This document shows, piece by piece, positions 1-64,000 of a stretch of 64,000 nt of DNA. Position 1 is the stretch's first letter. Every line of letters begins with the position of its first letter. The notes under the pieces are model-generated. The model made no database searches, had not been told where the DNA came from, and was given only the letters and a program-made list of their open reading frames with translations. The position numbers and the translations under genes were made by a program. Source of the stretch: Leifsonia psychrotolerans (GTDB taxonomy: Bacteria > Actinomycetota > Actinomycetes > Actinomycetales > Microbacteriaceae); the NCBI RefSeq assembly GCF_013410665.1, contig NZ_JACCFM010000001.1:1612001-1676000 (forward strand), given 5' to 3'.

Positions 1-223
1 GAATCGGCGCGCCGTGTTGCGAGGTCCCCCAGACGCCGATGAGCAAGTCCGTGATATTTCTCAGCTGATCCATTTCGTGCTCATCGGCGATGCGCACGCC
101 AGCGGAACTCGCAGCACGGATTGCAGCATGTGCGGCGTGGGTAACCAGCGAGCTTTCGGGGATGGAGGGAAGCATTCGTTCAGTGTGACTGAGGCAGTTC
201 CCGCAGTCGTCGGCGTGCAGCAC
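1..223 (-). CDS. GNAT-like N-acetyltransferase, N-terminal part, runs off left edge
   Basis: An open frame on the minus strand enters from the left edge. It reads VRIADEHEMDQLRNITDLL followed by IGVWGTSQHGAP, which resembles the first strand and helix of a GNAT acetyltransferase (a D-x-x-x-L...W-G pattern). The start could be GTG at 223 or ATG at 175; neither has a clear ribosome binding site. It is divergent from the PucR gene, and the two share about 55-100 bp containing a short palindrome. Only about 60-75 residues are visible and the acetyl-CoA-binding motif lies outside the window, so the family call is tentative. Confidence 0.4.
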   Translation of the reverse strand, partial: MLHADDCGNCLSHTERMLPSIPESSLVTHAAHAAIRAASSAGVRIADEHEMDQLRNITDLLIGVWGTSQHGAPI

Positions 224-244
224 GAAGATTCGTCACTGAGAATG

Positions 245-257
245 TTGTGCAACACAA
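245..257. promoter_or_regulatory. Palindrome in the GNAT/PucR divergent promoter
   Basis: TTGTGCAACACAA has 5-bp inverted arms around a 3-bp spacer. It lies between the divergent PucR gene and the partial GNAT-like gene. A possible -10 box (TATCCT, 266-271) ends 6 bases before the ATG at 278, which would suit a leaderless PucR transcript. It could be an autoregulatory operator. This is inferred from position and symmetry only. Confidence 0.3.
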
Positions 258-277
258 TTGACCTGTATCCTTTCGGC

Positions 278-1897
278 ATGGTGACCCCTCGAGAGGTGCA
301 GAGCGAACGCAGCGAGCGCACGGAGTTGAGCGTGGGCGAGTTGCTCGGAATTCTCGACGGCGGAGGGCTCCACTTGGCGTCGGGGCGACCCGAGATCCTT
401 TTGCCGCGTACCAGCCCGACGCTCTATGACCCGTGGGCGCCTTCGTCCGGACGACGCAGCGGAGTGCTTCTGGGCATCGGATTGCACCCCACCGAAGCCA
501 AAACTCTCGAGGTCGTACGCGAATCCGCGCGGCACGGTTTCGGTGCGATTGTCATCAAATCTCTTTCACTGAGCCTGTCGAGCATCGCAGCCCTCGCCGA
601 CGCCGAGGGCATCGCACTGCTGGTGGCCGACGACGAACTCGATTGGCGACAACTCGATGCGCTCATCAGCTCGGCACTGCGCTCGGCACCCGATTCGAAC
701 ACCGAGCTGTCGGGCCTTGCGATCGGCGACCTGTTCGCGCTGGCGAATGCGATTGCGGCTCTCGTCGGCGGTGCGACATCCATCGAAGACCTGCAGGAAC
801 GCGTGCTGGCCTATTCCACGGTGCCGGACCAACCGATCGATGAAGACAGACGCGTGGGGATCCTCGGCCGTCAGGTTCCGTTCCTCCCTGAAAACGCCGA
901 ACAATATGCTGCGGTGTTTCGAGCGCCGGGAGCTCTCTGGGTTTCCGGCGTCAGGCCGGCCCTCGACCGGGTCGCCGTCGCCATTCGAGCCGGAGCCCAG
1001 CCACTTGGCTCCATCTGGGTCGTCGACGCAACGGGTGACATCGATGCGGATGCCCTGGGCGCGCTTGAGCGAGCAGCTGACATCGCCGCCCTCCATCTGC
1101 TGCGGGCCAGAAACGCTGCGGATTTGGCGCGGCAGCAACGTGGCGCGTTGCTGCGCCGGCTGCTCGAGGGCGGTGAGGATTCCAAGCTCATTGTCGAGCA
1201 ACTGGGACTTGACACGGCGGGCAGTTTCATCGCCGTAGGATTCCAGCCGCAGTTCGCCGCGGGCGGCGACGAACCACGGATGGGTCGCCTGATCGACCTC
1301 ATCGCAATGCAATGCGAGGCTCACCAACACGGCACCGAGTGTGTCGTGCTTGGGAACACGGTTTACTCGCTGTTCACCGGCGCGGCGGCGGCTGACGTTG
1401 CGGGAATCCAGTCGATGGCCGAACGACTCGTCGCCCGGGCCGCCAGCGCCCTGCGCCTCGAGGTGCGCGCAGCGCTCGGCTCGACGGTGGCCACCGTCGG
1501 CGAGATCAGCCGTTCCCGGCACGACGCCGATTTGGTGTTGCTCTTGCTCGCGAACCACCAAACCGTGGTGAGCGTAGCCAGTGCTCATGAAGCACGCAGC
1601 AGATTGACCCTTCTCGAACTGTCACAGGTGTTTCGCGACACCCCACGGCTACTCTCGCCTCACGCATCCGCAGTTCTCGACTGCGATTCTCGCACGGGTT
1701 CCGACTATGCGGGCACCCTGCGCACGTACCTCGATAGCGCCCGAGACTCTGCGGTCACCGCTTCACGCCTCTCGGTGCATCAGAACACTCTGCGCTACCG
1801 GTTGCGCAGAGCCGAGGAACTGTTCGGCATCGACCTCGGCAATCCCGACGACACCATGACGCTCTGGTTGAGCCTGCGCGTTGTCGAGTTCAACTAA
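278..1897 (+). CDS. PucR-family transcriptional regulator
   Basis: About 539 residues from ATG 278 (GTG 281 also possible). The frame stays open upstream to 14, but that stretch overlaps the divergent gene and lacks family features. The N-terminal part (SVGELLGILDGGGLHLASG) matches the PucR ligand-sensing domain. The C-terminal end (SRLSVHQNTLRYRLRRAEEL) is the PucR helix-turn-helix, with the typical L-D-x-A-x-x-x-x-x-T-A-x-x-L-x-V-H-x-N-T-L-x-Y-R-L layout. Such proteins activate catabolic genes, often for purines, proline or amines. It probably controls itself or the divergent gene. The ligand cannot be told from sequence. Confidence 0.85.
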   Translation: MVTPREVQSERSERTELSVGELLGILDGGGLHLASGRPEILLPRTSPTLYDPWAPSSGRRSGVLLGIGLHPTEAKTLEVVRESARHGFGAIVIKSLSLSLSSIAALADAEGIALLVADDELDWRQLDALISSALRSAPDSNTELSGLAIGDLFALANAIAALVGGATSIEDLQERVLAYSTVPDQPIDEDRRVGILGRQVPFLPENAEQYAAVFRAPGALWVSGVRPALDRVAVAIRAGAQPLGSIWVVDATGDIDADALGALERAADIAALHLLRARNAADLARQQRGALLRRLLEGGEDSKLIVEQLGLDTAGSFIAVGFQPQFAAGGDEPRMGRLIDLIAMQCEAHQHGTECVVLGNTVYSLFTGAAAADVAGIQSMAERLVARAASALRLEVRAALGSTVATVGEISRSRHDADLVLLLLANHQTVVSVASAHEARSRLTLLELSQVFRDTPRLLSPHASAVLDCDSRTGSDYAGTLRTYLDSARDSAVTASRLSVHQNTLRYRLRRAEELFGIDLGNPDDTMTLWLSLRVVEFN

Positions 1898-1913
1898 GAC
1901 TGCAGAGGGCAGG

Positions 1914-2306
1914 TTACGTAGCCTCGGTGTCGAACGGAGCGAACTCCGCCGCGGCCAACGACTCTTCTTTCGCCAGTTTGCGTTTGAGGTAGGCACCGTC
2001 AGGATTGGGGCTGCGTGAGATGACGGCGGTCGCAGCCGGCGTCACAACGTCATCGTCCTCGCTGAGCGCTTCACGGATGATGCGGCGCGGGTCGTATTGA
2101 CGCGGGTCGAGTTTCTTCCAGTCGAGATCATCGAACTCGGGACCCATCTCGTCGCGCATGCGATCTTTGGCACCGTTGGCCATGGTGCGCAGCTGCTTCA
2201 CCAGCCGCGCCAACTGGGCCGCGTAGTGTGGAAGCTTGTCGGGTCCAAGCAGAAAGACGGCGATGACCCCGATGATGAGGATCTTCTCGAACGTCAAACC
2301 AAACAT
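1914..2306 (-). CDS. tatB: Sec-independent (twin-arginine) translocase subunit TatB
   Basis: 130 residues. A single N-terminal membrane helix (residues about 5-21, FEKILIIGVIAVFLLGP) is followed by the G-P hinge and the amphipathic helix LPHYAAQLARLVKQLRTMA, the hallmark layout of TatA/TatB. Length and a polar, acidic C-terminal tail favour TatB. TatB works with TatC to receive folded Tat substrates; the EfeB protein in this window carries a Tat signal and is a likely client. It is divergent from the O-methyltransferase gene, with 87 bp between starts, and convergent with the PucR gene. Confidence 0.88.
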   Translation of the reverse strand: MFGLTFEKILIIGVIAVFLLGPDKLPHYAAQLARLVKQLRTMANGAKDRMRDEMGPEFDDLDWKKLDPRQYDPRRIIREALSEDDDVVTPAATAVISRSPNPDGAYLKRKLAKEESLAAAEFAPFDTEAT

Positions 2307-2393
2307 GACACCAGACTAACCCGCGGCGAGGCCTCCCCGTACCACGGGCTTCGTCCCAATAGTCTTGATCCACACACCTACTGGAGCGGCGCC

Positions 2394-3026
2394 GTGTCTG
2401 ATAAAGAACTGAACTGGAAATTTTGCGACGACTTGGTCGTCGAAACCGATGCTCTGGCCCGCGCCAGGGCGCAATCGCTGGAGCTCGGGATCGACGCGAT
2501 TGCGCCATCCGTCGGAGCACAGTCCGCCGTGGTGGCTGCGGCCACCGGCGCGATGAACATCCTGGAAGTCGGCACCGGGGCCGGCGTTTCGGGCATGTGG
2601 TTGTTGACCGGTGCCCCGGCAGCAACCCTCACCTCGATCGACACCGAGATCGATCATCAGCAGCACGCCCGAGTTAATTTCTTGGATGCCGGCATCCCGG
2701 CCAAGCGAGTGCGTCTGATTACGGGCAAGGCCGCCGAGGTGCTGCCACGCATGAACGAGAACTCCTACGACATCGTCTTTATCGATGCTGACCCGCAGTC
2801 GGTCATCGAATACGTCGAGCATGCCCTGCGCCTGGCTCGCCCGGGCGGTACCGTGCTCGTTGCGCACGCCCTCTGGCGTGGACGGGTCGCCGACCCGGCG
2901 CAGCGCGACGATGTGGCCACCGGCTTCCGCACCCTGCTCACCGAGATCGTGTCGTCGAATGCCGTCGTCAGCGCGCTGTCTCCCGTCGGCGATGGGCTGT
3001 TGCAGATCACTAAGACGCGAGCCTAG
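2394..3026 (+). CDS. SAM-dependent O-methyltransferase (class I)
   Basis: 210 residues from GTG 2394. The frame is open further upstream, but that part overlaps tatB and has no methyltransferase features. Motif I EVGTGAG is at about residues 58-64 and the post-II acidic motif DIVFIDADP at about 126-134, as in the O-methyltransferase_3 (caffeoyl-CoA-like) family common next to tatB and DUF3117 in actinobacteria. The substrate is unknown. A strong hairpin follows the stop codon. Confidence 0.85.
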   Translation: MSDKELNWKFCDDLVVETDALARARAQSLELGIDAIAPSVGAQSAVVAAATGAMNILEVGTGAGVSGMWLLTGAPAATLTSIDTEIDHQQHARVNFLDAGIPAKRVRLITGKAAEVLPRMNENSYDIVFIDADPQSVIEYVEHALRLARPGGTVLVAHALWRGRVADPAQRDDVATGFRTLLTEIVSSNAVVSALSPVGDGLLQITKTRA

Positions 3027-3050
3027 ATTTCGCCCGGAACAACGGGCACA

Positions 3051-3090
3051 AAAAACGGCTGCGCAGTCACTGCGCAGCCGTTCTTAGTTG
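3051..3090. terminator. Bidirectional hairpin terminator
   Basis: A perfect 13-bp inverted repeat (3055-3067 with 3071-3083, loop TCA) is flanked by a run of A on the left and T-rich sequence on the right. It separates the convergent O-methyltransferase and DUF3117 genes and can serve both. Confidence 0.85.
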
Positions 3091-3099
3091 TTTGCGAGG

Positions 3100-3276
3100 C
3101 TACTTTGCCAGGGCAACGACATCGGCGAGTGCGTCGTGAAGCTCCTTGGCCTCAGCGTCGTTCACAGAGACGACGAGTCGACCTCCACCTTCGAGCGGAA
3201 CCCGCACGATGATAAGGCGCCCCTCTTTCACAGCCTCCATAGGACCGTCTCCAGTGCGTGGCTTCATGGCCGCCAT
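3100..3276 (-). CDS. DUF3117 family micro-protein
   Basis: 58 residues, starting at the ATG at 3276 after the ribosome binding site GGAAGGGGAG. The sequence MAAMKPRTGDGPMEAVKEG and the following LIIVRVPLEGGGRLVVSVN match the strongly conserved actinobacterial DUF3117 family, normally 55-60 residues. A 14-residue in-frame extension is possible but is not part of the family. Function unknown; it is usually found beside an O-methyltransferase and tatB, as here. Confidence 0.9.
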   Translation of the reverse strand: MAAMKPRTGDGPMEAVKEGRLIIVRVPLEGGGRLVVSVNDAEAKELHDALADVVALAK

Positions 3277-3337
3277 GAACTCCCCTTCCATTCGTGTTTG
3301 ACTTCTATTATCGACCATTCAGGCCCGTAACTGATAA

Positions 3338-4636
3338 TCACGGCGGAGTCCAGTCGGCGCCGTCGACGCCCCAACAGATCAAAAGCCATCCCCATTGACC
3401 CGCGATCCCCAACACAATAAGCGCAACCCGGTAGATCACACTGCGCGGAATCGCCATTGCACCGAGTAGCGGAAACATGGGCATGAGTAGACGGAACGTA
3501 CTCGACTGAGGAAAGAACACGGCGAGCAGGTATAGGCCGTAGCTCGCCAACCAGAACCGCAGGTCGACACCCAACCGGCGCACCGGCGGCGCGAACAGCA
3601 GGAGGGCGAACGCGAGGATGAGCGCGATGACGGCGATGATGCCGAACGGCGTGCCCAACCACCAGACCCCGCCTTGGAACCAGGCGCTGAATGGAACGAG
3701 TTCCGTATAGCCGATGTACGCCGAGCGCCAGGCCAACTCGGTGTCGGTATAGGCCATCATCGACCCCGTCCCGATCCAGGCGATGAGCGGCCAGGCTAGC
3801 CCCATCAGCCCGCTGAACACGGCAACGGATGCCGCCAGCACCCCGTCACGCAGGCTGAACGGATTCCGGCGTCGCGTCACCCAACGGTAGATGACGTGCA
3901 CGCCGAGCGCGAGCGCGAAAGCCAATCCGCTGGGCCGGGTCAGTGCCATCACCGCAATGACCGGAAACAGCAGCGCATAACGGCGTTCGAGCAGCAGGAG
4001 CAATGCCACGGTGAGAAAGAACAGATACATCGACTCGGCATAGCCGAATTGCAGAAGCGGCGAGAGCGGTGCAACGCAGAACAAGACAACTGAGAACATC
4101 GCGTTTGACGATGGCAGCACACGCAGCATCAAGCGGTAGAAGACCAAGGCCGTGCCCAGGCTGAAGGCCACCGAGACGAAAACGGCCACCGGCCCCCAGT
4201 CCAGACCGGTGATCAGCATGAGCAACCGAACCACGGTGGGATATCCGGGCATGAAAGCCCAGGCGTTTTCCCCCACGTGTCCCGCGTCGGTGACCGGGAG
4301 TTCTGACGGGTATCCGCCGACGGCAACGATGTTGTACCAGAGCGCGTCCCACATGTTGGCGAAGGCGACGTAGCCGGGCTTGGCGCCGGTCCACGGGTTC
4401 GGTCCTTGCACGCTGGCCAGAATAAGCACCAGGGTCGTTGTGACGACGCGTGACAGCGCCCAGATCGCCAGCACCCGGGCCCACCACGGGGTGAGCCGGT
4501 AGCGTGCACGCCAGCGCACCGGGAACCGGGAACCGGCGCTCCGGGGGCGATGCGCGCCGGCGGCGGCATCCGTCAACACCGCGGTCGACCTCAACGCTTC
4601 GTCGCGGTGAGCCACGACCGGAGCGCGCGTTCGCAT
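3338..4636 (-). CDS. Polytopic membrane mannosyltransferase-like protein (GT-C/PIG-V type)
   Basis: 432 residues with about 9-10 predicted membrane helices. After the first helix comes NMWDALWYNIVAVGGYP (Asp97), the W-D-x-x-W-Y...A...G-Y pattern of PIG-V-like GT-C glycosyltransferases that use polyprenyl-phosphate sugars on the outer face of the membrane. A second conserved feature is FGYAESMYLFF. It overlaps the 3' end of dapE by 46 bp, suggesting co-transcription. A role in lipoglycan or protein mannosylation is an inference from the family. Confidence 0.7.
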   Translation of the reverse strand: MRTRAPVVAHRDEALRSTAVLTDAAAGAHRPRSAGSRFPVRWRARYRLTPWWARVLAIWALSRVVTTTLVLILASVQGPNPWTGAKPGYVAFANMWDALWYNIVAVGGYPSELPVTDAGHVGENAWAFMPGYPTVVRLLMLITGLDWGPVAVFVSVAFSLGTALVFYRLMLRVLPSSNAMFSVVLFCVAPLSPLLQFGYAESMYLFFLTVALLLLLERRYALLFPVIAVMALTRPSGLAFALALGVHVIYRWVTRRRNPFSLRDGVLAASVAVFSGLMGLAWPLIAWIGTGSMMAYTDTELAWRSAYIGYTELVPFSAWFQGGVWWLGTPFGIIAVIALILAFALLLFAPPVRRLGVDLRFWLASYGLYLLAVFFPQSSTFRLLMPMFPLLGAMAIPRSVIYRVALIVLGIAGQWGWLLICWGVDGADWTPP

Positions 4637-5715
4637 TCCTCAATCTGTGCCACGGCGACGCGTTCGTCGTCGGCATGCGCCTTCGACGGATCGCCCGGCC
4701 CATAGTTCACCGCGGGGATTCCGAGCGCCGAGAATCGGGCGACGTCGGTCCAACCGTATTTCGGCCGTGCTTCGGCGCCGACCGCCGATAGAAATTCGAG
4801 GGCCAGTGGGGCGTCGAGCCCCGGACGTGCGCCCTCGGACTCATCGACCACAGTGATCTCGTAACCCGGGAAGACGTCATGGAGGTGGGCAATGGCCTCG
4901 GCGGCCGTGCGACTGGGCGCGAACCGATAGTTGACATGCACCATCGCCTCATCGGGAATGACATTACCGGCGACGCCGCCCGAGATTCCGACGGCGTTCA
5001 AACCCTCGCGGTAGACCAGGCCCTCGACCTCGACGTCTCGGGGCACGTAAGCGGCCAGCGTGGCGAGAATCGGCGCAACCTTGTGGATGGCGTTCTCCCC
5101 CATCCAGGCGCGTGCCGAGTGCGCGCGCCGCCCGAACGCGCGAATCTCAGCCCGGATGTTGCCGTTGCAGCCGCCTTCAACCTGGCTGTTGCTCGGCTCG
5201 CCAAGAATGGCGAAGTCGCCTGTGAACAGGTCGGGTCGGTTACGGGCGAGCCGGCCGAGACCATTGAGAGAGGAGTCGACTTCTTCGTGGTCGTACCACA
5301 TCCAGGTCAGATCGACGACGGGGTCGGTGAGCTCCCGAGCGAGCTTGAGTTGCACGGCGACGCCCGCCTTCATGTCGACGGTGCCCCTGCCCCAGAGGTA
5401 GTCGACGTCGTTCTCGGTCTCGAAACGCGTCGGCAGGTTGTGATTCACCGGAACGGTGTCGATGTGCCCCGCGATGATGACGCGCTGCGCACGCCCCAGC
5501 CGGGTCCGGGCGGCGATCGTGTCGCCGTCCCTCGTGATCTCCAGATGAGCGCAGTCGGTCAGCGCCTGTTCGATCAGGTCAGCCAGTGTGGTCTCGTGGC
5601 CCGATACCGACGGAATATCGCACAGCATGCGGGTGATCTCGACCGACGAACGGGTCAGGTCAAGTCCGGCGGTCGAGGAGGCTGTGTGTTCTTGCGGCGA
5701 AGAGGTCTGAGGCAC
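4591..5715 (-). CDS. dapE: Succinyl-diaminopimelate desuccinylase
   Basis: 374 residues from GTG 5715. M20 metallopeptidase ligands are visible: AGHIDTVP (His84, Asp86), GRGTVDMKAG (Asp117) and YDHEEVDSS (Glu145/Glu146). It releases succinate from N-succinyl-LL-diaminopimelate in lysine and cell-wall precursor synthesis. It is divergent from dapD with only 17 bp between the start codons. No ribosome binding site is seen; a TAGATT box at 5722-5727 would fit a leaderless message. Confidence 0.92.
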   Translation of the reverse strand: MPQTSSPQEHTASSTAGLDLTRSSVEITRMLCDIPSVSGHETTLADLIEQALTDCAHLEITRDGDTIAARTRLGRAQRVIIAGHIDTVPVNHNLPTRFETENDVDYLWGRGTVDMKAGVAVQLKLARELTDPVVDLTWMWYDHEEVDSSLNGLGRLARNRPDLFTGDFAILGEPSNSQVEGGCNGNIRAEIRAFGRRAHSARAWMGENAIHKVAPILATLAAYVPRDVEVEGLVYREGLNAVGISGGVAGNVIPDEAMVHVNYRFAPSRTAAEAIAHLHDVFPGYEITVVDESEGARPGLDAPLALEFLSAVGAEARPKYGWTDVARFSALGIPAVNYGPGDPSKAHADDERVAVAQIEECERALRSWLTATKR

Positions 5716-5732
5716 GCTACTAATCTAGAGCT
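5716..5732. promoter_or_regulatory. 17-bp divergent promoter region of dapE/dapD
   Basis: The two start codons are only 17 bp apart and neither gene has a Shine-Dalgarno sequence. TAGATT (minus strand, 5722-5727) and TACTAA/TAATCT (plus strand, 5718-5726) sit where -10 boxes of leaderless transcripts would be. The -35 regions would then lie inside the opposite gene. Inference only. Confidence 0.35.
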
Positions 5733-6713
5733 ATGGCCACCGCTTCTTCCTCCGAGTCCGCCCTTTCCACACACGCCTGGGGGTATGGCCTGGCCACGAT
5801 CACCGACGACGGAACGGTGCTCGACACCTGGTTCCCCGCCCCTGCTCTCGGTGAGCTGCCGGCCGGCCGTGACCGTTGGATCGTGCCTGCCTCCCTCGAA
5901 GAGAATTCCGGCGAGGATCTTCGCCGTGCCGTGCGTCTCGAAGCGATCACCGTCGAAATCGACGTGACCGAGCCACCGCGCAGCACCTCGGATGCCTACC
6001 TGCGACTGCATCTGTTGTCGCACCTTCTCATCGCCCCGAACGGTATCAACCTCGACGGCATCTTCGGGTACCTGCCCACCGTGGTCTGGACCAACGCCGG
6101 CCCCATGCTTCCGGCCGACTTCGACCGCCTGCGTCCCGCGCTTCTCCGCCACGGAATCCAAGCAATGAGCATCGACAAGTTCCCGCCGCTTCTGAACTAC
6201 GTCACCCCCGACCGCGTCCGTATCGCGGATGCCTCACGCGTGCGACTCGGCGCACACCTGGCACCCGGCACCACGGTCATGCATGAGGGGTTTGTCAACT
6301 TCAACGCGGGCACGCTGGGGGCGTCGATGGTTGAGGGCCGCATTTCGCAGGGGGTCGTGGTGGGCGACGGTGCCGACATCGGCGGCGGTGCGTCGATTAT
6401 GGGCACACTGTCGGGTGGCGGCACGCAACGCGTCACCATCGGTGAGCGCGCCCTTCTCGGAGCCAACTCGGGTGTTGGGATCTCCATCGGCGACGATAGC
6501 GTGGTCGAGGCCGGGCTCTACGTCACGGCCGGCACCAAGGTCGTCCTGCCGAATGAGCCGCGTACCGCGGACGGTGCTCTGCAGCAGATCAAAGCCGTGG
6601 AGTTGTCTGGGGTGTCGAACCTGCTGTTTCGCCGCAATTCCGTCACGGGCGCGGTCGAGGCCCTGCCGCGCAGCGGCGGCGGCATCGTGCTGAACAACGC
6701 CCTGCACGCCTAA
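5733..6713 (+). CDS. dapD: Tetrahydrodipicolinate N-succinyltransferase
   Basis: 326 residues. The central and C-terminal part (from about 165) shows left-handed beta-helix hexapeptide repeats ([50 protein letters not shown]). The N-terminal domain is of the long actinobacterial DapD type. It transfers succinyl from succinyl-CoA to tetrahydrodipicolinate, upstream of DapC and DapE, both encoded in this window. The start ATG lies 17 bp from the dapE start. Confidence 0.92.
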
Positions 6714-6799
6714 TCGGCGGCATCCGCTCCGCCCACACTGCGGCATTCGCTCCCGAAACTTCTGTAGTCTCCTAGAACCAACATTCACAAGGGAGTGCA

Positions 6800-9445
6800 A
6801 TGGGAACCGACGCACCGCGAAGCCGGCGACCCCGGCGCTTCCGTGCCCTCCTGACGGTGCTCGGAATAGTGATGAGCGTTGTACTCGTTGCTGTCGGACT
6901 CGGCGTGTGGACGGTGACGCGATCGTTTCCGACGCTGTCGGGCACGCTCGCGCTGGCCGGGTTCGAGAAACCGGTCAGCGTGTATCGCGACGAGACCGGG
7001 ATTCCACAGATCGTGGCCTCCACCGCGCAGGACCTGTTCCGCGCCGAGGGCTACGTTCACGCCCAAGACCGGTTCTGGGAGATGGACTTTCGCCGGCATG
7101 TCACGGCCGGCCGCCTCTCTGAACTCTTTGGCGAAAGCCAGGTGGGCACCGATACCTTCATTCGTACGCTCGGCTGGCGCGCCGTCGCCGAGCAAGAGGT
7201 GGCCCTGCTCGACCCGGTCACACTCGGCTATTACCAGGCGTATGCCGACGGCGTGAACGCCTACCTCGCTACGCACTCCGGCGCAGACCTCTCGCTCGAG
7301 TACGTGACTCTTGCCCTCCAGAACCCGGATTACGCTCCCGAGAAGTGGACGCCGGCCGACTCGATCGCCTGGCTGAAGGCGATGGCCTGGGACCTGCGCT
7401 CCAACCTCGACGATGAGATCGACCGGGCCCTGCTGTCAGCAAACCAGACTCCGGAAGAGATCGCGGCACTTCACCCCGCTTATCCGTTCGACACCCACCC
7501 GACGATTGTGGGCGGCACCTCCGGTGAGAAACAGCCCGCAGCGGATGCGCCGACCGCAGCGGGGGCGTCGGCCCCGGCCTCGCACTCCCCCACCACCACT
7601 GCGCAGCTGGCGCTCGCCGAGCACTCAGTCGCCCGACCCCTCGCCAACCTGCGGGCCACGCTGGCCGCGGTGCCCGAGCTACTCGGACCAGCGGGCGGGG
7701 AGATCGGCTCGAACTCCTGGGTCGTCGCCGGGCAATACACCGACACAGGCTTGCCGATTCTGGCCAACGACCCCCACCTCGGCGCCGTCATGCCCTCGGT
7801 CTGGTACCAGGTCGGACTGCGCTGTTCCACGGTGAACGCCGAGTGCCCGTTCGACGTGGCCGGCTACAGCTTCTCCGGCCTGCCCGGGATCATCATCGGC
7901 CATAATGCCCGCATCGCCTGGGGTTTCACCAACCTGGGCCCGGATGTAGCCGATCTCTACCTCGAGCGCGTCACCGGCGACAACTATGAGTACGACGGCG
8001 CGCAGAAACCGCTCGCGGTGCGCGGCGAGAAGATCACCGTGGCCGGCAGCGACGACGTGAAGATTCAGATTCGCTCGACCGAGCACGGGCCGATCGTCAG
8101 CGGCCTGACCGGCACCTACTTCCCGGGTATCGCCGCCGACTACCCCGATGCTGCGGGGCTCGGGCTGCCCGATCCGAGCGCCACTGAGAGTGCCGATGCC
8201 CCGGTCGAGACCACCACAACCGAGTTATCCCTGCAATGGACAGCGCTGACCCCGGGGCGAACGGCATCGGCGATTTTCGCCCTGAATATGGCGACTGATT
8301 GGGCCGGCTTCCGCGCTGCGGCCGCACTGTTCGATGTGCCTTCTCAGAACCTGCTCTATGCCGACGTCGAGGGCAATATCGGCTATCAGGCGCCCGGGCT
8401 GATACCGATTCGGGCACAGGGCGACGGCACGCTTCCGGTGCCGGGGTGGAGCGGCGAGTACGGCTGGACGGGCTTCATTCCGTTTGCGAAGCTGCCGAGC
8501 GTCTTCAATCCGAAGGACGGATACATCGTCACGGCGAACAACGCGGCGGTCGGCCCCGACTACCCGTACCTGATCACGAAGGACTGGGACCTGGGCTACC
8601 GGGCCGAGCAGATCACGAACCGTCTGCAGGCTCTCATCGGCGCATCGGCCCCCATCACGGTCGACGATATGAGTGCCATTCAAGCCGACAACTACAGTGC
8701 TGCTGCCGCAACGCTCGTGCCGATACTCCTCGAGGCGAAGGTGCCAGCCAGCGCGAAGGATGCCGTGGCCCTTCTGAAAGGCTGGGACTACACCCTCGAC
8801 GCCGAGAGTGCCCCGGCCGCGTACTTCAGCATCATCTGGAAGAACCTGCTGGCCGATCTCTTCGACGGTGTGCTTCCGGATGGCACCGCCCTGACCGGCG
8901 GGGATCGTTCCTTCGCCGTCGTGGCCGACCTGCTTGCCCAGCCCGACTCACCGCGGTGGACGAGCACGCGGCTCGGCACGATCAGTCGCGACACCATGCT
9001 GACGCGCGTGCTCGCGAAATCCGCCGCCGAGGGCGCAACCCTGATGGGGTCGAACCCGTCACGGTGGACCTGGGGCGAGATCCACACCCTTGAACTGACG
9101 AACGCGAGTTTCGGCGAATCGGGGATTGCCCCGATCGAGTGGCTGTTCAACCGTGGCCCCTACCCGGTGGGCGGTGGATCGTCGGTGGTCAATGCCGTCG
9201 GGTGGGACTCGACTGTCGGGTACACGGTGGACTGGGTGCCGTCGATGCGGCAGGTGGTCAGCCTCGCCGACCTCGACGGGTCGACCTGGGTGAACCTGAC
9301 CGGGGCATCCGGGCATGCGTTCCACCCGAACTACACCGACCAGACACCGCTCTGGCAGCACCACCAGACGCTGCCGTGGCTGTTCAGCCTCGACAAAGTG
9401 AAGCGGGCGGCGGCGAACACGCTGACGCTGACGCCGACGCGCTGA
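6800..9445 (+). CDS. Penicillin acylase family N-terminal-nucleophile hydrolase
   Basis: 881 residues, preceded by AAGGGAG. A positively charged N-terminus and one hydrophobic helix (about 14-40) suggest export with a membrane anchor. The alpha part holds FRAEGYVHAQDRFWEMDF. The self-cleavage/nucleophile site is GSNSWVV with Ser304 as the probable first residue of the beta chain, followed by LANDPHL. An acidic/proline-rich linker at about 245-275 may be the removed spacer peptide. Homologues cleave beta-lactam side chains or acyl-homoserine lactones; the natural substrate here is unknown. Confidence 0.85.
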   Translation: MGTDAPRSRRPRRFRALLTVLGIVMSVVLVAVGLGVWTVTRSFPTLSGTLALAGFEKPVSVYRDETGIPQIVASTAQDLFRAEGYVHAQDRFWEMDFRRHVTAGRLSELFGESQVGTDTFIRTLGWRAVAEQEVALLDPVTLGYYQAYADGVNAYLATHSGADLSLEYVTLALQNPDYAPEKWTPADSIAWLKAMAWDLRSNLDDEIDRALLSANQTPEEIAALHPAYPFDTHPTIVGGTSGEKQPAADAPTAAGASAPASHSPTTTAQLALAEHSVARPLANLRATLAAVPELLGPAGGEIGSNSWVVAGQYTDTGLPILANDPHLGAVMPSVWYQVGLRCSTVNAECPFDVAGYSFSGLPGIIIGHNARIAWGFTNLGPDVADLYLERVTGDNYEYDGAQKPLAVRGEKITVAGSDDVKIQIRSTEHGPIVSGLTGTYFPGIAADYPDAAGLGLPDPSATESADAPVETTTTELSLQWTALTPGRTASAIFALNMATDWAGFRAAAALFDVPSQNLLYADVEGNIGYQAPGLIPIRAQGDGTLPVPGWSGEYGWTGFIPFAKLPSVFNPKDGYIVTANNAAVGPDYPYLITKDWDLGYRAEQITNRLQALIGASAPITVDDMSAIQADNYSAAAATLVPILLEAKVPASAKDAVALLKGWDYTLDAESAPAAYFSIIWKNLLADLFDGVLPDGTALTGGDRSFAVVADLLAQPDSPRWTSTRLGTISRDTMLTRVLAKSAAEGATLMGSNPSRWTWGEIHTLELTNASFGESGIAPIEWLFNRGPYPVGGGSSVVNAVGWDSTVGYTVDWVPSMRQVVSLADLDGSTWVNLTGASGHAFHPNYTDQTPLWQHHQTLPWLFSLDKVKRAAANTLTLTPTR

Positions 9446-9755
9446 TCGAGCCCGTCAAGACCTGACACGATCGCCCCTCTAGAACAGGCCGTTGGTCGAG
9501 CCCGTCGAGACCTGAGTGCGATCGCCCCGCTCTCACCCACCAAATCACCAGGGTCTCGACAAGCTCGACCAACGGAAGTTGCGAGCCGAGGCACCACGGT
9601 CTCGACAAGCTCGACCAACGGAAGTTGCGAGCCGAGGCACAAGGGTCTCGACAAGCTCGACCAACGGAAGTTGGCGACCGACGCAACGGAAGTTGCGGGC
9701 CGAGGCACCAGGGTCTCGACAAGCTCGACCAACGGAAGTTGGCGACCGAACCGAC
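9443..9755. repeat. Interspersed GGTCTCGAC repeat cluster between convergent genes
   Basis: Four direct copies of GGTCTCGACAAGCTCGACC plus AACGGAAGTTG start near 9551, 9598, 9643 and 9711. The first three are 45-47 bp apart and the last is 68 bp further on. Two inverse copies (GTTGGTCGAGCCCGTCGAG near 9491 and a weaker one near 9443) allow long hairpins. This fills the whole gap between the convergent acylase and citrate synthase genes and probably also terminates both. The same core recurs at 30.2-30.7 and 56.0-56.2 kb. Confidence 0.85.
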
Positions 9756-9761
9756 CGAAGG

Positions 9762-11069
<1,308 letters not shown>

Positions 11070-11272
11070 GGGGTCTCCCTGAGAAATAATGCCGAGATGC
11101 GGCAACCGGTAAGTTCTGGGCGTACGCAGCAAACACTCATAGTGCGTGGCACGTCAAACCACTTACAGCCTAGGCCGCCCGGCAGCCTACTGTGGCATCT
11201 GCCAAGACCTGTCGCTTATCGTTAGACGAAGTCCACATCCCGCCTGCGTGGGTCGAACTCGTCAGAACCCGA

Positions 11273-12373
11273 TTAGGCGCGAAGTCGCTCTGCTGCTGCC
11301 GCGATCCGCTCATCCGTCGCCGTGAGTGAAAAGCGCACATGCTGCGGGTAGAAGTCCCCATAGAACGGGCCGGGTCCGGCAAGAATTCCGCGGTCGGCCA
11401 GCGCCCCGATGCTCTCCCAGGCGTCGATCCCCGCGGTCGCCCAGAGATAGAGGCCGGCTTCGCTGTGATCGACACGGAAGCCCGCGTCACGCAGGGCCGG
11501 AAGCAACACGGTGCGCCGCGCCCGATAGCGCTCCTTCTGAACGGCAACATGCTCGTCGTCACCGAGGGCAACGACCATCGCGGCCTGCAACGGGGAGGGA
11601 AGCATGAGCCCGGCGTGCTTGCGCACCGTGAGCACCCGTGCCAGCACACCGCTGCAGCCTGCGGCGAACGCTGCCCGGTAGCCGGCCAGGTTCGACTGCT
11701 TGCTCAACGAATAGATGGCCAAGATATTGTGTCGACGACCGTCGGTCACGCGCGGGTCGAGAATGCTCGGGATAGGGTCTGTCGCCCAGGGGCCGTCCCA
11801 GCCCAATTCGGCGTAACACTCGTCGCTCACGATCACCGCGTCGAGCTCGCGTGCCCGCGCGACTGCCGCCCTGAGTTCGGCGATGGAGAGCACCCGGCCA
11901 TCCGGGTTTCCGGGGCTGTTCAACCAGATCAGCTTGGTCGACTCGGGCCACTCGGCCGGGTCGTCGGACGCCAGCGCCGTGGCGCCGGCCATGGCGGCAC
12001 CGATGGCGTAGGTCGGGTAGGCGGCTCGGGGATGCACGATCGTGTCACCCTCACCGATTCCGAGCATGAAGGGCAGCAGGGCGACGAACTCTTTGGAGCC
12101 GATCGTGGGCAGCACGTTCTTCTCGGTGAGCCCGGGCACGCCGCGGCGACGCGCGTACCAGTCGACGATGGCACGCTGCAACTCGGGGGTGCCGACGGTC
12201 TGCGGGTAGGCGTGCGCATCCGTCGCCTCGGCCAGAGCGTTCCTGATCAACGCGGGCGTGACGTCGACGGGTGACCCAATCGACAGGTCGACGATTCCGC
12301 CACGATGCGCACGCGCACGTTCGGCATAGGGAACCATCTGATCCCACGGATAGTCGGGAAGCTGCTTCAGCAC
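11273..12373 (-). CDS. dapC: Succinyldiaminopimelate transaminase
   Basis: 366 residues. Fold-type I PLP aminotransferase: SIGSPVD at the N-terminus, WLNSPGNPDGRV for the substrate/cofactor region, SDECYAELGW, and YSLSKQSNLAGYR with the Schiff-base lysine (about residue 224). The actinobacterial DapC subfamily matches the next-door ferredoxin gene, which precedes it by 9 bp in the same direction; this pairing is common in the phylum. It makes N-succinyl-LL-diaminopimelate precursors using glutamate. Confidence 0.9.
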   Translation of the reverse strand: MLKQLPDYPWDQMVPYAERARAHRGGIVDLSIGSPVDVTPALIRNALAEATDAHAYPQTVGTPELQRAIVDWYARRRGVPGLTEKNVLPTIGSKEFVALLPFMLGIGEGDTIVHPRAAYPTYAIGAAMAGATALASDDPAEWPESTKLIWLNSPGNPDGRVLSIAELRAAVARARELDAVIVSDECYAELGWDGPWATDPIPSILDPRVTDGRRHNILAIYSLSKQSNLAGYRAAFAAGCSGVLARVLTVRKHAGLMLPSPLQAAMVVALGDDEHVAVQKERYRARRTVLLPALRDAGFRVDHSEAGLYLWATAGIDAWESIGALADRGILAGPGPFYGDFYPQHVRFSLTATDERIAAAAERLRA

Positions 12374-12382
12374 GGGCGCGGG

Positions 12383-12706
12383 TTAGTGCTGAACCTGAGG
12401 CGGGAGAACCGCGATCACCGGGTGGTCCTTCGGGATGACTCCGACCTTCGCCGCGCCGCCCGGAGAACCGATGTCGTCGAAGAACTCGACGTTGGCTTTG
12501 TAATAGTCAGCCCACTTCTCGGGAAGGTCGTCTTCGTAGTAGATGGCCTCGACCGGGCAGACCGGCTCGCAGGCGCCACAGTCAACGCATTCATCGGGGT
12601 GGATGTAGAGCGAACGTTCACCCTCGTAGATGCAATCGACCGGGCATTCATCGATGCAGGCACGGTCTTTGACATCGACGCAAGGAAGAGCAATGACATA
12701 CGTCAC
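12383..12706 (-). CDS. fdxA: 7Fe ferredoxin
   Basis: 107 residues. The cysteine pattern matches Azotobacter-type 7Fe ferredoxin: Cys9, Cys17 and Cys50 for the [3Fe-4S] cluster; Cys21, Cys40, Cys43 and Cys46 for the [4Fe-4S] cluster; Cys25 free. Motifs IDECPVDCIYEG and CVDCGACEPVCPVEAIYYED are clear. It is a cytosolic low-potential electron carrier and is probably co-transcribed with dapC. Confidence 0.93.
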   Translation of the reverse strand: MTYVIALPCVDVKDRACIDECPVDCIYEGERSLYIHPDECVDCGACEPVCPVEAIYYEDDLPEKWADYYKANVEFFDDIGSPGGAAKVGVIPKDHPVIAVLPPQVQH

Positions 12707-12762
12707 GGTGTTTCGGTTCCCTTCACGAGCTGGACTTCCAGTCTATGCCTCGTGACGGACTC

Positions 12763-13725
12763 TCAACGGCGCGGCGGAAGTTGCGGCCAGGCCAAGACGA
12801 GTGCGGCGACGAGGGCTGGGACGACAGTCCAGACCAAGCCCAGCGTTCCCGCGGGGATGAGCACCGACCCTCCGACGCTTTTCAGTGAGAGCAGAAATAT
12901 TGTGCCGAGCATTCCGAGGGCAGCTCCGAGAACCGCGAGGCGATCGTGCAACACCAGGCGCAGACCGACCAGCAGGGCACCCGTCGCAAGAATCGCCAGA
13001 ATCAGGCCGATCGGGAACGCCCACCCGAATACCGACACCGTGGTCTGATGCGCGACGGTTCCCAGCATCCCGAAGACGGCACCGACGATCAGCGCGAGCA
13101 CGGCCGCGGCCGCACGGCCGACGGGAGTCACATCGGGCTCGGCATCCGCCCGTCCCGCGCGGTTTCCCACCGACGTCTGGGCGTAGGCCTCACTTCCGGT
13201 GATCGCCAGTACGGCGCCGTCTGGTTCATGCGCCGTGTGGTCGACAACGGACCAGCGTCCAGGATAGGCGGCGATGGCACGCAGCTTCTGGTCGACCTGA
13301 GCGGTCACGTCAATAGCGGTGAGCCGCTGGCTCGCACTCGACGAGACCCGCCGGCTGACGAAGACCGGAGTTCCGGCATCCATCGCCGCATGCGTCAGAG
13401 CCGAGCGCAGCCGATCGTCGTCGGTTCCGATCACGACGGCCGTCGGCTCGATCCGACGAAGCAGCGTCGCGAGAAACGCGTCGAGCTCACGGTCGTCGTC
13501 GTCGATCGAGCCCCCGGATGCCGCGGGCACCACGGCCCACTCGGTGACGTCGAGCTCGGCCAATGCCGTGCGGGTCGAGGAATCCGGTTGGTCGCCCACC
13601 GCGCCAAAAAGCACCGACACCAGGGCACCATCCGAACGCAACCGGGCGATCGTTCCGCCCGTGATGAGGGACTCGTCGCCGGGCCGGCCGACGACGAAGA
13701 CCACGCGTTCACGATTGCCTGACAT
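12763..13725 (-). CDS. Degenerate LmbE/PIG-L-like domain fused to a four-helix membrane domain
   Basis: About 320 residues; starts at ATG 13725, ATG 13731 or GTG 13734 cannot be separated. Residues 1-180 follow the PIG-L/MshB deacetylase fold (VVFVVGRPGDESLITGGTIARL), but the zinc motif H-P-D-D-E is replaced by R-P-G-D-E, so metal-dependent deacetylation is doubtful. The C-terminal about 110 residues form four hydrophobic helices (AVLALIVGAVFGMLG to TLGLVWTVVPALVAALVLA). The architecture suggests a membrane-attached sensor or a retired enzyme. The function is unknown. Confidence 0.6.
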   Translation of the reverse strand: MSGNRERVVFVVGRPGDESLITGGTIARLRSDGALVSVLFGAVGDQPDSSTRTALAELDVTEWAVVPAASGGSIDDDDRELDAFLATLLRRIEPTAVVIGTDDDRLRSALTHAAMDAGTPVFVSRRVSSSASQRLTAIDVTAQVDQKLRAIAAYPGRWSVVDHTAHEPDGAVLAITGSEAYAQTSVGNRAGRADAEPDVTPVGRAAAAVLALIVGAVFGMLGTVAHQTTVSVFGWAFPIGLILAILATGALLVGLRLVLHDRLAVLGAALGMLGTIFLLSLKSVGGSVLIPAGTLGLVWTVVPALVAALVLAWPQLPPRR

Positions 13726-13836
13726 CACCATCACGCCTGAAGCTTAGCCGCGAGATTCTCTGGACGGCCCCGCAGATACGATGTCCGTTCCGCAGTCGGC
13801 TTTACAGCCTCGGTTCCGACCAGTTACAGTAGAAAT

Positions 13837-13852
13837 GTAAGGTTAGCCTTAC
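13837..13852. promoter_or_regulatory. DtxR/IdeR-type iron box upstream of efeU
   Basis: GTAAGGTTAGCCTTAC is a near-perfect palindrome (7 of 8 pairs) that resembles the IdeR/DtxR consensus core TTAGG...CCTAA. It lies 32 bp before the efeU start, where a repressor would block transcription under iron-replete conditions. Confidence 0.65.
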
Positions 13853-13883
13853 CATCCCTCACCCGCTATCCCCAGGAAGCACC

Positions 13884-14759
13884 GTGCTCGCTAACTATCT
13901 CATCGGACTGCGCGAAGGCCTCGAAGCCGCACTCGTGGTCACGATCCTCATCGCCTACATCGTCAAGATCAACCGGAAAGACGTACTTCCGCGTATCTGG
14001 ATCGGTGTGGGCCTCGCGGTGCTTCTGGCGCTGGGCATCGGCGCACTGCTCACCTTTGGGACCTATGGTCTCTCCTTTGAAGCGCAGGAGACCATCGGTG
14101 GCGTGCTCTCGATCGTCGCCACCGGCTTGGTCACCTGGATGGTGTTCTGGATGCTGCGCACCGCGCGCGATCTGAAGGGTCACCTGCAGGGAAACATCGA
14201 CCGCCATCTCGTCGGCGGCGGCATCGGATTGGTGCTGGTGGCCTTCCTCGCGGTCGGCCGCGAGGGCATCGAGACCGCGCTGTTCATCTGGGCCGCGGTC
14301 AAGGCGACCGGTGAGACCACTCTGCCGTTGATCGGTGCAGGGCTCGGCATCCTCACCGCGATCGCACTCGGCTGGCTGATCTACTCGGGGATGCTGCGCA
14401 TCAACCTGTCGAAATTCTTCACCTGGACCGGCGCCATTCTTCTCGTTGTTGCGGCCGGCGTGCTCTCGTATGGCGTGCACGACCTGCAGGAAGCCGGCAT
14501 TCTGCCCGGCCTGCACGCTTTAGCGTTCGATGTGAGTGCTGCGATCCCGCCCGACAGCTGGTACGGCACTCTGCTCAAGGGAACCTTCAACTTCTCGCCC
14601 GCGACGACCTGGCTGGAACTCACGGTATGGCTGGCCTACCTGGTGCCGGCCCTGACCGTGTTCATTCTGAAGAGCCGCGGCGGATCTCGCAGCGCCAGGA
14701 GCGCAGCACTGCCCGAGGCCACACACACCTCATCGAGCACAGCCCACGCGGCCGTCTGA
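13884..14759 (+). CDS. efeU: Iron permease EfeU (FTR1 family)
   Basis: 291 residues from GTG 13884 (AGGAAGC upstream). Two R-E-G-L/I-E motifs, LREGLEAAL (residues 9-17) and GREGIETAL (about 125-133), are the iron-binding signatures of Ftr1/EfeU. Seven membrane helices are visible. It is the first gene of efeUOB and is probably repressed by iron through the box just upstream. It imports iron handed over by EfeO/EfeB. Confidence 0.92.
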   Translation: MLANYLIGLREGLEAALVVTILIAYIVKINRKDVLPRIWIGVGLAVLLALGIGALLTFGTYGLSFEAQETIGGVLSIVATGLVTWMVFWMLRTARDLKGHLQGNIDRHLVGGGIGLVLVAFLAVGREGIETALFIWAAVKATGETTLPLIGAGLGILTAIALGWLIYSGMLRINLSKFFTWTGAILLVVAAGVLSYGVHDLQEAGILPGLHALAFDVSAAIPPDSWYGTLLKGTFNFSPATTWLELTVWLAYLVPALTVFILKSRGGSRSARSAALPEATHTSSSTAHAAV

Positions 14760-14813
14760 TCGCCCAACGTACCCACTCTCTCGACACCCGTTTCGTCACC
14801 ACTAAGGATTCCC

Positions 14814-15983
14814 ATGCGCTCCCGCCTCCTGCTCGTCCCCGCCGTCTGTGCCGCCGGCTTGCTCGCGCTCACCGGCTGCGTGGCCAACGATTCGTCTGAA
14901 GCAGGCGGGCACGCTGCGTTGACCGTTGACAGCGGCGCCGATGCCTGCACTGTGTCGGCCAACACCGTTCCGGCCGGAAACACGCGCTTCACCGTGACCA
15001 ACAGCGGCGACCAGGTGACCGAGTTCTACCTCCTCGGCGATGACGGGTTGCGCATCGCCGGCGAGGTCGAGAACATCGGTCCCGGTCTCAGCCGCGACCT
15101 CGTCGTTTCGCTGCCGGCCGGTAACTACTTCACCGCGTGCAAGCCGGGAATGGTCGGCTCCGGCGTCGGAAAGGCGGCGTTCACCGTTACGAAGGCAGAT
15201 GGTGCGGCAGCCGTCAGCACTGACTTCGGCGCGCAGATCGACACCGCGAATGCCAACTACGCCTCGTACGTGAAAGATCAGATCGGCCAACTTGTCACGG
15301 GCACCGACGCTTTCGTTGCCGCTTACCTCGCCGGCGACGACGACACGGCCCGGAGCCTCTACCCGACGACACGCGCCCACTGGGAACGCGTCGAAACGGT
15401 CGCCGAGTCGTTCGGCGACCTCGACCCGAAACTTGACCTCCGCGAGGCAGATCTCGAAGAAGGCCAGGATTGGACCGGCTGGCACGCCATTGAGAAGGAT
15501 CTCTGGCCGACCGACGCCGAGCCCGGCTTCGTTGCCTACTCACCCGAGAAACGCCAGCAGCTCGCCGACCAGCTGGTCGCCGACACGGCGACGCTGCACA
15601 CCAAAGTCCAAGACCTGAGTTTCACGCTCGCGCAACAGACCAATGGTGCGATCGGCCTGCTCGATGAGGTCGCCCGGGGCAAGGTCACCGGTGAGGAAGA
15701 AATCTGGTCGCACACCGACCTCTGGGACTTCCAGGCCAACGTCGACGGCGCGAAGGTGCTCTATGCCGGGGTGCGAGACATCCTGATCGAGAAGGATCCG
15801 AAGCTGGTCACCACGCTCGACCGTGAGTTCACGGACCTGCAAACCCTGCTCGACGCGCAGCGGGTCGGTGACGGTTTCACGCTCTACACCGCACTGAGTC
15901 CAGCCGAGATCAAGGCCTTGTCCGATCAGGTCAACGCCCTGGGCGAGCCACTGAATAAGCTCACCGCGGCGTTAGTGCTCTGA
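14814..15983 (+). CDS. efeO: Iron-uptake lipoprotein EfeO
   Basis: 389 residues. Lipobox LLALTGC (Cys22). A cupredoxin-like domain (about 40-130) is followed by the imelysin/M75 domain carrying GWHAIEKDLW (about 222-231), the H-x-x-E metal motif. It is attached to the outer face of the membrane and delivers iron to EfeU. It lies 54 bp after efeU and its stop overlaps the efeB start by one base (TGATG), indicating one operon. Confidence 0.92.
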   Translation: MRSRLLLVPAVCAAGLLALTGCVANDSSEAGGHAALTVDSGADACTVSANTVPAGNTRFTVTNSGDQVTEFYLLGDDGLRIAGEVENIGPGLSRDLVVSLPAGNYFTACKPGMVGSGVGKAAFTVTKADGAAAVSTDFGAQIDTANANYASYVKDQIGQLVTGTDAFVAAYLAGDDDTARSLYPTTRAHWERVETVAESFGDLDPKLDLREADLEEGQDWTGWHAIEKDLWPTDAEPGFVAYSPEKRQQLADQLVADTATLHTKVQDLSFTLAQQTNGAIGLLDEVARGKVTGEEEIWSHTDLWDFQANVDGAKVLYAGVRDILIEKDPKLVTTLDREFTDLQTLLDAQRVGDGFTLYTALSPAEIKALSDQVNALGEPLNKLTAALVL

Positions 15984-17296
15984 TGACCACACCCACCGAA
16001 TCCCTTTCAGACCAGCCTGACGCACCCGACACGAAATCCGGTGGAATCTCCCGCCGTGGCCTCCTCGGGCTGGCCGGCGCCGGGATCGCCGGGCTGGGTG
16101 TCGGCATTGCCGGCGACCGCACCGTTGCCGCCCTGGCGGCAAGCGGAACCGGTGCGGTGTCGACGAGCTATCCATTCTTCGGTGAGCATCAGTCCGGGAT
16201 CGTGACGCCGGCGCAAGATCGCCTGCATTTCGCCGCCTTTGACATGTCGGGTTCGGCCACCCGGGATGACCTGATCGAGCTGTTGAAAGACTGGACGGTG
16301 GCCGCGGCCGCGATGACGGCCGGTAAAGACATCGGTGATTTCGGCGCGGTGAGCGGCCCGTACGACGCGCCGCCGGAAGACACGGGCGAGGCACTCGGCT
16401 TACCGGCCTCAGGTCTCACCATCACGTTCGGGTTCGGTCCAACGCTGTTTCAGACGACGGAGGGCGCCGACCGCTTCGGTCTGGCCGCCCGACGGCCAGC
16501 CGAGCTGGTGAACCTCCCGCATTTTCCGGGCGACAGGCTCAACCCTGCCACGAGCGACGGCGACCTCTGCATTCAGGCCTGTGCCGACGATCCGCAGGTG
16601 GCCGTGCATGCCATTCGCAACCTCTCGCGCATCGCGTTCGGGCGTGCGAGCCTGCGCTGGTCCCAGCTCGGCTTCGGCCGCACCTCGTCAACCAGCACCA
16701 GCCAGACCACCCCGCGCAATCTGTTCGGTTTCAAGGACGGAACCGCCAACATCAAGGCCGAAGAGCCCACTGCCGTCAACGACCAGGTCTGGGTCCAATC
16801 GGGTGACGGTGCCGGCTGGCTGGCCGGCGGGTCTTATCTGGTGGCCCGGCGCATCCGTATGGGCATCGAGCCGTGGGATCGTACGATCCTCAGCGAGCAG
16901 GAGGCCGTCATCGGCCGCAATAAGGGTGAGGGCGCTCCGCTGTCGGGTGGCACCGAGTTCACCGAGCCCGATTTTGCGCTCAGCGGGCGCGAGAACATTC
17001 CGCTGATCGCGGAGAACGCGCATGTGCGCTTGGCGCATCCCACGCAGAATGCAGGCATTCGGATGCTCCGGCGTGGCTACAACTTCGTTGACGGCAACGA
17101 CGAACTGGGGCGCCTCAACGCGGGTCTGTTCTTCATCTCGTTCCAGCGTTCCCCGCACCAGTTCACCGAGGTGCAGCTCAACCTGGCCCGTCACGATGCG
17201 CTGAACGAGTACATCACCCACGTGGGATCAGCACTGTTCGCGGTGCCGCCGGGCGCGACGCGCGGAAGCTACGTCGGCGCGACGCTCTTCGCGTAA
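15983..17296 (+). CDS. efeB: Deferrochelatase/DyP-type peroxidase EfeB
   Basis: 437 residues. A twin-arginine signal (ISRRGLLGLAGAGIAGLG, residues about 22-40) marks it as a Tat substrate. The DyP signature GFKDGTAN (catalytic Asp) and the C-terminal RLAHP...RMLRRGYNF region with the probable proximal haem histidine are present. It oxidises ferrous iron and/or removes iron from haem for EfeU. Last gene of the operon, converging on a lipoprotein gene 8 bp away. Confidence 0.93.
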   Translation: MTTPTESLSDQPDAPDTKSGGISRRGLLGLAGAGIAGLGVGIAGDRTVAALAASGTGAVSTSYPFFGEHQSGIVTPAQDRLHFAAFDMSGSATRDDLIELLKDWTVAAAAMTAGKDIGDFGAVSGPYDAPPEDTGEALGLPASGLTITFGFGPTLFQTTEGADRFGLAARRPAELVNLPHFPGDRLNPATSDGDLCIQACADDPQVAVHAIRNLSRIAFGRASLRWSQLGFGRTSSTSTSQTTPRNLFGFKDGTANIKAEEPTAVNDQVWVQSGDGAGWLAGGSYLVARRIRMGIEPWDRTILSEQEAVIGRNKGEGAPLSGGTEFTEPDFALSGRENIPLIAENAHVRLAHPTQNAGIRMLRRGYNFVDGNDELGRLNAGLFFISFQRSPHQFTEVQLNLARHDALNEYITHVGSALFAVPPGATRGSYVGATLFA

Positions 17297-17304
17297 CGAT
17301 TCTT

Positions 17305-17751
17305 CTACTGAGCGGGGATCAGAGCGACGGTGTAGAGCACGCCGCCCTCCGTGGTTCCGGCAACCAGCACGATGTAGGTGGAATTCTTGACCGCGACGAC
17401 TCCGCCGCCTGCCGCGGCCTGTGCCGCCGCATCCACCGTGAAACCTGCGTCTTCCAGCTGAACCCGAGCGTCGCCCAGCGGATCCGTTGAACTCGCCTGG
17501 ATGGTGACCGCCCACCCCTTGTGCGTATCCGCGCCGCCGGCGCCGAACAGAATCTCGCCGTCGATGACGGGCACCTCGGCCGGCCAGCCGGCGGGCAGCG
17601 CGCCACCCAGGCTCACATCGCCACCCGTGGCATCCTGCACCGCGCCGTTGACGAGGTCGCCCGCGGTGCTGCAGGAGGCGAGCAGGGGCACCCCGACGAG
17701 GGCGAGTGTGGCGGCGAGCCCGATGCGCGACAGTCGTGACGGTGTCTTCAT
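17305..17751 (-). CDS. Small lipoprotein of unknown function
   Basis: 148 residues from ATG 17751 (upstream in-frame ATG at 17763 possible). Signal peptide with lipobox LLASC (Cys27), then a compact domain: LPAGWPAEVPVIDGEI, KGWAVTIQASS, ARVQLEDAGFTVD, NSTYIVLVAGTTEGGVLYTV. This is a common exported actinobacterial lipoprotein type with no known role. It lies downstream of typA on the same strand but is separated from it by a terminator. Confidence 0.7.
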   Translation of the reverse strand: MKTPSRLSRIGLAATLALVGVPLLASCSTAGDLVNGAVQDATGGDVSLGGALPAGWPAEVPVIDGEILFGAGGADTHKGWAVTIQASSTDPLGDARVQLEDAGFTVDAAAQAAAGGGVVAVKNSTYIVLVAGTTEGGVLYTVALIPAQ

Positions 17752-17780
17752 GGTGTCAACCATACGGGCTCTTCTGAACT

Positions 17781-17824
17781 GAAAAACGCGGTTGTGGTGA
17801 GGTCTCCCCCGCCACAACCGCGTT
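17781..17824 (-). terminator. Rho-independent terminator of typA
   Basis: A 13-bp inverted repeat (17785-17797 with 17812-17824), followed on the minus strand by five T. It lies 29 bp after the typA stop and just upstream of the lipoprotein gene. Confidence 0.85.
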
Positions 17825-17853
17825 CCGGATCAGTGCACTGACCCTGATGCTGG

Positions 17854-19764
17854 TTAGTTCTGGTTCTGCTTCTTCATGCGCGAGTAGGTGCGTGCACGCG
17901 CGGAGGAGTCGAGCTCCACCTTGCGAATACGAACGAACTCGGGCGTAACCTCGACGCACTCGTCTTCACGAGCGAACTCAAGCGACTCTTCGAGAGTCAG
18001 CTTGCGCGACGGGGTCATGCGCTCGAACGAGTCCGAGGTCGACTGGCGCATGTTGGTGAGCTGCTTTTCCTTGGTGATGTTGACGTCCATGTCATCGGCG
18101 CGCGAGTTCTCGCCGACGACCATTCCCTCATACACCTCTTGGGTGGGCTCAACGAAGAACGACATGCGCTCCTGCAGAGCAACCATGGCGAACGGCGTAG
18201 CCGAACCAGCGCGGTCAGCAACGATCGAGCCGTTGGTGCGCGTGTTGATCTCGCCAGCCCAGAAGTCGTACCCGTGCGAGACGGCGTTGGCGATACCCGC
18301 GCCGCGGGTGATCGTCATGAACTCCGTGCGGAAGCCGATCAGGCCGCGCGACGGAACAATGAATTCCATGCGAACCCAGCCGGTGCCGTGGTTTGACATG
18401 CCGTCCATGCGGCCCTTGCGAGCGGCGAGCAGCTGGGTGATCGCGCCGAGGAACTCCTCGGGAGCGTCAATCGTCAGGTGCTCGTACGGCTCGGCGGTCT
18501 TGCCGTCGATCTTCTTCAGAACCACCTGTGGCTTGCCGACGGTGAGCTCGAAGCCTTCACGACGCATCTGCTCGACCAGGATCGACAGGGCGAGCTCGCC
18601 ACGACCCTGAACTTCCCAGGCGTCCGGGCGGCCGATGTCGACAAGCTTGAGCGAGACGTTACCCACCAACTCCCGGTCCAGGCGGTCCTTGACCATACGG
18701 GCGGTGAGCTTGTGGCCCTTGACCTTGCCGATGATCGGCGAGGTGTTGGTTCCGATGGTCATCGAGATGGCGGGGTCGTCGACCGTGATGGTCGGCAGCG
18801 GGCGCACGTCATCGACGTCGGCGAGGGTCTCACCGATGAAGATGTCTTCGAAGCCGGCAACGGCGACGATGTCACCGGGGCCTGCGCTCTCGGCGGGGAA
18901 GCGGTCCAGAGCCTTCGTGATGAAGAGCTCGGTCACGCGTACGTTCTGAACGGATCCGTCGTGCTTGACCCAGGCCACGGTCTGGCCCTTTTTGATGGTG
19001 CCCTGGAAGATGCGCAGCAGCGCGAGGCGACCGAGGAACGGCGAGGAGTCAAGGTTTGTGACCCACGCCTGAAGCGGGTGCTCGTCGTCGTAAACGGGTG
19101 CCGGAACGTGCTTGAGGATCGCTTCGAAGAGCGGCTCGAGGTCGTCGTTGTCGGGCAGCTCGCCGTTGGCGGGCTTGTTCAGGCTGGCTGCGCCGTTACG
19201 GCCCGATGCATACACGACGGGAACGTCGAGGATCGCGTCAAGGTCGAGGTCGGGCACATCGTCTGCCATGTCGCTGGCGAGGCCGAGGAGCAGGTCCTGG
19301 CTCTCGGCAACAACCTCGTCGATGCGAGCGTCGGGGCGGTCGGTCTTGTTGACCAACAGAATGACGGGCAGCTTGGCCTCGAGTGCCTTGCGCAGCACGA
19401 AGCGGGTCTGCGGCAGCGGGCCCTCACTGGCGTCGACGAGAAGAACAACGCCGTCCACCATGGACAGACCGCGCTCAACCTCGCCACCGAAGTCGGCGTG
19501 GCCGGGAGTGTCGATGACGTTGATGACGATCGGGCCGTCGGTGGCGTGCTTGCCCTTGTACGACACTGCCGTGTTCTTGGCGAGGATCGTGATGCCCTTT
19601 TCGCGCTCAAGCTCGTTCGAGTCCATGGCGCGCTCTTCGAGGTGCGCGTGCTCGGCGAAGGAGTCGGTCTGACGCAGCATGGCGTCAACCAGAGTCGTCT
19701 TGCCGTGGTCAACGTGGGCAACGATCGCTACGTTTCGAAGGTTATTGCGCGTGGCAATCGCCAT
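17854..19764 (-). CDS. typA: Translational GTPase TypA/BipA
   Basis: 636 residues from the ATG at 19764 (MAIATRNNLRNVAIVAHVD). G motifs: AHVDHGKTT (G1), DTPGHADFGGEV (G3), NKTD (G4). Elongation-factor-like domains II, III and V plus the BipA C-terminal domain follow (GLIGFRTEFMT, FVEPTQEVYEGMVVGENSR). It is a ribosome-associated GTPase active under stress and cold. A 33-bp in-frame upstream extension exists but is not conserved in the family. Confidence 0.95.
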   Translation of the reverse strand: MAIATRNNLRNVAIVAHVDHGKTTLVDAMLRQTDSFAEHAHLEERAMDSNELEREKGITILAKNTAVSYKGKHATDGPIVINVIDTPGHADFGGEVERGLSMVDGVVLLVDASEGPLPQTRFVLRKALEAKLPVILLVNKTDRPDARIDEVVAESQDLLLGLASDMADDVPDLDLDAILDVPVVYASGRNGAASLNKPANGELPDNDDLEPLFEAILKHVPAPVYDDEHPLQAWVTNLDSSPFLGRLALLRIFQGTIKKGQTVAWVKHDGSVQNVRVTELFITKALDRFPAESAGPGDIVAVAGFEDIFIGETLADVDDVRPLPTITVDDPAISMTIGTNTSPIIGKVKGHKLTARMVKDRLDRELVGNVSLKLVDIGRPDAWEVQGRGELALSILVEQMRREGFELTVGKPQVVLKKIDGKTAEPYEHLTIDAPEEFLGAITQLLAARKGRMDGMSNHGTGWVRMEFIVPSRGLIGFRTEFMTITRGAGIANAVSHGYDFWAGEINTRTNGSIVADRAGSATPFAMVALQERMSFFVEPTQEVYEGMVVGENSRADDMDVNITKEKQLTNMRQSTSDSFERMTPSRKLTLEESLEFAREDECVEVTPEFVRIRKVELDSSARARTYSRMKKQNQN

Positions 19765-19963
19765 AAAAGGGTTCCTCACAAAGAATTGCAGCCGCACAGT
19801 GTTCGAATGCGACGAAGAATGGAAGTGGGATCAGAGCTGACCCAATCGACAATCTTACCGCACTGAAACTGTGCGTTTACGCGGAGAGCCATATTAGCTG
19901 CTGACGCAGAGAAAGTGGAATCCTCGCCGTCGCTTCGGTGCGAATGCCTCTCCGGCACAGAGA

Positions 19964-19996
19964 AGGGCGGGAACGAGGTTCCCCCCGTCCCGCCCT
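19964..19996 (-). terminator. Hairpin after the first peptide-importer ATPase gene
   Basis: AGGGCGGGA (19964-19972) pairs with TCCCGCCCT (19988-19996). It lies 17 bp beyond the stop of the ATPase gene at 20013. The 248-bp gap between this gene and typA otherwise holds the typA promoter region. Confidence 0.6.
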
Positions 19997-20012
19997 CGAA
20001 ACTGTCACACTC

Positions 20013-21686
20013 TTAGCCGCGAGCAGCCTGACGCTTTTCTCGGCGTTCCCGCTGCAGGGCGGGGTCGGGCAATGGAACTGCCGCGATCAGGCGCTGTGTA
20101 TACGGATCTTGTGGGTTGCGCAGGATGTTCTCGGTTGCACCCTGTTCGACGATTTTTCCGTGGTTCATCACAATGATGCGGTCGGCGAGCAGGTCGACGA
20201 CGGCCAGGTCATGGCTGACGAACAGGCAGGCGAACTTGAGCTTGGCCTGGATCTCCTGCAGGAGTTCCAGCACGTGTGCCTGCACCGACACGTCGAGAGC
20301 ACTCGTCGGCTCGTCGGCCACCAGGAGTTTCGGACTCAGCGCGAGCGCTCGTGCAATCCCAATGCGCTGGCGCTGACCGCCCGAAAGCTCATGCGGGTAG
20401 CGGTTGCGGAAGGCACGCGGCAGCTCGACCTGATCGAGGAGTTCTTCGACGCGCAGGTTGATCTGGCGCTTGTCGAACAGTCCGGAGAGAAGCATGGGCT
20501 CGCCGATGCTCTCCCCCACGGGAAAACGCGGGTTCAGCGAGGACCCTGGATCTTGGAACACAATCCCCAGGTCCCGGCGCACTGCTTTCATCTGCTTGGC
20601 GCTGGCACCGGCGATATTCTGCCCGACGACAGTCAGCTCGCCGCCGGCCACGGGCACGAGGCCGACCGCGGCACGCGCAATAGTGGTCTTCCCCGAACCC
20701 GACTCTCCCACCAGACCGACGATCTCGCCGGGGTAGATCTCGAACGAGGCATCCGCGACGGCCTTGAATGCCGGCACTCGTCCGCGCTTGGGGTACTCGA
20801 TGTCGACGTTTTTCAGCACGAGAGCCGGTGCGTCGGTGCGGGCGACGTCTTCGACGGCGACGGCCGTACCGGTGCCGAGGTGCGGAACAGCCGCGAGCAA
20901 CTCCTGGGTATAGGGATGCTTCGCGTTGGTGAAGATCTCCTGCACGGTATTGCGTTCGATGATCTCGCCGTTACGCATCACGATGACCTTGTCGGCCAGG
21001 TCGGCGACAACGCCCATGTCGTGAGTGATGATGATGATCGCGCTGTTCAGACGTGTGCGCAGCCGACGCAGCAGGTCGAGGATCTCGGCTTGGATCGTCA
21101 CGTCAAGCGCAGTGGTGGGCTCATCAGCGATGAGCACATCCGGGTCGCACGAGATCGATTGAGCGATCATGGCACGCTGGCGCTGACCGCCGGAGAGCTG
21201 GTGCGGGTAGGAATCAAACGCCTTCTGCGGGTCGGGCATCTCAACCAGCTTCAGCAGTTCGAGCGCGCGTTCCTTGGCCTGAGAGGGCGTGAGCGGGAAA
21301 TGCACGCGGAGGGCTTCGACGATCTGAAAACCAACCCGGTAGACCGGGTTCAGCGCCGTCATCGGCTCCTGGAAGATCACGGCGATGTCTTTACCGCGCA
21401 CCTTGCGCAGCTTCGCCTGGCTCGCCCCAATCAGCTCTTCGCCATTCAGCAGCGCGCTGCCGCTGACCCGGCCGTTGCCGGGAAGCAAACCGAGCAGCGA
21501 CATCGAGCTGACGCTCTTGCCCGAGCCCGATTCTCCGACGATGGCTAAAACCTCACCCGGCTTGACCGCATAGCTCATCCTGCTCGCGGCTGCCACCCAT
21601 TCATTGCCGACCCAGAAGTCGACACCCAAGTCGGTGACTTCAAGAATGTTCTCGTCGACGGAACGTGTCTTTACTGCTTCGCTCAT
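20013..21686 (-). CDS. Peptide ABC transporter double ATPase (DppD-DppF fusion), copy 1
   Basis: 557 residues with two complete ABC domains. The first has GESGSGKS, LSGGQRQRAMI and VLIADEPTTALD; the second has GESGSGKT, LSGGQRQRIGI and LLVADEPTSALD. Each is followed by an oligopeptide-transporter C-terminal extension (PYTQELLAAVP; PYTQRLIAAVPLPDP). It powers the permeases encoded at 22375-25016. The gene is split from them by a divergent PH-domain gene, an arrangement repeated in the second cluster. Confidence 0.9.
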   Translation of the reverse strand: MSEAVKTRSVDENILEVTDLGVDFWVGNEWVAAASRMSYAVKPGEVLAIVGESGSGKSVSSMSLLGLLPGNGRVSGSALLNGEELIGASQAKLRKVRGKDIAVIFQEPMTALNPVYRVGFQIVEALRVHFPLTPSQAKERALELLKLVEMPDPQKAFDSYPHQLSGGQRQRAMIAQSISCDPDVLIADEPTTALDVTIQAEILDLLRRLRTRLNSAIIIITHDMGVVADLADKVIVMRNGEIIERNTVQEIFTNAKHPYTQELLAAVPHLGTGTAVAVEDVARTDAPALVLKNVDIEYPKRGRVPAFKAVADASFEIYPGEIVGLVGESGSGKTTIARAAVGLVPVAGGELTVVGQNIAGASAKQMKAVRRDLGIVFQDPGSSLNPRFPVGESIGEPMLLSGLFDKRQINLRVEELLDQVELPRAFRNRYPHELSGGQRQRIGIARALALSPKLLVADEPTSALDVSVQAHVLELLQEIQAKLKFACLFVSHDLAVVDLLADRIIVMNHGKIVEQGATENILRNPQDPYTQRLIAAVPLPDPALQRERREKRQAARG

Positions 21687-21757
21687 GCGCCTACTCCGCT
21701 CGTTCGTGTGACCGTCAGGTGCGAGGCTGTTTCAGCCGCGCGTGGGAGCATAAAGGA

Positions 21758-22369
21758 ATGGCCGAAACGATCACCCTGCGTCCCCTGTTCGGAAAAGTTC
21801 TTGCGATCGCCACTGGCGTGGTCATCGTGGTCTGCCTGGTCACTCTGATCGTTGACGGGGACCCGGCGGCCGGCATCCGCTTCGCACTGCCGCTCGTGAC
21901 CGTGGGCTACCTGGTCTGGCTGACCTTCTGGCTCCCGGCCGTCGAAATCAGCGATGGCGGCGTGCGCCTGCACAACACCCTGCGCACCATCGATCTGCCC
22001 TGGCCGTCGATCGAGCGCATCGACACCCGCTACGCGCTCACGCTGTACACAACGTATGGCCGTTTCGTCGCGTGGGCAGCACCCGCTTCCGGGCGCCACA
22101 CGCTGATGAGCACGCCTGCCTCTGACACGAAGCATCTGCCCGAATCGACGTTCATGGCCGGCAGTATTGGCGCGGGCGACGTGCCCCGCACCGATTCCGG
22201 TGACGCGGCAGCAATCATCCGTCGCCGCTGGGAAGCTCTGCGCGATGCCGGACACCTCGACCGTCGGGCCAGCGATCCTGATCACACTGCGGTGCACTGG
22301 CACCGCGTGCAGATCGTGGTTCTGGCGCTTCTTGTCGTGCTGAGTGCGCTGGGGCTGCTGCTCGGCTAG
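21758..22369 (+). CDS. PH-domain-containing membrane protein, copy 1
   Basis: 203 residues from ATG 21758 (AAAGGA upstream). Two N-terminal membrane helices, then a bacterial PH-like fold: ISDGGVRLHNTLRTIDLPW, SIERIDTRYALTLYTTYGR, FVAWAAPASGRH; and a C-terminal membrane helix. It sits antisense to, and between, the permease and ATPase genes of the peptide importer. A related copy occupies the same slot at 58130, so a link with the importer is likely. Its function is unknown. Confidence 0.65.
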   Translation: MAETITLRPLFGKVLAIATGVVIVVCLVTLIVDGDPAAGIRFALPLVTVGYLVWLTFWLPAVEISDGGVRLHNTLRTIDLPWPSIERIDTRYALTLYTTYGRFVAWAAPASGRHTLMSTPASDTKHLPESTFMAGSIGAGDVPRTDSGDAAAIIRRRWEALRDAGHLDRRASDPDHTAVHWHRVQIVVLALLVVLSALGLLLG

Positions 22370-22374
22370 CCGCG

Positions 22375-23487
22375 TCACTTCTGTTCCTTGGCCGGTGCCG
22401 CTGTCGGCGTCGCTGTCGGAGCGGCGTCGCGCGTGGTGGTCTTCCTCCAGGGGCGGAACCAGCCGGCGATGATCTGACCCATCTGGCGGTACGGACCGGC
22501 GAAGTTCGGGATGCGCCGCTGACGCGGGTCGAATGCGTCGCGCAGTCCATCGCCGATGAAGTTGATGCCGAGCGCGATGATGATGATGAAGAGGCCGGGC
22601 CACCAGAACAGCCACGGACGAGTGGTGAACGCACCCTGGTACTCGTTGATGAGCTGACCGAGCGAGACGTCGGGAGCCTTGATGCCGAAGCTCAGGAAGC
22701 TGAGGGCGGCCTCGGCCAGAATGGCGCCACTCATCAGCAGTGTGGTGCTGACGATGACCACGCCGACGGCATTCGGCAGGATGTGCTTGAAGATGATCCG
22801 CTTCGTGTCGGCGCCGGCGACACGCGCCGCGTCGACGAACTCACGCTCACGCAGACTGAGAAACTCACCACGCACCAGCCGTGCCAACGACGTCCAGCCG
22901 ATCAGACCCAGCACGATTCCGAGCGGGACGGCGCCCATTCCGCCCACGGTACGGCCGAGAACAGCGCCGAGAATGATCAGAGGGAAGATGATGAACAGAT
23001 CGGTCAGGCGCATCAGCCACTGGTCGATCTTGCCCCGGTAGAACCCGGCCAACGAGCCGATCACGACACCGATGACGGCGGAGAGCCCGCCGAACAGAAC
23101 GGTGACGACGATCGACTGCTGCGTGCCACGCATGACACGGGCGAAGATGTCGCGACCGATCTCATCTTGACCGAACGGGTGTTCACCGAAGTTGAAGGGC
23201 AGCGTCCAGGTCGGGTTTCCCTTGTTAATGATTGCGTTTTGGGCTTCGTAGCCGAACCTCCACCAACCAGGCACCTGCAGCCCGAAGAAGGTGAAGCCGA
23301 TCGAGGTGTAGACGAGCAGCGCCATGAGGACGAGCACGCCGATCGAGATCATCGCGCCCTTGTGCCGGAAGAACCGGCGTCGCACGATCGTGCCCTGACT
23401 GAGACCGATGACCTCACGCTGTTCGATGGTCAGACCCGCATCCTTGGGGTCTTCCGGGTTCTCGACCTGAAGAATGATGTTTGACAT
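22375..23487 (-). CDS. Peptide ABC transporter permease (DppC type), copy 1
   Basis: 370 residues from ATG 23487, 2 bp after the DppB-type gene. OppC N-terminal helix, then the binding-protein-dependent permease domain with the EAA-like loop EFVDAARVAGADTKRIIFKHILPNA. C-terminal DGLRDAFDPRQRR is typical. A long polar tail (TTTRDAAPTATPTAAPAKEQK, broken here only by reading) ends the protein. Confidence 0.9.
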   Translation of the reverse strand: MSNIILQVENPEDPKDAGLTIEQREVIGLSQGTIVRRRFFRHKGAMISIGVLVLMALLVYTSIGFTFFGLQVPGWWRFGYEAQNAIINKGNPTWTLPFNFGEHPFGQDEIGRDIFARVMRGTQQSIVVTVLFGGLSAVIGVVIGSLAGFYRGKIDQWLMRLTDLFIIFPLIILGAVLGRTVGGMGAVPLGIVLGLIGWTSLARLVRGEFLSLREREFVDAARVAGADTKRIIFKHILPNAVGVVIVSTTLLMSGAILAEAALSFLSFGIKAPDVSLGQLINEYQGAFTTRPWLFWWPGLFIIIIALGINFIGDGLRDAFDPRQRRIPNFAGPYRQMGQIIAGWFRPWRKTTTRDAAPTATPTAAPAKEQK

Positions 23488-23489
23488 TA

Positions 23490-25016
23490 CTAGCTCACCC
23501 TGATTCTCGGATCGAGCGCCGAATAGGCGATATCCGCGAGCAAATTGAAGACAATAGCGACGATTCCAATGACCAGGAAGACGCCCATGACGGTGTTGAC
23601 GTCGACGTGGCGGAGCGCGTCGGTGAACAACGCACCCATGCCCTTCCACGCGAAGATCGTCTCGGTGATCACAGCGCCCCCGATCAATCCGCCGACGTCA
23701 AAGGCGACGACGGTGATGACCGGGATCATGGCGTTACGGAACGCATGACGCATCACAACGGTGCGCTCGGTGAGTCCCTTGGCCCGGGCGGTGCGCACGT
23801 AATCCTGGTTCATCACCTCAAGCAGGCTGGCGCGGGCGTACCGCGTGTAGCCGGCCAGCGAAATCAAGACCAGTGAAATCGTCGGCAGAAGGAGGTGCGT
23901 GTAGTTGTCGACGTAGCCGACCCAGATCGAACCACCGAGGTCGGGGGTACCCGAACCGACCGTCGCAATTGGGCGACCGCCGACGGCCTGCACGTAGGAC
24001 GGCCAGGCCACCATGATGCGGTCGATCAGAACCAGCGCCGCCACGAGGAAGCTTGTGATGCCGGCCGCTCGGGCCGACGCCCATTTGTCGTTCTCGCCGA
24101 AGACGTAGCCGATTGCGCCGCCAACGACGATCGCGACAATCGCGAGCGCTACGAGGAACCAGGTTCCGGGTACAACCTCGAAGAGGAACTGCAGCGGGTA
24201 CCAGAGTGCGACGCCCAGCAGCACCGTGCCGAATGAGGAATAGAGGGCCCGGCGGTTGGAGAGACCTGTTGTGAGCGACGTGACCATCAGTGCAGACAGC
24301 GCTCCGAGGATCAGAATCAGCACCGGGCCGAGTTGCGGCGTGGTGAACCAGTCCGTCGCGAGCAGGAAGGCGAAGATTCCACCGGTGATGAGCGTGGCCG
24401 AGCCGAAGACGATGAGACGAGGCTTGCCGTCTCCCCCGATGATGCTCATCCAGATGAAGCCGGAGGCCAGCGCGATGATGACCACTGTCAGCGGCGTCAG
24501 TATCGGATCGACCAAAAAGTTGTTGAAGCCGATTGCCACGTACAGCTTGAGCAGCACGGCGACCCAGAAGGCTGGCAGCGAGAAGAAGAGGAACGACATG
24601 AACGTCACTGTGTAGTCGTAGCCGCTGTACTGGCGAAGTGCCGTGCTCATACCGATCGCGACGCCGAGAATAACGGCGATGATTGTGGCCGCGGTGACGA
24701 GCTGGATGGTGTTGCCCACTGAACTACCCAGAAGCGTGGTCACGGCGTGGCCCTTGACACTGTCACCGAGCGTGAACTGACCGATCAGGCCCTTCAAAAT
24801 TCCGCTCAGCCAGATGAAGTAACGCAGCGGCGGTGGCACGTTGAGATTGAGCTGCTCGGTGCGCGCATCCATCAACGCTTGCTTATTGGGAGCCGTTGAC
24901 GCCCGAAGGTCTTCGAGTGGGTCACCCGAGATGGCGGTGAGGTTGTAAATAATGAAACTGGCTACAAGTAGAACCAGTGCAGAGGCGCCGAGGCGACGAG
25001 TTATAAACGCGAGCAC
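23490..25016 (-). CDS. Peptide ABC transporter permease (DppB type, extended), copy 1
   Basis: 508 residues, about 170 longer than usual DppB/OppB. The N-terminal helix and the periplasmic loop are normal. Extra hydrophobic segments lie between about 175 and 335 (LTVVIIALASGFIW to SFLVAALVLIDRIMV). The EAA loop (YVRTARAKGLTERTVVMRHAFRNAMIP) and C-terminus are standard. The same extension occurs in the second copy, so it is inherited rather than an error. The operon order is binding protein, DppB, DppC. Confidence 0.88.
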   Translation of the reverse strand: MLAFITRRLGASALVLLVASFIIYNLTAISGDPLEDLRASTAPNKQALMDARTEQLNLNVPPPLRYFIWLSGILKGLIGQFTLGDSVKGHAVTTLLGSSVGNTIQLVTAATIIAVILGVAIGMSTALRQYSGYDYTVTFMSFLFFSLPAFWVAVLLKLYVAIGFNNFLVDPILTPLTVVIIALASGFIWMSIIGGDGKPRLIVFGSATLITGGIFAFLLATDWFTTPQLGPVLILILGALSALMVTSLTTGLSNRRALYSSFGTVLLGVALWYPLQFLFEVVPGTWFLVALAIVAIVVGGAIGYVFGENDKWASARAAGITSFLVAALVLIDRIMVAWPSYVQAVGGRPIATVGSGTPDLGGSIWVGYVDNYTHLLLPTISLVLISLAGYTRYARASLLEVMNQDYVRTARAKGLTERTVVMRHAFRNAMIPVITVVAFDVGGLIGGAVITETIFAWKGMGALFTDALRHVDVNTVMGVFLVIGIVAIVFNLLADIAYSALDPRIRVS

Positions 25017-25153
25017 AGTGGGTCGTCGTCCTTATCTGTTTCAGGTGGCCCGGCGTGTGGCGAGGTCAGCCTTCAATACTAAGTGGGCTTGAAGGGGCGA
25101 TTCGCCAGCCTCATGCCGCACAGTTGGCAGGGAACACCCTGTCAACGAAAGAA

Positions 25154-25184
25154 GGGGCTGGGCGGATCAGATCCGCCCAGCCCC
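25154..25184 (-). terminator. Hairpin between binding-protein and permease genes, cluster 1
   Basis: GGGGCTGGGCGG pairs with CCGCCCAGCCCC around ATCAGAT. It lies 10 bp after the binding-protein stop and 138 bp before the DppB-type start. It is likely a partial terminator or mRNA-stabilising hairpin that keeps the binding protein more abundant than the permeases. Confidence 0.65.
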
Positions 25185-25193
25185 CCGTACTAC

Positions 25194-27029
25194 TTACTTC
25201 TTGGTTGCCGAGTCAGACGGCGCCCAGTCCCAGAAGTTCCAGAAGTACTGCGGCGCCAGGAACGCCGGGTCGACTCCGGTGACCTTGTCGCTCCAGGCGG
25301 TGACGCCGGGGAACTGGAAGATCGGAACGGTCCAGGCCTGCGCGGCGATGCCCTGCTCGGCATCGACCAGCAGCGCCTGCTGCTTGGCCGGGTCGGTCTC
25401 GGTCATCAGCTTCTTGAAGGTCGCGGTGACCTCCTTGTCGTCCCAACCGAAGAAGTTGTTCAGACCGCCGGGGATGTAGTTCGCCTGCGACTCGCCGACG
25501 GCGGTCGAGGTGGACTGCCAACCGAACAGTGCTGCGTCATAGGCGTCGGGCTTTGAGCTGAGGTCGGAGCCCCAGGTCTCGCTGCCGCCGTCGATCACGG
25601 TGATGCCGGCCAGAGCTGCGGACTGACGGATCAGTTCGAACTGCTGCTGACGACGCGTGTTCGTCGAGCCGTAGAGCAGGCGAACCTGCGGGTCGGTGAC
25701 GCCGGCCGTGGCGAGGTTTGCCTTGGCACCCTCGATGTCGACCGTGTCGAATGCGGTGAACGCGCCGGCCTTGACGGATGCCTCGTAGCCCGGCGTGCCG
25801 GGCAGGAAGACGTTCGACTCACGCAGGACTGCGTCATCCTGAAGTGGCTTGATCAGCTTGTCGACGATGTCCTGGCGCGGAACGGTCTTGAGGAACGCTT
25901 CGCGAACGAGGCGGGCCTTCTCGGCGTCGCCGGCGTAGGTCTTCGGGTCGAACGGGCCGCCGTTGGTGACCTGCAGGTCCACGTGCTCGTATGTGGCGTC
26001 GGGCGAGCTCTTGTACTCGATGCCCGCTGTGCCCTTGATCTGTGTGAGCAGGTCAGCGGTGGGCTGGCCGGCGGCGATCTGAACTTCACCGTTCTGAAGA
26101 GCGGTGATCTGTGCCTGCGGGTCGGGAATGACGCGCACGATGACCTTCTGGTACTTGGTCGACGGGCCGGAGGTGTAGTCCTTGCGCGCGGTCAGCGTCA
26201 CGTACTGCTGATCCTTGAGGTCCGTGATCGTGTACGGGCCGTTGGAGAGCGTCTTCTGCTTCTCCTTCGGCATGTCGAGGAACTTGTAGTCGTTGCTCCA
26301 CGCCTTCGCGAATGTGCTCAGGAACGTGGTGTCCTTGTCCTGGACAGCCTTGATGAAGGCCTTCTTTGCGTCGGCGCCCGAGTACTTCTTGTCGGGGAAC
26401 GCCAGCTGCGCAGTACCGTGTGCGGAAACGCCAACCGGGAAGGCCAGCTCCCAGTCCACGTAATACTCGTCGTAGACGAGGGTCAGGCTGCGGCCGTCGT
26501 CGCCGATGGTCGGAGTCTTGCTGACGAGGTCGAGTCCGACTCCGGGGGTTGCACCGCCGTCGAAGAAGACACCCTTGTCGAGTGCATCCTGGTTGGTGAC
26601 GTTGCCCTCGTCGTCGTACTCAGCCTCAACGTTGCTGAGGTGAGTGGTCTGGGCGGCCCAGGTCAGCAGAAGGTCTGCGGCGTCGACGGGGGTGCCGTCA
26701 GACCAGGTCACGTCTTTGTTGACCGTGTACTTGACAGTGAGGGGATCCTCGGATTCGACTTTGTACGTTCCGAAGTCGGTGTTCTTGACCAGCTCGCTCT
26801 TGCTGTTGTAATAGTTGAAGCTCTGGTTGGCGAGGTACCAGATGTTGTTGTTCGTTGCAGCGTTACCCGTTGACGTCAGGGTGTTGTACTCCTGCAGCGG
26901 GTCGTTCCATGCAACCTTGATTGAGGTGCCACCGATGACCTCTGAGCTGCGCGGAACGGCGCAACCCGAGAGAATCAGTGCAGTAGCAGCGACGAGTGAA
27001 CCCGCGGCTGCCAGGCGTCCGATCTTCAA
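25194..27029 (-). CDS. Peptide-binding lipoprotein (SBP family 5), copy 1
   Basis: 611 residues from TTG 27029, chosen because GGAGGAATA precedes it; an earlier in-frame start at 27086 would spoil the signal peptide. Lipobox LILSGC. Family 5 features: PLTVKYTVNKDVTWSDGTPVDAADL... broken here as PLTVKYTVNKDVTWSDGTP and VREAFLKTVPRQDIVDKL. It captures oligopeptides outside the membrane for the permeases downstream. Confidence 0.9.
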   Translation of the reverse strand: MKIGRLAAAGSLVAATALILSGCAVPRSSEVIGGTSIKVAWNDPLQEYNTLTSTGNAATNNNIWYLANQSFNYYNSKSELVKNTDFGTYKVESEDPLTVKYTVNKDVTWSDGTPVDAADLLLTWAAQTTHLSNVEAEYDDEGNVTNQDALDKGVFFDGGATPGVGLDLVSKTPTIGDDGRSLTLVYDEYYVDWELAFPVGVSAHGTAQLAFPDKKYSGADAKKAFIKAVQDKDTTFLSTFAKAWSNDYKFLDMPKEKQKTLSNGPYTITDLKDQQYVTLTARKDYTSGPSTKYQKVIVRVIPDPQAQITALQNGEVQIAAGQPTADLLTQIKGTAGIEYKSSPDATYEHVDLQVTNGGPFDPKTYAGDAEKARLVREAFLKTVPRQDIVDKLIKPLQDDAVLRESNVFLPGTPGYEASVKAGAFTAFDTVDIEGAKANLATAGVTDPQVRLLYGSTNTRRQQQFELIRQSAALAGITVIDGGSETWGSDLSSKPDAYDAALFGWQSTSTAVGESQANYIPGGLNNFFGWDDKEVTATFKKLMTETDPAKQQALLVDAEQGIAAQAWTVPIFQFPGVTAWSDKVTGVDPAFLAPQYFWNFWDWAPSDSATKK

Positions 27030-27288
27030 TATTCCTCCAGTGCAAAAAAATGTACGTGGATACCCGACTCTCGCCGGAATACCCACGCTAGATAGTTAAC
27101 GACCCTAAAGAGAGGGGGGTCTGAATTCCAAACTGAGCGACAAAATGTTATGTCGCGGCGACGTTTTCGCATGAATTTTGCATGGATTCCCACAAATCTG
27201 CGATCACCTGCAGCCAGACGCAACATCGCGCTGCAGTCGGTAGCAGCCAATCACGCCGTCCCCACGTGATCGATGCGAAGATTGCAGC

Positions 27289-28101
27289 GTGACGTATGGG
27301 CCAGAGGCAACCAAGAAGCGGACCTACCTTGAGATAGCGATCGTGCTCGGGCTCTCGCTCGGAGCATCCGCCGTCTATTCGATCATTTCGATCATTGCGC
27401 GGCTGACCGAGCCGATCCCCCTCGCCTCGCAGACGGCCACTTTGAATGGGTCGCAGTCGACTCGCGAGTGGCTCGACTTCACCTATCAGCTGCTTGGAAG
27501 CTTCTTCGGCCTCATGCCGGTGGCACTCGTGCTGTATCTGTTGTGGCGGCCAGGCCAGAACGTCTTTCGCAGCCTCGGCTTTGATTTCACGCGACCGGGT
27601 AAAGATCTGCTCGGCGGGCTGACACTGCTTGTCGTGATCGGTGTTCCTGGACTCGGCCTCTATCTGGCCGGTCGTGCATTCGGCTTCACCGTCGCGGTTG
27701 ATGCGTCGCCGCTCGAGACATATTGGTGGACGATTCCAATCCTGATCTTCGCGGCGCTCCAAGCGGCGCTCCTCGAAGAGCTGATCGTGATCGGCTACCT
27801 GTTCACCAGGCTCATGCAGTTGGGCTGGTCACGCTGGACTATTATTCTGTCGGCCGCCGCACTGCGCGGCAGCTATCACCTCTACCAAGGCATCGGACCG
27901 TTCTTCGGCAACTTTGCGATGGGTGTCGTTTTCGGCTGGGCGTACACACGATGGGGCCGCGTCATGCCGCTCGTGATCGCCCACTGGATTCTCGACATCG
28001 CGTCATTCGTGGGATACCCCCTGGCCCTTGCGTGGTGGCCCGATCTGCTGGCGCCGACCCCGACGTCAACAGGAACGCCCACGCCGACCCCGACGCCCTA
28101 G
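27289..28101 (+). CDS. CPBP-family intramembrane metalloprotease
   Basis: 270 residues from GTG 27289; no clear ribosome binding site. About seven membrane helices. The Abi/CPBP motifs are present: ALLEELIVIGYLF (E-E-x-x-x-x-G), SYHLYQG (motif 2 His) and IAHWILDIAS (motif 3 His). It ends in a Thr-Pro repeat (TPTSTGTPTPTPTP). Such proteases process peptides or prenylated substrates. It stands alone between the peptide importer and the DUF222 gene. Confidence 0.82.
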   Translation: MTYGPEATKKRTYLEIAIVLGLSLGASAVYSIISIIARLTEPIPLASQTATLNGSQSTREWLDFTYQLLGSFFGLMPVALVLYLLWRPGQNVFRSLGFDFTRPGKDLLGGLTLLVVIGVPGLGLYLAGRAFGFTVAVDASPLETYWWTIPILIFAALQAALLEELIVIGYLFTRLMQLGWSRWTIILSAAALRGSYHLYQGIGPFFGNFAMGVVFGWAYTRWGRVMPLVIAHWILDIASFVGYPLALAWWPDLLAPTPTSTGTPTPTPTP

Positions 28102-28289
28102 ACGACCTGAGCGCAGGATTCACACTCTCCGAGGGCGAGCCAACGCCGAGGTTGCCCTGCCCAGTACCACTGGCATCGCACGGTCTCGCCAGCATCGCAC
28201 CGTCTCACTAGAACATGAGATTCGAATATGTTATCCACAGATCATGAGAATCTCTCGTATTTGTGTTCTTTTTGATTTACTCTGGGTGT

Positions 28290-30164
<1,875 letters not shown>

Positions 30165-30736
30165 CTCGAGGGTGTGCCCCCGCGGCAGCCGGCTCGACCG
30201 ACAATCCGCCGACCGCCCGCGGGACGGGCTCGACCAACGGGATGGGAACGGCCAACGGGTCCCGACAAGAACGACCAACGATCCGCCGATTGAGCTCGTC
30301 GAAATCACGCGAGACGATCCCGCGAACGGCCCACCGGGTCTCGACACGCTCGACCAACGGAATCGGAACGACCAACGGGACCCGACAAGACCGACCGACG
30401 ATCCGCCGATTGAGCTCGTCGAAATCACGCGAGACAATCCCGAGAACAGCCCACCGGGTCTCGACACGCTCGACCAACGGAATCGGAACGACCAACGGGA
30501 CCCGACAAAACTGACCAACAATCCGCCGATTGAGCTCGTCGAAATCACGCGAGACAATCCCGAGAACAGCCCACCGGGTCTCGACACGCTCGACCAACGG
30601 GTTCGGAACGACGACGGGTCTCGACACGCTCTACCAACGGGTTCGGAACGACCAACGGGTCCCGACAAGACCGACCAACAATCCGCCGATTGAGCTCGTC
30701 GAAATCACGCGAGACAATCCCGAGAACAGCCCACCG
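30165..30736. repeat. 120-bp tandem repeat array, left part
   Basis: Units of exactly 120 bp start at 30241, 30361 and 30481. A fourth, carrying an extra piece of about 37 bp, runs from 30601 to the island edge. Each unit contains GGTCTCGACACGCTCGACC followed by AACGGAATCGGAACGACC and a block ending GAGAACAGCCCACC. The units differ by only a few bases. The array starts right after the DUF222 gene and has no convincing coding content. It is cut at 30736 by the mobile island and resumes at 56046. Confidence 0.9.
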
Positions 30737-31132
30737 GGTCACGTCCCGTGGAGTGGTGTAAATCCCGGCGTTTGAGCGTTCGATTATCGACGTGAAGAGC
30801 CACCGTGCGATGGTCAGTGAGAACCGTTCAAAGTTCCTCACAGAAAAGACACAAACACACGATGGCTCTTGACCAGTCTGCCCTGCTTGACCTGCTCGCT
30901 CAACTCAAGCTCACCGACGTCACCGACCGGATCCGGTCCGCGACAGAATCTCTCTACCAGGAGCTGATCGATGCGGAAGCGACCGCGTTCATCGGCGCAG
31001 CCCCGTTCGAACGCTCCGACGGGCGCACCACGCACCGCAACGGCACCCGCCCGCGCACGTTGACAACCACCGCCGGGGACCTGGATCTGAAGATCCCCAA
31101 ACTGCGCGCCGGCACCTTCTTCCCGGCCCTAC

Positions 31133-32559
31133 GGTCACGTCCCGTGGAGTGGTGTAAATCTCGGCAGGCCCGCGTTGCTTCGTTAACGTAGTGAGCCATC
31201 GTGTAATGGTCAGTGAGAACCGATCAAAGCTACTCACAGAAGGACACAAACACACGATGGCTCTAGACCAGTCTGCCCTGCTCGACCTGCTCGCTCAACT
31301 CAAACTCACCGACGTCACCGACCGGGTCCGGTCGGCGACCGAGATGCTCTACCAAGAACTCATCGATGCGGAGGCGACCGCGTTCATCGGCGCCGCCCCG
31401 TTCGAACGCAGCACGGGCCGCACGGCCCTCCGCAACGGCAGCCGTCCCCGAACGCTGACGACGACGGCCGGGGACCTCGATCTGCGAATCCCGAAGCTGC
31501 GTGCTGGGTCGTTCTTCCCGGCCTTGTTGGAGCGGCGCCGGCGGGTGGACCAGGCGCTGTTCGCGGTCGTGATGGAGGCCTACGTCCACGGCGTCTCGAC
31601 CCGGAAGGTCGATGACTTGGTCAAAGCCCTCGGCGCCGACACCGGCATCTCCAAGTCGGAAGTGTCGCGGATCTGCGCGGGCCTGGACGAGGAAGTTGCG
31701 CAGTTCCGTGACCGCACCCTCGCCGCCCAGGACTTCCCGTATGTGTTCCTCGACGCCACCTACTGCAAGGCCCGCGTCGGGCACCGGATCGTGTCCCAGG
31801 CGATCGTCGTCGCGGTCGGCGTTGCCGCCGATGGGCGCCGGGAAGTGCTCGGCTTCGACGTCGGCGACAGCGAGAACGAGGGCTTCTGGACCAGCTTCCT
31901 CCGCTCGTTGAAGGCGCGCGGCTTGGACGGGGTGAAGTTGGTCATGTCTGACGCGCACACCGGACTGAAGAAGGCCATCGGCACCGTGTTCCAGGGCGCC
32001 GGCTGGCAGCGCTGCCGGGTGCACTTCATGCGCAACGTCCTCGCCGTGGTGCCGAAAGGCTCCCAGGACATGGTCGCGTCGATCATCCGCACGATCTTCG
32101 CCCAGCCCGACGCGGAGCACATCCACAAGCAGTTCGGCGAGGTCACCACCATGCTGGGCCGCTCGCACCCGAAGGTCGCCGCCATGCTCACCGACGCCCA
32201 ACCTGACCTGCTCGCTTTCGCCGGGTTCCCGCGCCGGCACTGGCGGCAGATCTGGTCGACGAACCCGTTGGAACGGGTGAACAAGGAGATTAAGCGCCGC
32301 ACCGATGTTGTCAGCGTCTTCCCGAACCCCGCGGCGTTGCTGCGCCTGGCCGGGTCTGTTCTGATCGAGCAGCACGACGAGTGGGAGGCCGGCGAACGCC
32401 GCTACTTCTCCGAGGCGTCCATGCTCGAGCTGGCCACCATGACCAACCCGATCGAGACCGTCAATGAGGCGGTGATCCTCCCCGAACTCACCGCCGCCTA
32501 AGCTAGAACAACTGACCCGCACGGTGTTGAGAAACTCCACCACTCAGCGGGACGTGACC
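31133..32559 (+). mobile_element. IS256-family element B, intact, inside element A1
   Basis: 1,427 bp with ends GGTCACGTCCCGTGGAGTGG and CACTCAGCGGGACGTGACC. An 8-bp target duplication GGCCCTAC occurs at 31125-31132 and 32560-32567, as expected for the family. It inserted into the transposase gene of element A1. Confidence 0.93.
31257..32501 (+). CDS. IS256-family (mutator type) transposase
   Basis: 414 residues from MALDQSALLD; the frame is open 66 bp upstream but the shared start in all copies is the ATG at 31257. DDE features: FLDATYCKAR (first Asp), MSDAHTGLKKAIG (second Asp region), NPLERVNKEIKRR (Glu), and the family signature around AGWQRCRVHFMRNVLA. It differs from element A proteins at many positions (for example RVRSATEML and ERSTGRTALRNG), so it is a distinct family member. 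Intact and probably active. Confidence 0.95.
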   Translation: MALDQSALLDLLAQLKLTDVTDRVRSATEMLYQELIDAEATAFIGAAPFERSTGRTALRNGSRPRTLTTTAGDLDLRIPKLRAGSFFPALLERRRRVDQALFAVVMEAYVHGVSTRKVDDLVKALGADTGISKSEVSRICAGLDEEVAQFRDRTLAAQDFPYVFLDATYCKARVGHRIVSQAIVVAVGVAADGRREVLGFDVGDSENEGFWTSFLRSLKARGLDGVKLVMSDAHTGLKKAIGTVFQGAGWQRCRVHFMRNVLAVVPKGSQDMVASIIRTIFAQPDAEHIHKQFGEVTTMLGRSHPKVAAMLTDAQPDLLAFAGFPRRHWRQIWSTNPLERVNKEIKRRTDVVSVFPNPAALLRLAGSVLIEQHDEWEAGERRYFSEASMLELATMTNPIETVNEAVILPELTAA

Positions 32560-32642
32560 GGCCCTACTCGAGCGCCGCCGGCGGGTCGACCTGAACCGTC
32601 CCTGATTTCCTGCCGCTTTCTTTCTGGTGAAAGGATTCGGTT

Positions 32643-32957
32643 ATGCCCAAGAAACACCCAACAGAGGTTCGCGAGCGAGCGGTTCGTATGACCCTTGATC
32701 GTTTGAAGGATTACCCGTCGATGTGGGCTGCGTGCCGAGACCTGGCACCGAAGCTGAACATCGGCGCGGAGACGTTGCGGAAGTGGGTCACCCAGGCGCA
32801 GGCCGACGCCGGCGAACGGACCGGCCCCACGAGCGAGGAGCTTGAGGAGATTAAACGTCTCAAGCGGGAGAACCGGGATCTGAGGGAAACGAACGACATC
32901 CTCAAAGCGGCGGCGTCTTTCTTCGCGAGGGAGCTCGACCCTCGCAACCGTCCATAG
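32643..32957 (+). CDS. IS3-family OrfA (helix-turn-helix subunit)
   Basis: 104 residues. MPKKHPTEVRERAVRMTLD begins a transposase_8-type helix-turn-helix, and RLKRENRDLRETNDILKAA is the leucine-zipper end that pairs subunits. OrfB lies in the -1 frame, and the two frames overlap before the OrfA stop, so an OrfAB fusion by -1 frameshifting is expected as in other IS3 elements. No convincing A-rich slip site was seen; the T-rich GTCTTTCTTCGC near 32915-32928 is a possible place. Confidence 0.9.
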   Translation: MPKKHPTEVRERAVRMTLDRLKDYPSMWAACRDLAPKLNIGAETLRKWVTQAQADAGERTGPTSEELEEIKRLKRENRDLRETNDILKAAASFFARELDPRNRP

Positions 32958-32974
32958 TTGCTTTCATCCTGGGG

Positions 32975-33934
32975 ATGAAGGCGAACGGCCATGGAGTCGA
33001 GTTGACGTGTGGCGTCCTGCGCGAGCAGGGCGTCGCCGTTACTTCACGGTCGTATCGTGCGTGGAAGACCCGCGCTGCCGCCGCACGAACCCGGAATGAT
33101 GCCGCCCTCATCGACATCTTCAAGACGCTGCGGGTGAGGGATGCGAAGGGCCGGCAGCAGCCCGAGGTTCTCTACGGGCGGCGGAAGATGACGGCGTGGC
33201 TGGCCCGCAGCGGGTTCTCGGACGTGTCCAAGCACACCGTCGACCGGTTGATGCGTCTGGAGGGCATGAACGGCCTCGTCCGCGGGCGCAAGCCCCGCAC
33301 ATCGACGTCGTCTGGGAAGGACTCGGCTCGGGCTCCTGACCTCCTCAAACGCAACTTCACTGCGCCCCGCCCGAACCATAGCTGGGTGACGGACTTCACC
33401 TACGTGCCGACGTGGGGCGGTTTCGTTTATATTGCCTTCGCGATCGACCTGTTTTCGCGGGCGATCGTTGGCTGGCAAGCCTCGACGGTGAAGGACACCC
33501 CATTCGTCGAGGAGTGTTTGAAGATGGCGCTCTGGCGCCGCGACCACGCCGGTCACGCGGTGAAACCGGGAATGATTCATCACTCCGACGCCGGGTCGCA
33601 ATACACGTCGATTCGGTTCACCGAGACCGTCGTCCTCGAAGGTCTCGTGGCCTCGATCGGGAGCGTCGGCGACGCCTACGACAACGCGGCCGCCGAGACC
33701 GTCATGGGGCTCTACAAGAACGAGGCCATCGCAAAGAACTCACCGTTCATGACGGGCCCGTTGAAGACCCTCGCCGATGTTGAAGCAGTCACCTTCGACT
33801 GGCTCGATTGGTACAACAATCGGCGCCTGCACAGCTCGCTTGGGAACATGCCGCCCGAGGAATACGAGCGCAACTACTACGCTGAAACAAACGGCCCGTT
33901 AAACGACGAAGCCGCCAACAAAACGGCGGCATGA
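32975..33934 (+). CDS. IS3-family OrfB transposase (rve integrase core)
   Basis: 319 residues from ATG 32975; the -1 frame stays open further upstream to overlap OrfA. Catalytic triad: SWVTDFTYVPTW (Asp), IHHSDAGSQYTS (Asp) and NAAAETVMGLYKNE (Glu, 35 residues after the second Asp as usual). The C-terminal WYNNRRLHSSLGNMPPEEYE motif is typical. The reading frame is intact. Confidence 0.93.
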   Translation: MKANGHGVELTCGVLREQGVAVTSRSYRAWKTRAAAARTRNDAALIDIFKTLRVRDAKGRQQPEVLYGRRKMTAWLARSGFSDVSKHTVDRLMRLEGMNGLVRGRKPRTSTSSGKDSARAPDLLKRNFTAPRPNHSWVTDFTYVPTWGGFVYIAFAIDLFSRAIVGWQASTVKDTPFVEECLKMALWRRDHAGHAVKPGMIHHSDAGSQYTSIRFTETVVLEGLVASIGSVGDAYDNAAAETVMGLYKNEAIAKNSPFMTGPLKTLADVEAVTFDWLDWYNNRRLHSSLGNMPPEEYERNYYAETNGPLNDEAANKTAA

Positions 33935-35009
33935 AATCCGGGACGGTTCAACCAGGCGTTGTTCGCGGTCGTGATGGAAGCCTACGTGCACGGAGTGTCG
34001 ACCCGGAAAGTGGACGATCTCGTCAAGGCGCTCGGCACCGACTCCGGCATCTCCAAGTCCGAAGTGTCCCGCATCTGCGTCAACCTCGACGCGGAGGTCG
34101 GGCAGTTTCGCGACCGCTCCCTGTCGACCCACGACTTCCCGTATGTGTTCCTCGACGCGACGTACTGCAAGGCCCGCGTCAATCACCGCATCGTGTCCCA
34201 AGCGGTCGTCGTCGCGGTCGGTGTGGCCGCCGACGGGCGCCGTGAAGTGCTCGGTTTCGACGTCGGAGACACCGAGAACGAACCGTTCTGGACCGCCTTC
34301 CTGCGGTCGTTGAAGACCCGCGGGTTAGACGGGGTGAAGCTGGTCATGTCCGACGCGCACACCGGGCTCAAGAAAGCCATCGGGACCGTTTTCCAAGGCG
34401 CCAGCTGGCAGCGCTGCCGGGTGCACTTCATGCGCAACGTCCTCGCCATCGTGCCCAAGGGCAGCCAGGAAATGGCCGGCTCGATCATCCGCACCATCTT
34501 CGCCCAACCCGACAAAGAACACATTCTGAAGCAGTTCGGCGAAGTCACCACGATGCTGCAGCGCTCACACCCCAAGGTCGCAGAGATGCTCATCGACGCC
34601 CAACACGACATCCTCGCATTCGCCGATTTCCCGCAACGGCACTGGCGGCAGATCTGGTCCACCAACCCGCTGGAACGCGTCAACAAGGAGATCAAACGCC
34701 GCACCGACGTCGTGGGCGTATTCCCGAACCCTGCCGCGCTCCTCCGGCTCGCCGGCGCCGTGCTGGTCGAGCAACACGACGAGTGGGAAGCCGCCGACCG
34801 GCGCTACTTCTCCGAAGCATCCATGCTCGAACTCACCCTCATGAACACGCCAGCCGCGGCCGTCGAGGAGGTGACCGCGCTGCCCGAATTGAAAGCCGCC
34901 TAAACTAAAACCACTGACCTGCATGGTGTCGAGAAACTCCACCACTCAGCGGGACGTGACCCCCTAAGATAGTCAAACCGTCCAAGGACACGAACAAGGT
35001 AACGGGGGC

Positions 35010-35498
35010 TCAATAGTGGTTAACCTTCCGTACCGCACCTGCTAGGAACGCTGGTGTTGCGAGTATCGCGACGCCTAACGGCAATAGCACGAGCGACAGG
35101 CAGCCCACAAATGTTTCCCAACTCGCCGCTGTGGGCTCGAGACCAGTACGGCCCAAGACACTGAATGTGGCCCCGATTCCCCAATTCACCCCGAGCAGCA
35201 CAATTGCTGCAATGGGCGCTGAGATCAACGAGGTCATCGTTGAGACGAGAACAATAGCCCAACGAGTGTGTCGGGATCTGTCGAGAAGGGGCTGCGAAGC
35301 GCTAAATACGACTAGCCCGATGGCGGATGCGACAACCACGAAGCATATCGTCGCGAATAGCCAAATCACCGCGAACCCACCTGTAGCGAGCACTGCGACC
35401 CAACCCACAGCCAATGCAGCAGCGGGCGGCCCGAGCGCTGCCACAGGAACACGGGTGGTTAGCGTCAAAGCTTTAGTTTTCCGGCGAAGGCGTTCCAA
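35010..35498 (-). CDS. Small polytopic membrane protein, unknown
   Basis: 162 residues with four hydrophobic segments (ALGPPAAALAVGWVAVLA, GFAVIWLFATICFVVVA, WAIVLVSTMTSLISAPIAA, FVGCLSLVLLPLGVAILA). The start may be TTG 35498, which overlaps the end of the upstream secreted-protein gene by 34 bp, or a later TTG. The pair is probably co-transcribed, with the secreted protein first. No family is recognised. It is the first cargo gene after the left IS of the island. Confidence 0.55.
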   Translation of the reverse strand: MERLRRKTKALTLTTRVPVAALGPPAAALAVGWVAVLATGGFAVIWLFATICFVVVASAIGLVVFSASQPLLDRSRHTRWAIVLVSTMTSLISAPIAAIVLLGVNWGIGATFSVLGRTGLEPTAASWETFVGCLSLVLLPLGVAILATPAFLAGAVRKVNHY

Positions 35499-36574
35499 TT
35501 GAGGGTTGCCCCGGTGATGTATAGGTTATGCGGGATGCCACCCGGGTCGTTGTTAACGATCTCGCCATAGACCCGCAACGTGTAGGTGGATTCGTTGTCC
35601 TTCTTGAAAGTGTCGAACGAAATCCAGGACCCGTATCCATCGACGTGATTGCTCGTTCCATCAAAAACGAATCCCCACATTGGGCCACCCATGTCAGCAG
35701 GGTAAGGACGCCAGGCCTCGTTCCGAAACTTGCACTCAAAGTTCAAGGGCCAAGGGTAGCCAGCGAACGGGCCGACCTTGAGCGGCAGTAGCTGCCCCGC
35801 CACAGGAAAAGCTGACGGGGCACCCTCGACGGGGAACTTGCAGTTGAAGCAACTTTTCATCGTGGCTCTAGCCGATGCCGGTGTTCGGGTTCCGATTCCG
35901 TAATCGACCGTGTACCACCACGTCGGTGCCGCGAGAATTGGATAGACGGTGCCCACGGGAGCCACAACGTCCTGAACAAGACGGTTTCCCTCGAGTCTGA
36001 ACTGAGTAGTCAGGTCATGGCCGCGGGCGTCCTTCGCCACCGCGGGGTGCAGGTAGATCGATGCGCCGCTTTCGAGTTCAATGAAGTACCCGGGTTGGGA
36101 GCCTGCGGGCTCCAGCACGGCAGATGGGGCAATGGGGAGGTCAAGTTCCACACCCGACCCGACAGTTGCATTTCCCAGAGCGTATATCGCCTGCCCGCCC
36201 GAGGGAGTCGACTTCACATAGGAGGCTAGAGAGCTGTCAGCGTTAGCAAAAACCAGGAAATCGCCGGCTTCGTGCACGAAGTCAAGTGCGGGATTGAGCC
36301 CAATCGTCGTATCTTCGTCAAACTCCGGTGCGTGGAAGGTGACGGATGGATCCGTTTCCGTTCCACGAGCACGGGAAATCGGTTCGCTGATCTCGACGGA
36401 AATCCGTTCAGTCGGCGGGCCGGCCATCCTTCCAACGAAGGCCGCGATCGCCGCATCTGAATCAGGTAAATCCACCGCCGTGGATGCGACTGCTGATGGT
36501 GCGGCCATGATTAGTGATGCCACGACGAGAATGCTCGCACTCGCGGCGGCCGAAGTTCTAAGAAAAGTATTCAA
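35465..36574 (-). CDS. Secreted protein of unknown function with three cysteines
   Basis: 369 residues from TTG 36574, behind GGGGGGAA. Signal peptide (LRTSAAASASILVVASLIM followed by AAPSAVAS). An N-terminal beta-rich domain (about 90-200) precedes a C-terminal domain with SCFNCKFP and NFECKFRNEAWRPYPADMGG, then SWISFDTFKKDNESTYTLRV. The three mature-domain cysteines (CFNC and ECK) suggest a disulfide or metal site. Not recognised as a known family. Its partner is the overlapping membrane protein gene. Confidence 0.6.
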   Translation of the reverse strand: MNTFLRTSAAASASILVVASLIMAAPSAVASTAVDLPDSDAAIAAFVGRMAGPPTERISVEISEPISRARGTETDPSVTFHAPEFDEDTTIGLNPALDFVHEAGDFLVFANADSSLASYVKSTPSGGQAIYALGNATVGSGVELDLPIAPSAVLEPAGSQPGYFIELESGASIYLHPAVAKDARGHDLTTQFRLEGNRLVQDVVAPVGTVYPILAAPTWWYTVDYGIGTRTPASARATMKSCFNCKFPVEGAPSAFPVAGQLLPLKVGPFAGYPWPLNFECKFRNEAWRPYPADMGGPMWGFVFDGTSNHVDGYGSWISFDTFKKDNESTYTLRVYGEIVNNDPGGIPHNLYITGATLNWNAFAGKLKL

Positions 36575-37077
36575 CGTTCCCCCCAGGTTTGTCGATTTCG
36601 ATAACCATAGGTGATCCGGGCAATGAAGTCGAGCAATATGTCCTGTAGCACTGCGGCTACGCCCGATGCCCCTCTGCTACTGCCCGAAAAGGCACATGTG
36701 GTCTAGGACCATATGACTGATTGGGATCCCTTACACGCGGAGGCGCTTCAGCTGCAAATCGCCGGCAACTCAAACCCGCCGTTCCGTACCTCCCGACCGA
36801 GGCGGACCCAGCTAATCACGAGGTGCCGACTTGGTGAAGACCCCGCTGGCAGTGTTCCTCGGCTCGTTGCTCATCAGCTGGCTGCGTCGACGTTCCATAG
36901 CCCGAGCACGTATTGTCGAATCTCTACGTGTCAGGGTTGGGTGTACCCCAAACAGGCGTAAACCCCTCTTGATGTAGCTCTAACAAATACGTGTCAAGTT
37001 GAGGTGCCCCCGACTATTTATTGACAGGTGCGCGCCTAGCTCTTAGAGTTGCCCTGACACTAAAGGGACGGTGAGCA
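36575..37077. other. Non-coding stretch, possibly holding a decayed gene
   Basis: About 500 bp before the recombinase gene. Pieces in different frames read MTDWDPLHAEALQLQIAG, then PAVPYLPTEADPANHEVPTW, then VKTPLAVFLGSLLISWLRRR (from about 36829). They could be one small gene with frameshifts, but this is weak. The last 150 bp hold the recombinase promoter and inverted TGTCA repeats described separately. Confidence 0.3.
36928..37060. promoter_or_regulatory. Inverted-repeat (res-like) site and promoter of the serine recombinase
   Basis: GTGTCAGGG (36928-36936) is inverted as CCCTGACAC (37052-37060), and TGTCAA (36992-36997) is inverted as TTGACA (37021-37026). Nested inverted TGTCA motifs over about 130 bp upstream of a resolvase resemble a res/recombination site. 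TTGACA at 37021 with TAGAGT at 37044 (17-bp spacer) is also a near-consensus promoter, so the recombinase would occlude its own promoter. Confidence 0.5.
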
Positions 37078-37644
37078 GTGGCTGGTCAAACTGTCGGTTA
37101 CATCCGCGTGAGTACATTGGATCAGAGCACGATCCGCCAACTCGATGGCGAACACCTCGACCGTATTTTCAGCGACAAGGCCTCAGGTAAAGACCAGGAA
37201 CGTCCCGAGCTGGAAGCGCTAATCGATTTCGTTCGGGACGGAGACACCGTGATGGTGCATTCGATGGATCGCCTCGCCCGGAACCTCGACGACCTCCGCG
37301 CTATCGTCCGCCGGCTCACAGATCAGAAGGTGCAGGTGCGTTTCGTGAAGGAGAACCTGACCTTCACCGGAGACGACACGGCGATGGCCACGTTCATGCT
37401 GTCCGTGATGGGAGCATTCGCCGAGTTCGAACGGGCGCTCATCCGGGAACGGCAACGAGAAGGTATCTCCCTCGCCAAAAAGGCAGGCGTATATAAGGGG
37501 AGAGGAAAGGCGCTGAACGCCGAGAGGACGGCCGAACTCATTCGGCGTGCTGCCGCCGGTGATGCGAAAGCGGCACTTGCCCGCGACTTCGGCATCAGCC
37601 GCCAAACCGTCTACCAATACCTTCGAGCCGGACGAACCCGATGA
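37078..37644 (+). CDS. Small serine recombinase (resolvase/invertase)
   Basis: 188 residues from GTG 37078. Catalytic Ser in VGYIRVSTLDQS; the conserved arginine block in VHSMDRLARNLDDLRAIV; EFERALIREROR-type motif seen as EFERALIRERQREGI; C-terminal helix-turn-helix with FGISRQTVYQYLRAG. The length fits Tn3 resolvases and Hin-type invertases. It may resolve cointegrates or invert a segment near the upstream repeats. Its stop overlaps the next start (ATGA). Confidence 0.92.
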   Translation: MAGQTVGYIRVSTLDQSTIRQLDGEHLDRIFSDKASGKDQERPELEALIDFVRDGDTVMVHSMDRLARNLDDLRAIVRRLTDQKVQVRFVKENLTFTGDDTAMATFMLSVMGAFAEFERALIRERQREGISLAKKAGVYKGRGKALNAERTAELIRRAAAGDAKAALARDFGISRQTVYQYLRAGRTR

Positions 37645-38147
37645 CTGGCCGTACCAGGAAGGCGCGGAAGATCGAGCGCCTGCACAAGAGAGAAGTCCGA
37701 GGATTCGGAAAACATGTTCCTTGGGTGCCCGAGGACCTTCCAGCTGCCGCGGTTGAGTATTGGCCGCGCAAAGATGACTGGCCGACCGCAGCCGACATTC
37801 AGGGTTTCCTTGAAGCCATTAACGGAAGATCCGATGAACGGCTGGCTGTCCTCACCGGTCTGCACCGTTGGGCCGAACCGGCAAGTTCGCAGATGCTGCT
37901 TACCGTGGCCGCGATCATCGTTTCGATCGTTGCGGTCGCGCTGGCCGTGAGCGACTTCGATGTGCTCTTTTACGTCGGCAGTGTGAGCGCCGGCGTGGCT
38001 TACATCGTGGTCGTTGTGATCGCCATCTACCTTGCAGTGGGGATGGACCAGCGCCGCAAGATGGCGCACGTGTGGCTGAGGGCTATTGAGGTCGAGCTTC
38101 CAGGAGCGCCAGCTCCAGCTAAGCCTCAATCCACCGGTCGACTTTGA
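37641..38147 (+). CDS. Membrane protein with C-terminus replaced by an IS1380 insertion
   Basis: 168 residues as read, with ATGA overlap to the recombinase gene. Basic N-terminus (TGRTRKARKIERLHKREVRG), a soluble middle, then two membrane helices (LLTVAAIIVSIVAVALAV and VGSVSAGVAYIVVVVIAIYL). The last seven residues PQSTGRL come from the IS end. Removing the IS and one CTAAG duplication (37641-38123 joined to 39785-39859) gives a 185-residue protein ending AKQSWFSLRGSRRESQLIPR and a few more residues. Function unknown; likely a partner of the recombinase by translational coupling. Confidence 0.65.
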   Translation: MTGRTRKARKIERLHKREVRGFGKHVPWVPEDLPAAAVEYWPRKDDWPTAADIQGFLEAINGRSDERLAVLTGLHRWAEPASSQMLLTVAAIIVSIVAVALAVSDFDVLFYVGSVSAGVAYIVVVVIAIYLAVGMDQRRKMAHVWLRAIEVELPGAPAPAKPQSTGRL

Positions 38148-39779
38148 GCGTGAGGGATTTTCCGATTTCACGTTGAGTTGAGCTGTTTTTGGGGGCGGGG
38201 CATGGCTTCGCGTCGGCCTCGCTGCCGGTGATGTTCCACGTTGTCCTTGCGCCGTGTGGCTGGGTGGTCAGATGGATGCGGGTCCGGGCGGTCCGCAGGC
38301 TGCCGCGAATGCGGCGGTCCAGTGTTTCTCCCAGGGCCAGTCCTTCGGCAGGTGTAGAACGAGTCGGCGGGCCGAGGTTGAGATTCGGGCGGGAACGCTG
38401 ATGAGTTTGCGGCGGATCGTGCCGCTGCGCGCTTTCCCGAGATCGGTGCCGGTGAGAGCACCAATGGCGCGGGCGAGATTGAAAGCGATGCAGGCCAGGA
38501 TCAGCCAGGCGGCGTTTGCGGCGAACTTTCCCGAGGGCAGGTGTGCCAGCGCGGAGTCTTTCAGATCTGCGTTGACTTGTTCGATGATCGCGTGAGCGCG
38601 ATGGGTTTTGTCGGCGGTGACGGTGTCCAGGGTGCTGGTGGTGAAGAACGCGTGGAAACGGTGCGTGTCAAACAGGGTCGGCTGCGAGAGGTCTTTCTTG
38701 TTCAGTTCGGGGATGCGCCGCACGACCAGTCGTCCCTCGATGCGGTCCGCTTTCTTCTTCGAACCGAACGCGATAAATGGTACTTCGGCGACTTCCGCGG
38801 ACGACACCCAGGTTCCGGTCTGTTCGTCGCGGATCGCGTCGGTGTACTCGATGCTCGTCCAGGCGCCCTCGCCGATCGTGCCGATCGCTTTCTTCACCGC
38901 CGGATCCATCCGGGCCGTGATCGAGACTTTCGCGCCTGCCCGCCCGGCGGCGGCCACGACGGTGTGGGCGTAGAACGCCGAGTCCGCCCGCAGCAGCACC
39001 GTCCCGGTGGCGCCGTTTCCGCGGAGCCGGGTCACGTTCGCGAGGAGGTCGGCGACGAATTTCCCGGCGCCGCGCACCGAGTTCGCGGCGCCCTTGCGCA
39101 GCCGTGAGCCGACGATGATCGGCGCACTGGTTTCGGTGCTGAGGATGCCCAGCAGGGCGTTCAGGCCGCGCACTCCGGAGTAGCCGTAACCGGAGCCCTG
39201 CTTCTGGTAGCCGTGGACTTCCTTGATGGTGTCGTCGATGTCGACGAGCGCGTACTCGTCAACGCCGGCCGCGATCGGGGCCGTCTCGGCCAGGCGGCGC
39301 AGCCAACGGGACGCGACAGCATCCAGCTGCCGGATGTGCCCGAACGTGAATGCGCGCAGAAACGACCCCAGGGTCGAGGGCGCGTAGGCGCCAGTGAAGA
39401 GTTTCTTCATTCCACCGTGACGAAGCAACGCCATATCGTCGATGCAGTCGGCGCCGGCGACCATCCCGGCCACCAGCGCAGTGACCTTCAACCCCGCGTT
39501 CGCGCCGAAGTACCCCGGCAAGGTGAGGTGCGTATCGGCCAGGTTGCCGAGCCCTGTTTTCACGGCCAACGCCATCGCCGGGACGAGCCCTGCCGTCGAC
39601 ACGAGATTCGTTTCGTCGAAGGATGCTGAAACCGCCGCGGAGGTGTGAGAAAGTTGCATCTACGAGATGCCTTCCTTTTCGGTGAAACAGAACTCTAGAC
39701 AAGCTCTATTTTCGCTGATCAGTTAGGCATTCTCGGTTTAACGCGCCGCTAAACCCTCAACTCGAGCGGTGGATCGAGG
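38124..39779 (-). mobile_element. IS1380-family element, copy 1
   Basis: 1,656 bp. Ends CCTCAATCCACCGGTCGACT and (inverted) CCTCGATCCACCGCTCGAGT are imperfect inverted repeats. The 5-bp target duplication is CTAAG (38119-38123 and 39780-39784). It encodes the same 463-residue protein as copy 2 at 43284, in the opposite orientation. Confidence 0.93.
38268..39659 (-). CDS. IS1380-family transposase, copy 1
   Basis: 463 residues. DDE features: VDIDDTIKEVHGYQKQ (Asp), LLRADSAFYAH (Asp), and HAIIEQVNADLKDSALAHLP (Glu in a Y/H-x-x-I-E-Q context), as in DDE_Tnp_1 IS1380 enzymes. Ends in a short basic tail. The translation is identical to copy 2, so one is a recent duplicate of the other. Intact and probably active. 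Confidence 0.95.
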   Translation of the reverse strand: MQLSHTSAAVSASFDETNLVSTAGLVPAMALAVKTGLGNLADTHLTLPGYFGANAGLKVTALVAGMVAGADCIDDMALLRHGGMKKLFTGAYAPSTLGSFLRAFTFGHIRQLDAVASRWLRRLAETAPIAAGVDEYALVDIDDTIKEVHGYQKQGSGYGYSGVRGLNALLGILSTETSAPIIVGSRLRKGAANSVRGAGKFVADLLANVTRLRGNGATGTVLLRADSAFYAHTVVAAAGRAGAKVSITARMDPAVKKAIGTIGEGAWTSIEYTDAIRDEQTGTWVSSAEVAEVPFIAFGSKKKADRIEGRLVVRRIPELNKKDLSQPTLFDTHRFHAFFTTSTLDTVTADKTHRAHAIIEQVNADLKDSALAHLPSGKFAANAAWLILACIAFNLARAIGALTGTDLGKARSGTIRRKLISVPARISTSARRLVLHLPKDWPWEKHWTAAFAAACGPPGPASI

Positions 39780-40274
39780 CTAAGCAGTCGTGGTTTTCAC
39801 TACGTGGAAGCCGTCGCGAGTCGCAGCTGATTCCGCGAGACAGTGTGTCTCGCGACTAACGATGTGTGCGCCAATACAGCCAGACCTTTGCGAGACATAG
39901 TTGCGAGAGAGACTTCCTGGTCTGTGAGTCCGCGCCACCGAGCTGTGCAGGCGTTGCAGCAGTGCGAGACGTTTCGCAGCCCTAGGGATGTGAGACGGAT
40001 AGTCGAAGACGTCGGGTGCAGGTGAGCCGACACGAAATCCTGCCAGTATGTGCTCATGGCCAAACCGCTCAGTTATGACGTGCATGACGCGGAGTTCTCT
40101 TCACTCAATGCCAAGTTTTATCAAGGTTCCCCCCACGCCTATTTTGAGCGGCGCCTCAAATCTGAGTATTCGAGCCTCTGAGCCCCACCCGATCGTGCGG
40201 TTGAGCCCCACTGATCGTGCGGAAGAGCACCGGCGGTGGTGTGGCTCAGCACCACAGGTGCTCCCCGTCACGGA

Positions 40275-41020
40275 TTACGCGGTCGCGAGGGCGGTTTGTT
40301 CCCTCATGTTGTAGGTGCCGGTATCGACCCAGGTGGTGTTGTGGATGATGCGGTCCATGATGGCGTCGGCGTGGACGCCGGCGCCGAGGCGCTGGTGCCA
40401 GTCCTTCTGTTGATACTGGGTGCAGAACACCGTCGATGTCTCGCCGTAACGGCGCTCCATCAGCTCCAGCAGCATTGTCCGCATCGATTCCGTCGGCTTG
40501 TCGAGCAGCCACTCGTCGATGACCAGCAGCGTGAACGCGGCATATTTGCGGAGGAACTTGCCCGCCCCGCCCGGGGCGTCTTGCGCGGCGACCCAGGCTT
40601 CCTCGAGGTCGGGCATCCGGACGTAGTGGGCGCGGATCCGATGTTCGCAGGCCCGTTTGGCGATCGCGCATCCCAGATACGACTTCCCCGACCCGGTGAA
40701 GCCTTGGAAGACGACGTTCTGCTGCCGGGTGACGAACGAGCAGGTGCCCAGCTGGGTCAGCGTCTGCCGGTTGAGGCCGCGCTCGTCGAGCAGGTCGATG
40801 CGCCGCAGGTCCGCGTTCGGGTAACGCAGTCCCGCCCGCCGGATCAGCCCGTCAACCTTGGAATGCATGTCGAGTAGGCGTCGTCGACGACCAGGCGGAC
40901 CCGTTCCTCGAAGGTCAGGCTGATGGAGAGTATCTCGTCTTGGAGGTCGATGGCCTCCAGTAGCTCGCCGGCATTCATCTCGCGGAGCTTGCGTTTGGTC
41001 TCCCCATCCAGCGCGCTCAA
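40275..41020 (-). pseudogene. istB: IS21 helper ATPase IstB with a frameshift
   Basis: Starts at TTG 41020, overlapping the istA stop (TTGA). The first part reads LSALDGETKRKLREMNAGEL, then DLQDEILSISLTFEERVRLV and VDDAYSTC; the frame then shifts by one near 40865 to HSKVDGLIRRAGLRYPN. The AAA+ part is complete: GFTGSGKSYLGCAIAKRACE (Walker A), LLVIDEWLLDKP (Walker B) and the C-terminal YQQKDWHQRLGAG. Either a real mutation that inactivates the IS, a sequencing error, or programmed frameshifting. Confidence 0.8.
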
Positions 41021-42588
41021 CGGTTCCCTCCGGCGTAGTAAGCGCTGCCACGAACATAACCGCCATCGTCCGGTTCCGGTTGCGGAACTTGTCCGGTTTT
41101 GTCTTGCCCGGTGTCGAGGATCGGCCGCAAATGCGCATAGCGCGGGGAGCGGACCGGCCCCCGCAGCGCGAGTGCGCAGGCGGCCTCGACCCGGGCCGGA
41201 GGGAACCGGCGCGACAGTTTCAGCACGGCCAGCGCGGCGTCGAAGCCAGCCTCGTCGATGAAGACGGTTTCGAAGATCTTGGCCGTCACCGTGACGGTTG
41301 CCGGCCCGATCCGCGCGGCCCATTCCTCGATCCGGGTTCGGTCCCAGGCCTGGAAGCTGCGGCCCTCGGGCAAGTCCGCCTCGTTCGTCCGGTACTGGTT
41401 CGTCGTGCTGGCCGGCAACAGCAAATGGCTGGCCAGACGCTCATCGCGCCGATAGACCTCCAGCATCGTCTCGGTGACACGAAGGTCCACCAGCGCGCCG
41501 ATGTGGCTGAAGGGGACGGAGTAGAAATTCTTAGCCCAGACCACGTGCGCGTTGGCGTTGACCTTTCGTTTATAGGACCACGTGCTGATCTCGAACGCCG
41601 CCGCCGGCAGTGCCTGCAGCAGAGGTTTCTCCTCGGTGGTGAACACGCTGAGGCGGGACCCGACACGTTTCTGGAACGGCTCCCGGTTATAGGCATCCAT
41701 CTGTTCCCGGATTCGCAGGCGCAACTGCGCCAGCGAGGTGAACGTCTCCTTCCTCAAGCCGGCGATGACCCAGGTCGCGACATGGGCCACCGTGTTCTCA
41801 GTGCTACTTTTGTCGCGCGGGTGCCGAACTCTGCCGGGGAGCACCGCGGCCGAGTAGTGCACCGCCATCTCCCGGTAGGCATCGTTCAAAACGACCTCCC
41901 CTTCCTTTGGGTGGGAGATCACCCCTGTCTTCAAGTTGTCGGGCACCAGGCGTGGGACGCTGCCGCCGTAGAACGCGAACATCGCAGTGTGGGCGCGCAG
42001 CCACGACTCTTGCCGCATATCCAGGGTGGCTTCCACGAACGCATAGCGGCTGAACGGTAGGCAGGCGACGAACAAATACACCTTCGACATCTCACCCGAC
42101 GTCGGATCGAGCAGCTGCATCGTGGGCCCGGACCAGTCGACCTCGATGCTGCGGCCGGCTTTGTGGCCAACCCGCGACGTCGCCCCCGAGACAGCGGCGT
42201 GCTCGCCATAGAGGCGGCAGAAGCGGTCGTAGCTCATCGTCGCCTGCGCCGTCGACGAAGCGTCGACATACTCCTGGTGCAACAGCTTCAACGTCACCCC
42301 GACCCTGGCCAACTCCGTATGCACCCGCGCCCAGTCCGGCTGCGCGAACACGCTCTCGTGGACGCCGCGGCCGGGGAACAACGTCGAATACACCGCGGCC
42401 TCCGACAACTCGGCGACGTCGTCCCAGTCGAGCCCGAGCCGCTCTGCTGCATCGAGCACAGCTCGAATGCTGTGCCGGGACATCCCCTGGGCGGACTCGA
42501 TCGCCCGTCGCGACAAGCCCTGATTACGCAGCTGCAGGATCTGCTTCGCTTTGATCTTCCGTACCATTACCGGTACTCCTTCCACCAT
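41017..42588 (-). CDS. istA: IS21-family transposase IstA
   Basis: 523 residues; starts may be the ATG at 42588 or a later one (VRKIKAKQILQLRNQ). Helix-turn-helix: ILQLRNQGLSRRAIESAQGM followed by SRHSIRAVLDAAERLG. Integrase core: IEVDWSGPTMQLLDP (Asp), RLVPDNLKTGV (Asp), DKSSTENTVAHVATWVI (Glu). The frame is intact. Followed by istB with a 4-base overlap. Confidence 0.93.
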   Translation of the reverse strand: MVEGVPVMVRKIKAKQILQLRNQGLSRRAIESAQGMSRHSIRAVLDAAERLGLDWDDVAELSEAAVYSTLFPGRGVHESVFAQPDWARVHTELARVGVTLKLLHQEYVDASSTAQATMSYDRFCRLYGEHAAVSGATSRVGHKAGRSIEVDWSGPTMQLLDPTSGEMSKVYLFVACLPFSRYAFVEATLDMRQESWLRAHTAMFAFYGGSVPRLVPDNLKTGVISHPKEGEVVLNDAYREMAVHYSAAVLPGRVRHPRDKSSTENTVAHVATWVIAGLRKETFTSLAQLRLRIREQMDAYNREPFQKRVGSRLSVFTTEEKPLLQALPAAAFEISTWSYKRKVNANAHVVWAKNFYSVPFSHIGALVDLRVTETMLEVYRRDERLASHLLLPASTTNQYRTNEADLPEGRSFQAWDRTRIEEWAARIGPATVTVTAKIFETVFIDEAGFDAALAVLKLSRRFPPARVEAACALALRGPVRSPRYAHLRPILDTGQDKTGQVPQPEPDDGGYVRGSAYYAGGNR

Positions 42589-43283
42589 GTGGCGCTCACA
42601 TGGTGGAAGGAGCTTTTCAGGTGGGGCTCAACCACGCCGGTAGTGGGGCTGAACGATACAAATCACGCATCTGAACAGTGGGGCTCACTCGCACCACAGG
42701 TGGTGCCCATCGAAGCCAATATTCATCAAATCCCTAGCGATCGCAATTGGAGACGGTGGGGAGTTCGACGATCTCCTTCGAGCTGGCGTTTCCTATGGCG
42801 ACTTCGGTATGAAGTCCGACGACAACGATGTAGATCAGGACCCTAGCGATCAGAAGGGTGTGGACGATTACGCGGCAGCGAGTCGGCGGTTCTCTTGCAT
42901 CACACCGCGGAGGCGACTCTCAGGTTGTATCTGGCGCATGCTAATCGCAATCCGTGCCCGTGGCTCGAAGTCGCGAAACTCACGAACTTTCGCGAATTTA
43001 TACAAAGAATTGCGGCACTTGCCGAGTCGCTGGGCGATGATGAAGTACTCGACGACCTGGCCGAAGTCTTCTCGTATCGGGCCATGCCTGAGTTCATACT
43101 CGGCGGAGACCCCACAGCGATGTGGAAGGACCACCGGGCAGGGCTACGAGATCTGATCTCAGCGGCAATCAGGATCATTCTTGATGATGCGCACATCTAC
43201 AACTCCGCGAAGCACGGGATGGCAATCGTTTCTTCAGACTTGGGTCTTTCGATAGGAGAGGGCGAAGACGGAGGTCCGCTTAT

Positions 43284-44939
43284 CCTCGATCCACCGCTCG
43301 AGTTGAGGGTTTAGCGGCGCGTTAAACCGAGAATGCCTAACTGATCAGCGAAAATAGAGCTTGTCTAGAGTTCTGTTTCACCGAAAAGGAAGGCATCTCG
43401 TAGATGCAACTTTCTCACACCTCCGCGGCGGTTTCAGCATCCTTCGACGAAACGAATCTCGTGTCGACGGCAGGGCTCGTCCCGGCGATGGCGTTGGCCG
43501 TGAAAACAGGGCTCGGCAACCTGGCCGATACGCACCTCACCTTGCCGGGGTACTTCGGCGCGAACGCGGGGTTGAAGGTCACTGCGCTGGTGGCCGGGAT
43601 GGTCGCCGGCGCCGACTGCATCGACGATATGGCGTTGCTTCGTCACGGTGGAATGAAGAAACTCTTCACTGGCGCCTACGCGCCCTCGACCCTGGGGTCG
43701 TTTCTGCGCGCATTCACGTTCGGGCACATCCGGCAGCTGGATGCTGTCGCGTCCCGTTGGCTGCGCCGCCTGGCCGAGACGGCCCCGATCGCGGCCGGCG
43801 TTGACGAGTACGCGCTCGTCGACATCGACGACACCATCAAGGAAGTCCACGGCTACCAGAAGCAGGGCTCCGGTTACGGCTACTCCGGAGTGCGCGGCCT
43901 GAACGCCCTGCTGGGCATCCTCAGCACCGAAACCAGTGCGCCGATCATCGTCGGCTCACGGCTGCGCAAGGGCGCCGCGAACTCGGTGCGCGGCGCCGGG
44001 AAATTCGTCGCCGACCTCCTCGCGAACGTGACCCGGCTCCGCGGAAACGGCGCCACCGGGACGGTGCTGCTGCGGGCGGACTCGGCGTTCTACGCCCACA
44101 CCGTCGTGGCCGCCGCCGGGCGGGCAGGCGCGAAAGTCTCGATCACGGCCCGGATGGATCCGGCGGTGAAGAAAGCGATCGGCACGATCGGCGAGGGCGC
44201 CTGGACGAGCATCGAGTACACCGACGCGATCCGCGACGAACAGACCGGAACCTGGGTGTCGTCCGCGGAAGTCGCCGAAGTACCATTTATCGCGTTCGGT
44301 TCGAAGAAGAAAGCGGACCGCATCGAGGGACGACTGGTCGTGCGGCGCATCCCCGAACTGAACAAGAAAGACCTCTCGCAGCCGACCCTGTTTGACACGC
44401 ACCGTTTCCACGCGTTCTTCACCACCAGCACCCTGGACACCGTCACCGCCGACAAAACCCATCGCGCTCACGCGATCATCGAACAAGTCAACGCAGATCT
44501 GAAAGACTCCGCGCTGGCACACCTGCCCTCGGGAAAGTTCGCCGCAAACGCCGCCTGGCTGATCCTGGCCTGCATCGCTTTCAATCTCGCCCGCGCCATT
44601 GGTGCTCTCACCGGCACCGATCTCGGGAAAGCGCGCAGCGGCACGATCCGCCGCAAACTCATCAGCGTTCCCGCCCGAATCTCAACCTCGGCCCGCCGAC
44701 TCGTTCTACACCTGCCGAAGGACTGGCCCTGGGAGAAACACTGGACCGCCGCATTCGCGGCAGCCTGCGGACCGCCCGGACCCGCATCCATCTGACCACC
44801 CAGCCACACGGCGCAAGGACAACGTGGAACATCACCGGCAGCGAGGCCGACGCGAAGCCATGCCCCGCCCCCAAAAACAGCTCAACTCAACGTGAAATCG
44901 GAAAATCCCTCACGCTCAAAGTCGACCGGTGGATTGAGG
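43284..44939 (+). mobile_element. IS1380-family element, copy 2
   Basis: 1,656 bp, same ends as copy 1 but in the opposite orientation. 5-bp target duplication CTTAT (43279-43283 and 44940-44944). It inserted in an unknown gene whose frame continues exactly across the insertion (left codons ...CCG CTT, right AT-C CAT CAG). Confidence 0.95.
43404..44795 (+). CDS. IS1380-family transposase, copy 2
   Basis: 463 residues, identical in translation to the copy at 38268-39659. The start MQLSHTSAAVSASFDETN lies just after GAAAAGGAAGG. Same DDE features (DIDDTIKEVHG, LRADSAFYAH, IIEQVNADLKDS). The two copies enclose the IS21 element and a 3.5-kb segment as large inverted repeats. Confidence 0.95.
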   Translation: MQLSHTSAAVSASFDETNLVSTAGLVPAMALAVKTGLGNLADTHLTLPGYFGANAGLKVTALVAGMVAGADCIDDMALLRHGGMKKLFTGAYAPSTLGSFLRAFTFGHIRQLDAVASRWLRRLAETAPIAAGVDEYALVDIDDTIKEVHGYQKQGSGYGYSGVRGLNALLGILSTETSAPIIVGSRLRKGAANSVRGAGKFVADLLANVTRLRGNGATGTVLLRADSAFYAHTVVAAAGRAGAKVSITARMDPAVKKAIGTIGEGAWTSIEYTDAIRDEQTGTWVSSAEVAEVPFIAFGSKKKADRIEGRLVVRRIPELNKKDLSQPTLFDTHRFHAFFTTSTLDTVTADKTHRAHAIIEQVNADLKDSALAHLPSGKFAANAAWLILACIAFNLARAIGALTGTDLGKARSGTIRRKLISVPARISTSARRLVLHLPKDWPWEKHWTAAFAAACGPPGPASI

Positions 44940-45368
44940 CTTATCCATCAGAAGGGGCCTGTTTTGACGTTCTTGGAACTGAATCAAGTGTCGGACTCTG
45001 AGAAGTACTGGCATCAGACATCCGCTTGGGTAGATCCCACGAAATCGATGGCTATTGCTTTTCTCCTCATCAAACTGATGGACTCTCTCTGGCGCAGCGC
45101 AAAGGCGCACTTCTACGTTGAAACGGCCTATACACTGCCCTACCTTCTCGACTCGAACCAGATATCGGATCTACTCCAGATGCACGCGAAAGCCGGATTT
45201 AACCTGAACCGAATGAGCGAGCGCCTCCATGCTCCGGACAGCGTCACCTGAGCACGTCAAACGTGCTGATTCGTTTGCTTCACCTGTTCCCTGGGTGTCT
45301 CGAAACACATGGGTTGCGAGACCGATTTTGGGCAGAGCTCTCCTGCCAAACTCGGCGTTGACGGTCTT

Positions 45369-45551
45369 TTACTTCCGGTGACGAGCCCGAACATCAACTA
45401 CGCGCGCGATTGCACGGAGGATGCTGACGGTGTTCTTGGTCGCCTTATTGTTCCGCACGAGGCAGAAGAAAGCGACGATCAGGAGCACTGCAGTGGGATC
45501 GATTCCGGAAGCGACCGCGTAGTCCAGGACGTGGGTGGCGTCGATGGGCAT
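45369..45551 (-). CDS. 60-residue single-helix membrane protein
   Basis: Starts at the ATG at 45551, behind a strong AAGGAGG. MPIDATHVLDYAVASGIDPT is followed by a membrane helix AVLLIVAFFCLV and a basic tail (RNNKATKNTVSILRAIARVV, ending RARHRK). The good ribosome binding site and the amphipathic basic tail argue that it is real. No family is recognised. It is divergent from the secreted-peptide gene at 45891. Confidence 0.6.
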   Translation of the reverse strand: MPIDATHVLDYAVASGIDPTAVLLIVAFFCLVRNNKATKNTVSILRAIARVVDVRARHRK

Positions 45552-45890
45552 GGTGCCTCCTTGCGGGGTGGCCGAGTCCGGCCGACATCGACAGCGGGTG
45601 CGGTCGATGGGATTGTGGGCTGTCCACCGGTGGCAGCGGTTGGCGGCGTGGAGCGGCGTCATCACATGGGACGTCGCATTTGGTGGCTTAACGACGAAAA
45701 CCGGTCAGAAGACCGGTTTTCTCGCGAGGTGAGTACCTGAATGGGAGCTCGACCGACCACTGAACAGATGATCGAGTACATCAATCAGAACAAGCGCTCC
45801 AAATATTGGAGGAGACAAATGGGGTCCATCAGGCATATGATTCGAGGCATTCCGACGATTTGGCGTCGAATAACTGAGGGGGAGTTACAG

Positions 45891-46223
45891 ATGAGAATCT
45901 TGAAGAGAAGGAATATCGCGCTGGCTGCAGTATTCGCTGTCGGCCTGGCAGTCGTGCCAGCCGTGTCTGCTTCGGCCTTTTCGGACAGCGGGAGCATTTA
46001 CAAAGCATGCGGATCGGCCTCCGTTCCGTATTTGCAGATCCAGTCAACGGGAAATGGCCGTGTCAACCACTCGCTGAATGGCAACACCCTGGAATCGTTC
46101 AACAACGGTTCCACCTCCCAAACCCATTACTCCCTGACCAGCGCTAAGACCGGGACCTGGAGGGTCTTTCTATCAGGTGTCGGTGGAGACATCACCTACG
46201 GATCAGCGGCCTGCCATTCGTAA
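45891..46223 (+). CDS. Small secreted two-cysteine peptide (bacteriocin-like)
   Basis: 110 residues from ATG 45891 after GAGGGGGAG; the frame is open back to 45741 but the signal peptide fits the later start. Signal peptide MRILKRRNIALAAVFAVGLA to SASA, then a mature part of about 80 residues, FSDSGSIYKACGSASVPYLQ to ITYGSAACHS, rich in Ser, Asn, Gly and Thr. The two mature-domain cysteines lie near its ends and could form one disulfide. First gene of a run with a lipoprotein, adaptor, ATPase and permease, like bacteriocin export clusters. A lactococcin-972-like role is possible but unproven. Confidence 0.6.
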   Translation: MRILKRRNIALAAVFAVGLAVVPAVSASAFSDSGSIYKACGSASVPYLQIQSTGNGRVNHSLNGNTLESFNNGSTSQTHYSLTSAKTGTWRVFLSGVGGDITYGSAACHS

Positions 46224-46225
46224 CG

Positions 46226-46867
46226 ATGAGTCGAGCTTTTTTGCTGGCCGTGGTGGTGGGTGCGATCCTGCTCGGCACCACGGCGTGCACCGCTGAAAGC
46301 GATGTTCCCAGGAGCATTCCCACGTCGACACCCGTTTCCGAGAGGGATCTTGACAACGCGACCCTTGACTACCTCGAGACAAACGCCATGGCTTTCGCTG
46401 ACCAGCTTGGCATTGTTGACCCCCCGAACGTTCAACCAATTCGCCTAATCACATTGAATGAATGGGCGTCGACCCAGATCGCCTGTCTCAACGATGCAGG
46501 GTTTGACGTCACCGAGTCGCCGGATGGTCAGGGCATCAGATATCCTCCATTCACGGACCCGGCACTAAAGCAATCGCTGAACCTCGCTATCTTCACGTGT
46601 GAAATGCAATATCCCACGCAGCAGAAGTACATGACCCCGCTCTCAACAGAGGGCCTCGAACTCCTCTACGCCTACCGAACCGGTGAGCTCCTGCAGTGTC
46701 TTGACGATGAGGGGTACGGCGTGACGGCTAGGCCGCCAAGCCAAACGGTGTTTATCCAGAGTGACGGAGTGTGGACGCCATACAGCGATCTTTCCATCGC
46801 CCAAAATGACCTTAAGCGAGTATTTGCGGCGTGCCCGCAGACTCCCGATTCGGTGTATGGAAACTAG
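46226..46867 (+). CDS. Lipoprotein of the putative peptide-export cluster
   Basis: 213 residues, 2 bp after the peptide gene stop. Signal peptide with lipobox LLGTTAC (Cys21). The mature part has paired features ITLNEWASTQIACLNDAGFD and RTGELLQCLDDEGYGVTARP, with four mature cysteines besides the lipid-bearing one (QIACLND, IFTCEMQ, LLQCLDD, FAACPQT). It is probably anchored outside the membrane. The tight spacing suggests it acts with the peptide, for example as immunity or chaperone protein. No family is recognised. Confidence 0.6.
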   Translation: MSRAFLLAVVVGAILLGTTACTAESDVPRSIPTSTPVSERDLDNATLDYLETNAMAFADQLGIVDPPNVQPIRLITLNEWASTQIACLNDAGFDVTESPDGQGIRYPPFTDPALKQSLNLAIFTCEMQYPTQQKYMTPLSTEGLELLYAYRTGELLQCLDDEGYGVTARPPSQTVFIQSDGVWTPYSDLSIAQNDLKRVFAACPQTPDSVYGN

Positions 46868-46964
46868 TTTTCTAGACGGACGCAGTTGGCACGATGTCGA
46901 CACGCTATGCGCAGTGAGCGATGATTAGGGCCGCGTGACCGATAGTTTGGACGCGGTCGTATTG

Positions 46965-46979
46965 CCCCCCCCCCCCCCC
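46965..46979 (+). repeat. Poly-C tract of 15 bases
   Basis: Fifteen consecutive C, 98 bp after the lipoprotein stop and 22 bp before the adaptor start codon (TTG 47002; its ribosome binding site GGAG is at 46990-46993). Homopolymers of this length are prone to slippage. A short frame from GTG 46935 reads across it, but the downstream gene frame is closed by TGA at 46984, so the tract lies in the leader rather than in the gene. Confidence 0.9.
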
Positions 46980-47001
46980 GAGATGATGCGGAGTTCAACA
47001 C

Positions 47002-48102
47002 TTGTCTGCGAATGGCACCGAGGGCGAATTTTCGTCGGCAATTCGCCGTCGACGCAATCCAGCGCCTTGGGTCACCGGCGCACTTGCTGTATTGATCGCT
47101 GGCGCGGGCGTTGGTTGGGCGACGGCGACTGTGCTGACGCCGCCGGCGGATGTGTTGGAGTCGACCCCGTTTACATATGTAGAGGTGGTCAACGGTGAGG
47201 TCGGATCATCGATCACCCTAAACACGGTCGCTGCTTGGACCCCCGTTCCGGTGGGCTCGAACTTAGCATCAGGGACAGTGACGACTGTGAACGTGGGGCC
47301 CGGTCAAGAGGTGACAGAGGGTTCAGTGCTCTACACAGTGAACCTTCGGCCCGTGGTAATCGCACAGGGAATCGTCCCCGCGTTCCAATCCCTTTCGCGC
47401 GGATCCTCGGGCACCGACGTCACTCAGCTACAGACCATGCTCGCGAACTTAGGTTTCTACCGCTACGACGTCGACGGAAAGTTCGATTGGGTTACACAGC
47501 AAGCCGTAGAGGCTTGGCAGGAGAGCTTGGGGCTCAAAGACGATGGCAATGTTCGGACGGCCGACATCATCTATGTCCCGTCACTTCCCACCCGAGTGTC
47601 GCTTGATGCCGACAAGGTTAAGCGGGGGGCGACGCTCGGAGGTGGCGAGGATGTCGTGCGCGGACTCCCCTCGTCTCCCACATTTACCGTCCCAGTCACA
47701 GCGACCCAGGCCGGCCTAATACCTGTTGGCACACGGGTTGAGATTACTGGCCCCGATGGACAAATCTGGGATGGCTTCGTTGTCGAGCAGGTTCCAAGTA
47801 CGAAGGACGACAGCGTGACCTTGACCCTCGGGGGCACGGACGGAAAGTCCATTTGTGGCGAAGATTGTGCGTCGATCCCGGTTTCCGACCAGGCACTGCT
47901 TCGATCCCGCGTCGTGACCGTCGAGAACGTTGCCGGTCTTACGGTCCCTAGCGCGGCCCTCCTTAGCAAGGCAGACGGCACTTTGGCCGTCATTGACAAT
48001 GAAAACGTCGAGCACCCGGTGACCGTGATCACGAGTGCTCGTGGCATCTCTGTTATCGAAGGTATCTCGCAGGGAATGCGCGTCCGGGTACCAGCAAAAT
48101 GA
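47002..48102 (+). CDS. Membrane-fusion-like adaptor with a peptidoglycan-binding domain
   Basis: 366 residues from TTG 47002 (GGAG 8 bp upstream). N-terminal membrane helix (WVTGALAVLIAGAGVGWATA). Beta-barrel/lipoyl-like part (VNVGPGQEVTEGSVLYTVNL) and PG_binding_1 repeat (LSRGSSGTDVTQLQTMLANL followed by GFYRYDVDGKFDWVTQQAVE). C-terminal beta domain (VPVTATQAGLIPVGTRVEI, ENVAGLTVPSAALL). This matches MacA/HlyD-like adaptors of Gram-positive export systems. It feeds into the ATPase and permease genes that follow. Confidence 0.8.
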   Translation: MSANGTEGEFSSAIRRRRNPAPWVTGALAVLIAGAGVGWATATVLTPPADVLESTPFTYVEVVNGEVGSSITLNTVAAWTPVPVGSNLASGTVTTVNVGPGQEVTEGSVLYTVNLRPVVIAQGIVPAFQSLSRGSSGTDVTQLQTMLANLGFYRYDVDGKFDWVTQQAVEAWQESLGLKDDGNVRTADIIYVPSLPTRVSLDADKVKRGATLGGGEDVVRGLPSSPTFTVPVTATQAGLIPVGTRVEITGPDGQIWDGFVVEQVPSTKDDSVTLTLGGTDGKSICGEDCASIPVSDQALLRSRVVTVENVAGLTVPSAALLSKADGTLAVIDNENVEHPVTVITSARGISVIEGISQGMRVRVPAK

Positions 48103-48112
48103 GGGAATAGAA

Positions 48113-48745
48113 GTGCTTGAGGCCAAGGAGCTTAGCTTCGGCTACGATTCGGCCCGACCTCTCCTCGACCGATGGAACGCTCGTTTCGACGCCGGTGAGG
48201 TTGTCGCCGTAACCGGTCCTTCCGGTCGGGGAAAGTCGACGCTTCTTTACCTCCTCGGTCTCATGCTCAAACCGCAGTCTGGAACCGTGCTCGTGGCCGG
48301 CGAGAATGCGTCGGGCCTCAGCGACGGACGTCGTGCGCACCTCCGTGCAAGCACTTTCGGATTTGTGTTTCAGGATGCGGCGCTGGATGCCACGCGCACC
48401 GTGCTCGACAATGTCATTGAAACTGCTCTCTACCGCGGCGAGCCCCGCGGTTCATCCATTCGACGTGCGCAGGATCTCATGTCCCAATTTGGAGTCGGCC
48501 TCCGCGCTCAAGCCAAGCCGGGGCAGGTTTCTGGAGGCCAGGCGCAACGCATCGCCCTGTGTCGCGCGCTGCTCAACGATCCCAGGGTGCTCCTTGCCGA
48601 CGAGCCGACGGGCAACCTCGACCCCGCCTCTGCGTCCATTGTTGTGGACGCGTTCCATGCGCAGGCCGCGTCTGGCGCTGCAGTCATCGTCGTCACGCAC
48701 GATCCGACGCTCGTCGCTCGGTGCGACAGAAAGATCGAGCTGTGA
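48113..48745 (+). CDS. ABC transporter ATPase (LolD/MacB type)
   Basis: 210 residues from GTG 48113 behind GAGGGAATAG; upstream in-frame starts would overlap the adaptor gene. Walker A GPSGRGKST, Q-loop FVFQDAALD, signature VSGGQAQRIAL, Walker B RVLLADEPTGNLD, H-loop VVTHDP. The subfamily normally pairs with FtsX-like permeases that move lipoproteins or peptides or do mechanical work at the envelope. Its stop overlaps the permease start (GTGA). Confidence 0.93.
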   Translation: MLEAKELSFGYDSARPLLDRWNARFDAGEVVAVTGPSGRGKSTLLYLLGLMLKPQSGTVLVAGENASGLSDGRRAHLRASTFGFVFQDAALDATRTVLDNVIETALYRGEPRGSSIRRAQDLMSQFGVGLRAQAKPGQVSGGQAQRIALCRALLNDPRVLLADEPTGNLDPASASIVVDAFHAQAASGAAVIVVTHDPTLVARCDRKIEL

Positions 48746-49845
48746 GACGGGCGGTCGCGATAGTGCGCGAGTCTCTGGCCACTGCACGAGCCCAGCCTGT
48801 GGCATCCCTCGTCAGTGTCATCATGGTCGCGGGGATGTGCGCGACCGTGCTGCTCACGACGGGGCGAACGGTGGGGGCTGAACAATCAGTGGTGGGGTCG
48901 ATCGACTCGGCCGGGACGCGCTCGATCGTGATCCGCGCCGATCCCGGTGCAGGGTTAACCGCCGGAGTGCTTGATCGGATTGCAAATCTCGAAGGCGTGG
49001 AGTGGGCTGGCGCCTTCGGCGGCGCGCTCGACGTTACCAACGCCCTCGTTCCTGACGGCACCAAGGTTCCTGTTCGGCTCGCCTGGAGTTCGGGCCTGAG
49101 CGAATTGGGTGTGCCCGCGAAGCAAGTTATTGTGAACGATACTGCTTGGGCATCTCCCATTGCGTTGGAACAGCTTGGGATGCCCGATAAAATCGGCGGC
49201 CTCACATCTTCTGCGGGGGCCAGCTACGCGGTAGCGGGCGAGATCCGCACGCCGGACTACCTAGCGATGCTCGAACCCCTCGTGATAGTGCCTCAGACCC
49301 GGGATACCAATGCGGACCAGACCGTCAGTGTGCTCGTTGTCATCGCCAACCGCCCCGATCTTGTCGCACCCGTCGCTCAGGCGGTCCAGTCAGTGCTGGC
49401 GGTCGACGACCCCACAAAAGTCAAGATCACCACGAGCGAGGAGCTCGCGACTCTTCGCGCTCTCGTGCAAGGTCAACTCGGCAGCTTCGGACGTAACTTG
49501 GTCATCGTGGTCTTCGCACTCACCGCCGTTCTTGTCGCGGCCATCCTCTACGGACTCGTGATGTTGCGCCGCAAAGACTTTGGCCGCCGCCGTGCCCTCG
49601 GTGCCTCGCGGGGGCTCATCATTGCGCTCTTGCTCGTTCAGATGGCGGTACTGAGCATTGTCGGAACGGCGGTCGGTACGGGTCTGGCCATCGCGAGCCT
49701 TCGCCTGACCGGTGATCCGTTGCCCGGTCCAGCTTTCCTGAGTGCCCTAGCAGTGCTTGCCGTGGCAGTCGGGTTGCTTGCCGCTCTAGTTCCAGCGATA
49801 GCTGCGTCGAGACGGGATCCACTCAAAGAGCTTCGAGTCCCTTGA
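48742..49845 (+). CDS. FtsX/MacB-like ABC permease
   Basis: 367 residues from GTG 48742, overlapping the ATPase gene by four bases. One N-terminal helix (PVASLVSVIMVAGMCATVLL), a large outer domain of about 210 residues (MacB periplasmic core type: IRADPGAGLTAGVLDRIANL), then three C-terminal helices (NLVIVVFALTAVLVAAILYG; ALLLVQMAVLSIVGTAVGTG-like; LAVLAVAVGLLAALVPAIAA). Last gene of the putative peptide-export operon. Confidence 0.9.
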   Translation: MRRAVAIVRESLATARAQPVASLVSVIMVAGMCATVLLTTGRTVGAEQSVVGSIDSAGTRSIVIRADPGAGLTAGVLDRIANLEGVEWAGAFGGALDVTNALVPDGTKVPVRLAWSSGLSELGVPAKQVIVNDTAWASPIALEQLGMPDKIGGLTSSAGASYAVAGEIRTPDYLAMLEPLVIVPQTRDTNADQTVSVLVVIANRPDLVAPVAQAVQSVLAVDDPTKVKITTSEELATLRALVQGQLGSFGRNLVIVVFALTAVLVAAILYGLVMLRRKDFGRRRALGASRGLIIALLLVQMAVLSIVGTAVGTGLAIASLRLTGDPLPGPAFLSALAVLAVAVGLLAALVPAIAASRRDPLKELRVP

Positions 49846-50291
49846 ACAAGCACACGCGCCTGCCATAGACGGGTGGACGGCGACTGCACCCTCGCACGAA
49901 TCTCCACAGGTCAGGAATCAACCAAACCGAGGGCAGTCCCCTATGCTCGTGCGCGTGCGAGCATAGTCTCACCCGTCGTATTGCCGTGCCGACGTCCAAA
50001 CATGAGAGGCTAGCATCGGGCATCGGATCCCTCGCCTTGGAAGACCTCCGATTAGGCTTCTGCCGGGCGAAAGAGAGCAAGTTGGCTTCGCCGTGTTCTA
50101 CCTCGTTCTCAGACGGAGACTACTCCAACCCGTGGTTCGGCACTGGAATACGGAACCGTCCTCGATGTCCACACGAAGCGCCATTGCCCGTCGTGCATCT
50201 CTGCGGAACGCGGCTCTGTTAGAGCCCTACGCCCGCTCTCGCCAGTTCCTCACCGACCACCGACAAGGACGTTCTCACGCTTCTTGACCTC
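49846..50291. other. Intergenic stretch with an IS end and possible frameshifted gene start
   Basis: 446 bp. It contains the isolated IS3-type end at 49897-49941. Frames at 50162-50255 (MSTRSAIARRASLRNAALLE) and 50260-50291 (DKDVLTLLDL, joined to the gene at 50292) could be the shifted N-terminus of the TIR-like protein. Nothing else was recognised. Confidence 0.45.
49897..49941 (-). mobile_element. Isolated IS3-type end (remnant)
   Basis: About 45 bp match, in inverse orientation and with two visible differences, the left end of the IS3-family element at 51731 (shared CTCCACAGGTCAGG and TCAACCAAACC and GGCAGTC). No transposase gene is attached. It shows that the same element, or part of it, was once also present here. 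Confidence 0.75.
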
Positions 50292-51050
50292 ATGTTCGTT
50301 GAGAACCCTAACGCCGATTACATTCTGGCTAGCGAAGAATTCAAGCGACTAAATGAGAAGGTCCTGGAACCTCGGGGCGTCTTGCTCACCGTGGACGGCT
50401 ATCAGTACACCAACTCTTTACCGGCCCCTGCACCTGCCCACAACACCCCATCCATAATCGCTGCCCCGCCCATGACATCGACAAAGGCCACTGTGAACGG
50501 TCTCCCGCCCTGGCCCACAGAAGCACCAGCACCGACACCCGAAGGGAAGGCTCAGCGGGACCCGAAATCAGTATTCGTGGTTCATGGCAGAGACACCCGA
50601 CCCGTCGAAGTCGTGCGCCAGTACTTGCACTTCCTCGGCCTCAGGATGATGACTTGGTCCGACGCCGTAAACCTTACGGGTAAGCCGCAGCCACACACCT
50701 ACGAAATCGTAAAGGCCGGCATCGTGATCTTCTCGCCCGATGATGAAGCTCGTCTCAAGCCGAAGTTTGCCGACGGGAAGGAGCTAAAGCCAGAAGGTCA
50801 GCCCCGGCAGAACGTGACGCTCGAAGCGGGAATGGCCTTTGCGACGGCAACCGAGGGGACGATCTTTGTCCAGTCGGAGCGTGTGCGCGCGATTTCCGAC
50901 ATTGAAGGGTTCAACTGGGTATCGCTCGACGGGACCTGGGACAACCGTAAAGATCTATTGAATCGACTCCGCAACGCAGGCGCAGCTGTCAATCAGGCCA
51001 ATGACAATCTCAATGATGCGCTTGCCGGGCCTTTCAAGATCACCGAGTAA
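50292..51050 (+). CDS. CAP12/TIR-like nucleotide-binding protein
   Basis: 252 residues from ATG 50292. A Pro/Ala-rich linker separates a short N-terminal part (PNADYILASEEFKRLNEKVL) from a C-terminal CAP12-type TIR domain: SVFVVHGRDTRPVEVVRQYL, VKAGIVIFSPDDEA, QNVTLEAGMAFATATEG (conserved Glu), and the IEGFNWVSLDG end. TIR domains of this family are effectors in anti-phage signalling (CBASS, Pycsar) that cleave NAD. No cyclase lies beside it. The start may be lost through a frameshift upstream. Confidence 0.72.
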   Translation: MFVENPNADYILASEEFKRLNEKVLEPRGVLLTVDGYQYTNSLPAPAPAHNTPSIIAAPPMTSTKATVNGLPPWPTEAPAPTPEGKAQRDPKSVFVVHGRDTRPVEVVRQYLHFLGLRMMTWSDAVNLTGKPQPHTYEIVKAGIVIFSPDDEARLKPKFADGKELKPEGQPRQNVTLEAGMAFATATEGTIFVQSERVRAISDIEGFNWVSLDGTWDNRKDLLNRLRNAGAAVNQANDNLNDALAGPFKITE

Positions 51051-51140
51051 CGCGCAGAGCTAGCCGGGATCACTCCTCGGCCCGTTCCGGATGTCACACC
51101 CCCGAGCTAGCCTCGTTGTACCCCAGATGAGGGAGTGACG

Positions 51141-51722
51141 ATGAGTGCTGTTCTTGAAACTGTCGATGAGTCCTGGCGTCAGGTGCCAACCCTGCTCAGA
51201 AAGCTTGACGAGTTCCCGATCGGCAAACTGGAAGCCTGGTCGACGGCGCTCCTGCACAACTGCGTCGCCTTTCTCCCCGGTGTTCAGCGATCCGTCGCGC
51301 AGCTCACAGGACTCGACCCCGAACTAGAGCTTCCCTGGCGACGTGGTGGTAAGGGCGAGGGAGACATAGCCGGCTGCACCGAGCACTCTTTGATAGCACT
51401 CGCGTACATCGAGACCAAGGGCGCGAAAACTCAGGTCTCCTACGACTACGATTGCCCGTTCAAATGCGGCGAATGGCAGTCTCAGTTCGTCCATATGACT
51501 CATCTGAATGAGCCTCTTCTCGTTGTGGCCCCGCAGCGGAATCTCGCCTCAAGGGAGAAGACCTGGCACACACACGAGGGCTTGCCGGCCAGCGCCGCCG
51601 TGACTAGCTATTCGGTGCTGGCCGACATGATCGAGGATGCGCTCAGGACCGGCAACCTGCCGAGCTGTTCTCTTCTGGAAGCCCTGTATGACGTCGAGAG
51701 GGTCGACCTCCCGGGAAGCTAG
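51141..51722 (+). CDS. Unknown soluble protein next to the TIR-like gene
   Basis: 193 residues from ATG 51141 (GAGGGAG upstream; GTG 51135 also possible). No signal or membrane helix. Readable features: WRQVPTLLRKLDEFPIGKLE, DYDCPFKCGEWQSQFVHMTH (a Cys-Pro-x-x-Cys pair), and EGLPASAAVTSYSVLADMIE. Not recognised. It lies 90 bp after the TIR-like gene in the same direction and ends 8 bp before the IS3-family element, with its stop codon native. A functional link with the TIR-like gene is possible. Confidence 0.6.
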   Translation: MSAVLETVDESWRQVPTLLRKLDEFPIGKLEAWSTALLHNCVAFLPGVQRSVAQLTGLDPELELPWRRGGKGEGDIAGCTEHSLIALAYIETKGAKTQVSYDYDCPFKCGEWQSQFVHMTHLNEPLLVVAPQRNLASREKTWHTHEGLPASAAVTSYSVLADMIEDALRTGNLPSCSLLEALYDVERVDLPGS

Positions 51723-51794
51723 GGTGATGGGACTGCCCCCGGTTTGGTTGACTCCTGACCTGTGGAGATTCGTCTTCGCTGGAAAGATGTCTTT

Positions 51795-52079
51795 ATGCCC
51801 AAGTCCTACCCACCCGAGTTCCGACGCGATGTTGTCGCGGTCGCCCGGAAGCACGAAGCCCCGCTGAACCAGATCGCGAAGGACTTCGGGATCTCCGAGT
51901 CCTGCCTGGCGAACTGGCTGAAGAAGGCCGACGTCGAAGACGGCGTCAAGCCCGGCGTGACCGAGAAAGAATCCGCTGAGTTGCGCGAAGCGAAGAAACG
52001 AATCCGGCTCCTCGAACAAGAAGCCGAGGTCATGCGCCGGGCTGTCGCCTATCTCTCCCGGGACGTCAACCCAAAATGA
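51795..52079 (+). CDS. IS3-family OrfA, element 2
   Basis: 94 residues from ATG 51795 (an in-frame upstream extension to 51762 is unlikely). Transposase_8 helix-turn-helix (EFRRDVVAVARKHEAPLNQI, then DFGISESCLANWLKKADV) and a leucine-zipper end (RLLEQEAEVMRRAVAYLSRD). The stop overlaps the orfB start (ATGATG). Confidence 0.9.
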   Translation: MPKSYPPEFRRDVVAVARKHEAPLNQIAKDFGISESCLANWLKKADVEDGVKPGVTEKESAELREAKKRIRLLEQEAEVMRRAVAYLSRDVNPK

Positions 52080-52488
52080 TGTACCCGCTGGTCCTTGAAA
52101 TGGCCGTCGATGGTGTTCCCGTCACGGTGACCTGCCGGGTGTTGGGCTTCTCCAAACAAGCGTTCTACCAGTGGAAACGCAACCCCGTCTCCCAACGCGA
52201 CTGGGACGACGCCCACCTCACCAACACCGCCTGGGACGCCCACCAGGACGACCCCGCGTTTGGCTACCGGTTCATCGCCGACGAACTCCACCAGGCTGGC
52301 CTGACGGCGGGCGAGAACCGGGTGTGGCGGCTCTGCTCCCAGCAGCGGCTCTGGAGTGTCTTCGCGAAGAAACGCGGCCTCACCCGCAAGGCCGGCCCGC
52401 CCGTGCACGACGACCTCGTCGAGCGGGACTTCACCGCGACACGCCCGAATCAACTCTGGCTGACCGACATCACCGAGCACCGCACCGC

Positions 52489-54124
52489 TTGGATTCCAGC
52501 GATCGTCGCAACGCTCTGATCTATGCAGTGTCTAGTAAAGCAGTGAAGCGTTCGGCCGGAGTCTCCCAGCCGAGGGTCTTCTGAGGCCGTTCGTTGAGTT
52601 CCGCCGCGATTGATTCGAGGTCGGCGAGGCCGAAGGTGCGCAAGTCACTTTTGCGAGGCAAGTATTGGCGCAGGAGCCCGTTCGTGTTCTCGTTCGTGCC
52701 GCGCTGCCAGGGCGAGCCAGCCTCGCAGAAGTAGACCGCCATGTCGGTCGCCCTGACAAAGCTTCGGTGCTCGCTCATCTCCACCCCTTGATCCCACGTC
52801 AACGTGCGACGCAACTGGGCGGGAAGCACGCTGAACGCGGTGACGATGCTGTCGCGGACTGCGTCCGCGGTCCGTTCGATCGGGAGATGCCCGAGGAGTA
52901 CATATCGGGTGGTGCGCTCGACGAGCGTCGCGACGGCCGACCCGCTTCCCGCGCCGATAATGAGATCGCCCTCCCAATGCCCGGGAATCGTTCGATCGTT
53001 GACCTCCGCGGGCCTCTCGGACAACGGCGTCATCGTGTCGGTGAATCGACTGGTGCGGGCCGTCGCACTTTTGTGAGACTTCCGGCGTCGGCGACCCCGA
53101 CGGAGCCCGGCAGCGAGCTCCTTGGTGAGCTCGCCGCGGGCATGAACGTAGACGGCCTGGCAGATCGTCTCGACACTCACGCGCATCTCCCGGTCATGGG
53201 GAAAGTCTCGCCGAAGACGATGACTGATCTGCTCCGGGGACCATCGCTTGGTCAGCTTTCCCGCCACATAGTCGCGCAGGGGCCCCTCCCGGGCGAGTCT
53301 GGCGGTACGAGGTCGTTCGCGACGCTTCGCTGAGGCGCGGTGGGCGGTGTGGGACAGGTAACCGCTGCGGCCGACAGTGTTGCGTCGCAGTTCTCGACTG
53401 ATTGTCGACGGCGCCCGGCCGAGAGCGACCGCAATCTGTCGGATCGATCTACCTGCCATCTGCAGGTCCTTGATCCTTTCTCGCTCGAGGAGACTCACGA
53501 AGCGGGGGTTGATGACCTTCTCGATCTTGTCGAGCGCGACGCGCTCGCCTTGGACCCACGCAGTTCTAGAATTCTTCACGTTCGAAAGTATCTCTGCCGG
53601 ACGGTAAAGAACCACACGCCCATCGGGATGGATGCGGCCCTTCGAGAAGACACGGATGCCCTTGTCCCAGTCGAACGCCTGGTGGTTCTCGACCCCCAAC
53701 TGCTCGGCGGCAACTCTGCGAGAGACTCCGTCCCGTCGCAGCTGGAGGAATTGCTGCCGTTTGGCGTCGGAGGCGGCGGAGGTGAAAATTCCGGCCTTCT
53801 GTGCCCAGACGTAGCAAGTGACTCGGTTGAAGCCGAGTTCGCGAGCGACTTTCGACACGTTCCTCGTGAGAGCAAGGCGCCGGAGGAACTCAGCCCTTTC
53901 TTCCGCTGAGTAGCGCCGTTGCGTGCTCCGAGGCGTCGATAACCCAGCCAGCTTCATCCATTTGTATCCAGCATCTGGATGCACCCCGACCGTGGTAGCG
54001 GCGGCACGAACCGAGCCCCCACGATCGATCATCGCCATGAACGCAATCCTCTGCTGTTCTGTATATTTCCTCGCCGGCATCCCAACTCCTCGTCGTCGGT
54101 GTTGCGACGATCGCTGGAATCCAA
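52489..54124 (-). mobile_element. IS30-family element
   Basis: 1,636 bp with perfect 24-bp inverted repeats at 52489-52512 and 54101-54124. A 2-bp target duplication GC fits the family. It inserted in orfB of the IS3-family element 2. Confidence 0.92.
52521..54080 (-). CDS. IS30-family transposase, long form
   Basis: 519 residues, longer than the usual 300-400. Two N-terminal helix-turn-helix units: RGGSVRAAATTVGVHPDAGY and TRNVSKVARELGFNRVTCYV. Then the IS30 HTH GRSIRQIAVALGRAPSTISR and the DDE core: HWEGDLIIGA (Asp), TWDQGVEMSEH (Asp), RGTNENTNGLLRQYLPR (Glu). The frame is intact and the protein is probably active. Confidence 0.93.
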   Translation of the reverse strand: MPARKYTEQQRIAFMAMIDRGGSVRAAATTVGVHPDAGYKWMKLAGLSTPRSTQRRYSAEERAEFLRRLALTRNVSKVARELGFNRVTCYVWAQKAGIFTSAASDAKRQQFLQLRRDGVSRRVAAEQLGVENHQAFDWDKGIRVFSKGRIHPDGRVVLYRPAEILSNVKNSRTAWVQGERVALDKIEKVINPRFVSLLERERIKDLQMAGRSIRQIAVALGRAPSTISRELRRNTVGRSGYLSHTAHRASAKRRERPRTARLAREGPLRDYVAGKLTKRWSPEQISHRLRRDFPHDREMRVSVETICQAVYVHARGELTKELAAGLRRGRRRRKSHKSATARTSRFTDTMTPLSERPAEVNDRTIPGHWEGDLIIGAGSGSAVATLVERTTRYVLLGHLPIERTADAVRDSIVTAFSVLPAQLRRTLTWDQGVEMSEHRSFVRATDMAVYFCEAGSPWQRGTNENTNGLLRQYLPRKSDLRTFGLADLESIAAELNERPQKTLGWETPAERFTALLDTA

Positions 54125-54619
54125 GCCGACGAGGGCAAGCTCTACCTCTGCGCGATCAAGGACGTCTACTCGAACAAGATTGTCGGGTACTCCATCGACT
54201 CCCGGATGAAGGCGTCGCTGGCTGTCGCCGCGGCCCGCAACGCGATCAGTCAACGCACCATCGACGGCACGATTTTGCACTCCGATCGCGGGTCCCAATT
54301 CCGCTCCAACGCCTTCGTTCGCGTGCTGAAGAACAACGGCATCACCGGGTCGATGGGCCGCGTCGGCGCGTGCGGCGACAATGCCGCGATGGAGAGCTTC
54401 TTCGCGCTGCTGCAGAAGAACGTGCTCGATCGGCAACGCTGGACTACCCGGGAAGAACTGCGCCTGGCGATGGTCGTCTGGATCGAAAGGACCTATCACC
54501 GTCGACGCCGCCAACGACGACTCGGCAAGCTCACGCCAATCGAGTTTGAGACAATAAACGTGGCCCTCAAAGCCGCGTGAAACCACTAACCCTTCGAGTC
54601 AACTGAACTCGGGGCAGGG

Positions 54620-56045
54620 TCACGTCCCGTGTAGTGGTGTAAATCTCGGCGTTTGAGCGTTGCTTCGCCAACGTGAAGAGCCACCGTGCGATGGTCAGTG
54701 AGAACCGTTCAAAGTTCCTCACAGAAAAGACACAAACACACGATGGCTCTTGACCAGTCTGCCCTGCTTGACCTGCTCGCTCAACTCAAGCTCACCGATG
54801 TCACCGACCGGATCCGGTCTGCGACGGAATCGCTCTACCAGGAACTGATCGATGCGGAGGCGACCGCGTTCATCGGCGCCGCGCCATTCGAACGCTCCGA
54901 CGGGCGCACCACCCACCGCAACGGCACCCGCCCACGCACGTTGACCACCACGGCCGGGGACCTGGATTTGAAGATCCCGAAGCTGCGTGCCGGCACGTTC
55001 TTTCCCGCGCTGCTGGAGCGCCGCCGGCGGGTCGACCAGGCGTTGTTCGCGGTGGTGATGGAAGCGTATGTGCACGGGGTGTCCACCCGGAAAGTCGACG
55101 ATCTCGTCAAGGCGCTTGGCGCGGACTCCGGCATTTCCAAGTCCGAAGTCTCTCGTATTTGCGCCAGCCTCGACGCGGAGGTCGGGCAGTTCCGCGACCG
55201 CTCCCTGTCGACTCACGACTTCCCGTATGTGTTCCTCGACGCGACGTACTGCAAAGCCCGGGTGAATCACCGCATTGTGTCCCAAGCGGTCGTCGTCGCG
55301 GTCGGTGTCGCCGCCGACGGACGCCGGGAAGTCCTCGGATTCGATGTCGGAGACACCGAGAACGAGCCGTTCTGGACCGGCTTCCTGCGGTCGTTGAAGG
55401 CCCGCGGGTTGGACGGCGTGAAGCTGGTCATGTCCGACGCGCACACCGGGCTGAAGAAAGCCATCGGGACCGTGTTTCAAGGCGCCAGCTGGCAGCGCTG
55501 CCGGGTGCATTTCATGCGCAACGTGCTCGCCGTCGTGCCCAAGGGCAGCCAGGAAATGGTCGGCTCGATCATTCGCACCATCTTTGCCCAGCCCGACAAG
55601 GAACACATCCTGAAGCAGTTCGGCGAGGTCACCACGATGCTGCAGCGTTCACACCCCAAGGTCGCACTGATGCTCGTCGACGCCCAACACGACGTGCTCG
55701 CGTTCGCTGACTTTCCGCAGCGTCACTGGCGGCAGATCTGGTCCACCAACCCGTTGGAACGCGTCAACAAGGAGATAAAGCGCCGCACCGACGTCGTCGG
55801 CGTGTTCCCGAATCCTGCGGCGCTCCTCCGGCTCGCCGGGGCCGTGCTGGTCGAGCAGCACGACGAGTGGGAAGCCGCCGACCGGCGCTACTTCTCCGAA
55901 GCGTCCATGCTCGAACTCACGATCATGAACGCCCGGCCCGAAACCGTCGAGCAGGTGACCGCACTCCCCGAGCTGAAGGCCGCCTAAACTAAAACAACTG
56001 ACCCGCACGGTGTTGAGAAACTCCACCACTCAGCGGGACGTGACC
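54620..56045 (+). mobile_element. IS256-family element A2, right end of the island
   Basis: 1,426 bp with ends GGTCACGTCCCGTGTAGTGG and CACTCAGCGGGACGTGACC. The left flank (CGGGGCAG) does not match the right flank (GCCCACCG). The right flank instead matches the left flank of element A1. This points to mobilisation of the whole segment. Confidence 0.92.
54743..55987 (+). CDS. IS256-family transposase, element A2
   Basis: 414 residues from MALDQSALLD. Its N-terminus is the same as that of the broken A1 protein (RIRSATESLYQELIDAEATA). The C-termini differ slightly (A2 NARPETVEQVTALPELKAA against A1 NTPAAAVEEVTALPELKAA), so A1 and A2 are close relatives rather than identical copies. DDE motifs as in element B (FLDATYCKAR, MSDAHTGLKK, NPLERVNKEIKRR). 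Intact; it could move the island. Confidence 0.95.
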   Translation: MALDQSALLDLLAQLKLTDVTDRIRSATESLYQELIDAEATAFIGAAPFERSDGRTTHRNGTRPRTLTTTAGDLDLKIPKLRAGTFFPALLERRRRVDQALFAVVMEAYVHGVSTRKVDDLVKALGADSGISKSEVSRICASLDAEVGQFRDRSLSTHDFPYVFLDATYCKARVNHRIVSQAVVVAVGVAADGRREVLGFDVGDTENEPFWTGFLRSLKARGLDGVKLVMSDAHTGLKKAIGTVFQGASWQRCRVHFMRNVLAVVPKGSQEMVGSIIRTIFAQPDKEHILKQFGEVTTMLQRSHPKVALMLVDAQHDVLAFADFPQRHWRQIWSTNPLERVNKEIKRRTDVVGVFPNPAALLRLAGAVLVEQHDEWEAADRRYFSEASMLELTIMNARPETVEQVTALPELKAA

Positions 56046-56250
56046 GCCCACCGGGTCTCGACAGGCTCGACCAACGGGTTCAGAACGACCAACGGAATCG
56101 GAACGACGACCGGTCTCGACACGCTCGACCAATTGGATCGGAACGACCAACGGGTTCGGAACGACGACGGGTCTCGACACGCTCGACCAACGGAATGAGA
56201 ACGACCAACGGGATGGGATCGACCGACGAGTCTCGACCGGCCCAACCAAC
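56046..56250. repeat. Repeat array, right part
   Basis: It continues the array cut at 30736. GCCCACC is followed by GGGTCTCGACAGGCTCGACC, then further degenerate copies near 56130 and 56170 (GGTCTCGACACGCTCGACC) with AACGACCAACGG blocks. No coding content. It ends 12 bp before the stop of the second ATPase gene and may also terminate it. Confidence 0.85.
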
Positions 56251-56261
56251 GGGACTGCGCC

Positions 56262-58088
56262 TCAGCCAGCAGCAGTGGCGTCGCCGTTTTCGGCGGCCCG
56301 CAACTCCTGACGCACGAGGCGACGCTCGCGCTGCTTGTCGGGATCCGGCAGTGGAACGGCGGCGAGCAAACGCTGCGTGTACGCCTCACGCGGGTTCCGC
56401 AGAATCTCGTCACGTGTGCCCGTCTCGACGAGCTTGCCGTGATGCATCACCGCGATGCGGTCAGCGAGCACGTCGATGACCGCCAGGTCGTGGGTGATGA
56501 ACAGGCAGGCGAAGTTCATCTCTTTCTGGAGCTCCTGAAGGAGCACCAACACACGAGCCTGCACCGACACGTCGAGTGCGCTCGTCGGCTCGTCGGCGAC
56601 GAGCACCTGCGGTCCGAGTGCAAGCGCACGCGCGATGCCAACGCGCTGCTTCTGTCCACCCGAGAGTTCGTGTGGATATCTGCTGCGGTAGTTGCGCGGC
56701 AGCTCGACGCTGTCGAGCAGCCTCTCGACCTCCGCGCTGAGCGCGGCCCCCGCGAAGCGTCCGGCCAACAGCAGCGGCTCTCCAATGCTGTCGCCGACTT
56801 GCCTGCGCGGGTTGAGCGAGGATGAGGGGTCTTGAAACACGATTCCGACATTCTTGTGCAGCCGACGGATGTCCTCACGGCGGGCCTTCGAGATGTCCTC
56901 ACCCGCCACGACCAATCGGCCTTCGGTGATGGGCAGTAGACCGATCGCTGCCCGGCCCAGTGTGGTCTTCCCCGACCCCGACTCACCGACCAGGCCAAGC
57001 ACCTCGCCCTCACAGATGGTCAGATTGATATGATCCGCAGCGCGGAAAGCGGCAACCCTGCCACTCTTCGGATATTCGATGGAGACATCGTCGAACTCGA
57101 CGACGACGGGACGCCCGTTCGCTCGAGCCCGTGCCTCGGCCTGCTTCGACGAGGCCTCGGCGAGGCGCTCATTCAGCTCGATGCGTTCGGCGAGTTCGGT
57201 GTCGACATCACCATCGTGTGCTCCGCCGAGCTCGATTCCTCCGGCGAGCGCCGCAGTGATGTCGATATCGTCATCGCCGCGTTGACCGAGGTGCGGAACC
57301 GCGGCGAGAAGGGCAATCGTATACGGATGCTGCGGCGCGCGGAAGATCTGCTCAACAGTGCCCGCTTCGACGATCACGCCTCGACGCATGACCGCGATGT
57401 GGTCTGCCAGGTCGGCGACTACCCCCATGTCATGGGTAATCAGCAGGATGGCACTGTCGAGACGGTCGCGCAGGCTACGCAGCAGATCAAGAATCTCGGC
57501 CTGCACTGTCACGTCTAAGGCCGTGGTCGGCTCATCGGCGATGAGAAGTTTCGGATCGCACGCAATTGACTGGGCGATCATGGCCCGCTGCAGCTGACCC
57601 CCCGACAACTGGTGCGGATACGAGTTGAACGCCTTCATCGGATCGGGCAGTTCCACCATCGCCAGCAGGGCCAGCGCCCGTTGCTTGGCCTCGTGCGGCG
57701 AAAGCCCGAAGTGCAGCCGCACCGTTTCGACGATTTGGAACCCGATCGTGTAGACGGGGTTCAACGCCGTCATCGGCTCCTGAAAGATGACGGCGACCTG
57801 ACGCCCGCGCACATGCCTCATCTGGGCCGGTTTCAGCCCGCTCAGCTCGCGCCCGTCGAGTTTGATGCTGCCGGCGATGCGGCTGTTCTCGGGTAGGAGA
57901 TCAAGGATCGCCATCGAGCTCGCGCTTTTTCCTGAACCCGACTCCCCCACGATCGCGAGCACCTCGCCGGGGGCGATCCGATAGTTGAGTTTCGAGGCCG
58001 CTGGAATCCATACTCCGTCCACGCCGAAGTCAACGCTCAGGTCGACGACTTCCAAGACCGGCTGTTGGGTGCTCATCGAAGTGTCCAT
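56262..58088 (-). CDS. Peptide ABC transporter double ATPase, copy 2
   Basis: 608 residues from ATG 58088 (or ATG 58076, MSTQQPVLEV). Two ABC units: GESGSGKSASSMAIL, LSGGQLQRAMI, LLIADEPTTALD; then GESGSGKTTLGRA, LSGGQKQRVGI, VLVADEPTSALD. A longer linker of about 50 residues with an acidic/Ala-rich stretch (AERIELNERLAEASSKQAEA) separates them, unlike copy 1. Pairs with the permeases at 58798-61406. Confidence 0.9.
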   Translation of the reverse strand: MDTSMSTQQPVLEVVDLSVDFGVDGVWIPAASKLNYRIAPGEVLAIVGESGSGKSASSMAILDLLPENSRIAGSIKLDGRELSGLKPAQMRHVRGRQVAVIFQEPMTALNPVYTIGFQIVETVRLHFGLSPHEAKQRALALLAMVELPDPMKAFNSYPHQLSGGQLQRAMIAQSIACDPKLLIADEPTTALDVTVQAEILDLLRSLRDRLDSAILLITHDMGVVADLADHIAVMRRGVIVEAGTVEQIFRAPQHPYTIALLAAVPHLGQRGDDDIDITAALAGGIELGGAHDGDVDTELAERIELNERLAEASSKQAEARARANGRPVVVEFDDVSIEYPKSGRVAAFRAADHINLTICEGEVLGLVGESGSGKTTLGRAAIGLLPITEGRLVVAGEDISKARREDIRRLHKNVGIVFQDPSSSLNPRRQVGDSIGEPLLLAGRFAGAALSAEVERLLDSVELPRNYRSRYPHELSGGQKQRVGIARALALGPQVLVADEPTSALDVSVQARVLVLLQELQKEMNFACLFITHDLAVIDVLADRIAVMHHGKLVETGTRDEILRNPREAYTQRLLAAVPLPDPDKQRERRLVRQELRAAENGDATAAG

Positions 58089-58129
58089 GAAATCTTGTTC
58101 CCTTCCGCGAATACTGCGACCATTGCCCC

Positions 58130-58774
58130 ATGCACTCCAGGCACCCCCTGCGTCCCGCTCCCCCGGTCGACCGGGTGTGCGTCACCTCGCGTTTCAATCG
58201 CGTACTCGCTCTGGTCGTTTGGGCATTGGCTGCGCTGATCGTGGCCGGCCTCGCCGTCGCGACACCCGACACCTGGCTCGTGTCGGTGATCCCTGCTGCA
58301 TGGGTCAGCGTTCTGGCCTGGGTCGCACTCTGGCAGCCGAACATCTGCGTCGACAACGACGGCGTCGAACTGCGCAACGTCTTTCAGACGGTTGCCGTGC
58401 CGTGGCCGGCGCTCATCCACGTCGACACGAAATATGCGCTGACGCTGTATACCCCCGGTCACAGCTATTCGGCGTGGGCCGCACCGGCCCCCGGACACAT
58501 GACGAGCGTGCGGGCTGCACGGCACGACGCTCACTCCGCTGGCGGCACGCACCCTCACTCCGACGGCGGCATGCGACCCGGCGACCTGCTCGGCACCGAT
58601 TCCGGCCAGGCCGCCCACGTGGTTCGACGCCGGTGGGCGGAGCTGCAGGGTCGCAACGCGATCGAGGTCGGTGTTGCCGAACGCACTCCGGTCGTGGTCT
58701 CGGTGCATTGGTACACCCTGACAGCCGTCGTGCTGCTCTCGGCAGGCTCGCTCGCGGTTGCGCTGCTCACGTAG
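58130..58774 (+). CDS. PH-domain-containing membrane protein, copy 2
   Basis: 214 residues from ATG 58130. Two membrane helices (LALVVWALAALIVAGLAV; WLVSVIPAAWVSVLAWVAL), then the PH-like part (VDNDGVELRNVFQTVAVPW, DTKYALTLYTPGHSYSAWAA). A His-rich variable loop (RHDAHSAGGTHPHSDGG) lies near the middle and a final helix near the end. Same slot and orientation as copy 1 between the permease and ATPase genes; the pair are paralogues. Confidence 0.65.
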   Translation: MHSRHPLRPAPPVDRVCVTSRFNRVLALVVWALAALIVAGLAVATPDTWLVSVIPAAWVSVLAWVALWQPNICVDNDGVELRNVFQTVAVPWPALIHVDTKYALTLYTPGHSYSAWAAPAPGHMTSVRAARHDAHSAGGTHPHSDGGMRPGDLLGTDSGQAAHVVRRRWAELQGRNAIEVGVAERTPVVVSVHWYTLTAVVLLSAGSLAVALLT

Positions 58775-58797
58775 ACGGATGCACCGGCGCAGGCCAC

Positions 58798-59868
58798 TCA
58801 CCGGATCACCGCACCCGCCGGGTCACTGGGTTCCGCGCTCTCGTCGGGTTCGTCAGGTCCGTCGGGTTCGGGGAACATCTCCTGCATTGCCCGGAGCTTG
58901 AAACGCCGGTGCCGGGGGTCAAACGCGTCACGCAGGCCGTCCCCGACAAAGTTCACCAACAGCGCCAACGAGACGATGAACGCGCCAGGCCACCAAAACA
59001 GCCATGGGCGTGTTTGAAATGCCGTCTGGTTCGAGCTGATCAAGAGGCCCAGCGACACGTCGGGCGGTCGAATGCCGTAGCCCAGGTAGCTCAGCGCGGT
59101 CTCCAGCAGAATCGCCGACGCCATGATGAGCGTCGACGACACGATCACGACTCCCATGGCATTCGGCAGGATATGCGTGAAGATGATGCGCCGATCGGAG
59201 GCTCCGGCGACGCGTGCCGCCTCGACGAATGGTCGTTCTCGCAGCGACAGAAATTCGCCGCGTACCAGTCGAGCGATGCCCATCCAGGAGAAGAAGCCGA
59301 GCATGATCGCCAGCAAGAGCGCTCCGAGCCCGCCGGCGAAGTGGCCGACGACCGATCCGATCACGAGAGCGGGAATGACAATGAACACGTCGGTCAGGCG
59401 CATCAGCACGGCATCGACGGTACCTCGGTAGTAGCCGGCGATGGCGCCGATGATCACGCCGACGATGCTCGCGATTCCACCCAGCACCACCATGACGAGA
59501 GCGGAGTTCAAAATGCCCCGCATCGTCATGGCGAAGTAGTCCTTGCCGATGCGGTTTTGCCCAAACGGATGCTCCCCCAGCTGAATGCCGGATCCGCCGA
59601 GCCAGGTGGGCAGCAGCGACAGTGTTGGCGCACCCTGATTGACCTGATCGTTCAGGCCCTGGTAGCCGTATTTCCACCAGCCGGGGATCGGACCGATTCC
59701 GATAGCGGCCAGCGCGAAGGCGACGATGATGATAACGAGCGCGCCCGAGAGCACGGCCAGCTTGTTATTCAAGAATCGGCGGGCAATCAGCCGCCCTTGA
59801 CTCTCGGATGCCACGCTGGCCGGAACGATGCGTTCGCCCGCGGCATCCGGAGGAAGATTGGTCGCCAT
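58798..59868 (-). CDS. Peptide ABC transporter permease (DppC type), copy 2
   Basis: 356 residues. Starts within TAATG, sharing one base with the stop of the DppB-type gene. EAA-like loop FVEAARVAGASDRRIIFTHI followed by LPNAMGVVIVSS; C-terminal DGLRDAFDPRHRRFKLRAMQ. A short acidic tail (PDGPDEPDESAEPSDPAG) ends it. Same family as copy 1 with clear divergence. Confidence 0.9.
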   Translation of the reverse strand: MATNLPPDAAGERIVPASVASESQGRLIARRFLNNKLAVLSGALVIIIVAFALAAIGIGPIPGWWKYGYQGLNDQVNQGAPTLSLLPTWLGGSGIQLGEHPFGQNRIGKDYFAMTMRGILNSALVMVVLGGIASIVGVIIGAIAGYYRGTVDAVLMRLTDVFIVIPALVIGSVVGHFAGGLGALLLAIMLGFFSWMGIARLVRGEFLSLRERPFVEAARVAGASDRRIIFTHILPNAMGVVIVSSTLIMASAILLETALSYLGYGIRPPDVSLGLLISSNQTAFQTRPWLFWWPGAFIVSLALLVNFVGDGLRDAFDPRHRRFKLRAMQEMFPEPDGPDEPDESAEPSDPAGAVIR

Positions 59869-61406
59869 TATCGAACCCTCACTCGTGGATCAAGGCTGGC
59901 ATACGCGAGGTCGGCCAGGAAGTTGAACAGAATGGCCATGCTGGCAATCACCAGGAAGTAACCCATTACCGGGTTCAGGTCTCCCCGGCTCAGCCCGGTG
60001 TTGAAAAGTGCGCCCATGCCGGGGATTGCGAACACGGTTTCGGTGATGATGGCGCCACCCAAGAGCGCTCCGACATCGAAAGCGATCAGCGTGGTGATGG
60101 GGATCAGCACGTTGCGGAACGCATGGCGCACGATCACCGTGCGTTCGGGAAGCCCCTTGGCTCGGGCCGTGCGGATGTAGTCCTGGCCCAGCGTTTCCAG
60201 CATTCCGGCACGCGCATAGCGGGTGTATCCGGCAAACGAGATGAGCAGCAGTGCGATCGTGGGCAACACGAGGTGGGTGAAGCTATCGATACCGCTGATC
60301 CAGATGTCGCCGTCGAGGTTCGGCGTCGATGATCCGACCGTGGCAATCGGACGTCCACCGATCTGGTCGTTGGCGAGATAGGCGGGCCACGATTGCATGT
60401 ACCGGTCAATCAGAATGAGCGAGGCCGACCCGAGTGCAGTCACCAGTCCGACCCGCATGTTCTGACCGCGATCGTAGCCACCCACCAGGAAACCGCTCAG
60501 CAGCCCCACCCCAATGGTGGCCAGGCCGAGGATTGCAATCGTTCCGATGCTTGAAATGTCAAGCAAAGGCTGCAGCAGGAAATAGCTGACGACGGCGATG
60601 ACCGCGTTGATGCCCGCGGTGAGCAGCGCCCGTCGCTGGCGCACCCCCGCCATCAAAGCGGTGCTCCCCACGGCGATCGCGGCCACCAGAACCACCAGTC
60701 CCACGGGGCCAATACCGGGATTCATGAACCAACCGGTGGCGGACATCACCCAGAGAAGCACGCTGGTGCTCAGCCCCGAGATGGCGAAGACGATCAGGCG
60801 GCGTTGTCGATCACCGCCGATCAGCGACTGCCAGATGGCACCGACGCCGATGCCAATAATGATCAGCCAAACGGTGCCGATCACGGGATCGTCCAGAAAG
60901 TTGTTGAAGGTGATCGCCACGAACTCTTTGAGCAGCACGGCGACGAGGAATGCCGGCAGCGAATAGAGGAAGAAGCTGACAAAGGTCATGGTGTTGTCGA
61001 GGCCGCTGTACTGCCGCAGTGCGGTCACGATTCCGATCGTGATCCCGAAGACGACGGCGAGCAGCAAGGCCAGTGTCACCAACTGCACGGTCGAGCCCAA
61101 GGCCTGAGGCAGCAGGGCAACAACCGGTGAATTCGAGATGGTCGACCCCAGGTCGCAGGTGCCTGCAAAAGGAATCAGGCACTTCGCGGCCCCGCCGAGC
61201 CATAGCACCCAGCGCAGCGGTGGAGGCACGTTGAGGTCAAGCAACTCCACGCGTGCTGCGATCAGTCCGGCCCGGTTGGGTGAGCTACTACCCCGCAGAT
61301 CTTGGAGCGGATCGACCGAATACGCGACGAGCATATACATCATGAACGACGCTGCGAGAAGAATGAGCACCGAGACGAGGATGCGCCTCAGAATGAAACT
61401 CACCAT
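59868..61406 (-). CDS. Peptide ABC transporter permease (DppB type, extended), copy 2
   Basis: 512 residues, with the same extra hydrophobic region (about 180-340) as copy 1. Conserved EAA loop YIRTARAKGLPERTVIVRHA followed by FRNVLIPITTLIAFDVG. The N-terminal loop has a Cys pair in copy 2 only (AAKCLIPFAGTCDLGS). C-terminal LADLAYASLDPRVRVR. Confidence 0.9.
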   Translation of the reverse strand: MVSFILRRILVSVLILLAASFMMYMLVAYSVDPLQDLRGSSSPNRAGLIAARVELLDLNVPPPLRWVLWLGGAAKCLIPFAGTCDLGSTISNSPVVALLPQALGSTVQLVTLALLLAVVFGITIGIVTALRQYSGLDNTMTFVSFFLYSLPAFLVAVLLKEFVAITFNNFLDDPVIGTVWLIIIGIGVGAIWQSLIGGDRQRRLIVFAISGLSTSVLLWVMSATGWFMNPGIGPVGLVVLVAAIAVGSTALMAGVRQRRALLTAGINAVIAVVSYFLLQPLLDISSIGTIAILGLATIGVGLLSGFLVGGYDRGQNMRVGLVTALGSASLILIDRYMQSWPAYLANDQIGGRPIATVGSSTPNLDGDIWISGIDSFTHLVLPTIALLLISFAGYTRYARAGMLETLGQDYIRTARAKGLPERTVIVRHAFRNVLIPITTLIAFDVGALLGGAIITETVFAIPGMGALFNTGLSRGDLNPVMGYFLVIASMAILFNFLADLAYASLDPRVRVR

Positions 61407-61461
61407 ACGAAGACCTCCAGAAGCGACTGAGGAACGTGTGGCCGTGGTCCACGGCCACGAA

Positions 61462-61494
61462 ACCGGTCCCCGCGCACGGCGCGCGGGGACCGGT
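61462..61494 (-). terminator. Hairpin between binding-protein and permease genes, cluster 2
   Basis: ACCGGTCCCCGCGC pairs with GCGCGCGGGGACCGG-type sequence (61462-61475 with 61481-61494). It occupies the same position as the hairpin at 25154 in cluster 1 and probably limits read-through into the permease genes. Confidence 0.65.
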
Positions 61495-61505
61495 GAGGGC
61501 CGAGG

Positions 61506-63296
61506 CTACTTCGTGGCCTTGACGCTCCACTCCCAGAAGTTCCAGAAGGGCCCATTCTGGTTACCCATGAACTTCACGCCATCAACCTTGCTGCCGACCC
61601 CGAAGACTCCCGGCAGCTGGAACAGCGGCAGTCCATAGGCGTCAGCGAAGGTCTGCTTGTCGATTTGCATCTGCAGGTCGACGAGCTTCGACTTGTCGAG
61701 GGTCGACTGGGTTTCGTTGGCCAGGTCGCCGGTTCCCGGGTACTGGTTGTAGTTTCCACCGCTGCCGACCGGCCCGAAGATCTGCGGGATTCCAGCCGTT
61801 CCAGCGCCGGGAGCGATCCAACCGAACAGCACCGCGTCATAGGTTCCGTCGCCGAGCTTCGTTCCCCAGTCGGGGCTGCCTGCGTCGACGATTGTGAAGC
61901 CGGCCTTCGTGGCCGACGCCTGGATGGCCTGGAACTCGTCGACCCGGTTGGGGTTCTTCGTGTTGTACATCAGCTTCACTTCAGGCGTTTTTCCTGCGAG
62001 AAGGGCCTTCGCACCGTCGATGTCGACCTTGTCGTAGGCGTCTGACCCATTCATCTTGATCGCATCTGCATATTCCGGCTGGTTGGGCAGGAACATCTGC
62101 GAGTCGAGCACCTTGGCCTTGTCATTGATCGGAGTGACGATCGAGTCGAGGATCTGCTGGCGCGGGACGGTCTTCAGGAAGGCCTCACGCACGGTCTTGT
62201 CGGAGAAGACGCCGGCTGCGCTGAAGGTGAGGTCGAGGTGGTCATACGACACCTGGTCACCCGTGAGAATCGTCGCCTTTGCAGCAGTGAGCGCTTGAAT
62301 CGTGTTGGCATCGGCCTGGGGGCTGATGATGTCAACCTCACCGTTCTGGAGTGCCGTCACCTGGGCGCTGGCGTCCCCGATGAAGCGAAATACGACCTTG
62401 TCGACCTGTGGCATCAGACCGGCCACGTATTTGTCGTTGCGCACCATCGTGAGCGACTGTCCGGGTGTCCAGGCCGAGACCATGAACGGGCCGCTGGAGA
62501 CCAAAAGATCGGGGTCGTTCGGCAATGCGGTCATGTCATACCCGGTGTTGACGAAGTCCGCGGCCTTCTTGAACTCCGCGTTGGGTGCCACGGGCGCCGC
62601 CGGGTCACCGGCCGGAAGGCTCGCGATCAGTTTCGTCAGGTCTGCGGCCGAGGCGAGACCTGCCTTCTTGGCGACGATGTGTGCCGGCTGCGCAATGGGG
62701 TTAATCAGTTCCCAGTCGACATACGGCTTCGAGTAGACCAGCGTGATTGTCTTGTTGTCATCGCTGACTTCTGGGTAGGCGGTGGTGTCGAGACCGGCCG
62801 TGCTGGCTGCAATCGAGAAGTACTGGTTTCCGCTGGTGGCTTCGCCCGTGTCGGGGTTGATTGTCGCGTCGTCGTAGTGACCGGAGCCGATGGCCCAGGC
62901 CAAAATCATGTCGTCGGCGGTGATCGGTTCACCATCTGACCATTTGAGGTCGGGGTTGAGGGTGTACTTCACCGTCAGAGGATCGTCGGAGGTCTTCTCA
63001 AAGGTGCCGAACTTGTCGTCGTGAACGATCGCGTAGTTGTTGTCGATGTATTGGAATCCCGTGCCATACGAGCCGTTCAGATAGCCCACCTGGCCATTGG
63101 TGTCAAGGTTGCCCTGCGGCGTCTGCGAGTTGAGCGACGTGAGGTCGTTGACGACCGCCACGGTGACTGTTCCGCCGGCTGCAGTCGTTGGCTCCGTTTG
63201 AGGTGTCGTCGTGCACCCCGCCAATGCGAGTGCCGCAGCACTCAGCACTGCGATCGTGCCGACCGCTCCTCGAGCTCGTTTTCCCTTAATCTGCAC
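61506..63296 (-). CDS. Peptide-binding lipoprotein (SBP family 5), copy 2
   Basis: 596 residues from GTG 63296, chosen because AGGAGG lies 5 bp upstream. Lipobox ALALAGC. Family 5 motifs: DDPLTVKYTLNPDLKWSDGE, VREAFLKTVPRQQILDSIV, ending FWNFWEWSVKATK. It resembles copy 1 (DPLTVKYTVNKDVTWSDG, VREAFLKTVPRQDIVDKL, YFWNFWDWAPS), so the two importers arose by duplication. Confidence 0.9.
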   Translation of the reverse strand: MQIKGKRARGAVGTIAVLSAAALALAGCTTTPQTEPTTAAGGTVTVAVVNDLTSLNSQTPQGNLDTNGQVGYLNGSYGTGFQYIDNNYAIVHDDKFGTFEKTSDDPLTVKYTLNPDLKWSDGEPITADDMILAWAIGSGHYDDATINPDTGEATSGNQYFSIAASTAGLDTTAYPEVSDDNKTITLVYSKPYVDWELINPIAQPAHIVAKKAGLASAADLTKLIASLPAGDPAAPVAPNAEFKKAADFVNTGYDMTALPNDPDLLVSSGPFMVSAWTPGQSLTMVRNDKYVAGLMPQVDKVVFRFIGDASAQVTALQNGEVDIISPQADANTIQALTAAKATILTGDQVSYDHLDLTFSAAGVFSDKTVREAFLKTVPRQQILDSIVTPINDKAKVLDSQMFLPNQPEYADAIKMNGSDAYDKVDIDGAKALLAGKTPEVKLMYNTKNPNRVDEFQAIQASATKAGFTIVDAGSPDWGTKLGDGTYDAVLFGWIAPGAGTAGIPQIFGPVGSGGNYNQYPGTGDLANETQSTLDKSKLVDLQMQIDKQTFADAYGLPLFQLPGVFGVGSKVDGVKFMGNQNGPFWNFWEWSVKATK

Positions 63297-63554
63297 TGGG
63301 TCCTCCTGTAGTGAGGCGACGCCCGGGTGCATCGTTGCACCCGGCCGCGCAATTACACCTGAGAATAAGCTGAGCAAGATTCATTAAGTAGCGGTTGGCG
63401 CAATCGTTACCGAGTGGTGACAAAAAAGGTAGGTCGCTTGGTGCTTTATTGCTTGATTGCCCGCTTTTAAGCACGAAATCGGAGTTGTGGTCGTTATCCG
63501 TGACGGATAACGACCACAACTCCGATCTCGCGAGATGCGACGTCGAGGAGAGAG
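63297..63554. terminator. Gap with a strong gcvP terminator hairpin
   Basis: A perfect 20-bp inverted repeat, 63481-63500 with 63504-63523 (loop TGA), is placed 31 bp after the gcvP stop. Around it the gap is AT-richer and probably holds the promoter of the binding-protein gene. No other feature is seen. Confidence 0.8.
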
Positions 63555-64000
63555 TTAGCTTTCGAAGGCTTCCGGCGGCGGGCAGGCGCAGACCAGGTTG
63601 CGGTCCCCGTAGGCCTGGTCGATGCGGCGCACCGGCGGCCAATACTTATTGCGCACCAGCGTGTGCACCGGGTATACCGCGGTCTCACGGGTGTAGGCAT
63701 GAGCCCACTCCCCCTCGATCACCGACTGCGCGGTGTGCGGGGCACCCTGCAACGGGTTGTCGTCGGCGGGCCAGACGCCCGCGGCGACGGCATCCGCTTC
63801 GGCCTTGATCGCGATCATGGCGTCGATGAAACGGTCGATCTCACCGAGGTCTTCGCTCTCGGTCGGCTCGACCATGAGGGTGCCGGCGACCGGGAAGCTC
63901 ATCGTTGGAGCGTGGAAGCCATAGTCGACGAGACGCTTGGCGACATCGTCGACGGTCACACCGGTCGCCTCGGTGAGCGGGCGCAGATCGAGAATGCACT
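63555..64000 (-). CDS. gcvP: Glycine dehydrogenase (decarboxylating), C-terminal part, runs off right edge
   Basis: About 148 residues are visible; the frame is open to the window edge, beginning [20 protein letters not shown]. Typical GcvP end: [20 protein letters not shown] followed by [20 protein letters not shown], and [20 protein letters not shown] to [14 protein letters not shown]-protein of the glycine cleavage system, PLP-dependent; its active-site lysine lies outside the window. Confidence 0.95.

Follow-up and report, generated by a model that had tools for sequence, protein, structure and literature searches.

The principle behind blocks of DNA that are bounded by insertion sequences (ISs) has long been known, and composite (compound) transposons bounded by IS256-family elements constitute the Tn4001 type. 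According to a published account, translocatable units, also called pseudo-compound transposons, are bounded mainly by ISs of the IS6/IS26 family, and the 25,380-bp Tn7086 is one such unit of this family (PMC13055272). An example from the IS256 family is ISCth4, for which the source gives a copy-out/paste-in mode of transposition and a subterminal TGTAAA in both ends, along with the statement that IS256 forms circles (PMC7780238).

The island described here measures 25,309 bp (30737-56045) and lies in a window of 64,000 nucleotides, which is the whole stretch of DNA that was analyzed and corresponds to positions 1612001-1676000 of a single-contig 3.82-Mb genome that is 99.99% complete. Its left end is formed by an IS256-family element (hereafter L) and its right end by another (hereafter R). 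As in the Tn4001 type, two IS256-family elements with intact outer ends share a common 8-bp duplication and hold cargo between them. Unlike in that type, the island is bounded by two distinct ISs of 91-92% identity, in direct orientation; its cargo comprises an exporter, a resolvase, and a TIR gene; and more ISs have piled up inside. The direct IS copies and the similar length recall Tn7086, for which the account also gives an 8-bp duplication in part of the strains, but the boundary ISs of the island belong to the IS256 family, to judge from the R transposase (PF00872), rather than to IS6, and they are two different ISs (PMC13055272). Likeness to ISCth4 extends to the Mutator-type transposase, the 8-bp duplications, and a subterminal TGTAAA at the left end, which is present in both L and R, whereas the final 30 bases at the right end of R lack this motif (PMC7780238). 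Overall, the island belongs to an ordinary kind of mobile element and exemplifies it clearly. Its record is unusually clear, with a crosswise duplication, a clipped neighboring IS, and nested insertions, and it should be of use mainly to students of IS256-type elements.

The island sits in a repeat array, with a piece of the array on either side, between a DUF222 gene on the left and an opp operon on the right. The 8-bp word GCCCACCG abuts the outer tip of L (30729-30736, forward strand) and also the outer tip of R (56046-56053, forward strand), with both copies exactly in register with the outer IS ends, which read GGTCACGTCCC.. in L and ..GGGACGTGACC in R. On the inner sides, the flank to the right of L (34962-34969) is CCCTAAGA and the flank to the left of R (54610-54617) is CGGGGCAG, and thus no duplication flanks either IS individually. 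Deleting the block together with a single copy of the word leaves a join (25 + 25 bases) that agrees with a unit of the left array piece in 49 of its 50 bases. None of 120 slid joins reaches this value, and the best of them, with 48 matching bases, lies 58 bases off, a distance equal to one period of the right array piece. The empty site would read as one uninterrupted array unit, ..GAGAACAGCCCACCGGGTCTCGACA... An earlier reading of the sequence alone (hereafter the sequence-only reading) had reported the two outer copies of the word, had noted that each IS by itself lacks matching flanks, and had proposed that joining the flanks restores the repeat array, and all of these observations were borne out.

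The two boundary elements differ in their state of preservation. L (30737-34961, forward strand) retains both ends and is interrupted by two nested ISs, whereas R (54618-56045, forward strand) is intact and carries a 414-aa open frame that starts at its ATG. The R transposase matches the Mutator-type Pfam family Transposase_mut, PF00872 (E value 2.3e-134), over profile positions 13-378 of 379. The sequence-only reading had called the left IS dead and the right one intact. The description of L and R as two IS256-family copies in direct orientation holds for the family and for the orientation but not for the implied sameness of the ISs, which are 92.4% identical in their first 394 bp and 91.2% identical in their last 1018 bp. 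The ends on which transposition of the block would depend are nearly the same in both elements, with 27 of 28 bases shared between the two left ends and 31 of 31 between the two right ends. Two further copies in the genome are 100% and 99.8% identical to R, which suggests that R has been active recently. In a search for an L-type element elsewhere, which covered 398 family genomes and, with R as the query and at most six candidates scored per genome, the genus, R itself was nearest at 91% and all others reached 83% or less.

The inner neighbor of R provides a second kind of evidence. An IS3-family element (51729-54617, forward strand), which is interrupted by an IS30-like element (about 52488-54126), lacks its last four bases, TCCC, where R starts. 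It terminates in ..GGGGCAG, that is, in ..CTCGGGGCAG, at R. An intact IS3-family copy at about 763.1-764.4 kb of the genome, with the duplication ACT, ends in ..GGGGCAGTCCC (..CTCGGGGCAGTCCC), and the end of an IS3-family element from another genus of the family (L199) is also ..GGGGCAGTCCC. The missing TCCC was looked for to the right of R and was not found there; the array stands in its place. R therefore sits 4 bp inside the end of the IS3-family element without the remainder on its other side, which means that the outer neighbor of R has been exchanged. Such an exchange fits transposition en bloc and integration of a circle equally well.

Taken together, the crosswise duplication and the clipped end of the IS3-family element beside R indicate that L, R, and the interior arrived together. 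It is probable that 30737-56045 is a composite transposon that was inserted en bloc between the DUF222 gene and the opp operon. The block has two related ISs, a single outer duplication, and intact outer ends, and one transposase is intact as well. All of the marks are accounted for if a composite transposon was inserted en bloc in one event and other IS insertions took place besides. The sequence-only reading had called the island composite-transposon-like, and the crosswise duplication and the clipped IS3 end support this designation; that the block moved by transposition rather than by recombination between ISs is inferred.

The course of events might have been as follows. L and R, as related but different IS256-family elements, would have come to flank the cargo in a donor molecule, where R would have inserted 4 bp inside the end of the IS3-family element. 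The transposase of R, or that of L before its splitting, could then have used the outer left end of L together with the outer right end of R, and the whole block would have been inserted into the repeat array by transposition, duplicating GCCCACCG. The block might have traveled via a circle, as described for IS256. Further ISs would have split L and enlarged the cargo, presumably following the en bloc step. If the IS30-like element, the pair of IS1380-like copies, and the two insertions in L were all later arrivals, coordinate subtraction gives a block of about 17.5 kb at landing. A bolder version of this course can be offered tentatively, as a possibility that falls somewhat short of an even chance. 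It holds that the block is a hybrid transposon, in which one IS256-type transposase moved about 17 to 25 kb by using an IS end that is 9% diverged, possibly as a large circle by copy-out/paste-in, in which case any two related members of this IS group could combine to form a functional transposon. The island also shows how an exporter and a defense-like gene could be acquired together by an actinobacterium in a single event, and that such a block can be bounded by two ISs that differ from each other.

The same layout of outer duplication and direct IS pair could have arisen if a single IS256-family element resided in the array with GCCCACCG and a circle with the cargo and a second such IS entered through homologous recombination with the resident one. 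Such a sequence of events is considered unlikely, even though it accommodates the clipped IS3 end as readily as transposition does. A place for the crossover can be pointed out, because L and R, which differ by 5-17% when compared by segment, have one 128-bp tract without any difference (R positions 54-181; 54671-54798 and 30790-30917 in the window), and other family members that cover this tract differ there by 10-24% from both L and R. However, a crossover in the tract requires that the resident IS joined the tip of L to the body of R and that the IS on the circle joined the tip of R to the body of L. Nothing that was found supports such exchanged tips in both parents, and two other R-type copies with their own duplications match R at tip and body alike, unless they are later offspring of R. 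Since L and R differ along their whole length outside the tract, neither one has the appearance of a simple L-R hybrid. Furthermore, three elements of relatives (L226, L227, and L229) are identical to R over about positions 64-107, and thus the tract may be a conserved leader, a reading on a par with gene conversion. The 128-bp identity was considered as proof of recombination and was rejected, because the elements of relatives have part of that leader.

It is very improbable that L and R were inserted independently at the same word in two array units, with the interior later replaced by deletions and insertions. In favor of this idea, the left array piece contains GCCCACCG at four places (30329, 30449, 30569, and 30729), and the word occurs once more at 56046. 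In the window as a whole it is not rare, with seven forward and five reverse occurrences. Among 111,800 pairs of cuts placed anywhere in the two array pieces, 465 (0.42%) have a common 8-mer, so an array as the target makes an 8-base match easier, which counts against the composite reading. However, independent insertion needs the loss of both inner duplications, a gain of cargo by further events, and a separate deletion for the missing IS3 tip at R. The choice of the same word twice is likewise at odds with the behavior of the IS256 group in this genome, where a search with the end motifs gave seven exact right ends and seven matching left ends. Each of the five other complete copies found in the genome carries its own duplication of 8-9 bp, namely CTCGAATC, CTTTTAACG (9 bp), CTCGTGGT, AATCGGTT, and GGCCCTAC, the last of which belongs to the copy nested in L. 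Five copies with five different words argue that there is no fixed target word. An exchange of flanks among the copies, whether genuine or introduced during assembly, would have damaged at least one of these duplications. Among the seven genome elements that have both end motifs, the duplication shared crosswise by L and R is the only one of its kind.

An assembly artifact that joined IS copies wrongly, for which the three near-identical R copies in the genome might be cited, is hardly credible, as the genome is one contig with 99.99% completeness and an exchange of R copies would have disrupted the flanks at the other two, both of which have perfect duplications of their own.

Under the preferred reading of en bloc insertion, the island has accumulated additional ISs. 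L is split by an IS256-family copy (31133-32559, forward strand), with its own 8-bp duplication GGCCCTAC, and by an IS3-family copy (32592-33950, forward strand) with the 3-bp duplication ACC. The nested IS256-family copy is 100% identical to the copies at genome positions 337052- and 801461-, and for this reason the splitting of L looks recent. By eye, the copy at 801461 also lies within array-like sequence. In the interior, two IS1380-like copies, each 1666 bp long and 100% identical to the other, stand in inverted orientation around IS21-like genes (38120-44943). The first copy (38120-39785, reverse strand) has its own 5-bp duplication CTAAG, the istB/istA pair of the IS21-like element follows (40275-42588, reverse strand), and the second copy (43278-44943, forward strand) has its own 5-bp duplication CTTAT. 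The inverted pair was considered as an inner composite transposon and was rejected, because each copy has its own duplication. The duplications CTAAG and CTTAT imply that the two IS1380-like copies came separately, in contrast to L and R.

The sequence-only reading had listed recombinase, defense-like, and export genes as the contents of the island, and these can now be specified as a resolvase, a TIR-domain gene, and an ABC export operon. The resolvase is a serine recombinase of 188 aa (37078-37644, forward strand). It is preceded by a gene for a 369-aa protein (35465-36574, reverse strand) whose start resembles a signal peptide by eye and which matches no family in Pfam, PADLOC, or NCBIfam. 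Small open frames lie between the second IS1380-like copy and the export operon (47002-49845, forward strand), which encodes a peptidoglycan-binding-domain protein (adaptor-like), an ABC ATPase, and an FtsX permease. The gene for the TIR-domain protein (50292-51050, forward strand) matches the Pfam family CAP12-PCTIR_TIR and the PADLOC candidate PDC-S35. It is followed by a gene for a 195-aa protein (50292-51722 together) for which Pfam, PADLOC, and NCBIfam give no family, and the two genes could possibly form a defense pair. Standing alone before the TIR gene is a 45-bp stretch (49896-49940) that is 96% like the left end of the IS3-family element, as the inverse of 51729-51773. Among the frames scanned, none of the matches to Pfam or NCBIfam is to a drug-resistance family.

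A second copy of the block, which would support the composite reading without being strictly required by it, was found neither in 56 genus relatives nor in a sample of 299 family genomes, own genome included. Similarly, no record of a plasmid collection covers 80% of the query, with 12% as the best coverage among the best 20 of 91 records, and none of the titles and abstract openings found in a literature search names this element. Parts of the block do have counterparts. A query with the resolvase stretch gave matches (with E < 1e-20 or elsewhere in the query) in 26 of the 56 genus relatives, mostly at 67-76% identity, with one 318-bp piece at 87%. Homologues of the export operon are present in nine genus relatives (64-76%) and in one genome of the family sample (72%), and one relative (G034) matches a 446-bp piece (about 45295-45740) at 89% identity.

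Each flank was also searched against 57 genus genomes, own genome included. An exact empty site was not found among the 56 relatives, where the best DNA identity to the right flank is about 75%. The DUF222 gene of the left flank is multi-copy in its own genome, and relatives show only short matches to it. With a right flank at 75% or less and a multi-copy gene on the left, the comparison was limited to the gene level, in 12 relatives. Two of these (G011 and G047) have a homologue of the operon at 56262-63377 and then, about 0.4 kb on, an opp operon with no island in between. The first gene of this second operon is nearest to the gene at 25194-27086 in the window (45%, versus 39% for the other solute-binding protein). 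Within the 20 kb examined, these two genomes have no IS end motif, array motif, or DUF222 match. Because array and DUF222 gene are missing there along with the island, the two relatives demonstrate variation at this place and nothing more. In a third relative (G025), two opp operons adjoin, and the solute-binding gene at their border is about equally like both. The other nine of the 12 have no second opp operon adjoining within the stretch examined. Three of these nine (G014, G050, and G006) have a DUF222 match about 13-14 kb away. In its own genome, the DUF222 gene next to the island (28263-30164) has two further relatives (1531086-1533410 and 2186910-2188669), with 70-80% DNA identity by piece.

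IS256-family elements of relatives provide a wider context for the flanks of L and R. A set of 30 of 49 places plus two own-genome loci contained 23 full-length copies; four of these, including R, come from the own genome, and the other 19 belong to relatives. When the ends were allowed to shift by up to three bases, 12 of the 19 full-length copies in relatives had a duplication of at least 8 bp, and seven had none (L211, L213, L216, L217, L220, L221, and L225). Such a proportion implies that flank loss is common in this IS group, which speaks against the composite reading, and similar rearrangements may be common in the genus. At one of these loci, which lies near a contig end (L213 in G018), an IS256-family copy is followed by 6 bp and then by the end motif of another, a tandem pair that is reminiscent of a circle junction.
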